Shown in pieces: positions 1-64,000 of a stretch of DNA of 64,000 bases. Position numbers and translations under genes: made by a program. This stretch comes from Actinomycetospora corticicola (GTDB lineage Bacteria > Actinomycetota > Actinomycetes > Mycobacteriales > Pseudonocardiaceae), in contig NZ_JACCBN010000001.1 in the NCBI RefSeq assembly GCF_013409505.1, positions 5,890,001 to 5,954,000 of the forward strand. Reading direction: 5' to 3'. The notes under the pieces were generated by a model. It was not told the origin of the DNA and did not search any database. It was given only the letters and a program-made list of their open reading frames with translations. Every line of letters begins with the position of its first letter. The first letter of the stretch is position 1.

Positions 1-995
1 TCGTCCTCGCAGGTCAGCCGCCACGGGGCGCCGCGCAGCAGCCGGACGTACCCGGCCGGGTCGCGCTCGAGCGGCCCGTCGGTGGGGGCGAGGCGGGCGT
101 TGCCGAGCCGGTCCAGCAGCACCGTGTCCGCCACCGCGACCCGCCGTAGCTCGTCGAGCGAGCCCTGCTGCGCGTCGAAGTAGTGGAAGGCGTCCGAGCA
201 CACCGACGCGGCGAACGCGTCGTCGTCGAACGGCAGCGCGTCCACGCGGTCGGCGCACACGAAGCCCTGCGTCGGCGCGACGTAGCGCCGCCCGACCCAC
301 AGCTGCAGGAAGTTCCGGTCCACCCCCACCACCGGACGCGGGTCCGGGCGGTGCGCGAGGTGGTGCGCCACGTGCCCGAAACCGCAGGCCAGGTCGAGGA
401 CCGGGCGCGACCCGGCGTCGGGAACGGCATGCAGCAGCGACGTCGTCGCGAGGAAGCGCGGCTGCCCGAACCGGGCGAGGAAGTAGGGCAGCAGCTCGGC
501 GTCGATGCGGTCGCTGGAGCGCGCGTAGGCGAGCTCCATCCAGTCCTGCGCGGTGAGCCGGTCGAGGTCGGAGAGCATCGCGCGGACCTCCGCGCGGCGG
601 GCGGCGAGCGCGACCCGCGGCCACGGCCCCCGCGTGAACGGCAGGCGCACCCCGGGCCGCGACGACGGCGCGGGCGGCGGGAACGCGAGGAGCGCGACCA
701 GCGCGTCGAGCGGACGGTCGGCGGCGAGCAGGGCGACGAGCTCGTCCGCGGTCGGGCCGGCGACCTCGCAGCGACCGGTGAGGTGGTCCTGCGAGTCGAT
801 GCGGCCCCGGCGCAGGACGGGGATGTCGTCGATCTGCGGGTAGGTGGAGCACGTGCAGCGCAGCAGCCCGAAGGTCCCGCCCGGCAGGGGCTGGGTGGGG
901 GTCGGGGTGAGGGTCGGGCGGTCACCGCAGTCGGGGCAGCGCAGCGCCGCCACGGCGGGGGTGCGCACGGTGGGCAGGGCAGGGGAGAGCGTCAC
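1..995 (-). CDS. Class I SAM-dependent methyltransferase with N-terminal zinc ribbon (C-terminus beyond the window)
   Basis: The frame opens at a GTG (993-995) and runs off the left edge, giving at least 331 residues. The N-terminus has a CPDCG pair and then a CTCS cysteine cluster, a small zinc ribbon of the kind found in front of some rRNA methyltransferases. Around residues 190-200 the motif VLDLACGFG is the SAM-binding glycine loop, and FDDDAFAASVCSDAFHY resembles the post-motif-I acidic region. Substrate unknown; an RNA methyltransferase is possible from the zinc ribbon but not shown. The start was chosen because a GCGAGG sequence precedes it and the cysteine pair follows. Confidence 0.75.
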   Translation of the reverse strand, partial: MTLSPALPTVRTPAVAALRCPDCGDRPTLTPTPTQPLPGGTFGLLRCTCSTYPQIDDIPVLRRGRIDSQDHLTGRCEVAGPTADELVALLAADRPLDALVALLAFPPPAPSSRPGVRLPFTRGPWPRVALAARRAEVRAMLSDLDRLTAQDWMELAYARSSDRIDAELLPYFLARFGQPRFLATTSLLHAVPDAGSRPVLDLACGFGHVAHHLAHRPDPRPVVGVDRNFLQLWVGRRYVAPTQGFVCADRVDALPFDDDAFAASVCSDAFHYFDAQQGSLDELRRVAVADTVLLDRLGNARLAPTDGPLERDPAGYVRLLRGAPWRLTCED

Positions 996-1040
996 GGGAC
1001 CTCGCGCGGGGAGTCGACGGGGAGCGGGCGCGGAACGGGA

Positions 1041-1517
1041 TCAGGCGCGCGGGGGTCCGCGCCGCGGCAGGCAGCGCGCGAGATCGACCCCGGCGAGCCC
1101 GACGGCGGGTGCGGCCGCCGGGACCGGACGGCTCGGCCCGTCGGGCACGAGGGTGGTCAGCAGGCGGACCAGCGGCGGCAGGGACACGGCCGCGAGCAGG
1201 GGTTCGCTGAGGGCGACCGTGACGACGAGGAGGGTCGTCGCGAGCTGCAGCGCCACGTGCGACGTACCGCCGGCGGGCGGGGTCAGCGCGGTGACGGCGA
1301 GCGCGGCGGGCTGGGCGAGCACCGCGAGGTTCAGCAGCGCGAACGGCCCGGGCGACCGGTGGGGGAGCGTGAGGCGCGCGATCCCGACGACGGCCGCGGC
1401 CAGCGCGACCCCCAGCACGTGGGCGCCGGCGGCGTGGGCGACGACGTCGAACGCCACCGCGGTGATCAGCACCACGACGGCGCTGAATCCCCTCGGTGTC
1501 ATTCCTGCCCCGGCCAT
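1041..1517 (-). CDS. Hypothetical integral membrane protein
   Basis: 158 residues, dominated by four or five hydrophobic stretches rich in Ala, Val and Leu, with an Arg/Pro-rich tail. No family recognised. A second ATG 15 bases downstream (1502) has a better GGGGCAGGA sequence before it and may be the true start. It lies 45 bases from the methyltransferase start in the same direction, so the two may be co-transcribed. Codon third positions are almost all G or C, as in its neighbours. Confidence 0.6.
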   Translation of the reverse strand: MAGAGMTPRGFSAVVVLITAVAFDVVAHAAGAHVLGVALAAAVVGIARLTLPHRSPGPFALLNLAVLAQPAALAVTALTPPAGGTSHVALQLATTLLVVTVALSEPLLAAVSLPPLVRLLTTLVPDGPSRPVPAAAPAVGLAGVDLARCLPRRGPPRA

Positions 1518-1617
1518 GGCGGCGAACCGTAGCAGCGGGATCCGGGCACTTCCGGGGGGTCCGGTGCCCGCGGACGACGCGCCGAGGGCCGGGTGACGGG
1601 CCCTGCGGCGCGCCGCG

Positions 1618-1929
1618 TCAGGGGCCGGTCAGACCCAGCCGTCCGTCGGGATCCGAGGTCGGGTTCGGCTCCGGCTCGAGGACCGTGCCCGCCTCGCCGA
1701 TGACCGACGCGTCGCCCTCCACCGACCAGGTGCGTCCGTCCGCCTCGACCTCGGCGCCCTCGGCGGGAGCCGGCTGATCGAGCCGGCCCGCGTACCGGAA
1801 CTCGTCGTCCTCGAGGAGCCAGGCGTCGTCGGGGCGACCGACGGGTGCGCCCGCGGTCGGGCCGCCCTCGGGGCGGTACTGCACGTCGGCGCGGGGGCGC
1901 GTGGCGTCGTCGGGGGCCGGGCGGACCAT
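1618..1929 (-). CDS. Small acidic hypothetical protein
   Basis: 103 residues, rich in Asp, Glu, Pro and Gly, with no membrane segment or signal peptide. The central part (LLEDDEFRYAGRL, then DGRTWSVEGDASVIGE) alternates charged and aromatic residues, as in small beta proteins. The ATG is preceded by a good purine-rich site, GAGGGAGAAACCC. No function can be assigned. Confidence 0.6.
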   Translation of the reverse strand: MVRPAPDDATRPRADVQYRPEGGPTAGAPVGRPDDAWLLEDDEFRYAGRLDQPAPAEGAEVEADGRTWSVEGDASVIGEAGTVLEPEPNPTSDPDGRLGLTGP

Positions 1930-1970
1930 GGGTTTCTCCCTCTCGCGTGCTCGCGGGAGGAATGCCCTCC

Positions 1971-2675
1971 TCAGGGCAGGTGTACGCCGACCGCCTCGCG
2001 CCGGGCGCGGATCACGTCGTCGATCCCCGTGGCCTCTGCGAGGCCCGCGCCCTGCTCCATCGCGTCGAGCCAGACGCGCTCCCGGTCCTCCACGGCCTGC
2101 GTGAGCCGGACGACCTCCTCGACGTGCTCGCGGGGCACGACGACGAGCCCGCTCGCGTCGCCGCGGACGACGTCACCGGGACGCACCGCGACCCCGCCGA
2201 GGACGACGTCGACGTTGATCGCGCCCGGCCCCTCGTTGGACGCCGTCGTCGGGTAGACCCCGCGGGCGAAGACCGGGAGTCCGATCCCGTCGATGCCGTC
2301 GGCGTCGCGGATGACCCCGTCGATCGCGATGCCCACCGCGCCGATCCGCGCGAGCGCGCCGCTCATGATGTCGCCGAGGACCGCCGCGTCCGTGCGGCCG
2401 CCGCCGTCGACGACGAGCACGTCGCCCGCCCGGGCGAGGTCCGGAGCCTTCAGCAGGAAGAGGATGTCGCCGGGCTTGGTCCACACCGTGAGTGCCGGGC
2501 CGCAGAAGTCGCGGCCGCCCGCCTGGCGCACGATCCCGGGCCCGACCACCGACACCGGTCCGCCGCAGTCGGCGATCTGCGTGGTGGGGAACGCCGCGAG
2601 GGCGGCGACGGCGGCCGGGTCGGGCCGGTGGTCGTCGTCGTTGATCGTCCACTGCTGCGGGTGCGCCTTGCTCAC
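1971..2675 (-). CDS. RraA-like protein / 4-hydroxy-4-methyl-2-oxoglutarate aldolase family
   Basis: 234 residues from a GTG start with GGAAGG about 8 bases upstream. It shows the family order: TTQIADCGGPVSVV near the N-terminus, GPALTVWTKPGD, the conserved DVLVVDGGGRTDAAVLGDI core (residues about 92-110), IDGVIRDADGI with the Arg-Asp pair that binds substrate and metal in HMG aldolases, and RPGDVVRGDASGLVVVP near the C-terminus. Members are either divalent-metal aldolases acting on 4-carboxy-4-hydroxy-2-oxoadipate type acids or regulators of RNase E. The preserved RD pair favours an aldolase here; the substrate is unknown. Confidence 0.82.
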   Translation of the reverse strand: MSKAHPQQWTINDDDHRPDPAAVAALAAFPTTQIADCGGPVSVVGPGIVRQAGGRDFCGPALTVWTKPGDILFLLKAPDLARAGDVLVVDGGGRTDAAVLGDIMSGALARIGAVGIAIDGVIRDADGIDGIGLPVFARGVYPTTASNEGPGAINVDVVLGGVAVRPGDVVRGDASGLVVVPREHVEEVVRLTQAVEDRERVWLDAMEQGAGLAEATGIDDVIRARREAVGVHLP

Positions 2676-2877
2676 GACGACGGAGCCTTCCGCACCCGGG
2701 GGCGACGCGCAGCCCGCCGTCCGGAAGAGCCCGGTGGTCGTGCGTCGCGGGCCGTCGATCGCACGGCGTCGGGGCGCGGGGAATGGAGGGACGGTGCGCC
2801 GGGCTACCCGGTCCCCGAACGATGTCTGCATCGATCGCGTCCAGTCACGGCGGGTCGGGCCACCGGGAGGACCGAGC

Positions 2878-3315
2878 ATGGACGCCGTCGAGTTCGAGCG
2901 CGTCGAGTACAGCGCCGACGTGGGCCAGGGCCCGCGCATCCGGGACGACCTGCGGCAGTGGCTGCGCTCCTCGGCGGTGCCGGGCGGCGTCGCCGACGGC
3001 ATGGTGCTGGCGGCGAGCGAGGCGATCGACAACGTCGTCGTGCACGCCTACGACGACGATCACCGCCGCGACGGTGTCGCCCGGATCGACCTCACCGTGA
3101 TGCTCGACGACGGCGAGGTGCTGGTGACCGTCGCGGACGGCGGGCGCTGGCGGGAGCCGACGAGCCCCGACCTCGAGCACGACGTGGTCGGGAAGCCCGC
3201 GCTGCACGGGCGCGGGATCACGCTGATGACCTCGCAGGTCGACGAGGTCGCCATCAAGCACGGCCTGCGCGGGACCACGGTGCTGCTGCGCTCGAGGTGG
3301 GCTCCGCCCTCGTGA
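2878..3315 (+). CDS. RsbW/SpoIIAB-like anti-sigma serine kinase (HATPase_c_2)
   Basis: 145 residues, a stand-alone GHKL ATPase domain. The N box EAIDNVVVHAY is at about residues 46-56, VADGGRW carries the D/G1 element, and HGRGITLMTSQVDEV is the G2 region. Proteins of this size bind alternative sigma factors of the SigB/SigF type or phosphorylate STAS antagonists. No partner is adjacent, but two STAS proteins lie elsewhere in the window. GGGAGG precedes the ATG. The last six residues (RWAPPS) and the stop codon fall inside a palindromic repeat. Confidence 0.82.
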   Translation: MDAVEFERVEYSADVGQGPRIRDDLRQWLRSSAVPGGVADGMVLAASEAIDNVVVHAYDDDHRRDGVARIDLTVMLDDGEVLVTVADGGRWREPTSPDLEHDVVGKPALHGRGITLMTSQVDEVAIKHGLRGTTVLLRSRWAPPS

Positions 3316-3368
3316 GTACTCATCCGTGCTGGAGCACGGATTACTGCTCACAGGGGCTCGGCCCACCT
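3295..3368. repeat. Dispersed palindromic repeat, family A, copy 1
   Basis: A 74-bp imperfect palindrome. Outer arms read AGGTGGGC and GCCCACCT; inner arms carry GTGAGTACTCATCCGTGC and GCACGGATTACTGCTCAC. Both flanking convergent genes end inside it: the TGA at 3313-3315 in the left arm and the complementary stop at 3348-3350 in the right. Related copies lie at 5845 and 29094. It may act as a bidirectional terminator. Confidence 0.8.
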
Positions 3369-4151
3369 CGGCGGACGCTTTTCCGCGAAGGCCCGTAGCC
3401 CCTCCGCGCGCTCCGCACCGTCCACGATCGCGGCGACCGCCGTGTCGGTGTCGGCCCACCCGCGGGCGTCGGTCTCGAGCACGGCGGAGTCGACGGCGGC
3501 GAGCGTGGCGGCGACCGCGGCGGGGGAGCGTTCGGCGATCCGGTGCGCCACGGCCAGCGCCGCGTCCTCGGCGCCGCCCGGCTCGGTCAGGTCGGTGACC
3601 AGGCCCAGCTCGTAGGCCCGGCCCGCGTCGATCGGGTCGCCGGTGAGCAGCAGCCGCTTCGCGACGGCGGGAGTGAGGGCCCGCGGGGTGCGGAACAGGG
3701 CGCCGCAGTTCGCGACCAGGCCGAGCCCCACCTCCGGCAACCCGAAGCGGGCTGCGGTGGAGGCGACCACCAGGTCGCATGCGAGCGCGAGCTCGAACCC
3801 GCCGCCGAACGCGATGCCCTCGACCGCGGCGATCAACGGGGTGCGGCGCCGGCGGGCGACCACGCCGTAGTTCCCACCCCGAGGGGTCGGCGCCCCGGGC
3901 CCGACCGCCACGTCGGTGCCGGCGCAGAACGCCCTGGCGCCGCCGAGCAGCACCCCGCAGCGCAGGGCGGGGTCGTCGTCGAGGCGGTTCAGCGCGTCGT
4001 CGAGCCCGCGGGTCATCGCGGCGTCGATCGCGTTGTGCTTCTCCGGCCGCGTCATCCGGATCATGAGCACATGGACGTCAAGCTCCGTCCGCACCCGGGC
4101 GGCGACCTCCTCGGCGGTCGGCTCGGGTCGGTCGGGCCAGGGGTAGGTCAC
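3348..4151 (-). CDS. Enoyl-CoA hydratase/isomerase (crotonase family)
   Basis: 267 residues, a full-length crotonase. AFCAGTDVAVG resembles the oxyanion-hole segment, GIAFGGGFELALACD carries the second oxyanion glycine and the first catalytic Glu, and FGLPEVGLGLV carries the second catalytic Glu, so hydratase activity is plausible. It would act on an acyl-CoA in the cytoplasm; chain length cannot be read. It converges on the anti-sigma gene, and its last residues (RWAEPL) and stop are encoded by an arm of the palindromic repeat, mirroring the end of its neighbour. Confidence 0.85.
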   Translation of the reverse strand: MTYPWPDRPEPTAEEVAARVRTELDVHVLMIRMTRPEKHNAIDAAMTRGLDDALNRLDDDPALRCGVLLGGARAFCAGTDVAVGPGAPTPRGGNYGVVARRRRTPLIAAVEGIAFGGGFELALACDLVVASTAARFGLPEVGLGLVANCGALFRTPRALTPAVAKRLLLTGDPIDAGRAYELGLVTDLTEPGGAEDAALAVAHRIAERSPAAVAATLAAVDSAVLETDARGWADTDTAVAAIVDGAERAEGLRAFAEKRPPRWAEPL

Positions 4152-4192
4152 GCCGTGACCCTAGAGCTGCCGGCGGCGCCGCGAGGTTCACC

Positions 4193-5803
4193 TCAGGCAG
4201 GCGCGGCGGCCTCGGACTCTGCCTGACGTACACCTCGCGCCGCGGCCGCGTCGACCGGAGCGAGGAGTTCGGTCTCGGTCGTGCGGCCGCGCAGGGTGCG
4301 GGAGCCGATGGAGGTCCAGCGCGACGCCTCGTCCCCGGCCCGGGCGACGGCGGCTCCGGACCCGACGACGCCGCCCTCGACGTCCTTGGCCAGGTCGCAC
4401 AGGCGGGCGGCCTCGTTCACCGGGTCGCCGATCACGGTGTACTCGTAGCGGCGGCGGTCGCCGATGTTCCCGGCCACCGCCTCCCCGGCCGACACCCCGA
4501 TCCCCGCACCCAATTCAGCCGAGCCGGAGAACACCTCCTCGGCCAACCGGACCGCCATCACCCGCCCCGCCGCCAACGCACACCCCGCCGCGTCTGCCAT
4601 GTCGGTCGGGGCGCCGAACACCGCCAGCGCGGCGTCGCCCTCGAACTTGTTGATCCACCCGCCGTGGTGCTCGACCACGTCGATCACGACGGCGAAGAAC
4701 TCGTTGAGCAGCTCCACGACCTCGGTCGGTGGGCGGGTCGCGGCCAGTGTGGTGGACCCGACGAGGTCGACGAACAGCACGGCGACCTCGCGGACCTCCC
4801 CGCCGAGCTCGACGTCGTTCTCCAGCGCGTGGCGGGCGACGTCCTCGCCGACCTGGCGGCCGAAGAGGTCCCGGACCCGTTCCCGGTCGCGCAGTCCGGA
4901 GACCATGGTGTTGAACCCGGCCTGGAGCAGTCCGAGTTCGGTGGTGTCGAAGACCGGGACGTCGACGTCGTACTCGCCGCGTTCGACCTTCTTCAGTGCC
5001 CGGCGCACCGCGAGCACCGGCGCGGCGGTCGACAACGCGGTCAGGGTGATCACCGCCCCGCCCAGGACCAGTGCGACCCCGCCGAGCACCACCACCACGA
5101 TCGCCAACCGCGTCACGTCGTACGTCCCGAACGCCAGCGCCGCGACCGCCGCCAGCACCACCCCGAGCAGGGGCACCGCCGTGCCGAACAGCCAACCGCC
5201 CAGCGTGCGCATGAGCACCCCCGGGAGCACCCGTCCCGACGGCGGACGTGCGCTCAGCACCCGCCGGGCGGCCGGCCGCAGCACGGTCTCCACGAGCCGG
5301 TAGGTGATCGACACCGTCGCGAGCCCGCCGAGCAGCACCGTCGCCAGGACCTGGAGCGCGATCCGCCAGGAGTCGAGCACGTTGAGCAGCAGGAACACCA
5401 CGGACGCGACGCCCCACAGGGTGGTCTGCACCGCGGCGAGCCGGACCGGCCCGCCGAGCACGACCCGCCGGAACCGCCGCTCCCACCCGCGCCGCTGCCG
5501 CTCGTCGGCCCCGTCGCGCAGCGGCCGGACCCGCATCAGCAGGTGTCCCCACCCGGCGCCGACACCGACCGCGAGCAGCACGTAGCCGGCGAAGACGATC
5601 AGGTTGCGCAGGAGCAGCGACGGGGTGTCGACGAGATCGCGCGGCAGGATCCACGCGGCCAGGACCAGCACGATCCCCGCGCCGATCACGTTGGGCAGCA
5701 CCACCACGAGCAGCAGCAGTGCCCGGGTCCCGGCGCTCAGCCCCCGGTCGCCGGCGCGGGCCTCGATGGGCGGGCCGGACCGGCGGGAACGACGACGGGC
5801 CAC
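4193..5803 (-). CDS. Membrane HAMP-linked class III adenylate/guanylate cyclase
   Basis: 536 residues from a GTG with AGGAGG four bases upstream (an earlier in-frame GTG at 5824 has that site inside it and is rejected). Six hydrophobic segments occupy the first 260 residues, then a HAMP linker ([19 protein letters not shown]), then a cyclase domain. [12 protein letters not shown] gives a metal-binding Asp, [13 protein letters not shown] the base-selecting Lys and second Asp, and [14 protein letters not shown] the Asp/Asn/Arg set. All catalytic positions look intact. The architecture matches the six-helix mycobacterial Rv1318c group. Product is probably cAMP; the signal sensed is unknown. Confidence 0.88.
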
Positions 5804-5844
5804 ACGACCTCCTAGCGGTACCACGGGTACCGGAAAGATAGCCC

Positions 5845-5918
5845 AGGTGCGCTCCGCGCCTGTGAGCAGTGATCCGTGTCAGGGCACGGACAAGTACTCA
5901 CGGGGGCGCAGCCCACCC
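5845..5918. repeat. Dispersed palindromic repeat, family A, copy 2
   Basis: Same element as at 3295 (outer AGGTGCGC and GCCCACC; inner TGTGAGCAGTGATCCGTG and CACGGACAAGTACTCAC). Here it lies between two divergently transcribed genes, the cyclase and the GH13 enzyme, and does not form coding ends. Confidence 0.78.
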
Positions 5919-6035
5919 CTGGATCGAGTCAGTTCGCGACACCCCCCGACGGTGCGCGATCCCGACGGCGGTCCCGTCGGGACTGCGTGTGACCATGTCG
6001 CCGCGAAAAACGCGCGGGGAGCAGGAGGTACGTCG

Positions 6036-8252
6036 GTGACGGACGGGGCGGACGGCGGCACGGTCGACGAGGGCACGGGGCCGATCGACCTCACCTACGC
6101 CGAGCACTTCCATCCCGCCCGACCCCGCGCCCTGCGGCACCGCCCGAAGGTCCGCTCACCGTTTGAGCGGCGCTCCGCGGGCCGTGACGGCGAGCCGATC
6201 GGCACCAACCCGGCCTACGTCGCGTGGCTGCGCGGGCAGTCGATGCTTGCCGACGCCGACGCCATCGCCCGGCAGTTCTCGGGACGCGGCGCGATGTGGC
6301 AGAACCCGTACGCCGACCCCGACCCGCGGGGCGCCGTCGACACCGCGAGCGTGTGGTTCACCGCCTACCCGCTGTCGTTCATGACACGCCCGGGCCAGCC
6401 CTTCCTCGCCGCGATGGCGGAGGAGGAACTGTGGCGGGCGTTCGCCGCGATCGGGGTCGAGGGCGTGCACACCGGCCCGGTGAAGCGGGCGGGCGGCATC
6501 TCCGGCTGGGAGCACACCCCGAGCGTCGACGGCCACTTCGACCGCATCTCCACGGTGATCGACCCGGCGTTCGGCTCCGAGGCCGACTTCCGCGCGATGT
6601 GCGGCATGGCGACCTTCCACGGCGGCACCGTGATCGACGACGTCGTGCCCGGCCACACCGGCAAGGGCGCCGACTTCCGCCTCGCCGAGATGGGCTACGC
6701 CGACTACCCGGGCATCTTCCACATGGTCGAGATCGACCCGGAGGACTGGTCGGAGCTGCCGGTCGTGCCGCCGGGGCGGGACTCGGTCAACCTCGACGTC
6801 GCCACCGAGGAGCGCCTGGAGAAGGCCGGCTACATCATCGGCGCCCTGCAGCGGGTGATCTTCCACGCGCCCGGGGTGAAGGAGACCAACTGGAGCGCGA
6901 CGAAGGCCGTCGTCGGGGTGGACGGCATCGCCCGGCGCTGGGTGTACCTGCACTACTTCAAGGAGGGGCAGCCCTCGATCAACTGGCTCGACCCGTCGTT
7001 CGCGGGGATGCGCCTGACGATCGGCGACGCGCTGCACTCGCTGGCCGACCTCGGCTCCGGGGCGCTGCGCCTGGACGCCAACGGCTTCCTCGGCGTCGAG
7101 AAGTCGGCCCTCGGCGGCCCGGCGTGGTCGGAGGGCCACCCGCTCTCCGGTGCCGCGAACCACCTCATCGCGAGCATGGTCCGCAAGGTCGGCGGGTTCA
7201 CCTTCCAGGAACTGAACCTGACGATGGACGACATCCGGGAGGTCGGGCGCGCCGGCGCGGACCTCTCCTACGACTTCGTCAACCGTCCCGGCTACCACCA
7301 CGCCCTCGCCACCGGCGACGCCGAGTTCCTGCGCCTGGGCCTGCGCACCGCCCGCGACCTCGGGATCGACCCCGCGTCGCTGGTCCACGCGCTGCAGAAC
7401 CACGACGAGATGACCTACGAGCTCGTGCACTGGGCGGCCGGGCACCGCGACGAGACGCTCGTCTTCCGCGGCGAGGAAATGACCGGCGCGCACCTGGCCG
7501 AGATCGTCCGCGGGGAGCTGCTCGACGCCCTCGCCGGGCCCGGGCACCCCTACAACCTGGTGTTCACCACCAACGGGATCGCCTCGACGATCGCGACCGT
7601 CATCGCCGCCTCGATCGGTATCGCCGACCTCGACGACATCGGTGCCGCCGAGGCCGAGGAGATCCGCGCGGTCCACCTCATGCTCGCGATGTTCAACGCG
7701 ATGCAGCCCGGCGTCTTCGCGCTCTCGGGCTGGGACCTGACCGGGATGCTGACGCTGCCCGTCGACGACGTCGCCGACCTGGTCTCCGAGGGCGACACCC
7801 GCTGGGTCCACCGCGGCGCGCACGACCTCATGGGTTTCGCGGGCGACGCCGAGCGCTCCGCCGAGGGGATGCCGCGCGGCCGGAGCCTCTACGGCACGCT
7901 GCCCGAGCAGCTCGCCGACGAGGCCAGCTTCGCCCGCCAGCTCCAGGCGATCCTCGCTGTGCGCAAGCACTACCGCATCGCCACCTCGCGCCAGGTCGAC
8001 ATCCCCGACGTCTCCCACCCGGGGCTGCTCGTCCTCGTGCACGAGCTCGACAGCGGCTCGCACGCCCTGACGGTGCTCAACTTCGCCGGCGAGCCCGTCC
8101 GCGGCACGGTCCGCTCCGAGGCCCTCGCGACGGGCGGAGCGGTGCTGGACATGTTCAGCCAGGAGCCCCTGGGCTTCGTCGACGACCTGCACGCCTTCGC
8201 CGTCGACCTGCCCGCGCGCCGGGGCATGGCGCTGCTGGTGGAGCCTTCCTGA
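6036..8252 (+). CDS. GH13-family glycoside hydrolase / glucosyltransferase, trehalose-synthase-like
   Basis: 738 residues from a GTG with AGGAGG seven bases before it. The GH13 triad is readable: [12 protein letters not shown] (nucleophile Asp, about residue 347), [12 protein letters not shown] (acid/base Glu, about 390) and [11 protein letters not shown] (third Asp, about 455). A C-terminal beta domain ([20 protein letters not shown]) follows. The N-terminal 200 residues lack the usual trehalose-synthase opening and contain [16 protein letters not shown] and [12 protein letters not shown], so this is a divergent subfamily. It probably isomerises or transfers glucose on an alpha-glucoside; trehalose metabolism is suggested by otsA in the same window, not proven. 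Confidence 0.72.
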
Positions 8253-8285
8253 CGCCGGGTCCTCCCGGGCCCTGACGGCGCGGTG

Positions 8286-9941
8286 CTACCGGACCGTGAG
8301 GGCCGCCTGCTCCAGGTCGAGCTCGTGCTGGAGGCGCACGAACGCCTCCTCGCCGAGCGTCCCGGCGTCGCGCAGGGCCAGGAGGCGGGAGCGTTCGGCG
8401 ACGAGCATCGCCTGCCCGTAGCGGCGGTAGGTCTCGCGGACGCCCTCCGAGCTGCTCGCGGAGTCGTCCTCGTCGCCCTCCGCGTCGGCCTCCGCCACCG
8501 ACTCGACGGCCCCGCCGCGACCGGCGGACTCGGCGCCGCCCTCGGGGTCGAACGCGTCGGACGCGGCCTCGAGGGACTCGCGGGCGTCCTCCATCCGGTT
8601 GTTCACCCGGCGTCGCAACTGCTCGACGACCGGTTCGCGGCCCGGGTTCTCCCGCTCGATCTCCTCGAGGCACTCTAGCGCCGCGTCGGCCGCGAGCCGC
8701 CGGGCGCGGGCCTCCTCCTTGGCCTCCTCGCCGGCCTCGTTGCGGGCGCTCGGCAGGCGGCGCGCCAGCGCGGGCAGCGACAGCCCCTGGCCGAGGAGCG
8801 TCACCAGGATGACGACGAAGGTGACGAAGACGATGAGGTCCCGCTGCGGGAAACCGGCCGGGAGGGTGAGCACGGCGGCCAGCGAGACCGCTCCTCGCAT
8901 CCCCGCCCAGGAGGTCAGGATCGACTCCGACCACGACGCGTGCCGTCGGCCCAGCGCGGTGCCCGCCACCTGCTCGGAGAGCACCACCCACGCGAACCGC
9001 ACCACGATCAGGGCCCCGACGACGGCGGCGGTCACCCCGGCCACCTGCAGCGCCGGCATGCCGGAGATCCCGCTGACGACGCTGCGCAGCTGCAGGCCCA
9101 CGAGCAGGAACACCATGCCCTCGAGCAGCCACGACACGGCGGTCCGCACTGCGCCGGTGACCACCCGCGCACCCGGTTCCATGATCGTGGTCGCCCGGTG
9201 GCCCAGGTAGAGCCCGGCGACGACGACCGCGACGAGGCCGGACACCCCGAGCTCCTCGGCCGGCAGGTAGACCACGAACGGCGCGACGAGGAAGACGACC
9301 ACGTCGGTGTAGGGGTGGAGCACCCGGCGCCGGACCCAGCCGATCGCGAATCCCACGACCGCGCCGACCGCGACCCCGCCGAGCGCCACGAGCAGGAACT
9401 CCCCGGCCGCGCCCGCGAACGACGTCGCCCCGGTCACGGCGGTGACCGCGACGGTGAGGGCGGTCAGGGCCGCGGCGTCGTTGAACAGGCTCTCGCCCTC
9501 GAGCAGCGCGACCACGCGGCGGGGCAGCCGGATGGTGCGCGCGATCGCGGTCGCCGCCACCGCGTCGGGCGGTGCGACGACCGCCCCGAGCGCGCACGCC
9601 GCCGCGAACCCGAGCCCGGGCACGAGCGGCGACGCGACCGCCCCGACGACGAGCGTCGAGGCGAGCGTCAGACCGACGGCGAGCAGCAGGATCGGTCGCA
9701 GGTGGATGCGGAAGGCCGGCACCGAGGCGGCGAACCCGGCGCAGTAGAGCAGCACCGGGAGGATGACCACGAGCACCAGGTCGGGGTCGATGCGGTAGTC
9801 GGGGAGCCCGGGGATCCACGACGCGGCGACGCCCACGAGCAGCAGGGCGATCGGGTCGGGCACCCCCGTGCGTCGCGCCCCGGCGCGGACCAGGGCGGTG
9901 ACGATCACGAGGCCGACGACCGCGGCGACCAGGTGGACCAT
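8286..9941 (-). CDS. Monovalent cation/proton antiporter, CPA1 family
   Basis: 551 residues with about 12 membrane helices followed by a charged cytoplasmic tail of roughly 160 residues. ALLEGESLFNDAAALTAL contains the CPA1 ND ion-binding motif, and SWAGMRGAVSLAAVLTLP is the conserved late helix. The tail holds a low-complexity acidic stretch (EADAEGDEDDSASSSEG) and an amphipathic helical end. It would exchange Na+ or K+ for protons across the cytoplasmic membrane. The start ATG has no clear ribosome site but sits just after a GGGTAG sequence, so a short leader is possible. Divergent from the MFS gene. Confidence 0.88.
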   Translation of the reverse strand: MVHLVAAVVGLVIVTALVRAGARRTGVPDPIALLLVGVAASWIPGLPDYRIDPDLVLVVILPVLLYCAGFAASVPAFRIHLRPILLLAVGLTLASTLVVGAVASPLVPGLGFAAACALGAVVAPPDAVAATAIARTIRLPRRVVALLEGESLFNDAAALTALTVAVTAVTGATSFAGAAGEFLLVALGGVAVGAVVGFAIGWVRRRVLHPYTDVVVFLVAPFVVYLPAEELGVSGLVAVVVAGLYLGHRATTIMEPGARVVTGAVRTAVSWLLEGMVFLLVGLQLRSVVSGISGMPALQVAGVTAAVVGALIVVRFAWVVLSEQVAGTALGRRHASWSESILTSWAGMRGAVSLAAVLTLPAGFPQRDLIVFVTFVVILVTLLGQGLSLPALARRLPSARNEAGEEAKEEARARRLAADAALECLEEIERENPGREPVVEQLRRRVNNRMEDARESLEAASDAFDPEGGAESAGRGGAVESVAEADAEGDEDDSASSSEGVRETYRRYGQAMLVAERSRLLALRDAGTLGEEAFVRLQHELDLEQAALTVR

Positions 9942-10035
9942 GAGGCGTGGACTACCCACCTCGCGCCCAGAACCCCGCACGATGTGCTGTTCCTGACGGC
10001 CCTCACGTCCGCTATGTCCATTAGCGTGGCTCACG

Positions 10036-11217
10036 ATGACGGAACAGACGGCGTGGCGGGTCGGGGCCGGGGCGGTCGCGATCACCACGTCGACCGTGCT
10101 GCCCGTGTTCCTGCTCGGGGCGTCCTCGGTGCAGGTGGGCGCCGAGCTCGGCTTCGACCCGGCGGTGCTCGGCCTGCTCGTGGCCGCGTACTTCGCGGTC
10201 TCGGCGCTGACGTCGCTGCCCGTCGGCCGGCTCGTCGAACGGTTCGGCTCGCGGGTGACCAGCCGGGTCGCGGTGCTGGGCTCCGCCACGGGGCTCCTCG
10301 CGACGGCGCTGCTCGCCCGCTCCCTGACCACCCTCACCGTGATCCTGTTGAGCTCGGCGTGGTGCAACGTGATGGGCCAGCTGTCGTCGAACCTCACGCT
10401 CGCGCGCTCGATGCCGCAGCGCCGGATGGGGCTCTCGTTCGGGGTCAAGCAGGCCTCGGTGCCGCTCGCGACGCTGCTCGCCGGGATCGCCGTGCCCGCG
10501 CTCGCCCTCACCGTGGGCTGGCGCTGGTCCTACGTCGGCGCGGCGGCGCTCGCCGTCACCGCCTTCTTCGCCGCTCCGCGGGGCTCGGCCGCCCGCGAGG
10601 CCGACGCGGGGCGAGACGCCGACCGCGCGACGGGGGCGCTCGCCGTCATCGGGGCCGCGTCCGGACTCGGCGCCGCGGCCGCGACCGGGCTCGGCATCTT
10701 CCTCGTGGCCTCCGCCGTCGACCGCGGCATCTCACCCGGGCTCGCCGGACTGGTGCTGACGCTGGGCAGCGTCGTGGGACTCGCCATGCGGGTGCTGCTC
10801 GGGTGGCTCGCCGACCGGCGCTCCGGCGGACACATCGCGGTGGTCGCGGGATGCCTGCTCGCCGGCGCCGTCGGGCTCGTGCTGCTGGCCCTGCCGGGCC
10901 CGGTGGCGCTCGTCGTCGGGGTGGTGCTCGGGTTCGGTCTGGGGTGGTCCTGGCCCGGCCTGCTGCAGTTCGCGGTGGTGCGCCTCAACCCGGAGGCACC
11001 GGCGGCGGCGACCTCGATCGTGCAGGTCGGGGTGTACGCCGGTGGCTTCCTCGGACCGGTGGGCTTCGGCCTCCTGGCGGGCACCGTGTCCTTCACCGCG
11101 GCCTGGCTGGTCGCGGCAGCGGCCATGATCCTCGCGGGGATCGGGGTACTCGTCGGACGACGGATGCTGCTGGCCCACCGGGCGGCGCGGTCTGCGCCAC
11201 CGGTCGCGGTGCGCTGA
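10036..11217 (+). CDS. Major facilitator superfamily transporter
   Basis: 393 residues with 12 predicted helices. The loop after helix 2 reads GRLVERFGSRVTSR, the MFS motif A equivalent, and its counterpart in the second half is LGWLADRRSGGH. Ends with a short Arg-rich tail. Substrate cannot be inferred. It is followed after 10 bases by the fetA-fetB pair in the same direction and may be co-transcribed with them. A TATGTC-type -10 lies about 25 bases before the start, a weak housekeeping promoter candidate. Confidence 0.85.
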   Translation: MTEQTAWRVGAGAVAITTSTVLPVFLLGASSVQVGAELGFDPAVLGLLVAAYFAVSALTSLPVGRLVERFGSRVTSRVAVLGSATGLLATALLARSLTTLTVILLSSAWCNVMGQLSSNLTLARSMPQRRMGLSFGVKQASVPLATLLAGIAVPALALTVGWRWSYVGAAALAVTAFFAAPRGSAAREADAGRDADRATGALAVIGAASGLGAAAATGLGIFLVASAVDRGISPGLAGLVLTLGSVVGLAMRVLLGWLADRRSGGHIAVVAGCLLAGAVGLVLLALPGPVALVVGVVLGFGLGWSWPGLLQFAVVRLNPEAPAAATSIVQVGVYAGGFLGPVGFGLLAGTVSFTAAWLVAAAAMILAGIGVLVGRRMLLAHRAARSAPPVAVR

Positions 11218-11227
11218 GGAGGCGATC

Positions 11228-11898
11228 ATGACGGCGGGCTTCGTCCTGCGCGGGGTGACGGTCCGCCGTGGCGGACGCACCGTCCTCGACGGCGTGGACG
11301 CCGAGATCCCGGCCACGGTGTCACGGCCCTCTGGGGTCCGTCCGGCGCGGGGAAGTCGACGCTGCTGCGCCTGCTCGACCGCCTCGACGTTCCCGACGAC
11401 GGGTCCATCACCTACGAGGGCACGCCGCTCGACGAGCTCGACCCGCACCGCCTCCGTCGTCGGGTGGGCATGGTCTTCCAGCGGGCGACGCCGTTCGCGG
11501 GCACCGTGGCCGACAACCTGGCCGTGGCCGCCCCGGACGCCGACCGCGCGCGGATGTCCGGGGCGCTGGAGCGGGTGTCGCTCGATCCGGAGCTGCTCGA
11601 CCGCGACGCCGACACCCTGTCCGGCGGCGAGCTGCAGCGGATGTGTCTGGCCCGCACGCTCATCACCTCGCCGGAGGCCCTGCTGCTCGACGAGCCGACG
11701 TCGGCGCTGGACGCCACGCCCGCGCGCGAGTTCGAGCGCACGGCGCTCCGCCTGGTCGACGACGGGGACCTCACTGTGGTCTGGGTCGGGCACGACGACG
11801 CGCAGGTGCGCCGGGTGGCCGACCGCGTGCTCGAGCTGCGCGACGGCGCCCTCGCCGAGAGCGGCGCGTGGGAGCTGGCCCGGGGGAGGACGTCATGA
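11228..11898 (+). CDS. fetA: ABC transporter ATP-binding protein FetA-like, with an apparent frameshift
   Basis: The first 28 codons from ATG 11228 are a normal ABC N-terminus (FVLRGVTVRRGGRTVLDGVDAEIPA). Near 11313-11320 one base seems to be missing, and the rest continues in another frame: GPSGAGKST (Walker A), MVFQRA (Q-loop), LSGGELQRM (signature), ALLLDEPTSALD (Walker B) and VWVGHD (switch His). No start codon exists in the second frame before Walker A. Either the gene is broken, the sequence has a single-base error, or ribosomes shift frame. It overlaps fetB by ATGA, so it belongs to the FetAB iron-export pair. Confidence 0.75.
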
Positions 11899-12668
11899 GG
11901 ATCAGCTGGACCGGACTCGCCGTCTCGCTGGTCCTCGTCGTCGTCGCGGCGGGTATCTCGCTCGCGTGGCGGCTCGGGCTCGAGCGCAGCATCGTCTGGG
12001 CCGCGCTGCGCGCCCTGGTGCAGCTGCTGATCGTCGGCGGCGTCCTCGCGCTCCTGCTCCTGCCCGGGGTGTCGCTGTGGTGGTCGTGGCTGTGGGTGGC
12101 GGCGATGCTCGCCTACGCCGCGTGGACCGCGAAGCAGCGGGCGCCGTCGATCCCGGGCCTGCTGCCGGTGGCCGGGCTCGCCTTCCTCGCGGCCGGGACG
12201 GTGTGTCTGGCGGTGCTGTTCGGGCTCGGGGTCTTTCCGCTGACCTCCCGCACGCTGGTGCCGATGGCGGGCCTGATCGTCGGCAACGCGATGACGTCGA
12301 CGGTGCTCGCCGGGCGGCGCCTGCAGGAGGAGTTCGCCGACAAGCGGGCCGAGATCGAGGCGCGCCTCGCGCTCGGGCAGTCCGGCCGGGACGCCGCCCG
12401 GCCCTATCTGCGTGGCGTCCTGCGCTCGGCGCTCAGCCCCCAGATCGAGACGACGAAGGCGACCGGGCTGGTCTTCCTGCCGGGCGCGATGACGGGCCTG
12501 ATCCTCGCCGGGGTGCCGCCTGTGCAGGCCGTCCTCGTCCAGGCCGTCGTCATGTTCCTCGTGCTCGCGGCCGCCGCCACGACGACGAGCGTGGTCGCAC
12601 TCGGCCTGGTCCGGCGGCTCTTCACCCCCGACGACCGGCTCCTCGCGCTGTCGCGCGAGCGGGTGTAG
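11895..12668 (+). CDS. fetB: FetB-like ABC permease (UPF0014), iron export
   Basis: 257 residues with about seven membrane helices. Family hallmarks are present: ALRALVQLLIVGGVL near the N-terminus, GLIVGNAMTSTVLAGRRL in the middle, and ETTKATGLVFLPGAMTGLILAG. In E. coli FetAB exports iron and helps against peroxide stress, which suits a window with two manganese catalases. The ATG overlaps the TGA of fetA, so translation is probably coupled; the frameshift in fetA could therefore affect it. Confidence 0.88.
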   Translation: MRISWTGLAVSLVLVVVAAGISLAWRLGLERSIVWAALRALVQLLIVGGVLALLLLPGVSLWWSWLWVAAMLAYAAWTAKQRAPSIPGLLPVAGLAFLAAGTVCLAVLFGLGVFPLTSRTLVPMAGLIVGNAMTSTVLAGRRLQEEFADKRAEIEARLALGQSGRDAARPYLRGVLRSALSPQIETTKATGLVFLPGAMTGLILAGVPPVQAVLVQAVVMFLVLAAAATTTSVVALGLVRRLFTPDDRLLALSRERV

Positions 12669-12677
12669 GAGGTCCGG

Positions 12678-13484
12678 GTGCGGCTCGGGGCGACCCTCGT
12701 CCGCCTGTCCCCGGGCGACCCCTACCCGGTGGCCGAGTGGGCGCGTCGTCTGGCGGGGGAGGGCTTCGAGAGCCTCTGGACCCCCGAGATCGTCGGCCGC
12801 GGCCCGCTCGTGCCCGACCCGTGCGTCACGCTCGCCGTCGCGGCCGCCGTCACCGCGGGCGTCGAGCTGGGGACGGCCACCGTGCAGGTCCCGCTGCACC
12901 ACCCGGCCGACCTCGCACACCGGTTCCTCTCGCTCGCGCAGGTCTGCGGGGACCGGCTGACCCTCGGCCTCAGTCCGGGCTCCACCGTCGACGACCACGC
13001 CGCCCTCGACGTCGACTTCGGTGCCCGCTTCCGGGTCTTCGGCGCACACGTCGAGCGGCTCCGGACCCTGCTCGCCGACGGCGGGGACGACCGCGCCCGC
13101 CTCGCCCCGCACGGGATCGCGGTGCCGCTGCTGCTCGGCTCCTGGGGCGCGAACGTGGAGCGGGCGGCCCGGGCGTTCGACGGCTGGTTGGCCTCCGGGT
13201 ACCGCACCTCGCCCGATGAGATCGTCGAGGCCCACGCCCGCTACCGCGCGGCGGGTGGTGGGCGCGCGCTCGTCTACGCCGTCCCGACGACGGATCTCGG
13301 CGCCACGCGGGACGCCCTGGCGCGCTACGCGGAGGCCGGGTTCGACGACGCGATCGTGCTGATCGAACCCGGGGGTCCCGACCCGGCGGCGGTCCGGGCG
13401 CTGGTGGGTCGACCCGTCAGCGGCGCAGCAGCAGGGCCCCGTCCAGGCCCGCCATCGTCAGCGCCCGACGACCGCGCGGGTTGA
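12678..13484 (+). CDS. Luciferase-like (LLM class) flavin- or F420-dependent oxidoreductase
   Basis: 268 residues from GTG with AGGAGGTCC just upstream. The opening (ARRLAGEGFESLWTPEIV), TVQVPLHHPADLAHRFLSLAQVCGDRLTLGL and LLLGSWGANVERAARAFDGWLASGY are typical of bacterial-luciferase-like TIM barrels. Length is shorter than full alkanal monooxygenases and close to F420-dependent members. Substrate unknown. Its last 68 bases overlap the STAS gene that runs toward it, so its Pro/Ala-rich end may be a non-essential extension. Confidence 0.78.
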   Translation: MRLGATLVRLSPGDPYPVAEWARRLAGEGFESLWTPEIVGRGPLVPDPCVTLAVAAAVTAGVELGTATVQVPLHHPADLAHRFLSLAQVCGDRLTLGLSPGSTVDDHAALDVDFGARFRVFGAHVERLRTLLADGGDDRARLAPHGIAVPLLLGSWGANVERAARAFDGWLASGYRTSPDEIVEAHARYRAAGGGRALVYAVPTTDLGATRDALARYAEAGFDDAIVLIEPGGPDPAAVRALVGRPVSGAAAGPRPGPPSSAPDDRAG

Positions 13485-13767
13485 CGCACACGACCCAGTC
13501 CAGGCCGTGGCTCTCGGCCACGCCGCGCGCCCGGAGCAGCACCGTCATCCCCGCCGCGGCGAGCAGGTCGACCGCCTCGAGGTCGATCGTCATGCGGACG
13601 ACCGACGTCCGCGGACCTTCCACGACCTGCGCGATCGTGTCGGTGAGCACCCGGTGGAGCCGGGGGGCCGCCCCGGCGTCGAGATCGCCGTACATGCGGA
13701 TGCGGACGGCGCGCGGATGCACGTCCACGCCGATCGTGCACCGACCGGGGCCCTCGCCACCGTGCAC
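13417..13767 (-). CDS. STAS-domain anti-sigma antagonist lacking the phosphorylatable serine
   Basis: 116 residues forming one STAS domain: VRIRMYGDLDAGAAPRLHRVL, then MTIDLEAVDLLAAAGMTVLLRA, then VNPRGRRALTMAGLDGALLL. In SpoIIAA/RsbV the loop after the third strand contains the regulatory Ser of the DSSGL motif; here it reads LAAAGM, with Ala at both serine positions. It therefore either constitutively binds an anti-sigma factor or has another role. Its 3' end overlaps the luciferase-like gene on the other strand. Confidence 0.78.
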   Translation of the reverse strand: MHGGEGPGRCTIGVDVHPRAVRIRMYGDLDAGAAPRLHRVLTDTIAQVVEGPRTSVVRMTIDLEAVDLLAAAGMTVLLRARGVAESHGLDWVVCVNPRGRRALTMAGLDGALLLRR

Positions 13768-13935
13768 GGTTCCTCCTCGGGGGACGCAGCTCGCACCGAC
13801 GAGCTGCGCTCGTCAACCCGAGTGCGCCCGATCCGATCGCGGACCCGGCGTGCTGCCGAGGGTAGTGGCTCCGGAGCCCTGCGTGTACCACCCGAACGGC
13901 GGCGGGCACCCGCACCTGGCACCCTTCCTGGTGCG

Positions 13936-13953
13936 CGGTTGACCTCTCAGCCG
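13936..13953 (+). promoter_or_regulatory. 5' leader hairpin, family H, copy 1 (formate dehydrogenase)
   Basis: CGGTTG-ACCTCT-CAGCCG, a 6-bp stem with a 6-base loop, 49 bases before the GTG start counted from its GGTTG. The loop plus the preceding G (GACCTCT, 13941-13947) is a perfect 7-base complement of AGAGGTC (13975-13981), which contains the ribosome binding site. Seven related hairpins occur in the window. Confidence 0.6.
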
Positions 13954-13985
13954 GATCCGACCCGTCGTCGTCCGAGAGGTCTGCC

Positions 13986-16900
13986 GTGGATCCGTTGGAG
14001 CTCGTCCGTCGTTGGCCCGTGGTCCGCCAGCTCACCGGAGGCGACCCGCTCGGGCGGGGCGAGGCCGTGCGCTCGAACGCCCCGGAGCCCTGGAAGCCCC
14101 GCACGGACGAGGCGGACACCGTCACCCGGTCGATCTGCCCGTTCTGCGCGGTCGGCTGCGGGCAGAAGGTCTACTCGAAGCAGGGCCGGGTCACGCAGAT
14201 CGAGGGCGACCCCGACTCGCCGATCAGCCGCGGCCGGCTCTGCCCCCGCGGCTCGTCGAGCCTGTCGCTGGTCACCTCGCCGTCGCGCATCACGAAGGTC
14301 CGCTACCGGCGTCCCGGCGGGACCGACTGGGAGGACCTCGACCTCGACACGGCGATGGACATGATCGCCGACCGCGTGGTGGACACCCGCGCCCGGACCT
14401 GGCAGGACACCGACGACGAGGGCCGCGTGCTGAACCGGACCCTCGGGTTCGCCCACCTCGGCGGCGCCACCCTGGACAACGAGGAGAACTACCTCCTCAT
14501 GAAGCTCTACACCGCGCTCGGCGCCGTCCAGGTGGAGAACCAGGCGCGCATGTGACACAGCTCCACCGTCCCCGGTCTGGGGACCAGCTTCGGGCGCGGC
14601 GGCGCCACCAACTCCCAGCAGGACATCGCGCAGGCCGACTGCGTGGTCCTGGAGGGCTCGAACATGGCGGAGGCCCACCCGGTGGGCTTCCAGTGGGTGA
14701 TGGAGGCCAAGCGCCGCGGCGCGAAGATCATCCACGTCGACCCGCGCTTCACCCGCACCTCCGCGGTGGCCGACACCCACGTGCCGATCCGTCCCGGGAC
14801 GGACATCGCGTTCCTCGGTGGACTGATCAACCACGTGCTGTCGAACGAACGCGACTTCCGGGACTACGTCGTGGCCTACACCAACGCCCCGATGCTCACC
14901 CGCGAGGGATTCGTCGACGCGGGTGACGACGACGGGCTGTTCTCCGGCTGGGACCCCGAGACGCGCAGCTACGACACCTCGACCTGGCAGTACGAGGGCG
15001 TCGAGGTGGCGGCCGCCTCGGGCAACCGGGACCGGTGGGGGAGCGGCGACCCGGAGACCCACCGGGTCAGCCACCTGCTCGGGCAGTCCGAGAGCACCGG
15101 GTCGGGCGGGGCGACGCTGCGCGGCGACCCGGTCCGCGACGACACGCTCCAGCACCCGCGGTGCGTCTACCAGGTGCTCAAGCGGCACTTCGCGCGCTAC
15201 ACCCCGGAGATGGTGTCGTCGGTGTGCGGGATGAGCCCCGAGCAGTTCACTGAGGTCGCGGAGGCGATCTGCGCGGACTCCGGACGCGAGCGCACGACGA
15301 TGTGGGTCTACTCCGTCGGCTGGACGCAGCACACCGTCGGCGTGCAGTACATCCGGTGCGCCTCGATCCTGCAGGCACTGCTGGGGAACATGGGGCGCCC
15401 CGGTGGCGGGATCATGGCGCTGCGGGGGCACGCGACGATCCAGGGTTCGACGGACATCCCGATGCTCTACGACCTGCTGCCGGGCTACATCCCGATGCCG
15501 AACGCCCACAAGGAGATGCACCTCCCCGACTTCCTCGCCGCGGACGCCGCACAGAAGGGCTTCTGGGGCAACATGCCCGCCTACATGATCAGCATGCTCA
15601 AGGCGTGGTGGGGTGGGGCGGCGACCGCGGAGAACGACTACTACTTCGACCGGATGCCGCGGATCACCGGCGACCACTCCACGTTCCCGACCGTGCTGAA
15701 CATGATCGACGGCCGCTGCGAGGGCTACTTCGTCCTCGGGGAGAACCCGGCGGTCGGCACCACCAACTCCAAGCAGCAGCGCCACGGGCTGTCGAACCTG
15801 AGATGGCTCGTCGTGCGGGATCTGCAGGAGAACGAGACCGCGACGTTCTGGAAGAACGGCCCCGAGATCGAGACCGGGGAGATGCGCACCGAGGACATCG
15901 ACACCGAGGTCTTCCTGCTCCCCGCGGCCACGCACATCGAGAAGGCCGGCTCGTTCACCAACACCCAACGACTGCTGCAGTGGCGCCACCAGGCGGTCCA
16001 GCCACCGGGCGACGCCCGCAGCGACCTCTGGTTCGTCCACGAGCTCGGACACCGCATCCGCGCCCGGCTCGCGGCCTCGCAGCTCGACCGGGACCGCCCG
16101 ATCCTCGACCTGACCTGGGACTACCCGACCGAGGGTCCGCACGCGGAGCCCGACGCGCACGCGGTGCTCGCCGAGATCTCGGGCTACCGGGTCGCCGACG
16201 GCACGCCGGTCGACGGGTACACCGACCTGCGCGACGACGGGTCCACGGCCTGCGGGTGCTGGATCTACTCCGGCGTGTACGCCGACGGCGTCAACCAGGC
16301 CGCGCGGCGGACGCCGGCGGGCGGGGAGAGCCCGGCCGCGCTGGAGTGGGGCTGGGCGTGGCCGATGAACCGGCGGGTGCTCTACAACCGCGCGTCGGCC
16401 GACCCCGAGGGCCGGCCGTGGAGCGAGCGCAAGGCCTACGTGTGGTGGGACGAGGAGGCGCAGCGCTGGACCGGGCACGACGTCCCGGACTTCGAGGCCG
16501 ACAAGCCTCCGTCGTACCGGCCGCCCGAGGGGGCGGTGGCGCAGGACGCGATCGGCGGCGACGAGCCGTTCATCATGCAGGCCGACGGCCGCGCGTGGCT
16601 CTACGTGCCGACCGGCCTGGCCGACGGTCCGCTCCCGGTGCACTACGAACCGGAGGAGTCGCCGAGCCGCAACGCGATGCACCCCCGCACCCGCGCGAAC
16701 CCGGTCCGGGAGCGGTTCGACCGGCCGGACAACCGGTACAACCCGCCGGACGGCGAGCCGGGGTCGGAGGTCTACCCGATCGCGTTCTCGACCTTCCGGA
16801 TCGCCGAGCACCACACGGCGGGCGGGATGAGCCGGTGGACGCCCTACCTCGCGGAGCTGGCGCCCGAGATGTTCGTCGAGGTCTCCCCGGCGCTGGCCGC

Positions 16901-17231
16901 CGAGCGGGGGCTCGAACACACCGGGTGGGCCACCATCGTCACCGCGCGGTCGGCGATCGAGGCCCGGGTGATCGTCACCGAACGGTGCAAGCCCCTGCGG
17001 ATCGACGGGCGGGTGGTGCACCAGATCGGGCTGCCCTGGCACTGGGGGCCGAACGGCCTCGTCACGGGCGACGCGGCGAACGAGCTGATCGGCATCTCGC
17101 TCGATCCCAACGTCCACATCATGAGCACCAAGACCGGGACCTGCGACGTCGTCGCCGGGCGGCGTCCGCGGGGGCCCGCGCTCCCGGAGTTCGTCGCGTC
17201 CTATCGACGTCGGGCCGGTATCGGGAATTAA
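13986..17231 (+). CDS. fdhA: Selenocysteine-containing formate dehydrogenase, catalytic (molybdopterin) subunit
   Basis: 1,081 residues if the in-frame TGA at 14553-14555 (codon 190) is read as selenocysteine. Residues 51-58 (CPFCAVGC) and Cys86 bind a 4Fe-4S cluster. The local sequence ENQARM-Sec-HSSTV matches the active site of FDH-N/FDH-H, and TSFGRGGATNSQQDI, GSNMAEAHPVGFQW and the C-terminal MGD-binding region (HQIGLPWHWGPNGL) follow normally. It would oxidise formate to CO2 with a Mo or W bis-MGD centre. No Tat signal is seen, so a cytoplasmic location is likely. No iron-sulfur or cytochrome partner subunit adjoins it, and no sel genes are in the window. Confidence 0.93.
14553..14584 (+). 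promoter_or_regulatory. SECIS element with recoded UGA
   Basis: TGA at 14553-14555 is followed by a perfect 6-bp stem, GTCCCC (14568-14573) and GGGGAC (14579-14584), closing the loop GGTCT. Counting the U of UGA as 1, the loop G and U fall at positions 23 and 24, the same register as the SelB-contacted bases of E. coli fdhF as I recall it. This argues strongly for selenocysteine insertion. Confidence 0.9.
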
Positions 17232-17243
17232 CGTGCGCCTGGT

Positions 17244-17268
17244 GTGAGCTGCGGGTCGGATCGGGTTA
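17244..17268 (+). promoter_or_regulatory. Possible SigB/SigF-type promoter
   Basis: GTGA (17244-17247), 15 bases, then GGGTTA (17263-17268), nine bases before the ATG at 17277. The fit to actinobacterial general-stress promoters is partial, and the leader would be almost absent. Confidence 0.3.
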
Positions 17269-17276
17269 TCTGGGCC

Positions 17277-17879
17277 ATGAGCGAGCGATCGACCGATTAC
17301 GACCCCGCCGCGCAGAGCGAGAACGCCGGGCGATCGCGCGCCCACGACGAGTCCGCCCAGGGGGCCGGACCGTACGTCCAGCCCGGGCACGACGAGCAGG
17401 GCAACCCGGTCCCGTCGGTGCCGCACGAGGGCGTCCTCGGTCGGATCGCCACCTCGATCCTCCTCGGGCAGAGCGTGGTGCTCGCGGTGCTCGCGATCTG
17501 GGCGTTCATCGCGAACGCCGTCTCCGGGAGCCCGGCGCAGGTCCTCAACCTGACGATCGGCCCGACGCACGCGACGCTGCTGGCCGCGACCGCGGTGCTG
17601 GGTGCCGCCTCGACGGTGACCCGGCGGTGGGTGCGCCGCTGGTGCGTGCTGCAGGTGCTGGCCTACCTCGTCATCTACCTGATCGGGCTCACGAGCCCGG
17701 GATGGTTGACGCTCGGCACCGCCGACCACTTCCTGCACCTCGCGCTGGCCCTCCTCGGCTTCGTGATGATGATGCTGTTCAGCGCCCGCATCGTGGAGCC
17801 GCCGCCCGGGCCGGAGCCCTACCCGAACAACCGCACGGACGACCCCGACGCCGAGGCGCAGCAGCCCGGGCAGGGCTGA
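17277..17879 (+). CDS. DUF4383-like four-helix membrane protein
   Basis: 200 residues. The first 55 are hydrophilic and acidic (QPGHDEQGNPVPSVPHEG), followed by four hydrophobic segments; the C-terminal 30 residues are Pro/Asp-rich. NLTIGPTHATLLAATAVLG and TADHFLHLALALLGF resemble DUF4383 proteins, small actinobacterial membrane proteins of unknown role that often sit in stress-induced regions. A candidate general-stress promoter lies immediately upstream. Confidence 0.65.
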   Translation: MSERSTDYDPAAQSENAGRSRAHDESAQGAGPYVQPGHDEQGNPVPSVPHEGVLGRIATSILLGQSVVLAVLAIWAFIANAVSGSPAQVLNLTIGPTHATLLAATAVLGAASTVTRRWVRRWCVLQVLAYLVIYLIGLTSPGWLTLGTADHFLHLALALLGFVMMMLFSARIVEPPPGPEPYPNNRTDDPDAEAQQPGQG

Positions 17880-17952
17880 GAACCGGGTGTGACGCCGCCG
17901 GGGGGCGGGGCACCCGCGCCGACCACCACCCTCCGGCGAGAGCGAGCGACCT

Positions 17953-18834
17953 GTGCGCCCCTTCGACGACATCGACCGGATCGCCGCCACCGAGGCGCTC
18001 GACCGCGTCGCCGCCCCCGCGCGCGACCTCGTCAACAAGCTCCTGACCAATCAGAAGGTCGCCGACGTCCTGCACGGCGTCCCGATCGGCCACCCGCTGC
18101 ACCCGATCCTCGCGCAGGCGTCCTTCGGCAGCTTCCTGTCCGCCGGCCTGCTCGACCTCGTGCCCCGCACCCGCCGTCCCGCCACCGCGCTCATCGGTGT
18201 CGGGCTCGTCGCGGCCGTCCCGACCGCCGCGGCAGGCTGGGCGGACTACTCGCAGGCCCACGAGGAGCGGCAGCGCGTCGGCATCGTGCACGCGGCCGCC
18301 AACATCGCGATGCTCTCCGGCTACGTCGTCTCGCTCGGGGCCCGCCTGCGCGGGCGCAGCACCCGCGGTGCTCTCTGGGGGTGGACCGCGCTCGCGATCG
18401 GCTCGGCGGGTGCCGCCCTCGGCGGCCACCTCAGCTACCACCAGGCCCTCGGGGCCAACCACGCCGAGGACTACCCGCACATCGGCCCGGAGGACTGGAC
18501 CGACGCCGGGACCCTCGAGGAGCTTCCCGACGGCGAGCCGGTGGAGCGTCGGGTCGGCGAGGTCCGGGTCGTCGTGGTGCGTCACGGGGACCGGATCCGC
18601 GCTCTCGGGCAGCGTTGCCCGCACGCGTCGGCCCCGCTGTCCGACGGCGAGCTCACCGACGTCGACGGCGACGCCTGCATCGAGTGCCCCTGGCACGGCA
18701 GCGTGTTCCGCCTCGAGGACGGCCGCGTCATGCGCGGCCCCGCGACCGCTCCCGCGGCGCCGTTCCCGGCCCGCGTGCGCGAGGGCCGGGTGGAGCTGCG
18801 CGTCGCGACCTGGCCGGGCGTCCCGGCCGGCTGA
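17953..18834 (+). CDS. DUF2231 membrane domain fused to a Rieske [2Fe-2S] domain
   Basis: 293 residues from GTG. Residues 1-170 hold four hydrophobic segments typical of DUF2231 (GHPLHPILAQASFGSFLSAG; LGGHLSYHQALG). Residues 185-285 are a Rieske ferredoxin domain with CPHASAPLSDGEL and CIECPWHGSVF, i.e. the CxH...CxxH ligands for a 2Fe-2S cluster. The fusion suggests a membrane-bound electron carrier or a redox sensor. The DUF2231 His residues could bind haem, but that is inference. Confidence 0.85.
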   Translation: MRPFDDIDRIAATEALDRVAAPARDLVNKLLTNQKVADVLHGVPIGHPLHPILAQASFGSFLSAGLLDLVPRTRRPATALIGVGLVAAVPTAAAGWADYSQAHEERQRVGIVHAAANIAMLSGYVVSLGARLRGRSTRGALWGWTALAIGSAGAALGGHLSYHQALGANHAEDYPHIGPEDWTDAGTLEELPDGEPVERRVGEVRVVVVRHGDRIRALGQRCPHASAPLSDGELTDVDGDACIECPWHGSVFRLEDGRVMRGPATAPAAPFPARVREGRVELRVATWPGVPAG

Positions 18835-18887
18835 GCCGACCGCCTCCCACGCCGAGGTGCGGGGCCGCGCGGCGACGTGATCCGTGC

Positions 18888-18922
18888 GGTCGAGGGTCGA
18901 GGGTCGAGGGTCGAGGGTCGAG
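18888..18922. repeat. Heptanucleotide tandem repeat (GGTCGAG)5
   Basis: Five perfect copies of GGTCGAG, with a sixth imperfect copy (GGTCGCG) after it, inside the 254-bp gap between the Rieske and SDR genes. The rest of that gap holds no gene that I can support. The number of units could vary by slippage. Confidence 0.9.
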
Positions 18923-19088
18923 GGTCGCGGTCGGCGCGAGGTGGGCCGGGCCCCAGCAGGCGCCGATCACGCGGTCTCCTCGGCGATCGGCTGGTAAGCC
19001 CGACCCGGACCGGCCCGAGGTACCCGGGTGGGCGCGTCCGCGTCGCGCCGGACGTTTCGGGCGATGAGGGGCCCGTCCACCCGCAGGG

Positions 19089-20036
19089 ATGACTTCGCAG
19101 CGTCGCCCCGGTGCCCTCGTCCTCGGCGCCAGCCGCGGGCTCGGACTGTTGGTGGCCACCGAGCTCGGTCGGGCCGGCTACGACCTCGCCGTGGCCGCCC
19201 GGACGGCCGACGACCTCGAGGCCGCGCGCCCCGAGCTCGAGGCCACCGGCGCCCAGGTGACCACGCATCCGGCCGACCTCGCGGAGCGCGATCAGGCGGA
19301 GGCCTGTGTCGACGCGGCCGAGCAGGCCCTGGGCGGGCTCGACGTCGTGGTGGCCTGTGCCGGGGTGATCGGGGTGGGCCCGCTCGAGGCGCTGTCGGCG
19401 GGGGAGGTGGTGGGCCTGCACGACGCCGTCTTCCGGCCGGTCGCCTACCCGGTGCTGCACGCCGCCGAGGCGATGCGCCGTCGCGGCTCCGGGCGGATCG
19501 GGATCGTCAGCTCCGTGGGCGGCGCCGTGCCGGTGCCGCACCTGCTGCCCTACACGGCGGGCAAGTTCGCGGTGCGTGGGTTCTCCGAGGCGCTGCGCAC
19601 CGAGCTCGCGCCGCACGGGGTCACCGTGACGACCGTGCTGCCCGGCCTGCTCCGCACCGGGTCGCCCCGCCAGGCCCTCGTGGCCGGCGACCGGCAGGCC
19701 GAGTACCGCTGGTTCGCCGCCCTGGACAGCCTCCCGGTGGTGTCGACGTCCGCACCGCACGCCGCGCGCACGATCGTGTCGGCGACGCTGTCCGGCCGCG
19801 CGGAACGGTTCCTGACCCCCGCCGCCATGATCGGCGCCCGCCTGCACGGGGTGGCCCCGGGCCTCACCACCCGGCTCAGCGGGCTCCTCGCGCGGGTGCT
19901 GCCGGACGCCGACGGCGGAGCCGACGCCGGGGTCGCCCGACCGGGCTGGACCCTGCCGGAGCAGCCGGGCTGGTTCCGTGCCCTCACCACGCTCACCCGC
20001 CGGGCGGAGGCCCGCTTCCAACCGGCGGACCGCTGA
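19089..20036 (+). CDS. Short-chain dehydrogenase/reductase (SDR)
   Basis: 315 residues. LVLGASRGLGLLVA is the NAD(P)-binding glycine motif, PADLAERDQAE the acidic strand-4 region, VVACAGVIGVG the NAG-like motif, GIVSSVGG supplies the catalytic Ser, and LPYTAGKFAVRGFSEALR the YxxxK pair. A 90-residue C-terminal extension after the core is typical of larger SDRs acting on lipophilic substrates. Substrate unknown. The tandem repeat lies upstream, and the gene converges on the hemerythrin gene across a large inverted repeat. Confidence 0.85.
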   Translation: MTSQRRPGALVLGASRGLGLLVATELGRAGYDLAVAARTADDLEAARPELEATGAQVTTHPADLAERDQAEACVDAAEQALGGLDVVVACAGVIGVGPLEALSAGEVVGLHDAVFRPVAYPVLHAAEAMRRRGSGRIGIVSSVGGAVPVPHLLPYTAGKFAVRGFSEALRTELAPHGVTVTTVLPGLLRTGSPRQALVAGDRQAEYRWFAALDSLPVVSTSAPHAARTIVSATLSGRAERFLTPAAMIGARLHGVAPGLTTRLSGLLARVLPDADGGADAGVARPGWTLPEQPGWFRALTTLTRRAEARFQPADR

Positions 20037-20054
20037 CCATCCGTCCCCGGTTTC

Positions 20055-20170
20055 GAGCGAAGGGCCCCCTCGGTCGAATAGGCCGTCCGGGGGCGCCCTT
20101 CGCCAGAGGCGCCCCGCCCCGAGCAAAGGGGCCCTTCCTTCGACCTATGCGACGGAAGGGCCCTTCGCTC
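20055..20170. terminator. Nested inverted repeats between convergent genes
   Basis: A perfect 13-bp outer pair, GAGCGAAGGGCCC (20055-20067) and GGGCCCTTCGCTC (20158-20170), encloses about 90 bases that contain further palindromes such as AAGGGGCCCTT (20126-20136). The motif AAGGGCCC and variants recur four times. A bidirectional terminator fits the convergent genes, but the size is unusual. Confidence 0.65.
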
Positions 20171-20181
20171 ACCAGGGCGGG

Positions 20182-20775
20182 TCAGCTGCGGAACAGGTCC
20201 CGCACCCTGTCCACCAGGCCCGCGCCCGGAGCCGCCGCCGCGAGGGCCGCGCCCTCGCGCGGGGCGTGCGGGTGCGGGTGGGTCGGCGCCGTGCGCGCCG
20301 TCCTCGCCGCCCTGGCGCCGGCGTCCCGCAGTTCCCCGGCCGGGCAGGCCGCGGCCAACGCGGGGAACACGTGGCTCTCGAGCTCACCGGCGTGCTGGGT
20401 CACGAGGGCGTCCACGATCTTGAGGTGGATCCAGAAGTCGCCTTTCATCGGGAGCCGTTCGAGCTGCTGCAGCTGGTACTCGAGCTTCTGCTGCCCGGCG
20501 TCGATGCGGTCGGCCGCCGCGTCGCCCTCGGGGACGTAGCGCCGCACGAGGGGCAGCAGGTGGATCCGCTCGGCCACCGAGTGCCGCACCAGGTCGGTGA
20601 TGAGCTCACGGGCCGTCTCGACCGGGTCGCCCGCGCCGGACCCGGTCCAGCGCTGCAGGGCGAGCACGAGGCCTGCCGCATCGCGGTGCTCACGCGTCAG
20701 GCGCAGCAGCAGGTCCTCGCCGTCGGTCTCGGGCGCGGGACGGGTGGTGCTCTGGTCGGCGGTGCTCGGCAGCAT
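20182..20775 (-). CDS. Hemerythrin HHE-domain protein
   Basis: 197 residues. The four-helix core includes LTREHRDAAGLVLALQRW, DLVRHSVAERIHLLPLVRR, EYQLQQLERLP and DALVTQHAGELESHVFPAL, with His and Glu placed as in HHE cation-binding domains that hold a di-iron site. A Pro/His-rich linker and a short C-terminal helix (LVDRVRDLFRS) follow. Likely role is iron or oxygen/NO sensing or handling. The ATG was chosen over longer frames because AGGAGGG lies just upstream; the leader carries hairpin family H and a SigB-like promoter. Confidence 0.85.
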   Translation of the reverse strand: MLPSTADQSTTRPAPETDGEDLLLRLTREHRDAAGLVLALQRWTGSGAGDPVETARELITDLVRHSVAERIHLLPLVRRYVPEGDAAADRIDAGQQKLEYQLQQLERLPMKGDFWIHLKIVDALVTQHAGELESHVFPALAAACPAGELRDAGARAARTARTAPTHPHPHAPREGAALAAAAPGAGLVDRVRDLFRS

Positions 20776-20800
20776 GGGGACCCTCCTGTCGTCCGGACCT

Positions 20801-20822
20801 GACGGCTGGGAGGTCAACCGTC
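20801..20822 (-). promoter_or_regulatory. 5' leader hairpin, family H, copy 2 (hemerythrin)
   Basis: Read on the minus strand: GACGGTTG-ACCTCC-CAGCCGTC, an 8-bp stem with a loop identical to the anti-Shine-Dalgarno core. GGAGG of the ribosome site lies about 20 bases downstream. GGTTG begins 45 bases before the ATG. Confidence 0.6.
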
Positions 20823-20828
20823 CGGCGC

Positions 20829-20854
20829 GTACCCGGCGGCCCCGATCCGGCAAC
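20829..20854 (-). promoter_or_regulatory. Candidate SigB/SigF-type promoter of the hemerythrin gene
   Basis: Minus strand: GTTG, 16 bases, then GGGTAC. This agrees with the GTTT-N15/16-GGGTAT pattern of actinobacterial general-stress sigma factors. The transcript would begin a few bases before the family H hairpin. Confidence 0.45.
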
Positions 20855-20861
20855 CTCGCCC

Positions 20862-21269
20862 TCAGCGCGACCACTCGTCTCTCCAGGGCAGGAAACGGCT
20901 CGTGCGCAGGGCGTCGACGAGCCGGTCGGCGACGTCGACGAGGACGTCGTCGGCATGGGGGGCGGCGGTGGCGATCGCGGGCAGGCCGATCAGCGCCGAC
21001 CCGCACCGCCCGTCCTGCCGCCGGGCCACGAACGGCTGGTCACCCGCGATCGAGGGCAGCGCGACCACCGCCAGGGTGAGGTCCCACCCGTCGTGCGGAC
21101 CCGGGCACGAGCTCTTCTCCCAGGCGACGTCGAGGTCGGTCTCGCGTTCCAGGCGGGCGGCGACGACCCGCGCCAGGGCCGACACCGCAGCACCCGGCAC
21201 CGATCCCGCGGCCCACAGCCCGAGGACGAGCGGACGGCCGCCGCAGGGGCCGCCCGCCGTCGGTGTCAT
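20862..21269 (-). CDS. Hypothetical protein, translationally coupled to an upstream 32-residue ORF
   Basis: 135 residues, apparently globular and soluble: LVLGLWAAGSVPGAAVSALARVVAARLE, then CPGPHDGWDLTLAVVALPSI, then VDVADRLVDALRTSRFLPWRDEW. No family recognised. Its ATG overlaps the TGA of a short upstream frame (ATGA), suggesting coupled translation. The pair is the last unit after the SARP regulator in the same direction. Confidence 0.6.
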   Translation of the reverse strand: MTPTAGGPCGGRPLVLGLWAAGSVPGAAVSALARVVAARLERETDLDVAWEKSSCPGPHDGWDLTLAVVALPSIAGDQPFVARRQDGRCGSALIGLPAIATAAPHADDVLVDVADRLVDALRTSRFLPWRDEWSR

Positions 21270-21364
21270 CGACCCGCGGGCTGCGCACCCGAGAGCCGGG
21301 CGAGGTACTGCACCGATACGAGGTCGACGCCGACGTCGTCGAACCCGGTCTCGCCAGTGGCCAT
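21266..21364 (-). CDS. Small ORF of 32 residues
   Basis: ATG at 21364 with GGGAGG seven bases upstream; ends in TGA overlapping the next ATG by four bases. The peptide is acidic at the start (GETGFDDVGVDLVSVQYLARL). It is supported by the strong ribosome site, the coupled overlap and a family H hairpin 57 bases upstream. It could be a leader peptide or a genuine small protein. Confidence 0.5.
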   Translation of the reverse strand: MATGETGFDDVGVDLVSVQYLARLSGAQPAGR

Positions 21365-21401
21365 GGTGGTCCTCCCGAACGGGGGTCGTGCGTCGTCGGG
21401 C

Positions 21402-21423
21402 CCGGCTGGGCGAGGTCAACCGG
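21402..21423 (-). promoter_or_regulatory. 5' hairpin, family H, copy 3 (intercistronic)
   Basis: Minus strand: CCGGTTG-ACCTCGCC-CAGCCGG, a 7-bp stem with an 8-base loop. Its GGTTGA supplies the TGA stop of the SARP gene, and it precedes the 32-residue ORF. Being intercistronic, it argues for an RNA rather than a promoter role. Confidence 0.55.
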
Positions 21424-22156
21424 CGTGCCCGCGTGCGGCGCGGGTGACCGACGGCACGGCCCGTCGAAACGACGGATCGTCGACGACGCCGTCGAGGTGC
21501 TCGTCGATCACGCGGCGCAGGGCGGGAGAGGGTGCGAGATCGAGTTCCGAGTGGAGGAGCCGGCGGTACCCGTCGTACTGCCGCAGCGCCTCCACGACGT
21601 TGCCCTCGTCGAGGTGCACCTCGATCACCTCGCGCTGCGCGGTCTCGCGGAGCGGGTCGCACGCGACGGCGACCAGGCCGAGCCGCAGTGCGTCCGCGAA
21701 GCGCCCGGAGCGGCGGTGGGTCGCGCACAGGTCCTCCAGGGCGTGCAGGCGCAACTGCCGGAACCGTTCGCGCTCGGAGTCGACCCAGGGGTCGTCCCAG
21801 CCCGGCAGCAGGTCACCCGCGAGCAGGCGGTGCTCGGCGTCGGTGGCGGGGCCGGCCTCGAGGTCCCACAGGTCGATCCGGACGTGCGGGGCGATCGAGA
21901 CGTAGCCGTCGGCGGCCTCGGCCAGGGGCTGCTCCGCGACGCGGCGCAATCGCCACAACGTCGAGCGCAGGTTCCCCGCCGCCCGGTCCTCCCGATGATC
22001 GCCCCAGAGCGCCGCGGTGAGCTCCTCGCGGCGGACCGAGCGTCGGGCGAGGGAGAGGAACGCCATCAGGCGCTCGGCGCGGGGGGCGAGCAGCAGCGGC
22101 CGCTCGTCCTCGCGGCAGGTGAAGCGACCGATGACGGTCAACTGCACGGCGCACAT
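21416..22156 (-). CDS. SARP/AfsR-type transcriptional regulator with BTAD domain
   Basis: 246 residues. Residues about 5-95 form an OmpR-like winged helix (LMAFLSLARRSVRREELTA, ALWGD, LRSTLWRLRR); residues 95-235 are a bacterial transcriptional activation domain (LLPGWDDPWVDSERERFRQL, ALRLGLVAVACDPLRE, ALRQYDGYRRLLHSELDL). It has no ATPase or TPR extension, so it is a minimal SARP. Such proteins activate nearby genes by binding direct repeats; targets are unknown. Its leader carries a family H hairpin with a swapped base pair and a GTTT-type -35. Confidence 0.85.
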   Translation of the reverse strand: MCAVQLTVIGRFTCREDERPLLLAPRAERLMAFLSLARRSVRREELTAALWGDHREDRAAGNLRSTLWRLRRVAEQPLAEAADGYVSIAPHVRIDLWDLEAGPATDAEHRLLAGDLLPGWDDPWVDSERERFRQLRLHALEDLCATHRRSGRFADALRLGLVAVACDPLRETAQREVIEVHLDEGNVVEALRQYDGYRRLLHSELDLAPSPALRRVIDEHLDGVVDDPSFRRAVPSVTRAARGHAG

Positions 22157-22183
22157 GCGGGCCTCCGGTCGGTCGACGACACG

Positions 22184-22199
22184 GGCTCGCAGGTGAACC
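22184..22199 (-). promoter_or_regulatory. 5' leader hairpin, family H, copy 4 (SARP regulator)
   Basis: Minus strand: GGTTC-ACCTGC-GAGCC. The closing pair is C-G where most copies have G-C, a compensatory change that keeps the stem. GGTTC begins 43 bases before the ATG. Confidence 0.55.
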
Positions 22200-22215
22200 T
22201 CCTCCACCCGGGAGA

Positions 22216-22241
22216 TGACCCCCGCCGCGATGCGGGCAAAC
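22216..22241 (-). promoter_or_regulatory. Candidate SigB/SigF-type promoter of the SARP regulator
   Basis: Minus strand: GTTT, 16 bases, GGGTCA. The -35 is a perfect match to the general-stress consensus; the -10 differs in the last bases. Confidence 0.4.
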
Positions 22242-22345
22242 ACGCCGCGGTGACGCGGCGGGGCACGGCGGCGACACGACCGCCGTCGAGGGTGCGGTCG
22301 TCGTCGGGGCGTCCGCCCCGGCGCGAGCCGTCCCGAGGAGAGCGC

Positions 22346-23185
22346 GTGTTCTACCACTACAAGGGTCTGCAGTTCGAGGCGTCGCCCGAGCGGCCCGACC
22401 CGGTCTTCGCCATGAAGCTCCAGGAGCTCATCGGGGGCCACTGGGGCGAGATGACCGTGGCGATGCAGTACCTGTTCCAGGGCTGGAACTGTCGGATCCC
22501 GGGGAAGTACAAGGACCTGCTGCTCGATGTCGGCACCGAGGAGCTGGCGCACGTCGAGATGCTCTCGACGATGGTCGCGAAGCTGCTCGAGGGTGCGCCC
22601 GCCGAGGCCACGGCCCGTGCGTGCGAGGACGACCCGATGCTCGCGGCGATCGTCGGCGGGATGAACCCGCAGCACTCCATCGTCTCCGGCGGTGGCCCGG
22701 TGCTCGCCGACTCCGCGGGTACGCCGTGGAGCGGGAAGTGGATCGTCGCCAGCGGCAACCTGCTGGCCGACTTCCGCGTCAACGCCGCCGCGGAGGGCCA
22801 GAGCAAGCTGCAGGCCGCCCGCGTGTTCAACATGACCGACGACCCCGGCGTCAAGGAGATGCTGCGGTTCAACCTCGCCCGCGACACCGCGCACCAGAAC
22901 ATCTGGCTCGCCGCGATCGAGGAGCTCAAGGACGAGGGCCTCGAGTACGACCCGGTCCCCGCCGGCATCCTCCCCGAGGAGAACAAGGAGCACGACCACA
23001 CGCTGTGGAACCTCTCCGCCGGCGGTGATTCGGCGCAGGGTCGCTGGGCCACCGGGCAGCGCCCGGACGGCCGGGGCAGCTTCGAGTACCTCGACAGTCC
23101 GGAGCCCCTCGCCCCGGAGCCCACGCCACCGACGGCGGACCCGTACCTCTACGCGACGGTGCCCGGCGGGCCCAACGGCTCCTAG
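22346..23185 (+). CDS. Manganese catalase (dimanganese), first of two
   Basis: 279 residues from a GTG with GAGGAG upstream (MFYHYKGLQ start, as in the family). Ligand helices are visible: GEMTVAMQYLF (Glu), GTEELAHVEML (Glu and His) and RDTAHQNIWLAAIEEL (His and Glu), enough for a di-Mn centre. It would convert hydrogen peroxide to water and oxygen in the cytoplasm without haem. The long C-terminal tail is Pro-rich. It is divergent from the SARP regulator, which could control it; that is inference. About 33% shorter in tail than some spore-coat homologues. Confidence 0.9.
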   Translation: MFYHYKGLQFEASPERPDPVFAMKLQELIGGHWGEMTVAMQYLFQGWNCRIPGKYKDLLLDVGTEELAHVEMLSTMVAKLLEGAPAEATARACEDDPMLAAIVGGMNPQHSIVSGGGPVLADSAGTPWSGKWIVASGNLLADFRVNAAAEGQSKLQAARVFNMTDDPGVKEMLRFNLARDTAHQNIWLAAIEELKDEGLEYDPVPAGILPEENKEHDHTLWNLSAGGDSAQGRWATGQRPDGRGSFEYLDSPEPLAPEPTPPTADPYLYATVPGGPNGS

Positions 23186-24049
23186 GTCCCCGTCCTGACG
23201 GCGGGTCGGTCCGGCTCGCACCTGGCCGTCGCCGGTGCGGCCGCCCCTCCGCGTCCACGGACCGGAAGGGCGGCGCGTCGTGCCGACCGGCCGGACCGGA
23301 TCGGATCGGATCGGATCGGATCGGATCGGTCGACCGTCCGGCCACCGCATCTCGTCGCGACCGACGGCCGGGCCGAACGGGGGGCCCGGCCCGCAGGTCG
23401 TCGGCGGCGGCGGGACCGCTGACGGTCGCGCGCGGGAGACGTCCGGCGACCAGCGCGGACTTCGGGGCGCGCCGGCGGACCGTCGTCCTCGTCCGCGCTC
23501 TCGCCGTCCGGCGATCGGGCTGCACTGCGGCCGGGCTCGTCGGGCGTCCTGCCGTCGACGGCAGCGGTGTCGGTCGTGGGCCGCGGCGATCCTGGGCCCG
23601 TCGGGCGTCGAGCCATCGATGGCAGCCGCGGCAGTCGCGCTCGCGGCACTCACGGGCTCGTCGGATACGGGCTCGCCGATGCAGGCTTCGTCGCTCCCGG
23701 CCCCGTCGTTCCCAAGGGCTTCGGCCCAGGCCTCGTCGTCATCCAGCTCGTCCTGCTCGTCCTCGGCCAGGTGCGGCCGCAGGACCTCGTCGCAGTGCAC
23801 GCGCAGCTCCCGCTCGACGGACGCGGGGTCGGTGGCCGCGGCGATGGAGGTCAGGAACTCCTCGGCCTCCGCCAGGGCCGCGGCGTCGTGGCCGTCGGCG
23901 GCCAGCGAGGCCAGGCAGTCGAGCACCGCGCGCACGCCCGTACCACCGATCGCACCGGCGGCGACGGCGCGCGCGAGCAGCGGCAACCCGGAGGTGGCGA
24001 GGGTCGACGCCACCTCGGTGCGGGGGTCGGTGAGCAGGTCCTGCGGCAT
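23182..24049 (-). CDS. Acidic hypothetical protein with uncertain, possibly frameshifted C-terminal part
   Basis: From ATG 24049 about 150 codons look genuine: helical, Ala-rich, then acidic (HLAEDEQDELDDDEAWAEAL). Near 23590-23620 the coding pattern appears to move to another frame, where AAVDGRTPDEPG echoes AAIDGSTPDGP of the first frame, as if an imperfect duplication shifted the phase; that frame stops at 23182. The original frame stays open far beyond, antisense to the catalase gene, which I regard as chance. Only the first half is well supported. A pentanucleotide repeat lies in the doubtful part. Confidence 0.4.
23298..23327. repeat. Pentanucleotide tandem repeat (GGATC)6
   Basis: Six perfect copies of GGATC preceded by one GGACC. 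It lies downstream of the manganese catalase gene in the uncertain C-terminal part of the acidic protein. If translated on the minus strand it would give repeats of SDPIR-like residues. Confidence 0.92.
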
Positions 24050-24079
24050 GATTCGAACACTAGTACGAGGGTCCGACAG

Positions 24080-24493
24080 TCACGGGTGCTCGACCAACTC
24101 GTCGAAGCCCTCGTCGAGCCGGGGCTCCTCCCATCGCGCCGACGCCGCGTAGAGACCGACGAGGGGCACCGGCTCGGCGCGCCGGGCGTTGCGCTCCAGC
24201 GAGAGCGGCAGGTCGGGGTGCCACCAGTGCCCGACCACCTGCGCCCCGGCCGCACGGGCCGCCGCGATCACCCCGGCTCGTTCCGCGGCCGACGGCTGGG
24301 TGTTGTCGACGCACACGTCGTGCCCGGCCGCCAGCGCCGCCGCCAGTTCCCGGATCAGTCGCGCCTCCCTGTGCCGCGCCGAGCGGGGCATGGCGTCCTT
24401 CGACACCAGCACGTGGGTCGACCCCAGGTGCACGCGGAAGAACGTCGTCTTCCCGCATGCCTGCAACCCGATCACCAGCACCACCTCTGCCAC
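24080..24493 (-). CDS. P-loop NTPase / kinase-like protein (AAA_33 type)
   Basis: 137 residues from GTG. VVLVIGLQACGKTTFF is a Walker A motif; HVLVSKDAMPRSARHREARL resembles the substrate-binding DxxR region of small polynucleotide or zeta-toxin-like kinases; DVCVDNTQPSAAERAGVI is the Walker B-like strand with the conserved DNT; NARRAEPVP is an Arg lid. Probably transfers phosphate from ATP to an unknown small substrate or nucleic acid end. No strong ribosome site. A strong hairpin terminator lies between it and the upstream membrane gene. Confidence 0.75.
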   Translation of the reverse strand: MAEVVLVIGLQACGKTTFFRVHLGSTHVLVSKDAMPRSARHREARLIRELAAALAAGHDVCVDNTQPSAAERAGVIAAARAAGAQVVGHWWHPDLPLSLERNARRAEPVPLVGLYAASARWEEPRLDEGFDELVEHP

Positions 24494-24522
24494 ACCGGGG
24501 AGTGGACCACGCGCAGCACGAC

Positions 24523-24557
24523 ACCCGCCGTCGGGAAGGAGCTTCCCGACGGCGGGT
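24523..24557. terminator. Perfect 16-bp hairpin terminator
   Basis: ACCCGCCGTCGGGAAG and its exact complement CTTCCCGACGGCGGGT are separated by only three bases. It lies just downstream of the membrane gene ending at 24576. There is no U-tract, as is usual in high-GC actinobacteria. The same core sequence forms the hairpin after glnB at 39067. Confidence 0.85.
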
Positions 24558-24575
24558 GCGGTGCGGTGCGGTCGC

Positions 24576-25148
24576 TCAGCGCGGCGGCACGTTCGACGTG
24601 CCGGTGCGGCCACGGCCGGTGTCGCGGGTCAGGGCCGCGCCACCGACGGCGGCGAGGAACGAGACGCCGAGCCAGACGGCGGCCCAGCCGGCCCCGTCGC
24701 GGACTGCGTCCGTCGCGGCCGCGGGGTCGGCGGGCGTCGCGACGACGGCGGTGTCACCGATGCTCCCGACCGCACCGAGGACCGCGCCGGCACCCGCCAC
24801 GCCGAGGGCGAGGATCCCGACGACGGCCAGTGCCCAGACGGCGGCACCCTCGAGGAGGGCGGTCGACGACGGCGAGCAGCTGCCCGCGGCACCGGAGGCC
24901 GCGCCGCCGATCGCGAGCGCGACGATCCCGAGGATCGCCGAGATGATGCCGCCCCCGTCGCTACCGGCGCCGGGGGTGATCCAGCCGAAGGCGACGGCGA
25001 GGAGCTGCAGGACGAGGAAGACGGGCACCGCGGTGAGCGCGCCCACCCAGGCCGCGCTCCACCGCACGGTGCTGTGTCCGTGGCCGCCGTCCGGGACGTC
25101 CGGGGCGCGGGCGCCCGTCGTGCGGGTGTCGGTGTCCATGTCGGTCAT
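24576..25148 (-). CDS. Multi-pass membrane protein of unknown function
   Basis: 190 residues: a 25-residue hydrophilic start (DMDTDTRTTGARAPDVPDGG), then about four hydrophobic segments (WVGALTAVPVFLVLQLLAVAFGW; a long Gly/Ala-rich pair; AGWAAVWLGVSFLAAVGGAAL) and an Arg-rich end. The overall pattern resembles small YrzE/TIGR04086-like membrane proteins; not certain. The ATG overlaps a TGA upstream (ATGA), hinting at coupling with the preceding short frame. Confidence 0.65.
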   Translation of the reverse strand: MTDMDTDTRTTGARAPDVPDGGHGHSTVRWSAAWVGALTAVPVFLVLQLLAVAFGWITPGAGSDGGGIISAILGIVALAIGGAASGAAGSCSPSSTALLEGAAVWALAVVGILALGVAGAGAVLGAVGSIGDTAVVATPADPAAATDAVRDGAGWAAVWLGVSFLAAVGGAALTRDTGRGRTGTSNVPPR

Positions 25149-25410
25149 GAGGATGGTCCCCTCGCGAGATGCGCCCCGTCGGGGCGCTCACGGACGCCGA
25201 CGCCTCGAGGGTTGGAGCGCCGACGCGAATGCAGCCGTCGGGTCGCCGATCGCCTCCGGGCGGCAAACGTCGGTCTGGGGCGACCATGAGGTAGTCCGAG
25301 GGCATGTCGCGGCCGTCGGCGAACGCGTCGAGCATCTCGCGGACGCCGAAGTCCTGCCAGACCGTCGCGAGCGCCGCGTCCCGCAGGGCGGTGTCGAGGT
25401 CGGGCGCCAT
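25145..25410 (-). CDS. Short hypothetical ORF, C-terminal frame uncertain
   Basis: From ATG 25410 about 48 codons (LRDAALATVWQDFGVREML, then FADGRDMPSDYLMVAPD) have good actinobacterial codon use. After that the same frame stays open into the next gene, while a different frame ends with a TGA at 25145 that overlaps the next ATG. Either the gene ends by a frameshift or the real product is longer and overlaps. I support the N-terminal part only. Confidence 0.35.
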
Positions 25411-25569
25411 GTCGGGTCATGTATCCACCACGGGCCGCGCCCGCGTCGAGGACCCCGGCTGTGCGATCGACCGTTCGGGTTGGGTAGCGACCGGGTCACG
25501 TTTGTCGTGGCAGCGGTCGCGCGCACCCGACGGCCGACACCGCCGGACCACACTCGTGGAGGACGACTC

Positions 25570-26061
25570 ATGGCATCGGAAGGCGCCGAGACGCAGTTGA
25601 CCTCGGCCACCGCCCGGACGTTCGTGGACGCGCTGCGCGCAATCGAGAACGACGGCGACCCCGAACCGATGGCAGGGCTCGCCACCGACGGAACCCGGTG
25701 GACCAGTTCGGGGGCGGCACACTCGTCGACCGGCGCGGAGGGCGCGCGGCAGTTCTGGGAGGCCTACCGCCGGGCCTACGCCGACATCACCTCGCACTTC
25801 ACCACCGTCACCGAGACCGACTCGCGAGCCGTCCTGGAGTGGGTCAGCACCGGTCACCACCACGACGGGCAGCCGGTCCGCTACGTGGGCGCGACGATGA
25901 TCGACCTGGACGGCGAGAAGGTCCGCGAGGTGCGTCTGTACTTCGACACCACCGCCGCCCGAGCGGTCGCCACCGAAGGCTCCGGCGACGCGGAGGCGGC
26001 CGCGGACATGCTCGACGACTCGACGGCGGCCTCGGGCCGGAACTCCGGCCTGGCGCCGTAG
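25570..26061 (+). CDS. SnoaL-like / NTF2-fold protein
   Basis: 163 residues. FVDALRAIENDGDPEPMAGL, GTRWTSSG, GAEGARQFWEAYRRAYADITS, LEWVSTGHHHDGQPV and DGEKVREVRLYFDTTAA follow the cone-shaped SnoaL/ketosteroid-isomerase-like fold used as a small-molecule-binding or isomerase module. No catalytic assignment is possible. GGAGGACGACTC precedes the ATG. A GTGC-N17-GGGTAG sequence about 95 bases upstream is a weak stress-promoter candidate. Confidence 0.78.
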   Translation: MASEGAETQLTSATARTFVDALRAIENDGDPEPMAGLATDGTRWTSSGAAHSSTGAEGARQFWEAYRRAYADITSHFTTVTETDSRAVLEWVSTGHHHDGQPVRYVGATMIDLDGEKVREVRLYFDTTAARAVATEGSGDAEAAADMLDDSTAASGRNSGLAP

Positions 26062-26077
26062 CGCGGCCGGAGCGGAC

Positions 26078-26109
26078 GACCGGCACCCCGCCGTCACGGG
26101 GTGCCGGTC
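26078..26109. terminator. Bidirectional hairpin between convergent genes
   Basis: GACCGGCACCCCG and CGGGGTGCCGGTC are perfect 13-bp arms around a 6-base loop, between the SnoaL-like gene and the glycosyltransferase, whose stop codon touches the right arm. Confidence 0.8.
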
Positions 26110-26782
26110 AGCCGACCTCCAGCTCGCCGAGCCGGGCCGCGAAGCCGCCGGCCGCCCGGGCGAGCCGACGACCGCTGGTGAGCACCGGGCTGCGCCGCGA
26201 GCGATGCACCCCGCCGTCGGCGTCGAGGGCCGCGACCAGTGCCACGTCCTCCCCGAGCGCCAGCCCGCGGAACCCGCCGCACCGCTCGTAGGCCTCCCGA
26301 CGCACCCCGAGGTTCGCCCCGTGGACGTGCGGGTGGGGGTCGGCGGCCGTGTCGTAGACGGTGCGGAACCACTCGCGGGTCGAGCCGCCGTGGCCGTCCC
26401 AGTCGTCGACGTAGACCGCGCCCACCCGGGCGTCGGCGCCGCGCTCGTAGGCCGCGAGCTGCGCGAGCAGCCAGTCCGGGGGCACCCGTGAGTCGGCGTC
26501 GGTGGTGGCGATCCAGTCCGGGATCGCCCCCGGCCCGTCCAGCAGCGCCCGGAACCCGGCGTCGCGGGCCGTCCCGACGTTGCGGGCGGCCACCGCGACC
26601 GCCTCGACGCCGTGTGTACGGGCGATCTCCCGGCTGGCGTCGCGGCACGAGTCGAGGACCACGAGGGTGCGCACCGTGGCGCTGCCCCGGGCCCAGCGCG
26701 CGGCCCGGTCGAGGGCCTCGAGGCAGCCGTCGAGCAGGGCCTCCTCGTCGTGCACGGGGACCACCACCCCGAGGACCGTCAC
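26108..26782 (-). CDS. Family 2 glycosyltransferase
   Basis: 224 residues from GTG overlapping the previous stop by four bases. VVVPVHDEEALLDGCLEAL is the nucleotide-binding start, TTDADSRVPPDWLLAQ the DxD region, and GFRGLALGEDVALVAAL the ED acceptor motif, all in the GT-A order. Short for GT2, without membrane helices, so soluble or membrane-associated. It is the last gene of a four-gene operon with an acyl-CoA dehydrogenase-like protein, PIG-L deacetylase and methyltransferase, suggesting assembly of a modified sugar compound. Acceptor and donor unknown. Confidence 0.88.
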   Translation of the reverse strand: MTVLGVVVPVHDEEALLDGCLEALDRAARWARGSATVRTLVVLDSCRDASREIARTHGVEAVAVAARNVGTARDAGFRALLDGPGAIPDWIATTDADSRVPPDWLLAQLAAYERGADARVGAVYVDDWDGHGGSTREWFRTVYDTAADPHPHVHGANLGVRREAYERCGGFRGLALGEDVALVAALDADGGVHRSRRSPVLTSGRRLARAAGGFAARLGELEVG

Positions 26783-27384
26783 CGCAGGCCCACGCGCTGT
26801 GCCACGGAGCGGGGGGCCGGTGGGGTACGCCCGTAGACGTCGAGCCGGAAGTCCGCCTCGCGGTGCTCGGCGACGCGGCCGAGGCCGGGCCGGTCGGCCA
26901 GCTCGTCGTGCACGCGGTTCCCGTCCACGGGGTACTCCGGCGCCGGACGGATCCAGTGCACGGCGAGCAGCGTGCCGCCGGGCTCGAGCGCGTCGACGAC
27001 GCCGGTCCAGAACGCGTCCCGGTCGGCCGCGCCGAAGTAGTAGGCCAGCTCCGAGACGACGACGAGGTCGAAGCGACCGGCCGGGAAGGCGGGCGTCTGC
27101 TCGACGCGGACGTGGTCGAAGCCCGCGAGGCGGCTGCGGGCCCGTCCCACCGCGGTGGCACTGACGTCGGTGCAGACGAGCTCGGCGCAGCGCGGCGCGA
27201 GCTGGACCGACAACGCCCCGCCGGCACACCCGGGCTCGGCGGCCCGCCGGTACTGCGCGTCCGGAAGCGCGGCGAGCACCAGGGACCGCTTGCGGTCCTC
27301 GTAGAAGGAGGACTCGAGTCCCCACGGGTCCGCCTCGGCGGCCCACAGGTCGTCGAAGTGCTCGCGCGGCAGGCTGGTGTCCAT
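26779..27384 (-). CDS. NodS-like SAM-dependent methyltransferase
   Basis: 201 residues. FDDLWAAEADPWGLESSFYE at the start is characteristic of the NodS-like group, followed by AAEPGCAGGALSVQLAPRC (SAM-binding loop), ELVCTDVSATAVGRA and FDLVVVSELAYYF. NodS itself N-methylates a chitooligosaccharide in rhizobia; here the acceptor is unknown but the neighbouring deacetylase and glycosyltransferase make an amino sugar plausible. The stop overlaps the glycosyltransferase start (GTGA), so the pair is translationally coupled. Confidence 0.87.
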   Translation of the reverse strand: MDTSLPREHFDDLWAAEADPWGLESSFYEDRKRSLVLAALPDAQYRRAAEPGCAGGALSVQLAPRCAELVCTDVSATAVGRARSRLAGFDHVRVEQTPAFPAGRFDLVVVSELAYYFGAADRDAFWTGVVDALEPGGTLLAVHWIRPAPEYPVDGNRVHDELADRPGLGRVAEHREADFRLDVYGRTPPAPRSVAQRVGLR

Positions 27385-27389
27385 CGGCG

Positions 27390-28121
27390 TCACCTCCACA
27401 GCACCTCGTCCCGGCGCACCAGGCGCTCCAGCACCGGCCGCGGCAGGATCGCCGCGTCCGCCGGGTGGTCCGACAGCGGCTCGACCTGGGTGCGGAAGCA
27501 GGCCACCGCCTCCCGCTTGGCCTGCCGCGCGGCGGCGTCGGGCTCGACGACGACCGCCCCCGGCCGCAGCTGCCCGGCGTCGGCCCAGTGCCACCACCAC
27601 ACCGCGTAGCCCAGCACCGGCACCCCGGCCCCCGCCGCCACCTCGGCGACGGCGTCGTGGTCGGGGTGGCCGTCGCCGGGGACCGGGGCGAGCAGGGTGT
27701 CGCCGGGCGCGACCAGGTCGGCGAGCAGGTCCGCGAGCTCCGCGCGATGCGCGGCGACCCCGCCGTCGGCAAGACCGGCCCGGACGACGGGGGCGCCGGC
27801 GAGGCCGAGGCGGTCCAGCGCGGCCGTGCGCTCGGCGACGCGACGCTCGACGAGCTGGGCGGGGGACAGGGTCGGGCTGCCGGGGTGGCTCGCCTCGCCG
27901 TCGGTGACCGCGAGGACGGTGACCGGTGCACCGCTGCGGGCCCAGGCCGCGAGGGTCGCGCCGGCGCCGAGCGTCTCGTCGTCGGGATGGGGGGCGAGCA
28001 CGACGACCCGCCCCGCGGGGCGGACGTCGTCCGGCCTCGTCCGGGGGAGTGCGGCGAGGACGCCGGAGGCCCGCCAGTCCTCCTCGGCGGTCCCGGTGCC
28101 GGTGAGGTCCCGGTCGGTCAC
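27390..28121 (-). CDS. PIG-L family (LmbE-like) deacetylase
   Basis: 243 residues from GTG that overlaps the upstream stop. VVLAPHPDDETLGAGATLA holds the HPDDE zinc-binding and catalytic motif, and PVPGDGHPDHDAVAEV the second His motif. Members remove N-acetyl groups from GlcNAc-type substrates (mycothiol, GPI, antibiotics) or act on related amides. In this operon a sugar-linked substrate is likely. Length and motifs are complete. Confidence 0.9.
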   Translation of the reverse strand: MTDRDLTGTGTAEEDWRASGVLAALPRTRPDDVRPAGRVVVLAPHPDDETLGAGATLAAWARSGAPVTVLAVTDGEASHPGSPTLSPAQLVERRVAERTAALDRLGLAGAPVVRAGLADGGVAAHRAELADLLADLVAPGDTLLAPVPGDGHPDHDAVAEVAAGAGVPVLGYAVWWWHWADAGQLRPGAVVVEPDAAARQAKREAVACFRTQVEPLSDHPADAAILPRPVLERLVRRDEVLWR

Positions 28122-29053
28122 AGCGTCACCTCCGGGGCCGTGGCGGCGAGGCCGCCGAGCGTCGCGAGGTCCCGTTCGGCGTGGCTCTGGCGGACGTAGA
28201 CCTCCAGGTCGGCGACGTGCCGGGCGTGCCGGGCGTCGTGGGCGAGCGGCGCGGGACCGGTCGCGCGGCCGGTGCTGCGCAGGGCGGTCTCGACGGCGGT
28301 CTCCACCGTCGCGCGGACCACGAGGGCCCGCCGACGGGCCCCGTCGAGCGGGTCGGTGCCCGCGTCGGCGGCCGCCGCGGCCTCCCGCAGCAGCGCCGCC
28401 GCTGCGCCGAGTGCGGCGTCGACCCGGCCGAGGTGCGCCGCGTCGTGCGCGTCGCCGCGCCCGGAGCGGATCCGGCGGCGCAGGGGTCCCGAGACCCCGA
28501 CCGCGCCGCCGAACCAGACCGCCGCCACCCCGGCGGCCGCGTGCCAGAACCCGGGGCGGTCGAGGTAGTCCCCGGGGCCGCCGACGGGGTGGGCCACGGT
28601 GCCGTGGAACCGGACGGTGGTGGTCCCGGCCCCGGCCATGCCGAGACCGCGCCACGGGTCCTCGCCCGGGACCACGGTGGGGTCGTCGAGCCGGACCGCG
28701 AAGAGCCGGTCGCCCGCCACCACGAGGGCGTCGGTGCACCGGTCACTGCCCGAGCTCCACGGGGTCGCGCCGTGCAACGTCCAGCCCTGCGGGCCGTGCT
28801 CGGCCTCGAGCACCGCGTGCGGTGCCCGCGCGGCCCACACCCCCCACAACGAGCCCGGGGCCGGCGGATCGCCACCGAGCTGGCGCAGGATGCCGGTGGC
28901 GTCGAGGTGGGCCTCCGCGAGGCGGGCGGCGACGAGGTCCCGGGACGCGGTCGCGGCGAGCACCCGCCAGGAGCCGAGCGTGTCCGCCGTCGTGCCGAGA
29001 GCGTCGAGGGCGGCCGGCAGGGGGTCCACCGGGCCCGTGTCGAGATCGAACAC
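28118..29053 (-). CDS. Acyl-CoA dehydrogenase-like protein
   Basis: 311 residues from GTG, shorter than the usual 380. The N-terminal helical domain is reduced, the central beta domain is present (GWTLHGATPWSSGSDRCTDALVVA; TTVRFHGTVAHPVG), and the C-terminal helices follow. The catalytic Glu region of canonical enzymes is not recognisable, so it may be a flavin-binding member with another activity. First gene of the four-gene operon. The start has no obvious ribosome site. Confidence 0.72.
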   Translation of the reverse strand: MFDLDTGPVDPLPAALDALGTTADTLGSWRVLAATASRDLVAARLAEAHLDATGILRQLGGDPPAPGSLWGVWAARAPHAVLEAEHGPQGWTLHGATPWSSGSDRCTDALVVAGDRLFAVRLDDPTVVPGEDPWRGLGMAGAGTTTVRFHGTVAHPVGGPGDYLDRPGFWHAAAGVAAVWFGGAVGVSGPLRRRIRSGRGDAHDAAHLGRVDAALGAAAALLREAAAAADAGTDPLDGARRRALVVRATVETAVETALRSTGRATGPAPLAHDARHARHVADLEVYVRQSHAERDLATLGGLAATAPEVTL

Positions 29054-29093
29054 GGGCGCCGGGTGGGCGTTCGACCCCCGTGTGCAAACGCCG

Positions 29094-29165
29094 AGGTGCG
29101 CCGAGCGCCTGTGAGCAGAAATCCGTGTCAGAGCACGGAGAAGTGCTCACGGGGCGAAGCCACCT
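29094..29165. repeat. Dispersed palindromic repeat, family A, copy 3
   Basis: Outer AGGTGCGC and GCCACCT; inner TGTGAGCAGAAATCCGTG and CACGGAGAAGTGCTCAC. It separates the zinc alcohol dehydrogenase, whose TAG stop overlaps its edge, from the four-gene operon downstream on the same strand. Confidence 0.78.
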
Positions 29166-30339
29166 ACGGCTTGAGCACGACCTTGATCGCGTTGTCGGCC
29201 TTGCGCTGGAAGATGTCGTAGCCGTGCGCGGCCTCGTCCAGCGGCAGGGCGTGGGTCTCGAGGTCGTGCACGCCGAGCGGGTCGTCGTCGGTCAGCAGCG
29301 GCAGGATCTCGGGGACCCACTGCTTCACGTGCGCCTGGCCCATCGCGAGCCGGATGCCCTTGTCGAACATGGTGAGCATCGGCAGCGGGTCGGCCATGCC
29401 GCCGTAGACCCCGGAGATCGAGACGGTGCCCGAGCGCCGGACCGCGTCCACGGCGCCGAGCAGCGCCGCGGTCCGGTCGACACCGGCGACCTTCATCAGC
29501 GGGGCGGAGATCGCATCGGGCAGCTTCGCCGCCACCTTCTGCACCGCCTGGGGCAGCGGCGAGCCGTGCGCCTCCATCCCGACGGCGTCGATCGCGGAGT
29601 CGGTCCCGCGCCCGTCGGTCCGGTCCCGGATCTCCTGCGTCACATCGGTGTCGGCGCCGTTGATCGTCTCGATCCCGTGCCGCTGGGCCATCGCGAGCCG
29701 CTCGGGCACGGAGTCGACCGCGATCACGCGGAACCCGAGGTGCCTGGCGATGCGCGAGGACATCTGCCCGATGGGGCCGAGACCGAACACCGCGACGCTC
29801 CCGCCGTCGGGGATGTCGGCGTACTGCACGGCCTGCCACGAGGTGGGCAGCACGTCGGAGAGGTAGAGGAAGCGCTCGTCCGGCGGGCCGTCCGGGACCT
29901 TGATGGGACCGAACTGGGCCTGCGGCACCCGCAGGTACTCCGCCTGACCGCCGGGCACCTGGCCGTAGAGCTTGGTGAAGCCGAACAGCGAGGCACCGCA
30001 GCCCTGGTCGCGGTTCTGCGTGGTCTCGCACTGGGCGAAGAGCCCGCGCGAGCACATCCAGCAGTGCCCGCAGGAGATGTTGAAGGGGATGACCACGCGG
30101 TCGCCGACGGCGAGGTCGCCCGCCTCGGAGCCGACCTCCTCGACGATGCCCATGGGCTCGTGGCCGAGGATGTCGCCCTGGTCGAGGAACGGGCCGAGGA
30201 CCTCGTAGAGATGGAGGTCGGAGCCGCAGATCGCGGTGCTCGTGACCCGGATGATCGCGTCGTTGGGCTGCTGGATCCGCGGGTCCGGGACCTGCTCGAC
30301 CCGCACCTCGTCGGGCTTCTGCCAGGTGACTGCCTTCAT
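29164..30339 (-). CDS. Zinc-dependent alcohol / formaldehyde dehydrogenase family protein
   Basis: 391 residues, start at the ATG (30339) preceded by GGGGAG. TAICGSDLHLYE and GHEPMGIVEEVG carry the catalytic zinc ligands, CGHCWMCSRGLFAQC the four structural-zinc cysteines, and VAVFGLGPIGQM the NAD-binding glycine motif. The middle region with an extended insertion is like glutathione-independent formaldehyde dehydrogenases. It could detoxify an aldehyde and feed formate to the selenoenzyme, a link I only infer. A palindromic repeat begins at its stop codon. Confidence 0.87.
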   Translation of the reverse strand: MKAVTWQKPDEVRVEQVPDPRIQQPNDAIIRVTSTAICGSDLHLYEVLGPFLDQGDILGHEPMGIVEEVGSEAGDLAVGDRVVIPFNISCGHCWMCSRGLFAQCETTQNRDQGCGASLFGFTKLYGQVPGGQAEYLRVPQAQFGPIKVPDGPPDERFLYLSDVLPTSWQAVQYADIPDGGSVAVFGLGPIGQMSSRIARHLGFRVIAVDSVPERLAMAQRHGIETINGADTDVTQEIRDRTDGRGTDSAIDAVGMEAHGSPLPQAVQKVAAKLPDAISAPLMKVAGVDRTAALLGAVDAVRRSGTVSISGVYGGMADPLPMLTMFDKGIRLAMGQAHVKQWVPEILPLLTDDDPLGVHDLETHALPLDEAAHGYDIFQRKADNAIKVVLKP

Positions 30340-30381
30340 GGCCGACGGCTCCCCGATCATGCGCGAGCGGGAAACGACCGG

Positions 30382-31203
30382 CTACAACGGGATCGTGTCG
30401 CCACGGCCGACGTAGTCCACCCGGTCCGCCCAGCCCCGCCGTTCCACCTCGGCGACGAAGTCCGACAACGGGGAGCGGAAGACGGTGTAGTCGTCGTAGT
30501 GCACCGGGGTGGCGCGCCGCGGCGCCAGGATCTCGAGCGCGTCCGCGCCCTGCCGACCGTCCATCGTCACCATCACGCCACCGGGCAACGTGGTGCCGCC
30601 CAGGTGCAGGACGGCACGGTCGACCTCGCCCACGCGCTCCGCGAGGTACTCGCGGATCCGATGGAGACCGTCGAACAGGAGGGTGTCGCCGGAGAGGTAG
30701 ATCCGCTGCACCGTGCACCCGCCCGCCGCGCGGAACTCCAGCAGGCTGCCCATCACGGGCGGCAGCAGCCGCTGCACCGGGTCGGGCGCGTGCCGGCCCG
30801 GCAGCGCCGTGACGGTGCACGTCGCACCGTCGGGGCCGGCGAGCACGTGGGACTCCCACGTCGTGAGTCCGATCGCCCGCGGGAAGCCGTGCCGGGTCTG
30901 CAGCCGCCGCGACGCGTGGCTCGTCGTGACGATCGGCGTGCTGCGCGGCAGCCGGCGGCGCGTCTCGCGGTCCCAGTGGTCGCCGTGCAGGTGCGAGAGC
31001 ACGACGGCGTCCACCGGCGCGAGCTCCTCGGGGGTCCACGCCGGGTCGGTCAGCCGCTTCGAGGTCAGGCCGTGCCCGAGCCAGGCCCGTTGCCCACGGT
31101 GCAGGAAGTTCGGGTCGGTGAGCACGCGCATCCCCGCGCACTCGAGCAGCACGGTCGCGGTCCCGACGAAGGAGAGCGTCCCCCCGGTTCCGGAATCCAT
31201 CAC
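30382..31203 (-). CDS. MBL-fold metallo-hydrolase (UlaG/RomA-like)
   Basis: 273 residues. VVLSHLHGDHWD is the HxHxDH zinc motif, TALPGRHAPD and YLSGDTLLFDGL supply later metal ligands, and VTMDGRQGADALEI and PVHYDDYTVFRSPLSDF are typical of the UlaG/NAPE-PLD-like branch. Probably hydrolyses a phosphodiester or lactone; substrate unknown. Its leader has a family H hairpin, and its start is GTG or the adjacent ATG. Divergent from otsA, with overlapping promoter candidates. Confidence 0.85.
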   Translation of the reverse strand: MMDSGTGGTLSFVGTATVLLECAGMRVLTDPNFLHRGQRAWLGHGLTSKRLTDPAWTPEELAPVDAVVLSHLHGDHWDRETRRRLPRSTPIVTTSHASRRLQTRHGFPRAIGLTTWESHVLAGPDGATCTVTALPGRHAPDPVQRLLPPVMGSLLEFRAAGGCTVQRIYLSGDTLLFDGLHRIREYLAERVGEVDRAVLHLGGTTLPGGVMVTMDGRQGADALEILAPRRATPVHYDDYTVFRSPLSDFVAEVERRGWADRVDYVGRGDTIPL

Positions 31204-31240
31204 GAATCACCCCTGTCGTCGAGCCTGTCGTCACCGAAGG

Positions 31241-31258
31241 CGGCTGGGGTGTCAACCG
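31241..31258 (-). promoter_or_regulatory. 5' leader hairpin, family H, copy 5 (metallo-hydrolase)
   Basis: Minus strand: CGGTTG-ACACCC-CAGCCG. The loop differs from other copies, and so does the ribosome site: CACCCC of the hairpin is complementary to GGGGTG just before the start codon. GGTTG begins 54 bases upstream. Confidence 0.6.
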
Positions 31259-31269
31259 GGGAGTGCGGA

Positions 31270-31295
31270 TAGCCCGCCCGCGGGCGTGCCGACAC
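31270..31295 (-). promoter_or_regulatory. Weak SigB/SigF-type promoter of the metallo-hydrolase
   Basis: Minus strand: GTGT, 16 bases, GGGCTA. It would place the transcript start a few bases before the hairpin. Confidence 0.3.
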
Positions 31296-31310
31296 GTGCT
31301 CTCCGGGTAG
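31286..31310 (+). promoter_or_regulatory. Candidate SigB/SigF-type promoter of otsA
   Basis: GTGC, 15 bases, GGGTAG, ending nine bases before the otsA ATG, so the mRNA would be nearly leaderless. Stress control of trehalose synthesis is common in actinobacteria. Confidence 0.4.
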
Positions 31311-31319
31311 CCGCCGCGC

Positions 31320-32756
31320 ATGCCCGAACCGGTCGACTTCGTCGTCGTCGCCAACCGCCTGCCCGTCGACCTCGTCACCGATCCCGACGGCGGGCAGCGC
31401 TGGCAGGCCTCCCCGGGCGGGCTCGTGAGCGCGGTGGCCCCCGCCCTCGCCGGACGTCGCGCCGCCTGGGTCGGGTGGCCGGGCGTGCCCGACGCCGAGC
31501 CGGAGCCGTTCACCGACGACACCGTCGGCGACGACGTGACCCTCACCGCCGTCGCGCTGACCGCCGACGAGATCGCGGCGCACTACGAGGGCGCCGCGAA
31601 CGCCACGCTGTGGCCGCTGTACCACGACCTCGTCGCCACCCCGGTCTACGACCGCGACTGGTGGGAGACCCACCGCGCGGTGAACCGCCGCTTCGCCGAC
31701 GCGGCCGCGACGGTCGCGGCCGAGGGCGCCACGGTGTGGGTGCAGGACTACCAGCTCCAGCTGGTGCCCCGGATGCTGCGCGAGCAGCGCCCCGACCTGC
31801 GCATCGGGTTCTTCCTGCACATCCCGTTCCCGCCGGTCGAGCTGTTCCGGCAGCTGCCGTGGCGCCGCGAGGTGGTCGACGGCCTGCTCGGCGCCGACCT
31901 CGTCGGGTTCCACACCCCGGGCGGCGCGGCGAACTTCCGGTGGCTGGCCGAGCGGCTCTGCGGGGCGGAGGTCGACGACGCCCCGATCGCGCTGCGCAGC
32001 GCGACCGGCGAGGTGCACCTCGACGGCCGCACCACCCACGTCGGGGCGTTCCCCATCTCCATCGACAGCGCCGCCTTCGCCCGCCGTGGGGCCGATCCCG
32101 CCACCGCGGAGCGGGCGCACGCGCTGCGCCGCGAACTCGGGGACCCGACGACGCTGCTCCTCGGGGTGGACCGCCTCGACTACACCAAGGGCATCGAGGT
32201 CCGGCTCGACGCGCTCGGCGAGCTGTTCGACGCCGGGCGGCTCGATCCGGCCGACACGGTGTTCGTGCAGGTCGCGACGCCGAGCCGGGAGCGGGTCGAC
32301 GCCTACCGGCGCACGCGGGACCGCGTGGAGCGGACGGTCGGACGCATCAACGGCGATCACGCCGGGATCGGTCGGCCGGCGATCCACTACGTGCACCGCT
32401 CGCTGCCGCCCGACGAGCTCGCGGCGCTCTACCTCGCCGCCGACGTGGCGCTCGTGACCCCGCTGCGCGACGGCATGAACCTCGTCGCCAAGGAGTACGT
32501 CGCCACGCGCACCGACGACTCGGGCGACCTCGTCCTCTCCGAGTTCACCGGCGCCGCGGAGGAACTCACCGCCGCCCGCCTGGTCAACCCGCACGACCTC
32601 GACGGGGTCGCCGCGGCGATCGCGGACGCCGTCGCCGGGCTCGGGTCGGAGGGTTCCCGACGACGGATGGCGGAGCTCTCCGCGCAGGTCGCCGAGCACG
32701 ACGTGGCGGCCTGGGCGGAGGCGTTCCTCGCCGCCCTCGGTGCGCCGCCCGCCTGA
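31320..32756 (+). CDS. otsA: Alpha,alpha-trehalose-phosphate synthase (OtsA)
   Basis: 478 residues, the normal length. [12 protein letters not shown] is the N-terminal glucose-6-phosphate site (the usual loop follows), [15 protein letters not shown] and [19 protein letters not shown] are signature GT20 segments, [10 protein letters not shown] contacts UDP-glucose, and [15 protein letters not shown] ends the donor site. It makes trehalose-6-phosphate from UDP-glucose and glucose-6-phosphate; no otsB phosphatase is in the window. Ends 17 bases from a convergent small gene. Confidence 0.95.
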
Positions 32757-32773
32757 CGGCGCACCGGGCGAGG

Positions 32774-33076
32774 TCAGCGCGGGAACAGGCTCCGCACCTG
32801 GTCGATCGCGAGGAACGCCTCCTCGGCCGAACCGGCCGCCACGTGGGCACTCGCGACGCCGATGACCGCGGCCGCCCGCCCGTCGGTGCCGTCCTCGCCG
32901 GACGCCGCGGCGGCCCGGGCGTGGGACAGCGCGGCCAGCAGCGTGCGGTCCTCGGTCACGCTGGCCGGGTCGCCGGTGATGAGCACGTGGGCGGCGGTCT
33001 CGGTCGCCTGGATGATGGCGCGCTGCGCCGGCGCGGAGCCGGCGGCGCGGGATACGGGGTCACGGTCGATCGTCAC
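32774..33076 (-). CDS. Small Ala-rich hypothetical protein
   Basis: 100 residues, helical, no membrane segment: RAIIQATETAAHVLITGD, then LLAALSHARAAAASG, then VIGVASAHVAAGSAEEAF. Unrecognised. It is notable for its control region: a family H hairpin and one of the best SigB-like promoters in the window. The GTG start follows GGGAGTGACCC. Confidence 0.6.
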   Translation of the reverse strand: MTIDRDPVSRAAGSAPAQRAIIQATETAAHVLITGDPASVTEDRTLLAALSHARAAAASGEDGTDGRAAAVIGVASAHVAAGSAEEAFLAIDQVRSLFPR

Positions 33077-33108
33077 GGGTCACTCCCGTCGTCGGGAACT
33101 GCATCCGA

Positions 33109-33128
33109 CGGCTGGAAGCGGTCAACCG
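33109..33128 (-). promoter_or_regulatory. 5' leader hairpin, family H, copy 6
   Basis: Minus strand: CGGTTG-ACCGCTTC-CAGCCG, 6-bp stem and 8-base loop. CGCUUC of the loop can pair with GGAGUG of the ribosome site if two G-U pairs are allowed. GGTTG begins 51 bases before the GTG. Confidence 0.55.
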
Positions 33129-33139
33129 GCGACGGCGGG

Positions 33140-33164
33140 TTACCCGACGTGCGCCGCTTCACAC
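33140..33164 (-). promoter_or_regulatory. Candidate SigB/SigF-type promoter
   Basis: Minus strand: GTGT, 15 bases, GGGTAA, then 11 bases to the family H hairpin. A good match to the general-stress pattern. Confidence 0.45.
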
Positions 33165-33272
33165 GGCCTGCATCACGTGTAGGACGCGAGGCCGGTGGGC
33201 AGCCCGGGGGCCGCCCGTCGAGACCGGACGCGGGCTCGCCCGTCGGCCGCCCGTCGTCCTCCGGAGCCTCGC

Positions 33273-34415
33273 GTGACCTCGTCCGACACCTCCACCGCCC
33301 GCGTCACTCCGACCGAGCAGGGCGAACTCGTGGTGGGCCTGCTCGCCGATCCCGGCCTCGCCACCGACCTCGTGGCCCGCGTCGCCACCGATCTGCCCGG
33401 CGCCCTCGCCTCCGCCGCCCCCGACCACCGCTGGCACGTGGAGACCGCGCAGGGACCGGTCGGGCTCGACTCCGAGGGCCTGCTGCCGATGCTGCGCCGC
33501 GGCGCACGGTTGCGTCAGGACCACGACTGGGACGTGGTCGTCCTCGTCACCGATCTACCGCGCCGCGCCGGCACGCAGCCGCTGGTGTCGGACTACGGCT
33601 CCGACGAGGGCGTCGGGCTCATCTCGCTGCCCGCGCTCGGCACCGTGAGCCTGCGGCGGCGGTTGCGCCGTGCGGTGGTCGACCTCGTCGCCGACGGCCT
33701 CGTCGGTCGACGTGCGGCCGCGCCCGTGACCGGGCCGCACTGGCCGCGGTTCTCCCCGCCCGTCGCCCGGATCGCCTCCGAGGAGCCGGGGATCGACTCG
33801 CACCTGGCGTTGCAGGGCACCCGCGGGACGGTGCGGCTGCTCGGCGGGCTGGTGCGGGCGAACCGGCCGTGGCGGCTCGTGCCCTCCCTCTCGCCCGCGC
33901 TGGCCGCCGCGGCCGCCGGGGCCGCCTTCGGCGTCTTCTACTCGAACATCTGGCAGCTCGCGGCCGTGTTGTCGGTCCAGCGCCTCGCCGTCGTCGCGGT
34001 CCTCGCGGTGACCGCGATGGCGACGTGGCTCGTCGTCGACAACGGGCTCTGGGAACGCGCCGCCGCCCGCCACCACCGTCGCGAGGCGACCCTGTTCAAC
34101 GCGGCCACCGCCGCCACGATCGGCCTCGGCGTGGCGTGCATGGCCACCGTGCTGATCGTCATGACCACCCTCGCCGCCCTGCTGGTCATCCCGCCGTCGC
34201 TGCTGCCCGGCCCCGACGGCTGGCCCGACGTGCTGACGGTCTACCTGCGCCTCGGCGTGCTCTCCGGGTCGATGGGCATCGTCGCCGGCGCGCTCGGATC
34301 CGGTCTGACCAGCCCCGAGGCCGTGCGTCAGGCCGCGTACAGCACGCGGGAGCAGCAACGCCGGGCCCTCATCGACGACGAGGAGCCGAACGCCCACGCC
34401 GACGACGCGGCTTGA
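33273..34415 (+). CDS. Membrane protein with large soluble N-terminal domain
   Basis: 380 residues from GTG (GGAG upstream). Residues 1-185 are soluble and alpha/beta (VVGLLADPGLATDLVARVATDL; WDVVVLVTDLPRR; GVGLISLPALGTVSLRRRL); residues 200-350 contain four hydrophobic segments in two pairs (ALAAAAAGAAFGVFYSNIW; VAVLAVTAMATWLVV; then TIGLGVACMATVLIVM and LRLGVLSGSMGIVAGALG). No family name is certain. The arrangement suggests a receptor or transport regulator, but there is no direct evidence. Confidence 0.7.
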   Translation: MTSSDTSTARVTPTEQGELVVGLLADPGLATDLVARVATDLPGALASAAPDHRWHVETAQGPVGLDSEGLLPMLRRGARLRQDHDWDVVVLVTDLPRRAGTQPLVSDYGSDEGVGLISLPALGTVSLRRRLRRAVVDLVADGLVGRRAAAPVTGPHWPRFSPPVARIASEEPGIDSHLALQGTRGTVRLLGGLVRANRPWRLVPSLSPALAAAAAGAAFGVFYSNIWQLAAVLSVQRLAVVAVLAVTAMATWLVVDNGLWERAAARHHRREATLFNAATAATIGLGVACMATVLIVMTTLAALLVIPPSLLPGPDGWPDVLTVYLRLGVLSGSMGIVAGALGSGLTSPEAVRQAAYSTREQQRRALIDDEEPNAHADDAA

Positions 34416-34437
34416 CGGCACCGGACACTGGATCGGT

Positions 34438-34728
34438 ATGAGCGACACGCAGACCACCGCGGTCACGGCCCTGCGCGAGGCGGGCGAGGCGCTGCGCATC
34501 GGCGGGCGCACCGGCGGGATCGCCGGCCGCCTGCCCGAGGACGGGCTCCCGCTGCTCGCGGGGGAGGTCGGTCAGGTGCTCGACGCCCTGGTCGACCTGC
34601 TCCGCCAGGCCGGCCTCGACCCGGTCCCCACCGACCCGCGTGAGCACGGGATGCACGCCGTCACCCAGCACCTCGTCGCGGGCGCCGACGCCGCCCGCGC
34701 CGTCGCGCGGCCGGACGGGAGGACCTGA
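34438..34728 (+). CDS. Small hypothetical protein
   Basis: 96 residues, helical: TAVTALREAGEALRIG and AGEVGQVLDALVDLLRQAGLD, with a loop GGRTGGIAGRLPEDGLP. No membrane segment. It lies 22 bases after the membrane protein gene and is probably co-transcribed with it. It ends 11 bases from ilvD, which is convergent. Confidence 0.6.
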   Translation: MSDTQTTAVTALREAGEALRIGGRTGGIAGRLPEDGLPLLAGEVGQVLDALVDLLRQAGLDPVPTDPREHGMHAVTQHLVAGADAARAVARPDGRT

Positions 34729-34739
34729 GTCGGGGCCGG

Positions 34740-36479
34740 TCAGTCGAAGCCCACCACCGCTCCCTCGGCGGCCGAGCCGACGAGCCGCGAGTACTTGCCG
34801 AGCACGCCCGTGCGGTGCTTGCGCGGGGGAGTGGTCCACCCCTCGCGGCGCGTGGCCATCTCCTCGTCGGACACCAGCAGGTCCAGCGTGCGGGCCGCCA
34901 GGTCGAGGCGGATGCGGTCGCCGTCACGGACGAAGGCGATCGGCCCGCCGTGGTCGGCCTCGGGCGCCACGTGGCCGACGCACAGCCCGGTGGTCCCGCC
35001 GGAGAAGCGCCCGTCGGTCAGCAGCAGCACGTCCTTGCCGAGGCCCGCGCCCTTGATGGCACCGGTGACGGCGAGCATCTCGCGCATCCCCGGCCCGCCA
35101 CGCGGCCCCTCCTGGCGGATCACCACCACGTCGCCGGGGTTCAGCGTGTCGTTCGAGACCGCCTCCATCGCGCCGGCCTCGCCGTCGAACACGCGCGCGG
35201 TGCCCTCGAACGACGCCGAGTCGAAGCCCGCCGACTTGACCACGGCCCCGTCGGGGGCCAGGGAGCCGCGGAGGATCGAGAGCCCGCCGGTGGGGTGGAT
35301 CGGGTTCGTCAGCGGCCGCAGGACGTCGCCGTCCAGCCCCGCGGGCTCGAGCGCCTCGAGGTTCTCGGCCACGGTGCGGCCGGTGACCGTCAGGCAGTCG
35401 CCGTGGATCAGCCCGGCGTCGAGCAGGGCCTTCATGACGACGGGCACGCCCCCGACCCGGTCGACCGTGTTCATCATCCAGCGGCCGAACGGCTTCACGT
35501 CGGCGAGGTGCGGGACCTTGTCGCCGATCCGGTTGAAGTCGTCGAGGGTCAGCGGCACGTCGGCCTCGCGGGCGATCGCGAGCAGGTGCAGCACCGCGTT
35601 GGTGGACCCGCCGAACGCCATGACCACGGCGATCGCGTTCTCCAGCGACTCGCGCGTGATGATGTCCCGCGCGGTGTGCCCGCGCTGCAGCATCCCGACG
35701 ACGGCCTCGCCCGACGCGCGGGCGAACCCGTCCCGGCGCCGGTCGGCCGAGGGCGGCGAGGCGGAGCCGGGCAGCGACATGCCCATCGCCTCGGCGGCCG
35801 ACGCCATCGTGTTCGCCGTGTACATGCCGCCGCAGGCGCCCTCACCGGGGCAGATGGCGCGCTCGATCTCGTCGACCTTCTCGCGGGTGATCAGCCCGCG
35901 GGCGCACGCGCCGACGGCCTCGAAGGCGTCGATGATCGACACCTCCTTGCCGTCGACGTAGCCCGGGGCGATCGAGCCCGCGTAGATGAACACCGACGCC
36001 AGGTCGAGGCGGGCGGCCGCCATGAGCATCCCGGGCAGCGACTTGTCGCAGCCGGCCAGCAGGATCGTGCCGTCGAGCCGCTCGGCCTGGACCACCGTCT
36101 CCACCGAGTCGGCGATGATCTCCCGGGAGACCAGGGAGTAGTGCATCCCCTCGTGGCCCATGGAGATGCCGTCGGACACCGAGATCGTGCCGAACTCCAT
36201 CGGGAAGCCGCCCGCGGCGTGCACGCCCTGCTTGGAGGCGTCGGCCAGGCGGTCCAGCGACAGGTTGCACGGCGTGATCTCGTTCCACGAGGACGCGACG
36301 CCGATCTGCGGCTTGGTGAAGTCGTCGTCGGTCATGCCGACCGCGCGCAGCATCCCGCGCGCCGCGGCGCGCTCCAGCCCGTCGGTGACGTCGCGGCTGC
36401 GGGGCTTGACGTCGTGCTCGGTGGTGGTGGCCCCGGAGCCGCCGGGTCGAGCTCCGCTGCGCTGCGTCTCCGTCGTCAT
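34740..36479 (-). CDS. ilvD: Dihydroxy-acid dehydratase
   Basis: 579 residues, full length. Three cysteines for the iron-sulfur cluster are visible in [28 protein letters not shown] and [47 protein letters not shown] and the C-terminal KYSRLVGSA are family signatures. It dehydrates 2,3-dihydroxy-isovalerate and -methylvalerate in valine and isoleucine synthesis. No other ilv gene adjoins, so it stands alone here. Confidence 0.95.
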
Positions 36480-36498
36480 ACCGCGCGACGCTAGTGCC

Positions 36499-37218
36499 TC
36501 AGGCCGCCTCCCGGCCCTCCGAGGCCGCCACGCGCCGGGTGTGGGCGTACACCTGGCCGGCCGGCCCTCGGCCCGCGATCCGGGTGGCGGCGAGGCACGC
36601 GCGCACCCACATGAACAGCTGCATCTCCTTGGCCACCCGCAGGTGGGTGAAGAACAGGTTCACCAGTGCCGTCCCCGGTCGGGCCCAGGTCTCGATGGTG
36701 AACCGCAGGCCCTCGGCGGTGTCGTCGGCCCGGAACTCGATCTGGCCCGCCTCGAGGTGCCCGGTCAGCGTCGTCAGCCGCAGGTGGGTGTCGTCGCTCG
36801 CGATCACGCGCACCGGCCCGTCCCACGGCCCCGGCATCCGCACGACGAACTCGTCCCCGGGCTTCGGCGGCGTCCCGTCGCCGTGCGGGGTCACCGCCGC
36901 GACCTCCTTCGGCAGCAGCCGTTCCAGGTCGCCCCGGACCACCGACATCAGGCCCTCGGCGTCGGTCGTCGCCCCCTCGACCAGCACCGTGAAGCGGCGG
37001 TGGAAGAGCGGTCCCCGGCCGTGCTCCTGGGTCTGCACCCGGTCGTCGTGCAGGTCGGCGGGCACGCTCGCGGGGAGGTCGGCGTCGTCGCCGGGCTCCT
37101 CCGAGCGGACGACGAGGTGGCGGTCGCGCAGGTAGCTGACGGTCATCAGACCCATGCCGGCCATCCAGCGCAGCACGCGGGTCGGACCACTCAGGCTGTC
37201 GGGGTGAGGGGTGGGCAC
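36499..37218 (-). CDS. DUF1990 / SRPBCC-like protein
   Basis: 239 residues from [60 protein letters not shown] and [20 protein letters not shown] follow the DUF1990 pattern, a START-like pocket of unknown ligand. No membrane anchor. Ten bases upstream of the start lies GCACCCGCCGTCGGGAA, a motif shared with another gene start and with two terminators. Divergent from amtB. Confidence 0.68.
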
Positions 37219-37391
37219 GGCCCGGACTTCCCGACGGCGGGTGCGGTCGACACGTATTCCTGCGCGTCACGAGGTCGTCACCCGTCAGGGCACGACGTAA
37301 CACTCCCGACTCTTCGCACGCGATCGTCCGAAACATCCCGAAGAGAACGTTCGACGCGAATTGTCCGGTTGAGGAAGGGAAGCCGCCTGCC

Positions 37392-39054
<1,663 letters not shown>

Positions 39055-39066
39055 CGCGGTCCGCGT

Positions 39067-39106
39067 CCGGACCCGCCGTCGGGAAGCCTCCCGACGGCGG
39101 GTCCGG
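39067..39106 (+). terminator. Perfect 18-bp hairpin after glnB
   Basis: CCGGACCCGCCGTCGGGA and its complement TCCCGACGGCGGGTCCGG with the loop AGCC. It probably terminates or attenuates amtB-glnB transcription before the glnD-like gene. Confidence 0.85.
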
Positions 39107-39154
39107 GCCCGCGTCCGACCCCCAGCCCGACCACCCCGCCGACGAGAGGACCGG

Positions 39155-40843
39155 ATGGTCGGAGCCGGCCCCGTCCCGCCACTGCCCCACGACGACCCCG
39201 CGACGGACCTCCTCCGGGCCCGCGACGCCCTCCTCGCGCCCCCGCCCGGCGCACGCCGCCTCGCCCCCGCGGCCCTCCGGGCCGCCCTCGTCGACCTCCA
39301 CGACCTCTGGCTCGCCACGCGGGCCCGCGCGCTCGGGGTGGGTCGGGGCAGCGCCCTCGTCGCGATCGGGTCCCTCGGCCGCCGGGAGCTCGCCCCGTTC
39401 TCGGTGCCCGACCTCCTCCTGGTGCACGACGGCACGCGGCCCGGGCCGCACGGCATCCGCGCGGTCGCCGCGGCGCTCGGGGCGCCGGTGCACGCGGTGT
39501 GCACCGTCGGCGAGGCGGTGGAGGCCTCGCTGGCGGATCTGCCGACCGCGCTGGGCCTGCTCGACGCCCGCCTCGTCGCCGGCGACGCCGAGCTGGCGGA
39601 GCGGCTGGTGGGGACGGCCCGGCGCGCCTGGCGCGCGGGTGCCGCGACCCGCGGCGCCGACCTCGTCGAGCTCACCCACGACCGCTGGCGGCGGGCCGGG
39701 GACGTCGCCCACCGTGTGGAGCCCGACCTCGTGCACGGGCGGGGCGGGTTGCGCGACCTCACGCTGCTCGACGCCCTGGTCACCGCGGGGACGACGGACC
39801 GGCTCCCGCCCGAGATCCGGGCGGCCCGCGGGGTGCTGCTCGACCTGCGCACCGACCTGCACCGGCACGCGGGCCGCGCGCGGGACGTCCTGCGCGCGGA
39901 GGACGCGCCCGACCTCGCCGAGCCGCACGACCTCCGGCGCGCGCTCGGGGGCGCGGGCCGCGCCGTGGCGGCGGCCACCGGCGCGGCGCTGCGGGCCCTC
40001 CGTCCGCCCACGTGGGGGTCGGCGCCCGCGTCCGGGTCCGACCTCGGCGACGGTGTCGTCGTCCACGCCGGTGAGGTGACGCTCGCGCGGGGCGCGAGCA
40101 CGGCGCGCGACCCGGTGCTCGTGCTGCGCCTGGCCGCCGCCGCCGCGCGGTCCGGCCGTCCGATGGCGCCGTCGGCCCTGCGACGGCTCGCCGACGCCGC
40201 GCCCGAGCTCCGGGCGCCCTGGCCCGACGCCGCGCGTGCCGCTCTGCTCGCGCTGCTGGGCGCGGGGGAGGGACTGGTCGAGGTGGTGGAGGCGCTCGAC
40301 CGCGCCGGGTTGTGGGGCCGGCTCCTGCCGGAGTGGGGCGCCGTGCGGGATCTCCCGTCGTCCCGCTCGCGGCACGCCTTCACCGTCGGGCGCCACCTGC
40401 TCGAGACGACCCGGTGGGCGGGCGTCGTGGCGGAGCGGGTGGTGCGGCCCGACCTGCTGCTGCTCGCAGCACTCGTGCACGATCTCGGGCGGGGCCGCGC
40501 GGAGGACCCCGTCGTCGTCGCGACCACGCTGGCCGGTCACGTCGGGCGACGGCTCGGCCTGCACGACGACGACGTCCGGCTCCTCGCGGCGGTGGTGCGC
40601 CACCAGGACCTGCTGCCCCGCACCGCTCTCCGGTGCGACCCCGACGACCCGGCGACCGTCCGTGGCGTCCTCGACGCACTGGGCGGCGACCCACAGCTGC
40701 TCGAGCTCCTCCACGCCCTGGCCGAGGCGGACGCCCGCGGTGCCGGGCCGGACCTGTGGACCCCGTGGCGGGCGCGCCTCGTCGGCGACCTCGTGGCCCG
40801 GTGCCGGGCCGCCGTGCGGGGCGTGCCGGCGACGCGGCGATAG
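39155..40843 (+). CDS. GlnD-like PII-modifying protein, reduced: degenerate nucleotidyltransferase site and no ACT domains
   Basis: 562 residues, against roughly 800 for typical GlnD. The nucleotidyltransferase motif, normally GGxGRxELxPxSDxD, reads GSLGRRELAPFSVPDLLL: the first metal-binding Asp is Val. A helical linker (LVHGRGGLRDLTLLDALV, conserved in GlnD) follows. The HD domain looks intact: RHAFTVGRHLLETT, LLAALVHDLGRG, VVRHQDLL and ALAEADARG. The two C-terminal ACT glutamine sensors are missing. Its position after amtB-glnB points to PII as substrate; removal of the modifying group may be its main activity. The ATG follows AGAGGACCGG. Confidence 0.82.
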   Translation: MVGAGPVPPLPHDDPATDLLRARDALLAPPPGARRLAPAALRAALVDLHDLWLATRARALGVGRGSALVAIGSLGRRELAPFSVPDLLLVHDGTRPGPHGIRAVAAALGAPVHAVCTVGEAVEASLADLPTALGLLDARLVAGDAELAERLVGTARRAWRAGAATRGADLVELTHDRWRRAGDVAHRVEPDLVHGRGGLRDLTLLDALVTAGTTDRLPPEIRAARGVLLDLRTDLHRHAGRARDVLRAEDAPDLAEPHDLRRALGGAGRAVAAATGAALRALRPPTWGSAPASGSDLGDGVVVHAGEVTLARGASTARDPVLVLRLAAAAARSGRPMAPSALRRLADAAPELRAPWPDAARAALLALLGAGEGLVEVVEALDRAGLWGRLLPEWGAVRDLPSSRSRHAFTVGRHLLETTRWAGVVAERVVRPDLLLLAALVHDLGRGRAEDPVVVATTLAGHVGRRLGLHDDDVRLLAAVVRHQDLLPRTALRCDPDDPATVRGVLDALGGDPQLLELLHALAEADARGAGPDLWTPWRARLVGDLVARCRAAVRGVPATRR

Positions 40844-40850
40844 GCGCGCC

Positions 40851-40870
40851 GGGGTGAGGCCGCTCACCCC
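40851..40870 (+). terminator. Hairpin after the glnD-like gene
   Basis: GGGGTGAG and CTCACCCC (8 bp) around GCCG, eight bases after the stop codon. Confidence 0.65.
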
Positions 40871-40886
40871 GCCCCCGTGGAGGGAG

Positions 40887-41706
40887 GGATCGTCGGAGAT
40901 CACCCGCGAACTGCAGCGCCTGGGCGGGGTCGCCGACGTCGTCACGCCGCTCGTCGGCCGCCTCGCCGCCGTGCTCAAGGGCACGTTCGAGCAGGCCGAG
41001 CCCGTCGACGAGGCGATCCTCGGCGACCTGGTGCTCGAGCACCAGCTGCACGATCGCGCGACCTACCTCCGCGGCCCTCGCCGTGTCCGCGCACGACACC
41101 TCGGTGCGGTCGCTGGCCGACCGGCTCATCGAGGCGCACCGTGCCACCGTCGAGTGGCTGACCACCGTGCTGGCCGAGCACGCGCTGGGCGGCCCGCCCG
41201 CGCTGCGCGCGACGCCGACGCAGGTCGTCGCCGGCGGGGTCACCCGCGCGGTGAACTACCCGGTGCGGTTCGCCCGTGACCAGGTCAACCGCGCGTTCGG
41301 CCGCGTCCAGCGCACGGGGGAGCAGGTCCGCAGCGGGGTCACCCAGGTCGCCGGCAAGGCCGCGCAGTTCAGCGACAACGCCCGCGACGTCCTCGTCACC
41401 GGTCGGGACGCCTCGTTGGAGCGTGCCGAGCACGTCGCTCGCGCGCAGGGCGACGCGGCCACGGCCCGCTCGGTGCACGAGACCCGCGCGGGGCTCGGCG
41501 CCCTCGAGGCCTCCGAGCTGCCGATCGCCGGGTACGAGAAGCTCGGTGCCGCTGAGGCCGTGCAGGCGATCAAGCAGCTCACCACGGTCGACGCCCTGAA
41601 CACGGTGGTCCACTACGAGGAGGCCCACAAGAACCGCAGCAGCGCGGTGTCCGCGGCGCAGACGCGGCACGCGGCCCTCGCTCAGGAGGTCGTCGGCCTG
41701 CGCTGA
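40887..41706 (+). CDS. Ferritin-like-domain protein, apparently frameshifted
   Basis: Two frames join at about 41070-41075. The first encodes EITRELQRLGGVADVV, LVGRLAAVLKGTFEQAEPVD and LGDLVLEHQLHDRATYL; the second continues ALAVSAHDTSVRSLADRL, IEAHRATVEWLTTVLAEHAL and a long helical tail to 41706. Together they look like a ferritin-like helical bundle (ExxH-type helices) with a membrane-adjacent amphipathic tail. One extra G would explain the shift. The first frame also lacks a convincing start codon after the upstream terminator. It may be a pseudogene or contain sequence errors. Confidence 0.55.
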
Positions 41707-41721
41707 CGTCACCTCCCCGCC

Positions 41722-41754
41722 GGTGCGCGGCACCCTCCCCGGGTGCCGCGCACC
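41722..41754 (+). terminator. 14-bp hairpin terminator
   Basis: GGTGCGCGGCACCC and GGGTGCCGCGCACC around a 5-base loop, 16 bases after the ferritin-like gene. Confidence 0.8.
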
Positions 41755-41869
41755 CGTGTGTCCGGACCTGTCACCGATCGGGACGAACCGTTCACGTCGG
41801 GCGTCGGCCCACGGAGCGGGGACGGTGCCAGGATGGACCTGGGGGATCGGCCGTACGGGGGAGAACGAC

Positions 41870-42691
41870 GTGCTGCAGTGCTGTCCCAACGGGGCACGGG
41901 CCGGAGGCGACACCCCGGCCCTGCCCGCGACGGCCGCCGATCTGGCCCGGGACGCCGCCGCGGTCGCCGCCCTGGGCGTGCGCAGCTTCCACGTCCACCC
42001 GCGCGACGACCAGGGCCGCGAGAGCCTCGAACCGGCCGTGGTCGCCGAGACGGTGGGGGCGATCCGCCGGGCCGCACCCGCGCTCGAGATCGGGGTCCCG
42101 CTCGCGCGATGGGTGGAGCCGAACGCGTTCCGGCGGACCGAGATCGCCCAGGAGTGGGCGCGCCTGCCGCGTCACCAGCGCCCTGACGTCATCGCGGTCA
42201 GCGTGCACGAACGCGGCTGGGAGTCCGTCTGCGAGGCCGTCGCCTCCGTCGGACTCGGCATCGAGCTCGGCGTGTGGACCACCGGCGACGCCGTCCAGCT
42301 GCGCCTGGCCGGGGTGCCGGTCAACACGGTGCGGATCGCGGTCGAGGTGACCGTGACCGACCCGGACCACGCCGTCGCCGAGGCCGTCCGCCTCCTGCGC
42401 GCGCTGCAGCCGATGCCGGTGCCCGTGCCGGTGCTGCTCCACGGCGAGGAGGACGGCGCCTGGCCCGTGCTGGAGTACGCGCGCCGCCAGGGCTTCGACA
42501 CCCGGATGGGGTTCGAGGACACCCTCTACGGTCCGGACGGGATCTGGATCGCGACCGGCAACGAGGAGCTCATCCGGTTCGCCCTCGGCCAGCCGGTCGC
42601 CCCCCGGACGGGGCCGCGCCGCAGCCCGCGCCGCGGTCTGTTCGGCGGCGGGTTCGGGTTCGGCGGCCCGCGCGCCGCGCACCGGGGCTGA
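41870..42691 (+). CDS. BKACE family (DUF849) beta-keto acid cleavage enzyme
   Basis: 273 residues from GTG with GGGGGAGAAC upstream. GVRSFHVHPRDDQGRESL contains the HxH zinc motif of BKACE; EIGVPLARW, DVIAVSVHERGW and GFEDTLYGPDG follow the TIM-barrel order. Members condense a beta-keto acid with acetyl-CoA to give acetoacetate and a CoA ester. The last 20 residues form an unusual Gly/Phe/Arg tail (GLFGGGFGFGGPRA) that is not part of the fold as I know it. Substrate unknown. Confidence 0.8.
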   Translation: MLQCCPNGARAGGDTPALPATAADLARDAAAVAALGVRSFHVHPRDDQGRESLEPAVVAETVGAIRRAAPALEIGVPLARWVEPNAFRRTEIAQEWARLPRHQRPDVIAVSVHERGWESVCEAVASVGLGIELGVWTTGDAVQLRLAGVPVNTVRIAVEVTVTDPDHAVAEAVRLLRALQPMPVPVPVLLHGEEDGAWPVLEYARRQGFDTRMGFEDTLYGPDGIWIATGNEELIRFALGQPVAPRTGPRRSPRRGLFGGGFGFGGPRAAHRG

Positions 42692-42710
42692 ACGGCGCCC
42701 CGCCGGGGCG

Positions 42711-43199
42711 TCAGTCCGGCGGTCGGGTGATGTCGGAGAACGCCCGGGCGAGGCGACGTTGCTGCGCCGCGGTGGGGACCAGCGGCGGACGGTCGGTGAG
42801 CGGGACGACGCGGTCGATGTCGCACGGCTCGATCCGGCAGGCCTCGAACAACGCGTCGTCGATGCGGATCGGGACCCTCGTCCGGTGCGCGAGGCTCAGG
42901 GCCTCCACCCACGAGGTCGCCCGGCCGGAGGCGGGGGCCGGCACCAGCCCGTCGGTCTGCTCCACCACCTCGACCACCGGACACAGCCCGCCGTCGTCCC
43001 GGACGATCCGGATGGTGACCTCCCGTCCCGCCGGCACCGTCCCCAGCCACGGGTCGAGGAGGCGCACCAGTCCCAGCAGTTCCCCCGATCCGAGCGGCAC
43101 CGTCATGAGCCGCGGGACGTCGCCGTCGTCGGAGAGCACCGCGCAGGGCTCGTCGAACATCGTGCGGCGCGCGACCGCGACGAGGCCGACGACAGCCAT
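42711..43199 (-). CDS. Hypothetical protein
   Basis: 162 residues, soluble. DDGDVPRLMTVPLGSGELL, REVTIRIVRDDGGLCPVVEVV and RTRVPIRIDDALFEACRIE are the most regular segments; the last 30 residues are Arg/Pro-rich. No family recognised. Divergently placed regulators nearby suggest no clear role. Confidence 0.55.
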   Translation of the reverse strand: MAVVGLVAVARRTMFDEPCAVLSDDGDVPRLMTVPLGSGELLGLVRLLDPWLGTVPAGREVTIRIVRDDGGLCPVVEVVEQTDGLVPAPASGRATSWVEALSLAHRTRVPIRIDDALFEACRIEPCDIDRVVPLTDRPPLVPTAAQQRRLARAFSDITRPPD

Positions 43200-43337
43200 C
43201 CCCGGTCCTCTCCACGGGCGCGGCCGGGAGGCAACGCCCGGGTCGCACGTCGGTCCGGTGTCGACGGCGCCGCGGGGTGGACGGTCGTCGCTGGTCCACC
43301 CAGCATCGCACGGCGCCCCGGTCCGCCCGGGTCCGGC

Positions 43338-44063
43338 TCAGCCCCGCGCGGCGTCCTCCACCAGCCACCGGGCGACCTCGAGGAGCTTGAGGTTGGTGTG
43401 TTGCGAGGCGGCCACGAGCCGGTCGAACGCCACGTCGGGCCCGATGCCGTCGCGCTGCATCAGCACCCCCTTGGCCTGCCCGATGAGGTCCCGCGAGCAC
43501 ACGGCCTGGTCGAGCCCCGCCATGCGGCGGGCGGCGTGCAGCGCCATGGCGGCGGGCATCGCGAAGGCGGACAGCTGGGCCGCTGCGGTCCCGGGCAGAG
43601 CGCTGTCGCGGGCGTAGAGCGTGAGCGCGGCCAGCGGGCGGTCGCGGGGCACGAGGGCGATCGAGAGCAGGGCGGTGACCCCGCGTTCCCGGGCCGCCGG
43701 GGCGAACGCGGGCCACCGCGCGTCGGCGCCGGTGAGGTCGGTGACCTCGATGACGGCGGAACCCGCGGCCCGGAGCATGTCGACGGCGGGCCCCTCGCCC
43801 AGGTCGATCTGCAGGCGGTCGAACTCGGTGGCGGGCGTCGGAGAGCCGGCGGGCTCCGGATGCCCCCGACGGCAGAGGACGAGACCCGCGCACTCGGCGC
43901 CGGGCGCCATCCGCAGCGCCAGCGAGGTGATCGCGGTGAGCGTCGCCGCCAGGGCGTCCTCACGGTCGCTCAGACCGGCGTTGAGTGCACTCGCGGCGAC
44001 GGCGAGTTCGACCGCGGGCGTCTCGACGGGCACGGCTGGAAGGAGAGTCTGTCGCGGCTGCAT
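43338..44063 (-). CDS. GAF-ANTAR RNA-binding antiterminator-type regulator
   Basis: 241 residues. Residues about 25-175 are a GAF domain (LSDREDALAATLTAITSLAL; LQIDLGEGPAVDML; VTALLSIALVPRDRPLAAL). The last 55 are an ANTAR domain (SRDLIGQAKGVLMQRDGIG, AFDRLVAASQHTNLKLLEV). ANTAR domains bind paired hairpins with six-base loops in 5' leaders and prevent termination. Signal unknown. The last residues match a second such protein at 48902. Confidence 0.87.
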   Translation of the reverse strand: MQPRQTLLPAVPVETPAVELAVAASALNAGLSDREDALAATLTAITSLALRMAPGAECAGLVLCRRGHPEPAGSPTPATEFDRLQIDLGEGPAVDMLRAAGSAVIEVTDLTGADARWPAFAPAARERGVTALLSIALVPRDRPLAALTLYARDSALPGTAAAQLSAFAMPAAMALHAARRMAGLDQAVCSRDLIGQAKGVLMQRDGIGPDVAFDRLVAASQHTNLKLLEVARWLVEDAARG

Positions 44064-44193
44064 CGTCGCCCCCGGGGGTCGGCTGCGATTCCCGCCTCAC
44101 TGGTGAAACAGAGTCTTCTGGGGCGCACAGCCTAGCCGTGCAACGCACGGATCGACACCCCGATCGCGGTCCGGCCGTGCCACCATGGGCGGA

Positions 44194-44209
44194 GGTTGAC
44201 CCCCCAGCC
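44194..44209 (+). promoter_or_regulatory. 5' leader hairpin, family H, copy 7 (STAS-like gene)
   Basis: GGTTG-ACCCCC-CAGCC, 41 bases before the GTG start. CCCC of the loop is complementary to the GGGG of the ribosome site GGGGAGGG. Confidence 0.55.
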
Positions 44210-44234
44210 GCCGACCACGGCGAGGGGAGGGATC

Positions 44235-44594
44235 GTGCGGGTGCCCAGTCCCACGGTCGATCTGGTGGTCCGGCGCCCGGCTGCGGGTCGGGTCGTGATC
44301 CACGTGTCCGGTGTCCCGGGGCGGGCCGACGTCGCGGTCCTGCGGCGCACCCTCGACGAGGAGCTCGACCGGAGCCCGGCGCTCGTCGTGGTGTCGGTGG
44401 ACCGGAGCGGCATCACCCCCGACCTCCGCGCAATCCTCGGCGCGGCCCGCGACCGGGCCCGGTCCGGCGGCGGCGGGCTGCGGGTGGTGCGCACCGACCC
44501 CGACCGGTCGGTCGAGGTGACCGACCTCCTGGGCGAGGCCCCGGGCGGGGTCGGAGCCGGGTCTCCGGATCCGTCCGGACTTCGCGTGCCGTGA
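44235..44594 (+). CDS. STAS-like small regulator
   Basis: 119 residues from GTG with GGGGAGGG upstream. VVRRPAAGRVVIHVSGVPGRADVAVL, SPALVVVSVDRSGITPDLRAI and RSGGGGLRVVRTDPDRSVEV follow the strand-helix order of a STAS fold. The segment DRSGIT could offer a serine but is not the standard DSSG. Probably a partner-binding regulator; not certain. It precedes the cheB operon in the same direction. Confidence 0.6.
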   Translation: MRVPSPTVDLVVRRPAAGRVVIHVSGVPGRADVAVLRRTLDEELDRSPALVVVSVDRSGITPDLRAILGAARDRARSGGGGLRVVRTDPDRSVEVTDLLGEAPGGVGAGSPDPSGLRVP

Positions 44595-44606
44595 TATCAC
44601 CGTCGT

Positions 44607-44626
44607 GGGTTGACCCGCTCCAGCCC
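44607..44626 (+). promoter_or_regulatory. 5' leader hairpin, family H, copy 8 (cheB operon)
   Basis: GGGTTG-ACCCGCTC-CAGCCC. The outermost pair is G-C where most copies have C-G, a second compensatory change. GGTTG begins 48 bases before the GTG of a 12-codon leader frame. Confidence 0.58.
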
Positions 44627-44655
44627 GGCCCGACGCCTGTCGTCCGGAGGAGCCC

Positions 44656-44694
44656 GTGACCATGCCCTTCCCCTCAGTCCGGCACGACCGATGA
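44656..44694 (+). CDS. Possible 12-residue leader peptide of the cheB operon
   Basis: GTG with GGAGG six bases before it, 12 codons ([12 protein letters not shown]), and a TGA that overlaps the cheB ATG by four bases. cheB itself has no good ribosome site, so coupled translation through this short frame is likely. Confidence 0.45.
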   Translation: MTMPFPSVRHDR

Positions 44695-45698
44695 GCCCCG
44701 GCGAGACCGACCCTGCGCGGGTGATCGGCATCGGCGCGTCGGCCGGCGGCCTGGAGGCGGTCGGCGCGGTGCTGGCCGGACTCCCGGCCTCGCTGCCGGC
44801 CGCCGTCCTCGTCGTGATCCACCAGTCCGACAGCGCGCCGGGACGGACGGCGGACCTGCTGGACCGCCGGACCGACCTCCCCGTCCGACCTGCGTCCGAC
44901 GGCGACGTCCCGGCCGCGGGCCTGGTGCAGGTCGCGGTGCCCGGGCACCACCTGCTGCTCGAGAAGGGCACGCTGCGCGTCACCCGCGCGCCGCGCGAGA
45001 ACGGGCACCGTCCCGCGATCGACCCGCTCTTCCGCTCCCTCGCGCTCGAGGTGGGCGCGGGCGCGATCGGGGTGGTGCTGAGCGGCATGCTCGACGACGG
45101 GGCGGCGGGGCTCCTCGAGATCGTCCGGCACGGGGGCGCGGCCGCGGTGCAGGAGCCCGCCGACGCGGCCTTCGACGCGATGCCGGACGCGGCGCTGCGC
45201 CAGGTGCCGGGCGCCGTGGTCCGCCCTGCGACGGAGCTGGCCGGGGCGCTGCTCCCGCTCCTCGCCCGGCCGCTGCACGACGTCGGCCGTGGGAGCGAGC
45301 GCCTCGCCGAGGAGGTCGACGTCGCCCTCGGCCGACGCCCTATGGGCTCGGAGCCGTTCCGGGAGGCCGCGGGTCTGTCCTGCCCCGACTGCGGTGGCCC
45401 GCTCTACGGGGCGGACGGGCCCCCGCAGCTGTTGCGCTACCGGTGCCGCATCGGGCACGCCTGGACCCAGGAGAGCCTGCGGCAGGCGCAGACCGCCGGG
45501 GCGGAGCGGGCGCTCGAGACCGCCCTGCGCGCCCTCGAGGAGAAGGCCGCCCTCCACCATCGCATCGCCCGCAACGCCGAGGGGCGGGGCTCCTCGCGCC
45601 TGGCGGGTCGGGCGCGCGAGACTGCACACGACGCCCTCGCCTCCGCGGCCGTGGTGCGTGACCTGCTGTCGAGCCCCGGGGACGGAGAGGCGTGGTGA
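44691..45698 (+). CDS. cheB: CheB-type methylesterase with C-terminal zinc ribbon
   Basis: 335 residues without a receiver domain. Catalytic triad positions: [12 protein letters not shown] (Ser), [12 protein letters not shown] (His) and [15 protein letters not shown] (Asp). After the esterase domain, [12 protein letters not shown] and [10 protein letters not shown] form a likely zinc ribbon, followed by an amphipathic helix ([20 protein letters not shown]). Such stand-alone CheB proteins pair with CheR/PAS proteins in non-chemotaxis signalling. Overlaps the next gene (GTGA). Confidence 0.87.
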
Positions 45699-47620
45699 CC
45701 GACGACGACGCCGAGGACGAGTACGCGACCGAGAGCGGGCTCCCCGGCGACCGGCCCGCGCTCACCCCGGCCGAGGAGGTCGAGTTCGAGGCCCTGCTCT
45801 CGTTCCTCAAGGAGAGCCGGGGGTTCGACTTCACCGGGTACAAGCGCTCGAGCATCCGTCGCCGGGTCACGCGACGGATGCAGCAGGTCGACGTGGCGAC
45901 GTTCGCGGAGTACCTCGACCTGCTGCAGGTGGACACCGAGGAGTTCACGCAGCTGTTCAACACCGTGCTCATCAACGTGACCGGTTTCCTGCGCGACACC
46001 GAGGCGTGGGAGGAACTGGCGGAGCAGATCGTCCCGCAGCTCCTCGCCCCCAAGCCGCGCGGCGAGGCGGTCCGGGTCTGGTCGGCCGGGTGCGCCAGCG
46101 GCGAGGAGGCCTACGGGCTCGCGATGGTGTTCGCCGAGGCGCTCGGGATCGAGGAGTTCCGCGCCCGGGTGAAGGTCTACGCCACCGACGTCGACGAGGA
46201 CGCGCTCGCGGCGGCCCGCCAGGCGACCTACGCCGAGAAGGAGCTGGCGGCCCTGCCCGCGGGGTGGCGGGAGCGCTACTTCGAGCGCACCGGCTCCCGC
46301 TGGACCTTCCGCAGCGACCTCCGGCGCTGCGTGATCTTCGGCCGCAACGACCTCGTCCAGGACGCGCCGATCGGTCGGCTGGACCTGCTGGTCTGCCGCA
46401 ACACGCTGATGTACCTCAACGCCGAGACGCAGTCGCGCGTGCTGCGCCGGTTCCACTTCGCGTTGAACACGGCCGGGGTGCTGTTCCTGGGCAAGGCCGA
46501 GATGCTCCTGAGCCACGGGCGCCTCTTCCTGCCCGTCGACCTCAAGCGCCGGTTCTTCCGCAAGGCCGACCAGGTCGACCCCAGCGGACGCGGCGTCGGC
46601 CCCGTGGGTCGCCTCCAGGCGTCGAGCGCGGTCGCCGACCCGCAGGTCGAGGACGAGGCCCTGTTGTTCAGCCCGCTCGCGACGCTGGTGGTGACCGCCG
46701 ACGAGGTGGTCGCGACGGCGAACCGGCGGGCGGAGGCGCAGCTCGGGGTGACGAGCCGGGAGATCGGGCGCCGGTTCACCGAGCTGGAGCTCTGCCACCG
46801 CATCGCGGGGCTGCGGTCGTCCTACGAGGACGTCCGCCGCAACCGCACCGCGCTCTGGCAGCACGAGGCCGAGTTCGCGCGCTCGTCCACCGAGACCCTC
46901 TACTTCGATATCCAGGTCGTGCCGCTGCAGGGACAGGTCGACACCGGCCCCGCGGTCGCCCTGTTCTTCACCGACGTCACCCGCTACCGGCGGATGACCG
47001 GGGAGCTCCAGGCGGCGCACCGCCAGGTGGAGACCGCCTACGAGGAGCTGCAGTCGACGGTCGAGGAGCTGGAGACGACCAACGAGGAGCTCCAGTCCAC
47101 CGTCGAGGAGCTGGAGACCACCAACGAGGAACTGCAGTCCACCGTCGAGGAGCTGGAGACCACCAACGAGGAACTCCAGTCCACCAACGACGAGCTGCAG
47201 TCGATGAACGACGAGATGCGCCAGCGCACCTCGCAGCTCGACCGGGCCAACGACTTCCTCGAGTCGGTGCTCGGCGGTCTGCGCACCGCCGTCGTGGTCG
47301 TCGACGGCGAGCTCATCGTCCAGGCCTGGAACAGCCAGGCCGACGACCTGTGGGGACTGCGCTCGGACGAGGCGGTGGGGCAGCACCTGCTCAACCTCGA
47401 CATCGGCCTCGCGACCGACCGGCTCCGTCCCCTGGTGCGCGAGGTCCTGCACGGCGACGGCGTCCGCGAGGATCCGTTGCGCGTCGAGGCGATCAACCGC
47501 CGGGGTCGCACGGTCCAGCTCTCCATCGGGGTCTCGCCCCTCGTGGGGCGCCAGGGGCGTCCGGACGGCGCCATCATCCTGATGGACCAACGCGATGTCG
47601 GTTCGGCGCACGCAAGGTGA
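45695..47620 (+). CDS. cheR: CheR methyltransferase fused to PAS domains and a repetitive coiled coil
   Basis: 641 residues. The CheR part (about 15-275) shows [37 protein letters not shown] (SAM loop), [18 protein letters not shown] and [16 protein letters not shown]-like domain follows (about 310-430), then a coiled coil (about 435-510) built from repeats of [14 protein letters not shown], and a second PAS domain (about 515-640, [15 protein letters not shown]). CheR methylates glutamates of receptors; here no chemoreceptor is seen. Overlaps cheB by four bases; the downstream regulator follows closely. Confidence 0.9.
47050..47196 (+). repeat. 42-bp tandem repeat encoding the CheR/PAS coiled coil
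   Basis: Three near-identical 42-bp units, each giving 14 residues ([14 protein letters not shown]), plus a half unit. The units differ at only a few positions, so recent expansion by unequal recombination is likely. Confidence 0.85.
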
Positions 47621-47652
47621 CGAAACGGATGTCAGGGGAGGAGAGTGGAGAC

Positions 47653-48873
47653 GTGGATCGGGAGGGGATCGACGACGGGTTGGCCGGGCTCGTCGTGATG
47701 CTGGAGACGGTGTCCGAACGCCTCGATGCGTTCCACCGGCTCGCCGGCGAGGACGGATCGGCGCAGGAGAACCGCACGATCCGGCAGGGCCGGGCCCACC
47801 TGGCCCGCGTGGAGGCCCGCCGGGTCCGGGACGAGGTGGCCGAGGTCCGTCGTCGGGCCCGGGATCTCGCGCGCCGCTCGGAGCTGATCCGGCACGTCGC
47901 GGCCACGGTCACCGCGTCCCCGCTCCCGGACGCCGACGGGGGGCCCGCCGAGCTCGCCGCCGCGCGGACCGCGGCGGCGGTCCGGCCGTCCGGCGACCGG
48001 CGGGACCGCCTCGTCGAGCTCGCGCGCCGGGTGACGCCCGGCGTGACCTGGTGCCGCTTCGTCGCCCCCGCCGGTGAGGTCTCGGCCTCCGCCGGGGCCC
48101 TCGCGGCGACCGCGGTCGACGCGGTCGACGCCGCCGTCCGCACCGCGCTCGCCGGGGGGACGGCCGAGGTGACGGTGTCCGGCGCGCCGGACGACCCGAC
48201 CTGGGGCGCCGCGGCCCGGGCCGCCGGGGCGCGGACGCTGCTGCTGCGGGCCGTGGGCGATCGCGCGGGTCTGGTCCTCGGGTGGGGGCAGGACGTGGTC
48301 GTCGACGGGACCGCGCGCGCCGTGGTCCGCGGGGTCGCGCTGCAGCTCGAGCGGACGGAGGCCGTCCCGGCCCCCGACCTGACCGGGGCGTCCACGGTCC
48401 TCGCCCGGCACCTCGACCTGGCGGAACCCGAGGCCTTCGAGGTGCTGCTCGAGACGGCGACGGCCCTGCACGAGCCCGTCGTCGACGTGGCCCGGCACAT
48501 CGTCTCGGCCCTCGTCCCGCCGCTGCGCGAGGAGCGGTCGGAGGCCGAACCCGCGGCCCTCCGCCGGGCCGTCGACTACATCGAGTCCCACGCCTGCGAG
48601 GACGTCACGCTCGACGAGATCGCCCGGGTCGCGCGGATCGGACCCCGGGCGCTGCAGCTGGCGTTCAACCGGCACCGCGGCGGGTCCCCGATGGCCTACC
48701 TGCGCCAGGTGCGGCTCGCCCGCGCGCACCGCGACCTGGAGACGGCCGACCCCACGCGCGGCGACACCGTCGCGGCCGTCGCCGCCCGGTGGGGCTTCGC
48801 CAACCCCGGCCGGTTCGCGACGATGTACCGCGAGAGCTACGGCGTGTCGCCGAGCCGGACGTTGCGGGCCTGA
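47653..48873 (+). CDS. AraC-family regulator with N-terminal coiled coil and GAF-like domain
   Basis: 406 residues from the GTG at 47653, chosen because GGGGAGGAGAG lies 8 bases before it; an earlier GTG overlapping the cheR stop is possible. The N-terminus is helical ([20 protein letters not shown]), residues about 100-240 look like a degenerate GAF domain, and the last 100 are an AraC DNA-binding domain ([62 protein letters not shown]). The layout parallels the GAF-ANTAR proteins on either side, with DNA-binding in place of RNA-binding. Confidence 0.82.
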
Positions 48874-48901
48874 CGGTCGGCGGCCACCCGGACAGCGGGA
48901 C

Positions 48902-49918
48902 TCACTCCGTCGTGGGCCGCCAGGTCTGGTCCACCAACCAGGCCGCGACGTCGCGGAGCTTCACGTTCGTGGACTGGGAGGCCTCGGTCAGCCGGGCGAA
49001 GGCCTCGTCCGGCGAGATGCCGTCCCGGGCCACGAGGACACCCTTGGCCTGACCGATGACGTCGCGGCTGTCGAGGGCCCGCAGCAGCCCGGCGGCCCGC
49101 CGCGAGCCGAGCAGGAGGATCGCGGCCTGGCGGGCGAACAGCCGGCCGGCCGTCACGGCGGTGACCCCGAACGCGTGCGGCCGCGGGGCGTGGAACACCG
49201 CGGCGACGTGGGGCCCACGGTCACGGCCGCGGTCCTGGCCCGCCACGGTGAGGCGCACGGCCAGCAGGCTGACCGCGCCGACGCGCTCGGCATCGGCGGC
49301 GAGGCCCGGCCAGCGTCGGTCGTGGCGGAGATCGGGGACGTGGACGACGCCCTCGGCGAGCGCCGCCGTCGCGGGTCCGCCCCTGCTGCGGCGGACGTGC
49401 TCCGCGAGGGCGTCGAGCACGGGGTCGTCGCGGTGGAGCGCCTCGAACACGCCGCCGTCGCCGCACCACACGAGACCCGCACCGGCCGCGGCCGGGACCG
49501 CCGACCCGGCCGCCTCGAGGAGGCGGTGCCGCACGTCGTCGGGGTCCTCGAGACGGGCGTCGAGGAGCCGGTCCGCCGCGGCGGTCACCGCGTCCCACCA
49601 GGTGGCCACGGGGCCCGGCGCCTCGTCGTCGCGGGTCCGCCGGTCCCGCCGGTCCCGGCGGTCGCGCATGTCGGCGGCGACGGCCTCGGCGCGACGACGG
49701 ACCTCCTCGAGGCCCTCCCGCATCTCCTGCGTCCGCTGCTGGGCGTGCGAGGCCCGCGTGCGGTGCATCGCCCCGGTTTCGGCGAGTACGGCGGCACCGT
49801 CCGGGGGCGTGCCCGTCAGGGCATCGAGTCGGGCGCCGACCCGGTCGAGCAGGTCGATCACCTCCGCGAGCGTGGCCTGCGGCTCGTCGGGCACCGTCGT
49901 CCTCATCTCCCGCTGCAC
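48902..49918 (-). CDS. GAF-ANTAR regulator with long N-terminal coiled coil
   Basis: 338 residues. A helical N-terminus with charged repeats (ADMRDRRDRRDRRTRDD) precedes a GAF domain (about 115-270; LVWCGDGGVFEALHRDD, AERVGAVSLLAVRLTVAG) and an ANTAR domain (SRDVIGQAKGVLVARDGISP, EASQSTNVKLRDVAAWLV). It converges on the AraC-type gene. Its start follows GGGAG. RNA target unknown. Confidence 0.86.
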   Translation of the reverse strand: MQREMRTTVPDEPQATLAEVIDLLDRVGARLDALTGTPPDGAAVLAETGAMHRTRASHAQQRTQEMREGLEEVRRRAEAVAADMRDRRDRRDRRTRDDEAPGPVATWWDAVTAAADRLLDARLEDPDDVRHRLLEAAGSAVPAAAGAGLVWCGDGGVFEALHRDDPVLDALAEHVRRSRGGPATAALAEGVVHVPDLRHDRRWPGLAADAERVGAVSLLAVRLTVAGQDRGRDRGPHVAAVFHAPRPHAFGVTAVTAGRLFARQAAILLLGSRRAAGLLRALDSRDVIGQAKGVLVARDGISPDEAFARLTEASQSTNVKLRDVAAWLVDQTWRPTTE

Positions 49919-50138
49919 GGCGCGGGCGCGCGCCGCCGGGCCGGCACCGGAGGCCGGCCGTCACACCCCTCGATCGGCCGCCCCCGGGGTGGAGCGGCGA
50001 CCGCTGACACGCGCGAGCGGTCAGTAGACCGTGTGCCCCGTCATCGGGCAAGCGCACCCGCCACAGCCGGACGGTTGGGTCGGGTCCCCGGTCGGCCATC
50101 CGCTCGTGTCGTCCCCCGTCGACCCGAGGAGATCCCTG

Positions 50139-50267
50139 ATGACGAGCCCGTCCGACCCCCCGCCCGACGACGACGCCGAGGACCGGTCGCTGGACACCGT
50201 GCCGGCCGACCAGGACCCGGCCGACGACCGCGAGGCGGCCGACCCGGAGCCCCCCGGGGACCGCTGA
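50139..50267 (+). CDS. 42-residue highly acidic protein
   Basis: ATG with AGGAGATCCCTG before it. About half of the residues are Asp, Glu or Pro (PPPDDDAEDRSLDTVPADQD); no folded domain expected. The 220-bp gap upstream of it, back to the GAF-ANTAR start, holds nothing else that I can identify. It may be co-transcribed with the catalase that follows. Confidence 0.55.
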   Translation: MTSPSDPPPDDDAEDRSLDTVPADQDPADDREAADPEPPGDR

Positions 50268-50392
50268 ACCGGACGGCGGGGGAGATCCGGGCGTTTGCCC
50301 GACCGCCCCCGCCGTCCATCCGCGCCGCGTCGTCGACGCCGTTCCAGCCCCGGACGCGTCGCAGTGCCTTCATGTCCCCGAGGGGCTCCACC

Positions 50393-51349
50393 GTGTTCCT
50401 TCACGTCCAGCGCATGCTCAACGAGATCGCCCCCGACGAGCCGGACCCGGCCGCCGCGAACGCCCTGCAGGAAGGGCTGGGCGGCCAGTTCGGCGAGATG
50501 CGCACGATGATGCAGTATCTGTTCCAGAGCTTCAATTTCCGTGGCCCGACGGGCAAGCCGTTCCGCGACCTGCTCTACGGCATCGGCACCGAGGAGATCG
50601 GCCACGTCGAGCTGATCGCGTCCACCATCGCGCAGCTGGTGGACGGGTCGCCGCGCTACCAGGGCAACCCGTCGAACCTCGACGAGCCCGGCGCCGGGGG
50701 CGCGACGCCGCTGAACATCGCCCTGTCGGGCGGGAACATCCACCACTGGCTGGTCGGCGCCCAGGGCGCGCTGCCGGTGGACGCGCAGGGCGACCCGTGG
50801 ACGGGGAAGTACGTCTACGACTCGGGCAACCTGCCGCTGAACCTGCTCTACAACCTCATGCTCGAGTCCACCGGCCGACTGCAGAAGTGCCGGCTCTACG
50901 AGATGACCGACAACAAGACGGCGCGGTCGACGATCGCGTACCTGATCGTCCGGGACCAGGCGCACGAGAACTCCTACGCGAAGGCGCTGGAGTGCCTCGG
51001 GGTGGAGTGGAACAAGCTCCTGCCGATCCCGAAGACGAACGCGGAGCAGTTCCCCGAGGTCAAGCAGCTCACCGACCAGGGTCTGCAGTCCAAGCAGTAC
51101 ACGTTCAGCCTCGACCAGCTCTCCGAGGCGGGCCGGATCATCCAGGGCACCTCGCCGTCGAAGGACGGGACCTCGATGTCCATGGAGCAGGCGCCCGAGG
51201 GCATCCCGTTCCCGGGGATCGCCGTCGAGCGTCCGGAGGAGTTCGGCCCGGGTCTCGACCCGGACCTGATGGAGCTCGTCCAGGCCACCGCCGAGATGGA
51301 GATGCAGGCCGAGAGCGCCCCGCCGCAGTGGGGTCCGGCGAACGCCTGA
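50393..51349 (+). CDS. Manganese catalase, second copy
   Basis: 318 residues from the GTG at 50393 with GAGGGG upstream, giving the normal MFLHVQRML start; an ATG 21 bases earlier is less likely. Ligand helices: GEMRTMMQYLF, GTEEIGHVELI and VRDQAHENSYAKALECLG. The active-site layout is the same as the copy at 22346 but the sequences are quite different, so they are not a recent duplication. The C-terminus is extended and acidic. Confidence 0.92.
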   Translation: MFLHVQRMLNEIAPDEPDPAAANALQEGLGGQFGEMRTMMQYLFQSFNFRGPTGKPFRDLLYGIGTEEIGHVELIASTIAQLVDGSPRYQGNPSNLDEPGAGGATPLNIALSGGNIHHWLVGAQGALPVDAQGDPWTGKYVYDSGNLPLNLLYNLMLESTGRLQKCRLYEMTDNKTARSTIAYLIVRDQAHENSYAKALECLGVEWNKLLPIPKTNAEQFPEVKQLTDQGLQSKQYTFSLDQLSEAGRIIQGTSPSKDGTSMSMEQAPEGIPFPGIAVERPEEFGPGLDPDLMELVQATAEMEMQAESAPPQWGPANA

Positions 51350-51366
51350 CCATCCTTCGGTGACCG

Positions 51367-51440
51367 GGGTCCCGATGCGTCGGGACCCGGGGAACGACGA
51401 ACGGGCCGCCCGTCGCCTTCGAGGGTGACGGACGGCCCGT
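51367..51440. terminator. Two hairpins between convergent genes
   Basis: First: GGGTCCCGA and TCGGGACCC (9 bp, 4-base loop; 51367-51388). Second: ACGGGCCGCCCGTC and GACGGACGGCCCGT (14 bp with one G-U; 51401-51440). They lie between the catalase and the CsbD gene, one for each direction. Confidence 0.8.
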
Positions 51441-51455
51441 CCGGAGTGGGGGCGA

Positions 51456-51629
51456 TCAGGACTTGAAGGCGTCCTTGATCTTCTCGCCGGCCTGCTTGAC
51501 GTTGGCCTTGCCCTGCTGGGCGCGACCCTCCGCCTCGAGCTTCTCGTTGCCGACGGTCTTGCCCACGGTCTCCTTGACCTTGCCCGTGAGCTCGTCGATC
51601 TTGTTGCCGGCCTTGTCGTCCGCGCTCAT
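51456..51629 (-). CDS. CsbD-family stress protein
   Basis: 57 residues: SADDKAGNKIDELTGKVKET followed by VGNEKLEAEGRAQQGKANV and a Lys-rich end. This is a typical CsbD protein, small and Lys/Gly-rich, induced by SigB-type sigma factors in other bacteria; its molecular role is unknown. The start follows a GAGAGGAG site, and a perfect palindrome containing GGGGTAC lies about 50 bases upstream. Confidence 0.9.
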   Translation of the reverse strand: MSADDKAGNKIDELTGKVKETVGKTVGNEKLEAEGRAQQGKANVKQAGEKIKDAFKS

Positions 51630-51677
51630 GTGGACTCCTCTCTCCTGGCGGCTCTGCTCACCGCCACTGGCTGGCTA

Positions 51678-51696
51678 GTACCCCGTCCAGGGGTAC
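51678..51696 (-). promoter_or_regulatory. Palindrome in the csbD promoter region
   Basis: GTACCCC-GTCCA-GGGGTAC on the plus strand, perfect 7-bp arms. On the minus strand its GGGGTAC could be a SigB-type -10 with GTGC 18 bases before; the palindrome could also be an operator. Confidence 0.4.
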
Positions 51697-51705
51697 GTGT
51701 TGCAC

Positions 51706-52872
51706 CTAGGCCAGCGTGATTTGCAGCTGGCCGGTGCGGGGGCTCGCGACGTAGACCCGTCCCGTGCCGAGGGCGATCAGGTCGGGCTGCGCGATCGTCG
51801 CGAGGTCGAGCACCACCCGCGGCTGGTCCACCGAGCTCAGGTCGACCGCCACGAGGCGGTCCGTCCCGGTCAGCGTGACCCACAGGCGGTCGGTGGTCGC
51901 GTCGTACGCCGTCCCGTACGGGGCGGTCGACGCGCCGAGCTGGATCGGCGCCAGGGGCGCCGGGCTCTGCCCGCTGAGGTCGTAGCGCCGGATCACCCCG
52001 GCGCGGGTGTCGGTGACGAGCAGCCGGCCGTGCCGGTCGATCGTCACGCCGGTCGGACCGTCGCCGGCCGGCACGGAGGTCTGTTCGCGCAGCGTGGCGA
52101 GGTCGACGAGATGGACCACGTTGCGGGCGGTGTCGAGCACCGCCACGCGGTCCCCGGCCACGGCGATCGCGACCGGGCGGCCCAGACCGCCGACGCGACC
52201 GGCCGCGCGGCCGTCGCGCAGCACCGTGAGGCTGCCGTCGACGTCCACCCCGGCGGCCTCGCGGCGCGCGTCGCCGGCGACCCCGGTCGCCGCGACCAGG
52301 AGCTCCCCGGCCGGACCGACCGCGAGGGCCTGCGGTCCGGTCGGCGCGCCCTGCGGGGCGTTCGTGTCGGACCCGGAGGGCAGGGCCACCCCGACCAGTC
52401 CGCTCGACGGGTCCGCGAGCACGAGGCCCGAGCGGTCGGTGCTGGGGACGGCGGCCCGCGGGCTGCCGGTCACGGTCGAGCGGGTGGCGACGGCCGCGGT
52501 GTCCGGGTTCACCTGCACGGTCGCGGCGGACCCGGACCCGGACCCGACCAGGGTCACCACCGCCCGCTGGTCGACGGGGGAGACGGTCAGCGTGGTGGCG
52601 GCCCCGTCGCCGAGATCGAGGACCCGGCCGGAGGGGGCCGCGGTGGCCTCGGGCGAGGTGGCCGGCTGCGCGGTCGCCGGGGGTGCGGTCGGCGCGGCCG
52701 GTACCGGGGAGGCGCCCGGGGCCTGGCCGGCACCGGGAGCCGCGGTGGCCGACGGGGCGGCGGTGGAGGTCGGTGCCCCGGTGTTCGGGGGCACCACCAA
52801 CGGGGTGTCGGCGCAGGCGCCGAGCAGGGCCGCGAGGGCCACCGTCACCACCGCGGCCCGTCGGGCGCTCAC
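51706..52872 (-). CDS. Secreted lipoprotein with beta-propeller-like repeats
   Basis: 388 residues. The signal peptide ends in a lipobox (ALAALLGACA), then a Pro/Ala/Thr-rich linker of about 60 residues, then NHL-like repeats (VVHLVDLATLREQTSVPAGD; GPTGVTIDRHGRLLVTDTR; APYGTAYDATTDRLWVTLTG; LVAVDLSSVDQPRVVLDL). Likely membrane-anchored outside the cell, for protein or ligand binding. Last gene of the Asp23 cluster, overlapping the previous stop by GTGA, which ties it to envelope stress. Confidence 0.85.
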   Translation of the reverse strand: MSARRAAVVTVALAALLGACADTPLVVPPNTGAPTSTAAPSATAAPGAGQAPGASPVPAAPTAPPATAQPATSPEATAAPSGRVLDLGDGAATTLTVSPVDQRAVVTLVGSGSGSAATVQVNPDTAAVATRSTVTGSPRAAVPSTDRSGLVLADPSSGLVGVALPSGSDTNAPQGAPTGPQALAVGPAGELLVAATGVAGDARREAAGVDVDGSLTVLRDGRAAGRVGGLGRPVAIAVAGDRVAVLDTARNVVHLVDLATLREQTSVPAGDGPTGVTIDRHGRLLVTDTRAGVIRRYDLSGQSPAPLAPIQLGASTAPYGTAYDATTDRLWVTLTGTDRLVAVDLSSVDQPRVVLDLATIAQPDLIALGTGRVYVASPRTGQLQITLA

Positions 52873-53456
52873 GCGACCCGCCGCTCGTCCCGGCCGCCGC
52901 GCCCGGTGCGCAGCAGCAGCTGCGTGGGCAGCGTGTCGGCGCCGAGTGCGGTGCGCAGCCGCGGCAGGGCGTGCTGCTCGAGGTGCGCCCGGGCGGCCGC
53001 GGCGTCAGCCTCCGCGTCGACCGCGAGCTCGACGTACAGCGTCGGACGCGGGCCGGGGGCGGTCAGCCGCGCGGTGGCGTCGGCGATCGCGGGGTGGGCG
53101 GTGAGGTCGTCGCACAGGGCGTCCGCGATCACCGAGGACGACGCGGTGGTGCGGCCCTCGACGGGTCCCGCGGACTCGGCCGACCACGGCGAGCCGGCGG
53201 GCCGGCGCCGGGCCTGGGCGATCAGCCAGCGCAGGGCGAGCAGCCCCACGACGATGCCGACGACGGCCACGACCCAGGCGGCCCAGGAGGGCAGCGAGGA
53301 CGACGGCACGACCGCGGCGTTCGACGCGATCAGCGGGAGCTGCCCGGTGGAGATGCCCGCGGCCAGCAGTGCCGCGGCGATCAGGACGATCCCGATCACC
53401 GCCAGCAGGCTGCGGTTGAGCCGGGCGGGCGGATTGGTGGCACGGCCACGAGCCAT
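52869..53456 (-). CDS. AmaP-like membrane anchor for Asp23 proteins
   Basis: 195 residues: two hydrophobic segments (LLAVIGIVLIAAALLAAG; WAAWVVAVVGIVVGLLAL) separated by a short loop, then a soluble Asp23-like tail (ADALCDDLTAHPAIADATARL; PTLYVELAVDAEADAAAARAHL). This is the AmaP layout, in which the protein anchors Asp23 to the membrane in Gram-positives. Overlaps the lipoprotein gene by four bases. Confidence 0.78.
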   Translation of the reverse strand: MARGRATNPPARLNRSLLAVIGIVLIAAALLAAGISTGQLPLIASNAAVVPSSSLPSWAAWVVAVVGIVVGLLALRWLIAQARRRPAGSPWSAESAGPVEGRTTASSSVIADALCDDLTAHPAIADATARLTAPGPRPTLYVELAVDAEADAAAARAHLEQHALPRLRTALGADTLPTQLLLRTGRGGRDERRVA

Positions 53457-53461
53457 GACGA

Positions 53462-54055
53462 TCACCGCTCCTTGCGGGTGGAGGACACGCTCACGCGCAG
53501 CCGCGGACGACGGGCGAGACCGAGCGTGTCGAGGTCGGTGGACAGGGCGGACTCGACGGCTTGGCGCAGCTCGTCGGTGGTCGCCCGGTGGGTCCGGGCG
53601 ATAACCTTGATGCTGCGCTTCCGGACCGTCGCGGAGGCGCCGGTGACGCCCTCGACGGTCTGGGCGCGGCGGCGCAGCCGGACGCCGAGGTCGTGGCGGT
53701 GCCAGCCGGCCTCCTCGACGCCGCCGCCGGACCAGGGACCCCACTCGCCGGTGTCGCCGGTGGTGGCGGGGGCCGGCCCGGAGGTGGTGGACAGGGGCAG
53801 CACGTGGGACGGCCCGGGCAGGATCGCCGCGAGCAGGAGCACGAGGCCGACGAGGGCGGCCGCACCGGCCGCGATCAGGACGGCCGGGGACTCCCAGGCG
53901 ACCCCGGACAGGGCCGAGGGCACGGCGTCGAGCGACACGACGGGCGTGCGGCCGAGCAGCGTCTGGATGGCACTGGTCGCCGCGAGGGCCCCGAGGGCCA
54001 GCAGCACGAGGGCCACCAGCAGCGCGGGCACGGTGCGGCGGGGTCGGCGGGTCAT
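53462..54055 (-). CDS. DUF6286-type membrane protein of the Asp23 cluster
   Basis: 197 residues: two N-terminal hydrophobic segments (ALLVALVLLALGALAA; AVLIAAGAAALVGLVLLLAA), a Gly/Pro linker, then an Asp23-like soluble domain (GVRLRRRAQTVEGVTGASATV; DELRQAVESALSTDLDTLGL). It is a paralogue in layout of the AmaP-like gene beside it. Overlaps the preceding Asp23 gene by four bases (ATGA). Confidence 0.72.
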   Translation of the reverse strand: MTRRPRRTVPALLVALVLLALGALAATSAIQTLLGRTPVVSLDAVPSALSGVAWESPAVLIAAGAAALVGLVLLLAAILPGPSHVLPLSTTSGPAPATTGDTGEWGPWSGGGVEEAGWHRHDLGVRLRRRAQTVEGVTGASATVRKRSIKVIARTHRATTDELRQAVESALSTDLDTLGLARRPRLRVSVSSTRKER

Positions 54056-54450
54056 GAGACCTTCCTCCCGGTCGGGCGCGGCGCGGCGCCGGTCAGCACG
54101 CTGACCGTGACGTCGATCCGCGTCACCTGCAGTCCCGTGTACTCGTCGATCCGCGTGCGGATCCGATCGCGGGCGGCGTCGGCGGTGGCGGCCAGGCCGT
54201 ACGGGTACCGCACGGCCGTCTGGAGGTCGGCCTCCACCTGGTCGCCGCTGCGTCGTACTCCGGCCCGGGCCGAGCGGCCGAGCGTGCCCGACCTCGAGGT
54301 CGTGTCGACCCCCTCGATCTCGGCCGCGGCGGCGACGACGAGCTTCTCGACGACCGAGTCCGCGATGGTCAGCGTTCCCCGGTCATCGGCGGACGCGGGC
54401 ACGGACACCGGCGTGGTGACGGGATCGAGGTCGGTCGTCGCCGCGGTCAC
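54052..54450 (-). CDS. Asp23/Gls24 family envelope stress protein
   Basis: 132 residues from GTG. GTLTIADSVVEKLVVAAAAEIEGV, VEADLQTAVRYPYGLAAT, RIRTRIDEYTGLQVTRIDVTV are the conserved Asp23 strands and helices. Members form membrane-associated oligomers or filaments that protect the envelope at high pH or under wall stress. Overlaps both neighbours by four bases. Confidence 0.88.
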   Translation of the reverse strand: MTAATTDLDPVTTPVSVPASADDRGTLTIADSVVEKLVVAAAAEIEGVDTTSRSGTLGRSARAGVRRSGDQVEADLQTAVRYPYGLAATADAARDRIRTRIDEYTGLQVTRIDVTVSVLTGAAPRPTGRKVS

Positions 54451-54653
54451 AGTCGGTTCCTCCCCCGGTCGGCACCACGGAGCTGGTCGGAGATCTCGGC
54501 GAGGTCGAGCTGCCCGTCGAGCCATCGGCCGACGGCGAGGCCCACGGCGCCGAGGACGAGGACCAGCAGGAAGGCGCCGAAGCCGCCGAAGGCGCCGGCG
54601 AAGCCGAGGGCGATGCCGATGGCCAGCCCCAGGACGGTGTTGGTGGTGAACAT
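54447..54653 (-). CDS. Small membrane protein (DUF2273-like) of the Asp23 cluster
   Basis: 68 residues: two closely spaced hydrophobic segments (TVLGLAIGIALGFAGAFGG; AFLLVLVLGAVGLAVGRWL) and an acidic amphipathic end (LDLAEISDQLRGADRG). Small proteins of this type accompany gls24/asp23 genes in Gram-positives. ATG preceded by GGAGAAGGAGATCCC. Overlaps the next Asp23 gene. Confidence 0.78.
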   Translation of the reverse strand: MFTTNTVLGLAIGIALGFAGAFGGFGAFLLVLVLGAVGLAVGRWLDGQLDLAEISDQLRGADRGRNRL

Positions 54654-54701
54654 GGGATCTCCTTCTCCGGGAGGGGGGTGGGGCGCGGTGCGCCCGCTCG
54701 G

Positions 54702-55022
54702 TCAGATGACGTCGGCGACGGTGACGTCGGCCGGGAGGCCGGGGGCGAGCGCCGCGACAGCGGCGCGGACCTGCTCGCCGACCCGGTCCAGGACCGCGCC
54801 GTAGGGCGCGGTCACCGCGATCTCGAGTCCGACGGCGCGGCCGTCGACCTCGAGGACCCGGATGCCCGGCACCCGTCGTCCGGGGAGCAACGTGGCGACG
54901 GCGCCGTGCGCTCCGGGGTGCAGGCCGGCCACGAGGGGGCAGGCCTGCACCGCGGCCGCGATCCGGTCGACGTCGAGCCCGTCGATCACCGCGGGGGTGG
55001 AGTGGGGCCCGGGGGAGCTCAT
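54702..55022 (-). CDS. Short Asp23-like protein
   Basis: 106 residues. GLDVDRIAAAVQACPLVAGL, RVLEVDGRAVGLEIAVTAPYG and DRVGEQVRAAVAALAPGLPADV keep the Asp23 core but lack the usual N-terminal GTLTIA-like strand. Its ATG overlaps the stop of the Asp23 gene upstream. Probably a partner subunit of the neighbouring proteins. Confidence 0.72.
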   Translation of the reverse strand: MSSPGPHSTPAVIDGLDVDRIAAAVQACPLVAGLHPGAHGAVATLLPGRRVPGIRVLEVDGRAVGLEIAVTAPYGAVLDRVGEQVRAAVAALAPGLPADVTVADVI

Positions 55023-55462
55023 CGCACGCGGGCGGGCTCGGCCGGGGTCTCGTCGGCGCCGTCGTCGTCGCTGGGCAGGTGCAGGTCGACGACGTCGACG
55101 TTGACCTCGGTGACCTCGAGGCCGGTCATCCGCTCCACGGCGGAGATGACGTTGCGGCGCACGGAGCGCGCCAGCTCGGCGATCGCGACGCCGTACTCGA
55201 CGACGATCGTCAGGTCGACGGCGGCCTGGCGCTCGCCGACCTCGACCGAGACGCCCTGGGTGACCGACGAGCGGCTGCCGGGGATGCGCTCGGTGATGGC
55301 GCCGAAGGCGCGGGCGGCGGACCCACCGAAGCCGTACACGCCGTTCACCTCGCGGGCGGCGAGACCGGCGACCTTGGCGACGACCGCGTCGGCGATCGTG
55401 GTCTTGCCCTGGGTGCTCTCGAGCGCGCCGGTGGCCTTCGGGGTGGTGGCCGGGGTGGTCAT
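55019..55462 (-). CDS. Asp23/Gls24 family protein
   Basis: 147 residues, the most typical member of the cluster: GKTTIADAVVAKVAGLAAREVNGV, VSVEVGERQAAVDLTIVVEYG, ARSVRRNVISAVERMTGLEVTEV and VDVVDLHL. The ATG follows GAAGGAGGACACCGCG, a strong site. It begins the structural part of the cluster, 93 bases after the anti-sigma gene, a gap that could hold its own promoter. Confidence 0.9.
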   Translation of the reverse strand: MTTPATTPKATGALESTQGKTTIADAVVAKVAGLAAREVNGVYGFGGSAARAFGAITERIPGSRSSVTQGVSVEVGERQAAVDLTIVVEYGVAIAELARSVRRNVISAVERMTGLEVTEVNVDVVDLHLPSDDDGADETPAEPARVR

Positions 55463-55555
55463 CGCGGTGTCCTCCTTCGCGTCGACGGGGGCCGCCCCGG
55501 GTGGGCGGCCCTGCCCGTCGAACTCAGTGGTGAGACACCTGGTCGCGCACGATCC

Positions 55556-56293
55556 TCACGCACCTTTCGAGTGAGCTGGCTCTCCCGCCGGATCCCGGGG
55601 CATCAGGACCTCGTCGATGACGACGGAGACCGACACCGGCTCGAGTCCGGTGTAGGCCCGGACCCCGGCGACGACGGCGGCGCGGACCTGCTCGGCGAGC
55701 GCCACGAGGTCGCGGCCGTAGTCGGCGGCCAGCACGATCTCGATCGCGGTCGACGCCCCGGCCACCCCCGCACTCGCGCGTGGTCCACGCGCCATGTCCG
55801 CCGGTTGGGCGGCGTGCACCGAGGTCTCCGGATACTGCGGGTCCGGGTCGCCGTGACGATGCCCGGCCCGGTCGAGCTTGCCCAACGCGCCGCGCACCCC
55901 GGCCACCCGCGCGGCGTGGTGCCGCGCGATGGAGGCCACCACCCGCCCGGAGATACGGGTGTGCCCGAACCCTTCGTCGAGGCGGGCGAACTCCGGGTCC
56001 TCGCTGACCCCGCGGATGCTGGAGAGCACCGAGTCGAGCACCCCCGGCGGGGCCTGCGGCCGGTCCGCCGCCACGCTCCGCATCGGTGCCCACAGGCGGT
56101 CGAACTCGGCCAGCGCGGCCTGGCAGTGCAGACAGCCGCGCTGGTGGTCGTCCCGAGCTTCGGCGCCGTGTTCGGCGACCTGGTCGAGCAGCTGCTGCGG
56201 GTCCCGCCCGCACGGCAGCACGGACTCGGCGTCGAGCAACTCGACCGCCGACTCCGACGAGGCGGGGGTGCCCGGAGCGGGCCCGTCGGTCAT
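55556..56293 (-). CDS. Zinc-binding anti-sigma factor fused to an Asp23-like domain
   Basis: 245 residues. Residues about 46-56 carry HQRGCLHC, an H-x3-C-x2-C zinc anti-sigma motif. The middle (ARLDEGFGHTRISGRVVASIARH) is a linker, and residues about 165-235 (AIEIVLAADYGRDLVALAEQVRAAV; YTGLEPVSVSVVIDEVL) match the Asp23 fold of the neighbouring proteins. It would hold the adjacent ECF sigma factor inactive and perhaps release it through Asp23-type interactions. No membrane segment, so probably cytoplasmic. Overlaps the sigma gene (ATGA). Confidence 0.82.
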   Translation of the reverse strand: MTDGPAPGTPASSESAVELLDAESVLPCGRDPQQLLDQVAEHGAEARDDHQRGCLHCQAALAEFDRLWAPMRSVAADRPQAPPGVLDSVLSSIRGVSEDPEFARLDEGFGHTRISGRVVASIARHHAARVAGVRGALGKLDRAGHRHGDPDPQYPETSVHAAQPADMARGPRASAGVAGASTAIEIVLAADYGRDLVALAEQVRAAVVAGVRAYTGLEPVSVSVVIDEVLMPRDPAGEPAHSKGA

Positions 56294-56940
56294 GACCAGC
56301 TCCTCATCGACTTGACCAGCTGCGCGCGGCCGCGCGCCAGCCGGCCGCGGACGGTGGCCTCGGGGACCTTGAGCACCGCGGCGGCCTGGGCGTAGCTCAA
56401 CCCCTCGAGCTGGATCAGCACGAGTGCGACCCGGAGTTCCTCGGGCATGTCGGCCAGCGCGGCGATCCCGGCCTCCAACTCCTGGCCGGCGACCACCCGG
56501 GCCTCCGGGCCGGGCGCGGTGGGGTGGGTGGCCTCGGTGAGCTCCTCGGTACGCCGCCGGCGCCGCCTCAGGTTCAGACACCGGTTGACCACCACCCGGT
56601 AGAGCCAGGTGGTGAACGCGGCGCTGCCGGTGAAGCTCGACAGGCCGGTCCAGAGCTGGATGGCGATGTCCTGGGTGACGTCGTCGGCGTCGGCGGGGTC
56701 GGCCAGCACCCGCAACGCGATCCGGTAGATCCGGTCGCGGTGACGGCGCAGCAGCTCCTCGTAGGCCTCGACGTCCCCGGCGACCACGCGACCGACCAGC
56801 CACCGGTCGACGTCCGGGTCGTCCCCGGGCCCGCGCGGGGCGGGCCTGGTCGAGGCGGCGCTGCCCGCGGCGGCGCCGGCAGGGGGCGCGTCCGGTGGGG
56901 GATCCGGATCGAGCAGGGACGCCTCCACCCGGTCCACCAT
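56290..56940 (-). CDS. ECF-type RNA polymerase sigma factor
   Basis: 216 residues. Region 2: DVEAYEELLRRHRDRIYRIAL, DADDVTQDIAIQLWTGL and FTTWLYRVVVNRCLNLRRR. Region 4: MPEELRVALVLIQLEGLSYAQ and AAVLKVPEATVRGRLARGRAQ. The N-terminal 50 residues are Pro/Ala-rich. It probably transcribes the Asp23 cluster that follows. Coupled by overlap to its anti-sigma factor, the usual arrangement for stoichiometric control. Confidence 0.92.
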   Translation of the reverse strand: MVDRVEASLLDPDPPPDAPPAGAAAGSAASTRPAPRGPGDDPDVDRWLVGRVVAGDVEAYEELLRRHRDRIYRIALRVLADPADADDVTQDIAIQLWTGLSSFTGSAAFTTWLYRVVVNRCLNLRRRRRRTEELTEATHPTAPGPEARVVAGQELEAGIAALADMPEELRVALVLIQLEGLSYAQAAAVLKVPEATVRGRLARGRAQLVKSMRSWS

Positions 56941-57140
56941 GACCTTCCACTGGGTCGTGACCCGCTGCCCGAGCCACGCCTCAGCAATCCAGTACCCGGA
57001 TGGTTGAACGCTCTCCCATTGCGTGCCACCGATCACACGGCCGGGTGAGAACGACTGGGCCGTCCGTGGTGATCGGCGCGTGCACCGGGTCGCGGCGGGG
57101 CGCCGAGCGCCCGGTCCCGACGGACGGGACCCGGACACAG

Positions 57141-57175
57141 ATCGGCGCCGGACCCGTGTCGGGTCCGGCGCCGAT
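57141..57175. terminator. Perfect 15-bp hairpin terminator
   Basis: ATCGGCGCCGGACCC and GGGTCCGGCGCCGAT around GTGTC, 14 bases after the DUF2188 gene and in the 248-bp gap before the sigma gene. The rest of the gap holds no gene I can support. Confidence 0.88.
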
Positions 57176-57188
57176 CGGAGCATCGTCG

Positions 57189-58079
57189 TCAGCGGTTCGC
57201 GAGCTTGCGCGCTCCGCGCTCGGCCTGGGCGCTGCCGCGGGCCGCCCCGAGGCCGACGAGCCGCAGGCCGCCGGTCGCCACCGCGCCGACGACCCGACCG
57301 GTCACGCGCACCGGGTTCAGGAGCACCGCGAGCCGGTCGAACGGCGTCGCGGCCGCCTCCGTGGCGGCGTGGATGGCGTTCCCGGTGCGGTCGGCGACCG
57401 AGTCGAGCTCGCGCTGCGCCCGCTGTCCCTCGCGTGCGGCGCGGTCGGTGGCGTCCACCAGCCGCTCGCCGGCGTCCTCGGCGGTCTCCCCGACGACGGA
57501 CGCGGCACGGCGGCCGAGGCCCCGGGCCTCCCCGGCGATCTGACGGCCGGTGCGGTCGGCCTGGTCGGCGACCTGGCGGCCGGTCGTCTGCGCGATCGAC
57601 GAGACGTCGCGGGCGGCGGAGCGGGCCGACTTGGTGCCGGAGCGGACCTCCTCGACCTCCTGCGCCACCCCGTCGGCGGCGGCGGCCGCGGTGGCGGCGA
57701 CCTTCTCGGCGCCGTCCTGGGCCTGCCCGGCGGTCTTCTTCCCGACCGTCCTCGCGTCGGCCGAGATCTCCTCCGCGTCCTCCTTGACGGCCTTGCCGGC
57801 CGCCTTCGCCGTCTCCTTGCCCTTCTTGCCGGTCACGGCGGTGGCGAGCTCGGTGGCGATCGCGCCGGCGTCGTCGGCGGCCCGCTCGACGGTGCGCCGC
57901 TCGACCTCCTTGCCGTCCAGGTCGTGGACGATGACGGCCCCGCCGCCGTCGTTGGCCACGATCTCGACCGCGCGGGCGATCGCCTCCGCCTGGACCGCGA
58001 GCACGGCGCTCGCCCGGCTGGCGTCGGTCTTCTCGACGGCCCAGCCGTCGTCCACCGCGCGTACGTGTCGATCCGACAT
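57189..58079 (-). CDS. DUF2188 protein with a long LEA-like helical tail
   Basis: 296 residues. Residues 1-62 are a DUF2188 domain (DGWAVEKTDASRASAVLAVQ, AEAIARAVEIVANDGGGAVI). The following 200 residues are Lys/Ala/Glu-rich repeats (TGKKGKETAKAAGKAVKED; AEKVAATAAAAADGVAQEVE) that resemble late-embryogenesis-abundant or apolipoprotein-like amphipathic helices. A possible desiccation or membrane-protection role is inferred from this composition only. GGGAGGACAACC precedes the ATG. Confidence 0.78.
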   Translation of the reverse strand: MSDRHVRAVDDGWAVEKTDASRASAVLAVQAEAIARAVEIVANDGGGAVIVHDLDGKEVERRTVERAADDAGAIATELATAVTGKKGKETAKAAGKAVKEDAEEISADARTVGKKTAGQAQDGAEKVAATAAAAADGVAQEVEEVRSGTKSARSAARDVSSIAQTTGRQVADQADRTGRQIAGEARGLGRRAASVVGETAEDAGERLVDATDRAAREGQRAQRELDSVADRTGNAIHAATEAAATPFDRLAVLLNPVRVTGRVVGAVATGGLRLVGLGAARGSAQAERGARKLANR

Positions 58080-58258
58080 GGTTGTCCTCCCGTGTGTTCG
58101 AGTGGCTCGTCGTCCGCCTCGTGTCCGGCGCATGACCCGGACGGACTCCACGAGGCGATTTCCCCCTACGACACGCCGGGCGCCGGATCGTCATCGACGT
58201 GTCGCGTGAGCCCCGACACACCGCAGTCCGGGCGAAGCATCCGTCGTCGGGACCGCGG

Positions 58259-59245
58259 TCAGCCCGGCGCGGGCTCGAGGTCCGCGTGGGCGGCGATGCG
58301 GGCGGCCTGCTCGCGGACGCTGCGGTGGCCGGGCTCGGTGCCGTCGAGGAACTCGACGAGCAGCGCGGTGAACCGGGCCGGGTCGTCCGCGTGCGGGAAG
58401 TGTCCGGCGCCCTCGAACAGCTCGAGCCGGCTCCCCGGGATCAGGGTGTGCGCCCGGTGGCCGTGCGCCACGGGGATCATGGAGTCGGCCGTGCCCCAGA
58501 CGATGAGGGTCGGCAGGCCCTCGGTGAGGTAGAGCCGCTCCGTCGCGCGCACCCGTTGTCCGCCCGGGTCGAGGACGCTGCGGGCGGTGTGCAGGAACGC
58601 CCGGCGGTGGTCCGGATCGGCGAGCGAGGCGAACGCCCGGGCCGACTCGCCGACCGAGCCCCGCAGCAGGCCGAGCCCGGGCAGCGTGTGCACGGCCCGG
58701 TCGATCCCGGCGGCGACCTGACGGTTCGCGAGGACGGGCAGCACCCACTCGGCGCCGGGGAGGGTCGCGGCGCGCAGGACCGGGCTCACCTCACGCCCGA
58801 GGCCGCCGGACGCGACCAGCACGAGCCGGTCGCAGTGCTCGGGGAACTGCAGCACGAACTGCTGCACCACCCCGCCGCCGAGCGAGTGCCCGACGACCGC
58901 CGCGTGGTCGTAGCCGAGGACCGCGAGCAGGTCGCGCAGGCCGGTGGCGTAGCCGCCCAGCGAGTAGTCGGCCCATGGCGCGGAGGACGACCCGTGACCC
59001 ACCAGGTCGGGGACGATGACGTGCCGGCCGTCACGGCGACGGGCGAGCTCGGCGAGCACGGGACCCCAGGTCGCCGCGCTGCCCGCGATACCGTGCACGA
59101 GCAGGACGACCTCGCCGTCGGGATGGGTCCACGGCCCGTCGTGGTCGGGCCCGACGTGGTGGGCCGGGATCGACTCCCAGAACCCGACCGACTCGCCGTG
59201 CACGGTCACCGTGCGCCGGCGGGTGCGCCGGCCGTGCGTCTCCAT
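58259..59245 (-). CDS. Alpha/beta hydrolase
   Basis: 328 residues. VVLLVHGIAGSAATWGPVL gives the oxyanion HG motif, AAVVGHSLGGGVVQQF the nucleophile Ser, LPTLIVWGTADSMIPVAH the acid region, and LFEGAGHFPHADDPARF the catalytic His. Full-length esterase/lipase fold; substrate unknown. Nine bases before the ATG is GCACCCGCCGTCGGGAA, the motif also found before the gene at 37218. Confidence 0.9.
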   Translation of the reverse strand: METHGRRTRRRTVTVHGESVGFWESIPAHHVGPDHDGPWTHPDGEVVLLVHGIAGSAATWGPVLAELARRRDGRHVIVPDLVGHGSSSAPWADYSLGGYATGLRDLLAVLGYDHAAVVGHSLGGGVVQQFVLQFPEHCDRLVLVASGGLGREVSPVLRAATLPGAEWVLPVLANRQVAAGIDRAVHTLPGLGLLRGSVGESARAFASLADPDHRRAFLHTARSVLDPGGQRVRATERLYLTEGLPTLIVWGTADSMIPVAHGHRAHTLIPGSRLELFEGAGHFPHADDPARFTALLVEFLDGTEPGHRSVREQAARIAAHADLEPAPG

Positions 59246-59325
59246 GGAACGGGTTTCCCGACGGCGGGTGCCCGGGCACGTGACGCCGACGACCCGGCCG
59301 GATGTGGCCGGGGGATCATCGGGGG

Positions 59326-59973
59326 ATGACCCGCGTCGAGGAGCAGCGTCCCGTGGTGCCCCGGGTGCTCGCGATCCTCGGTGTTGCGGTCCTCGGCGCG
59401 GCGCTCGGCGTCGGGGTGGTGCTCGCGGCCTCCTCCGCCGGGCTGCGGCCCTGGCGCTATCCCGGTCTGTCCCCGCTGGTCACGGTGTCCTACGCGCTGG
59501 TCGGCACGCTGCTCGGAGCGCTCTGCTGGTACCTCGTGCGCCGGCGGGCCCGGCGTCCACGCGCGGTCCTGACGTGGTCGGTCGCCGCGGTCACCGTCGT
59601 GTCCCTGGGCGCCGACGTGGTCGCCGCTCTGAGCAGCCGGCTGCTCGTCGGCCTCCTCTCCGCGGTGGCGCACGTGGTGGTGATCGCGACGACGGTGGCC
59701 GTGCTCGGCTGGGCCCTGCCCGTGCCGCCCGACGACCGGGCGCGGGAGGTGCCGCCCGGCCGCTCCTCGCTCTCCCCGGCCCGACGTCGGGTCCTCGCCG
59801 TGCTCCTCGTCGTCGCGGCGGGGGTGTGGGTGGTGGTCAACAAGGCCGTCGAGGGCCCGACCCTGCTCGTGATCACCACGCGCCACGGGCTCACGGTGGC
59901 CGACCTGTTCTCGATCGCGGCGCTGGTCGCCGCGGGCCACCTGCTGCGACGCGGTGACGAGAGAGACGGCTGA
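59326..59973 (+). CDS. DUF6069-like membrane protein
   Basis: 215 residues with four hydrophobic segments in the first 135 (VLAILGVAVLGAALGVGVV; LVTVSYALVGTLLGALCWYL; LTWSVAAVTVVSLGADVV; AVAHVVVIATTVAVLGWAL), a charged loop, then two more near the end. The first half has the DUF6069 pattern. Unknown function. Followed after 29 bases by the YrhK-like gene. Confidence 0.68.
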   Translation: MTRVEEQRPVVPRVLAILGVAVLGAALGVGVVLAASSAGLRPWRYPGLSPLVTVSYALVGTLLGALCWYLVRRRARRPRAVLTWSVAAVTVVSLGADVVAALSSRLLVGLLSAVAHVVVIATTVAVLGWALPVPPDDRAREVPPGRSSLSPARRRVLAVLLVVAAGVWVVVNKAVEGPTLLVITTRHGLTVADLFSIAALVAAGHLLRRGDERDG

Positions 59974-60002
59974 CCGACGGCCCGGGCGGGAACTCGGCCG
60001 TC

Positions 60003-60302
60003 ATGCCGCCGACGGACACCCCGCACCCGCTCGTCCTCACCCTCGGAGATCGTGAGCTGGTCATCCGACGGCGCTACCAGGCGCTGTCGATCGTCAACGA
60101 CATCCTCGTCGCGATCTGGTTCCTGGTCGGCAGCATCATGTTCTTCTCCGAATCCTGGACCTACACCGGGACGTGGTTCTTCGTGATCGGCAGCGTCGAG
60201 CTGCTCATCCGTCCCGTGATCCGGCTGGCCCGGCAGATCCACCTGCAGCGCCTCCCGGGCGGGCAGGGTCGCCGCGCGACCGAGTCCGAGCACGACTTCT
60301 GA
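60003..60302 (+). CDS. YrhK-domain small membrane protein
   Basis: 99 residues: VLTLGDRELVIRRRYQALSIVNDILVAIWF, then FSESWTYTGTWFFVIGSVEL. The order of a polar beta start, a first helix, the SES/TGTW loop and a second helix is that of YrhK. Function unknown. It ends five bases before the glycosyltransferase start. Confidence 0.85.
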   Translation: MPPTDTPHPLVLTLGDRELVIRRRYQALSIVNDILVAIWFLVGSIMFFSESWTYTGTWFFVIGSVELLIRPVIRLARQIHLQRLPGGQGRRATESEHDF

Positions 60303-60306
60303 CCGC

Positions 60307-61395
60307 GTGCGGACCCTGCGGATCGTCCCGCACCTGCGCAGCTCCGTCGTCGAGGAGATGCCTCCGGACCAGGCGCTGCTGTTCACCTCGGAACGCGACG
60401 ACACCGACGTCTCTCTCTACGCGCACCGCGACGTGCGGCCGTTCTCCTGGCCCGCGCTGGTGCGCGCCCTGCGCGACCCGGAGCTCGAGCTCCTCGAGGT
60501 CGCCGAGCCCCTCTGGACCGCGGAGTGGGTCCGGGCGCTGCGCTACGCCGTGCTCGCCCGGCTCCTGCGACCCCGCTTCCCCCGGTCCCGACGCCGGGTC
60601 GCGGTCGCCACCTACGCCATCGAGAACCTCGACGCCCACGACCGGCTCCGCCGGTTCCCGGACCGGCCCCTCCTCGGGCCCGTCGTGTCCCGGCTCCGGC
60701 TCCTCGCGACGGGGGCCTCGATGCTGCTGCTCGACGCGGTCGTCTTCGGGACGACGGGCGCGGCGGAGAACCATCGCCGGGCCTTCGGGTGGGCGCTCCG
60801 GCGGACCCGGCACGCCGTCCTCCCGCCGCGCTTGGGTCCGTGCAGCGTGTGCGGACCGGTGGACGGCGCCGGCGAGCGCGAGCCCACGGTGCTGTTCCTC
60901 GGGACGCCGAGCGAGCGGAAGGGCTTCGGCTCGCTGATGGCGGCGTGGGAGCTCAGCGGCGCGACGGACCGGGGCTGGCGGCTGCTGGTCGCGGACCCGG
61001 AGGGCGCGCGCGAGCACGACGGTCTGCCGACGGGCGTCACGGTGCGGGTCGCCCCACCGCGCGCCGAGGTGCACGCCCTCCTGCGCACCGCCGCCGTCGT
61101 CGCCATGCCGTCGGTGCGGCGGCCGGGGTGGCGGGAGCAGATCGGGCTGCCGCTGGTGGAGGGGCTCGCCCACGGCTGCCGGGTGGTCACCACCACCGAG
61201 ACCGGCCTCGCTCCCGACCTCGGCGACCACCCGCAGGTGGTGCTCACCGCCCCCGGTGACGTCGACGACCTCGCCGACGGGCTGCGCCGCGCCATGGCGC
61301 CGGCCCCGGCCGGGATGTCCGCCTACTCCGGGCACACGAAGGGCGACGTCGTCGCGTGGTGGCTCGACGCCGTGGGGGCGCGCAGGGGGACGTGA
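60307..61395 (+). CDS. Glycosyltransferase, GT4-like (GT-B fold)
   Basis: 362 residues from GTG. The C-terminal half is recognisable: TVLFLGTPSERKGFGSLMAAW (donor-site start), VRVAPPRAEVHALLRTAAVVAMPS and EQIGLPLVEGLAHGCRVVTT (the E-x7-E type donor motif). The N-terminal half is divergent. Donor and acceptor unknown. Close spacing to the YrhK-like gene suggests one transcript. Confidence 0.82.
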   Translation: MRTLRIVPHLRSSVVEEMPPDQALLFTSERDDTDVSLYAHRDVRPFSWPALVRALRDPELELLEVAEPLWTAEWVRALRYAVLARLLRPRFPRSRRRVAVATYAIENLDAHDRLRRFPDRPLLGPVVSRLRLLATGASMLLLDAVVFGTTGAAENHRRAFGWALRRTRHAVLPPRLGPCSVCGPVDGAGEREPTVLFLGTPSERKGFGSLMAAWELSGATDRGWRLLVADPEGAREHDGLPTGVTVRVAPPRAEVHALLRTAAVVAMPSVRRPGWREQIGLPLVEGLAHGCRVVTTTETGLAPDLGDHPQVVLTAPGDVDDLADGLRRAMAPAPAGMSAYSGHTKGDVVAWWLDAVGARRGT

Positions 61396-61431
61396 ACGCC
61401 GTCCCGACGACGGGCCGGGGATGCTGCGCGG

Positions 61432-62148
61432 GTGCCTCCCGACGCCGCACCCCTCCGCTCCCGCCGTGCCGCGCTGGGCGTCCTCGCCGCCGGCCTCGCC
61501 GTGCCGGCCCTCGCCGCCTGCTCCTCGGGGCACCACCACGCCGAGGCCGCCGTCGCGTCGGCGACCGTGGGCGCACCCCGCCCCGGGACGACGATCATGA
61601 TCGTGCGGCACGCCGAGAAGCCGGCCGGGTCGACGAAGGGCGTCGATGCCGACGGCTCCGCGGACGAGGAGGGCCTGACCGCCCGGGGCTGGTCGCGGGC
61701 CGGTGCCCTCGCCACGCTGTTCGCCCCGCTCGTCGGCCCGGTCCGGGCGGGCCTCGTGCGGCCGACCGCCCTGCTGGCGTCGGACCCGGGGAGCGACGGC
61801 AGCCGCCGTCCGGAACAGACCCTCACCGAGGTCTCGGCCACCCTGCGGCTGCCGGTGTCCGCGACGATCCGGAAGTCCGACCACGCCGGGATCGCCGCCG
61901 CCCTCGTGGCCGCCGGTGGCGCGCCGTTGGTCGCGTGGCAGCACCAGGACATCCCGGGGATCGTCGCCGCGCTCGGGACGGTCGCGCCCACCCCGCCCGC
62001 GGTGTGGCCGGGGGACCGGTTCGACGTCGTGTGGATCCTCCGGGCGCAGGGCGACGGCTGGTCGTTCACCCAGGTCCCGCAGCTCCTGCTCGCCGGGGAC
62101 TCGCCGGAGCCGATCACGACGGCGGGCCCCGGGGGCGACGACGACTGA
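61432..62148 (+). CDS. Tat-exported lipoprotein with histidine-phosphatase-like domain
   Basis: 238 residues from GTG. RSRRAALGVLAAGLAVPALAAC combines a twin-arginine start (SRRAAL) and a lipobox (LAAC), so export by Tat and lipid anchoring are likely. TTIMIVRHAEKPAG is the phosphoglycerate-mutase-like RHG-type site in its RHAEKP variant, and LLASDPGSDGSRRPEQTL the second segment. The usual late His-containing motif is poorly conserved, so catalytic activity is uncertain. Confidence 0.75.
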   Translation: MPPDAAPLRSRRAALGVLAAGLAVPALAACSSGHHHAEAAVASATVGAPRPGTTIMIVRHAEKPAGSTKGVDADGSADEEGLTARGWSRAGALATLFAPLVGPVRAGLVRPTALLASDPGSDGSRRPEQTLTEVSATLRLPVSATIRKSDHAGIAAALVAAGGAPLVAWQHQDIPGIVAALGTVAPTPPAVWPGDRFDVVWILRAQGDGWSFTQVPQLLLAGDSPEPITTAGPGGDDD

Positions 62149-62403
62149 TCACTGGTCGGGGGGCGGGTCTTCGGAGCGCTCGGACTGCTCGGGCCGTTCG
62201 GGTCGCTCGCCCTCGTAGAGCCGGCGCAGGATCTCCTCCTCCTCGCCGACCGGTTGCCCCCGGTCGAGACGGCCCAGGACGACGCGCTGCCACACGGCCA
62301 TCACCGCGTCGTGCGTCGCCGGGCGCAGCGCGTCCTCGACGGCGTCCGACAGCTCGGGCCCGGGGCCCTGCCGCTCGGGTTCTGGTTCGGGTTCGTGGGT
62401 CAC
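62149..62403 (-). CDS. Small charged hypothetical protein
   Basis: 84 residues from GTG with GGAGGTGGGCCC upstream. Starts with Glu/Pro-rich THEPEPEPERQ, has a helical centre (LSDAVEDALRPATHDAVMAV, WQRVVLGRLD) and an acidic end. Its stop abuts the stop of the convergent phosphatase-like gene with no gap. No family recognised. Confidence 0.6.
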   Translation of the reverse strand: MTHEPEPEPERQGPGPELSDAVEDALRPATHDAVMAVWQRVVLGRLDRGQPVGEEEEILRRLYEGERPERPEQSERSEDPPPDQ

Positions 62404-62565
62404 GGGCCCACCTCCGTCGGTCTCGGACCGTCCAGCATGACCCCGTCCCGCCCCGTGGGCGAACCGATCATCCGTCGTCGGGAAGGTCCGCCCGACGGCC
62501 ACGCCCCCCGGGCCGCCGACCGCGGACTCCCGTGCAGCCGCGCCGTCCGCCGACCGAACCGCTTC

Positions 62566-62635
62566 TCAAGATCCGAACTCGTGGGGCGTGTCTTCCCGCA
62601 GCCCGGGCGCGTCGCCACGACGTTCGGGATCTTGA
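62566..62635. repeat. Dispersed repeat, family B, copy 1
   Basis: 70 bp beginning TCAAGATC and ending GATCTTGA, containing CCGAACTCGTGGGGCGTGTC and GGGCGCGTCGCCAC. It lies downstream of the DUF559 gene. The second copy, in direct orientation, is at 63713. Confidence 0.85.
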
Positions 62636-62744
62636 TGCAGAAGAACGGGTGTCGAGCGGGCACACCGCTCCGTGGCCGGCGGCCACGACGCCGGAACCGC
62701 CTCCGACGAACGCGGTCTCGACGGGGTGGTTCCCGTCGGCGTCG

Positions 62745-63668
62745 TCAGAGCCCGCTCCGGCGGCGCTCGGCCAGCGCGCCGGCGACGTTCGCGCGGAACG
62801 TCCCGGGCGACCCGGTGAGTTCGAACCAGTTCGTGCGGATCACCACCCAGCCCTGCAGCACGAGGGCGTTCTGGCGGGCGCTGTCGCGTAGGAAGGCCCG
62901 GAGATCCCGGTGGTACGCCCATCCGTCGATCTCGACGAGCACCCGGTCCTCGCGGAACGCCAGATCGAGCACCGCCCGTCCGTAGCCGGGCAGCAGCACG
63001 TCGAGATCGGCCACCCACCCGACGATCCCCGCGTCCGCCAGGACCCGGTGCGCGACCCGTTCGGCCTCGGAGCGGGCGCCGCCCCCGGCCAGGTGCAGCA
63101 ACACGGCGCACACGCCCGCGCCGCGACGCCCGGAGCTGCGCAGGTGGGCCCCGCGCAGCGCGTCGAGCCCGACCGTCCCGGCCAGCAGGACCCGGTCCAT
63201 CAGGTGCGCCCCGGCGACGAGCCCGAGGGCCGCCACCGCGGTGAGCACGGTGACGGCCTTCTTCGTCACCGCGACGCCGTGCACCACCACCCGGTCCTCG
63301 GGTGCCACCGCCCGACGCACGATCCGCACCCCCGCCCGAGGTCGCGGCTGCGCCGGGGGCGTCACCGCGATCTGCACCTCGGCCGGCGCCACGTCGGTCA
63401 TCCGCCACCAGAACGCCGCCGACCCGCCCACGAGCGTGGCGCCCGGACCGACCGAGAGCATCGCCGCGCGGATCCGGGACCGCGGGGTGTCGGCGTGCTT
63501 GGCCGACCGCAGCACCCCCGACGTCACGCGCACCCACTCCCCGCGTGCCACCCGGGCGGCGATCATCGTTCGGCTGTACCCGGCCTCCTTCGCCTGCTCG
63601 ACGGCGAACACCCCGTCCTGGTCCCGGATCCGGTCCCACAACCACGCCGCACCACGTCCGCTCTCCAC
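62745..63668 (-). CDS. DUF559-domain protein (Vsr-like endonuclease fold) with N-terminal AbiEi-like helical domain
   Basis: 307 residues if it starts at GTG 63668. The N-terminus (DRIRDQDGVFAVEQAKEAGY, SRTMIAARVARGEWVRVTSG) is a winged-helix of the AbiEi antitoxin kind; the C-terminus (YGRAVLDLAFREDRVLVEID, GWAYHRDLRAFLRDSARQNAL, VVIRTNWFELT) is DUF559, related to Vsr and restriction-like nucleases with E-x-D residues. Such proteins are abundant in actinobacteria; function unknown. The gene is bracketed by two copies of repeat family B. Confidence 0.82.
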   Translation of the reverse strand: MESGRGAAWLWDRIRDQDGVFAVEQAKEAGYSRTMIAARVARGEWVRVTSGVLRSAKHADTPRSRIRAAMLSVGPGATLVGGSAAFWWRMTDVAPAEVQIAVTPPAQPRPRAGVRIVRRAVAPEDRVVVHGVAVTKKAVTVLTAVAALGLVAGAHLMDRVLLAGTVGLDALRGAHLRSSGRRGAGVCAVLLHLAGGGARSEAERVAHRVLADAGIVGWVADLDVLLPGYGRAVLDLAFREDRVLVEIDGWAYHRDLRAFLRDSARQNALVLQGWVVIRTNWFELTGSPGTFRANVAGALAERRRSGL

Positions 63669-63712
63669 ATGGGTTCCGACGCAGCCCGACCGTCCGCGGA
63701 CCCATGTCCGAC

Positions 63713-63780
63713 CAAGATCCGAACTCGTGGGGCGTGTCTCCTCGCAGCTCGGGCGCGTCGCCACACAGGTCGAGATCTTC
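63713..63780. repeat. Dispersed repeat, family B, copy 2
   Basis: 68 bp, CAAGATCCGAACTCGTGG to GATCTTC, about 85 percent identical to the copy at 62566 by eye. It lies 45 bases upstream of the DUF559 start. Confidence 0.85.
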
Positions 63781-63803
63781 GAACCGCCGCGCCGCCCGTC
63801 GTC

Positions 63804-63830
63804 GGGAATTGGTTGACGATTGAACGAGTT
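63804..63830 (+). promoter_or_regulatory. SigR/SigH-type promoter
   Basis: GGGAAT, 18 bases, GTT: an exact match to the thiol-oxidative-stress sigma consensus of Streptomyces SigR and mycobacterial SigH. It lies 33 bases before the ATG of the gene at the right edge. Confidence 0.55.
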
Positions 63831-63862
63831 GGAGCCGGTGTCGCCGAGCTGGGGAGAACCGC

Positions 63863-64000
63863 ATGAGCACCACGCACGACATCGCCGCCGACCGCGCCGC
63901 CCTGCGGGCGGAGTTCCTCGCGCCGGCCGAGGAGCGGCCCGCCTCGAGCGCACGGGGGCTCCACCACACCGCGCTGGTGTCCTCGGACGTCCGGCGGACG
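63863..64000 (+). CDS. VOC-superfamily protein (glyoxalase / ring-cleaving dioxygenase type), N-terminus only
   Basis: 46 codons before the window ends. GGGGAGAACCGC precedes the ATG. After a helical start (TTHDIAADRAALRAEF) comes ARGLHHTALVSSDVRRT, the first strand and metal His of the vicinal-oxygen-chelate fold. Family members include glyoxalases, dioxygenases and thiol S-transferases. The SigR-like promoter suggests induction by thiol stress. Confidence 0.65.
   Translation, partial: MSTTHDIAADRAALRAEFLAPAEERPASSARGLHHTALVSSDVRRT

Follow-up and report, generated by a model that had tools for sequence, protein, structure and literature searches.

The CIRCE/HrcA system is a regulon-wide palindromic DNA operator with fixed spacing, located between the promoter and the Shine-Dalgarno sequence (SD), and the ROSE and fourU RNA thermometers are leader hairpins found across a stress regulon. 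In actinobacteria, ANTAR-target RNAs are described, in the available portion of the source, as two stem-loops joined by a linker of 2–25 nt, each with a hexaloop that carries A at position 1 and G at position 4 (PMC8164766).

We have analyzed a stretch of 64,000 nt of the genome of Actinomycetospora corticicola (the window), for which a preliminary description had listed eight short leader hairpins, here called family H, before otherwise unrelated genes. All eight are present, within 0–3 nt of the positions given there. They are listed below together with the −10-like boxes, which do precede four of them (those of the hemerythrin, 100-aa protein, metallo-hydrolase and SARP genes), as had been proposed.

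13937–13952, + strand: hairpin H1, 49 nt before the GTG of the first part of formate dehydrogenase alpha (13986–14555, +)
20804–20819, − strand: hairpin H2, 44 nt before the hemerythrin ATG (20182–20775, −, PF01814)
20829–20834, − strand: SigB-like −10 box GGGTAC, before H2
21404–21421, − strand: hairpin H3, 57 nt before a 32-aa ORF (21266–21364, −)
22184–22199, − strand: hairpin H4, the GGTTC/GAGCC version, 43 nt before the SARP/BTAD ATG (21416–22156, −)
22215–22220, − strand: −10-like box GGTCAT, before H4, with GTTTG farther upstream
31242–31257, − strand: hairpin H5, before a metallo-hydrolase (30382–31200, −, PF12706)
31269–31274, − strand: −10-like box GGCTAT, before H5
33110–33127, − strand: hairpin H6, 51 nt before a 100-aa protein of no assigned family (32774–33076, −)
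33140–33145, − strand: SigB-like −10 box GGGTAA, before H6
44194–44209, + strand: hairpin H7, 41 nt before a 119-aa protein (44235–44594, +), weakly STAS-like in relatives
44608–44625, + strand: hairpin H8, with an outer G-C pair, in the leader of cheB (44691–45698, +, PF01339)

Some details of the preliminary description had to be amended. The GG of the hairpin does lie 41–57 nt before the likely start codon at seven sites, but the cheB leader leads into a mini-ORF of 12 codons (GG 48 nt before its GTG and 54 nt before its ATG), whose end coincides with the start of cheB (44691). The small ORF at 21364 exists, but is a 32-aa version of a 77-aa protein of the relatives, with 45 internal residues missing. 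The product called STAS-like gave no Pfam or NCBIfam match in the window; only in a relative does the protein that follows a leader of this kind resemble STAS_2, with a weak score below the cut-off. Both compensatory variants, GGTTC/GAGCC at 22184 and the outer G-C pair at 44607, were found, and loops of 6 or 8 nt hold for the window, to which the rest of the genus adds loops of 7.

The hairpins are not a product of chance. The pattern GGTTS-N6-8-SAGCC matched 10 times in the window against 1.92 expected, a number reached in 0 of 100 shuffles; its matches at 33847 and 37605 lack the AC and fall outside the eight H sites. With the AC included (GGTTSAC-N4-6-SAGCC) there were 8 matches against 0.08 expected, again reached in 0 of 100 shuffles. 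Genome-wide, 7 of the 14 matches to GGTTGACN3-7CAGCC were inside the 31 kb that hold the eight sites, and the backward control gave 2. Together with the sense placement before start codons described below, these shuffles and this clustering rule out a chance origin.

Family H was found in 13 of the 18 Actinomycetospora genomes examined, with 64 accepted sites. Sites were accepted by hand and most had first been found by their letters; the statistics rest on 62 of them, in 17 gene groups, as L265 and L088:14364 were accepted later. Three groups were located through the protein and not through the motif, and there the hairpin was present in the leaders of hemerythrin in 6/6 genomes, of type-1 formate dehydrogenase in 11/11 and of the 77-aa protein in 8/8; leaders of type-2 formate dehydrogenase, located in the same way, had it in 0/18. 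Among 49 motif matches from the window and 20 fetched loci, an SD-preceded start lay 36–75 nt downstream in 31 in the sense direction and in 1 in the antisense direction, the base rate at random positions being 5%, so that the expected enrichment before start codons in related genomes is borne out. Matches without a fitting SD and start, mostly in coding sequence or in longer inverted repeats, were excluded by eye (examples are L031, L101-7392, L101-17687, two in L139, L087-15324, L088-19545, L094-14260, L098+10374, two each in L103 and L104, L136 and L142). Also excluded, despite matching, were L086-12428, which entered a single table, L057-694, L102+6344 (which precedes a WhiB-like gene), L116, L133 and L229. 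L057-694, before a ctaD-like gene, was kept in one 49-row table and dropped from later ones; the two 49-row tables differ by this one row, with L034 in one and L057 in the other.

The spread is narrower than the order-wide one that had been suggested: the element is conserved among relatives, but within one genus. A covariance search of 200 genomes of the family, with stricter filters by which weak matches were lost, gave matches at E ≤ 0.03 in 12 genomes, i.e., 9 of the 10 Actinomycetospora genomes sampled and 3 of the 190 others, and these three (L156–L158) were judged weak from a 200-base view. A promoter-plus-hairpin search of the 190 non-genus genomes gave, among the matches listed, 0–5 each against 0–6 in the control. 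There is thus no clear sign of family H outside Actinomycetospora among the family genomes searched.

The consensus of the element is (G/A)GUU(G/C)-A-loop(6–8)-(C/G)AG(C/U)(C/U), with its GG at a median of 48 nt before the start codon. The U.G pair, the U-A pair and the first A of the loop are invariant (62/62), and loops of 6, 7 and 8 nt occur at 34, 14 and 14 sites. The outer pair, which was never part of any search pattern, is formed in 51/62 sites by CG, GC or UG (p = 0.001, group shuffles). In the core, pair 1 has changed once from G-C to A-U and pair 5 three times from G-C to C-G, in two groups. The covariation claimed for the stem stands for the outer pair and these core swaps; it is thin because the core hardly varies, and against it count a C.C mismatch in 5 formate dehydrogenase leaders and an A.C mismatch in 5 small-protein leaders. 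A single core mismatch is present in 10/62 sites. Further pair types were no more frequent than in shuffled sets (125/500). Since the outer pair and the loop drift while U.G, U-A and the loop A stay fixed, the pattern fits sequence-specific reading.

The ANTAR proteins encoded in the window were considered as readers. A GAF-ANTAR gene (43338–44063, −) adjoins H7, a second ANTAR match lies at 48932–49087 (−), and the loops begin with A as in ANTAR targets. However, the loop has six nt in only 26 of 49 rows, and of these 26, all with A1, just 3 have G4; a second A1/G4 hexaloop hairpin was found in 5/49 leaders, and the number of ANTAR genes (6–25 per genome) does not track the element. That the hairpins are ANTAR targets is scarcely credible on these counts, and we have rejected this identity; the doubt already voiced in the preliminary description was justified. 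Co-occurrence, looked at for ANTAR genes, yielded no candidate for a trans-acting factor.

A SigB-like −10 motif ends 7–12 nt upstream of the stem in 47/62 sites (one-site-per-leader search, without shuffled control) and is absent at the usual distance in 15/62. GGGTA occurs within 30 nt upstream in 17/49 sites, about 0.4 being expected. Given this position of the −10 motif, the mRNAs should begin at the hairpin or just before it. A 5′-terminal stem might merely shield stress mRNAs from decay or aid ribosome loading with no specific reader, and the leader of a CsbD-like gene does hold a different hairpin, but if the role were purely structural, U.G, U-A (62/62) and the loop A would not be held constant, and we regard this explanation as decidedly unlikely. 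The conservation of the letters and their constant position behind the −10 motif would also suit a DNA-binding regulator whose operator overlaps the transcription start, as with CIRCE/HrcA, the hairpin being incidental. Such an operator is very improbable: its half-sites would be unequal (GGTT vs. GGCT), their spacing varies by single bases across the three loop lengths, the outer pair stays paired and placements are 31 in sense to 1 in antisense. The matching half-sites at fixed spacing of a CIRCE-type operator are not what we found.

The loops might also act as a switch that needs no dedicated protein, in which the C-rich loop (C makes up 230/352 letters after the first A), alone as an H-type pseudoknot or with one arm as an alternative stem, masks the gene's own SD. 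Hairpins paired better with their own leader than with those of other groups in 49 rows (p = 0.024), in six versions of the test with 48 rows (p = 0.0004–0.046, the lowest value from a version that used a fixed TTG throughout) and in 62 rows (p = 0.003 with the arm, 0.041 for the whole hairpin), whereas pairing of the loop with the initial 15 nt of the linker, as a control, gave p = 0.97–0.99. However, the loop alone against the SD reached p = 0.074 in the 62 rows, a second control of the hairpin against the first 12 coding bases (48 rows) gave p = 0.064, near some of the signals, and 4/62 loops read AGCGAG, without SD match. The case for the SD pseudoknot as a general mechanism, with p = 0.024 at first, weakened once the protein-located sites were added (p = 0.074 when just the loop is used), and the AGCGAG loops contradict it; a self-contained switch also leaves the invariant stem letters unexplained, and we consider it unlikely.

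Enrichment, covariation and position all support a cis-acting RNA element, as had been proposed: a structured element common to unrelated genes (17 groups, 62 sites) between promoter and start codon. Our preferred reading, at roughly even odds (about 0.5), is that family H is a genus-level, cis-acting, 5′-terminal RNA element of SigB-type transcripts read by a putative trans-acting factor. What has been observed is the element itself, how it is conserved, where it sits and that it goes with the −10 motif; we infer the transcript start, the identity of the sigma factor, the trans-acting factor and the direction of control. An RNA polymerase that carries a SigB-group sigma factor would initiate about 7 nt downstream of the −10 box, and the transcript would then open either with the stem GGUU(G/C)/(C/G)AGCC or with a few bases ahead of it. 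The factor, most likely an RNA-binding protein, would read the first A of the loop and the fixed letters of the stem, in which the U.G wobble is obligatory. As the hairpin would lie just upstream of the 30S loading site, the factor would govern how all these mRNAs are translated or how long they last, a second layer above the sigma factor. The C-rich loop of some members may, in addition, pair with the SD of the gene it precedes.

A single stress-type sigma factor thus seems to drive many unrelated genes of Actinomycetospora, a soil bacterium, and the hairpin looks like a shared, previously undescribed control handle of such mRNAs. More tentatively, a two-key stress regulon is possible, in which a single RNA-binding factor would recognize, in this one genus, a minimal 5′-terminal hairpin (a stem with U.G plus the loop A) on SigB-type mRNAs, promoter and leader having co-evolved and unrelated genes having joined by gaining both. 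A leader element common to many otherwise unrelated genes of an apparent single sigma-factor regulon is unusual, and little is known of global RNA regulators in actinobacteria. The two-key regulon, if true, would add to these bacteria a global layer of post-transcriptional control that is new, and its leader element would be the first of a new, protein-read class. Since the element is short and sharply defined and has an internal control (type-1 formate dehydrogenase with it in 11/11, type-2 without it in 18/18), it would lend itself to a direct hunt for its partner and to reporter assays of the idea.

No Rfam family exceeded its gathering threshold in the window, a permissive Rfam search of 44150–44720 gave one match at chance level, and no report of the family H element was found in the literature searched. 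Of the described systems, CIRCE/HrcA shares with family H a regulon-wide inverted repeat between promoter and SD, but the arms of family H are unequal (U.G) and their spacing varies. ROSE and fourU likewise are leader hairpins common to a stress regulon with possible masking of the SD, but the conserved stem of family H does not include the SD, and its loop–SD pairing (p = 0.003–0.074, 62 rows) appears not to be general. As far as the available part of the source goes, ANTAR-target RNAs resemble it as actinobacterial leader hairpins before unrelated genes, with an A-initial loop and possibly near the ribosome binding site, and differ by their two hexaloop hairpins with G4, where family H has a single one with a loop of 6–8 nt and rarely G4 (PMC8164766). 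The dauA motif of Streptomyces, likewise from an actinobacterium, is a leader RNA too and precedes a STAS gene; by its description, in the accessible part of the source, it is a three-stem junction that includes the SD and is associated with one gene, whereas the conserved features in the stretch tested for family H are only a single small hairpin and one outer pair, before at least 17 gene groups (PMC11109978).

All eight copies of the GGTTG-type leader hairpin H that the preliminary description had claimed are present in the window. The expression GGTTSAC-N4-6-SAGCC, which includes the AC opening the loop, has eight matches there against 0.08 expected, a number reached in none of 100 shuffles. 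Over the whole genome GGTTGACN3-7CAGCC gave 14 matches (backward control, 2), seven of them within the 31 kb of the window that hold the eight hairpins. The same expression was present in all 17 other genomes of the genus Actinomycetospora, always above its own backward control, with a margin that was small in some of them (5 vs 3 in G010, 9 vs 6 in G015). In several genomes the matches were grouped on one contig; many single matches were coding. The order of -10-like box, hairpin, Shine-Dalgarno sequence (SD) and start codon was repeated in clusters fetched from relatives. A covariance model search of 200 family genomes matched nine of the ten belonging to the genus and, weakly, three of the 190 others. 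The combined promoter and hairpin pattern GGGTA-N8-17-RGTTSA-N5-9-AGCC had 36 matches in those ten (control, 0), read as 24 accepted sites, five of one tRNA gene (by eye) and seven of something else; among the matches listed, the 190 remaining genomes had 0–5 each against 0–6 in the control.

The anatomy was described on 62 sites accepted by hand; they were sorted by eye, according to how alike their proteins are, into 17 groups, a number that gives modest power. The 5' arm is (G/A)GUU(G/C) and the 3' arm (C/G)AG(C/U)(C/U), enclosing a loop of 6, 7 or 8 bases (34, 14 and 14 sites) that always starts with A (62/62), continues with C (91%, group-weighted) and is C-rich in the remainder. Pairs 3 (U.G) and 4 (U-A) are the same in all 62 sites, while pair 1 is GC in 56, AC in five and AU in one, pair 2 GC in 61 and GU in one, and pair 5 GC in 54, CC in five and CG in three. 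In an alignment of 49 rows 96.3% of cells pair and the covariation score was reached by none of 500 shuffles; the number of further pair types was not unusual (125/500). These rows were mostly chosen by pattern, and we have therefore put the weight on the next outward pair and on leaders reached through proteins. The outward pair, never part of a search pattern (CG 34, GC 11, UG 6, other 11), scores 0.80 against 0.59 in group shuffles (p = 0.001); the positions beyond it gave p = 0.79, 0.054 and 0.60.

Since most sites had been found by their own letters, leaders were also reached through the downstream protein. Relatives of the window's hemerythrin (44–92% identity) occur in six of 18 genomes, its own included, and all six leaders carry the hairpin, as do those of a 77-aa protein in 8/8 genomes. 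The leaders of the latter gene with an A.C pair have a stem lengthened by extra outer pairs CCG/CGG (by eye). The 30 matches to formate dehydrogenase alpha comprised 11 of type 1 (83–99% identity), all with the hairpin, a single type 3 copy, also with it, and 18 of type 2 (71–75%), with it in none of the leaders scanned; the scan expression itself required GTT and AG, and a similar one was used for type 2. A tRNA-like sequence precedes type 2 in 18/18 cases (tRNA-Sec in 4/4 checked). Over 25 protein-led leaders (hemerythrin, type 1, 77-aa) neither the UU/AG core nor the loop A varied.

In the window the hairpin leads genes for formate dehydrogenase (fragment under cut-off), hemerythrin, BTAD/SARP, a metallo-hydrolase and CheB; further H-led genes code for STAS, a TPP enzyme, an enolase-superfamily enzyme, cytochrome c, cytochrome P450, a weak STAS_2, a hydrolase-like protein (by eye) and small or lipoprotein-like proteins without family. 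Redox and stress signalling prevail among them. Several side features accompany these genes:

14553-14555: in-frame TGA in formate dehydrogenase alpha (ENQARM*HSS), a feature of selenocysteine enzymes; the genus has a second copy, which lies downstream of a tRNA-Sec gene.
21266-21364, minus: window form of the relatives' 77-aa gene, cut to 32 aa, 45 internal residues lost in frame, hairpin leader retained.
44656-44694, plus: 12-codon mini-ORF between hairpin and cheB, its stop overlapping the cheB start; an 11-codon counterpart lies in the relative's locus L096 near 8650, minus.
L102:6344, plus (genome G009): WhiB-like gene (by eye) with a strict match to the hairpin 74 nt ahead of it, outside the counts.

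Of 49 sites, 17 have GGGTA in the 30 nt upstream of the hairpin, where ~0.4 would be expected from these loci. An unsupervised one-motif search of the 34 bases upstream, forced to one copy per leader, returned (G/T)G(G/C)(T/C)A(C/G)CC, which we take to be the -10 of SigB-group promoters; it ends 7–12 nt before the stem in 47 of 62, and GTTT or GTGT boxes are visible further upstream in several leaders. From GG to the start codon (chosen by script) there are 40–73 nt, median 48. Taken with the motif, these distances predict that the mRNA should begin at the hairpin. The fixed stem letters and obligatory wobble, in an RNA expected at the 5' end, point to a candidate trans factor that would read H.

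A DNA operator is disfavoured because the half-sites are unequal, their spacing variable, the orientation fixed (31 sense vs 1 antisense) and the pairing retained. Masking of the SD by the C-rich loop is supported on average only: pairing gave p = 0.024 on 49 rows, 0.0004–0.046 in six versions on 48 rows and, on 62 rows, 0.003 with the arm, 0.041 for the whole hairpin and 0.074 for the loop alone, with 0.97–0.99 in the control of loop against linker; however, the control of hairpin against coding bases gave 0.064, and masking fails for AGCGAG loops. H does not correspond to the ANTAR target as defined in the accessible text of PMC8164766. Two ANTAR matches lie near the hairpins (43338-44063 and 48932-49087, both minus), and each genus genome has 6–25.

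Other hairpins were also seen. The leader of a presumably CsbD-like gene (its protein matches NCBIfam MBP-1 under cut-off) carries a different one, preceded by a GGGGTAC box, with a constant GAGCAGA loop and stem arms that co-vary (GGC/GCC, CGC/GCG, AC/GT) among the three genomes that showed it:

51650-51662, minus: window copy.
L086:8226, plus, and L092:2792, plus: copies in relatives.

Longer inverted repeats of the CCCTGGCC...GGTCAGGG type (L139:1018 and 1129, plus; L101:7392, minus) share the H core letters, have no gene start and are perhaps terminators or small repeats.

Rfam gave no match in the window, and our literature search found no report of the H element. The dauA motif, which stands before Streptomyces STAS genes, is described in the accessible part of PMC11109978 as a three-stem structure and, compared by that description, is larger than H. 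We have filed H under the known kind of cis-regulatory leader RNA, among which its very small size, its regulon-wide occurrence and its link to a single promoter class are unusual.
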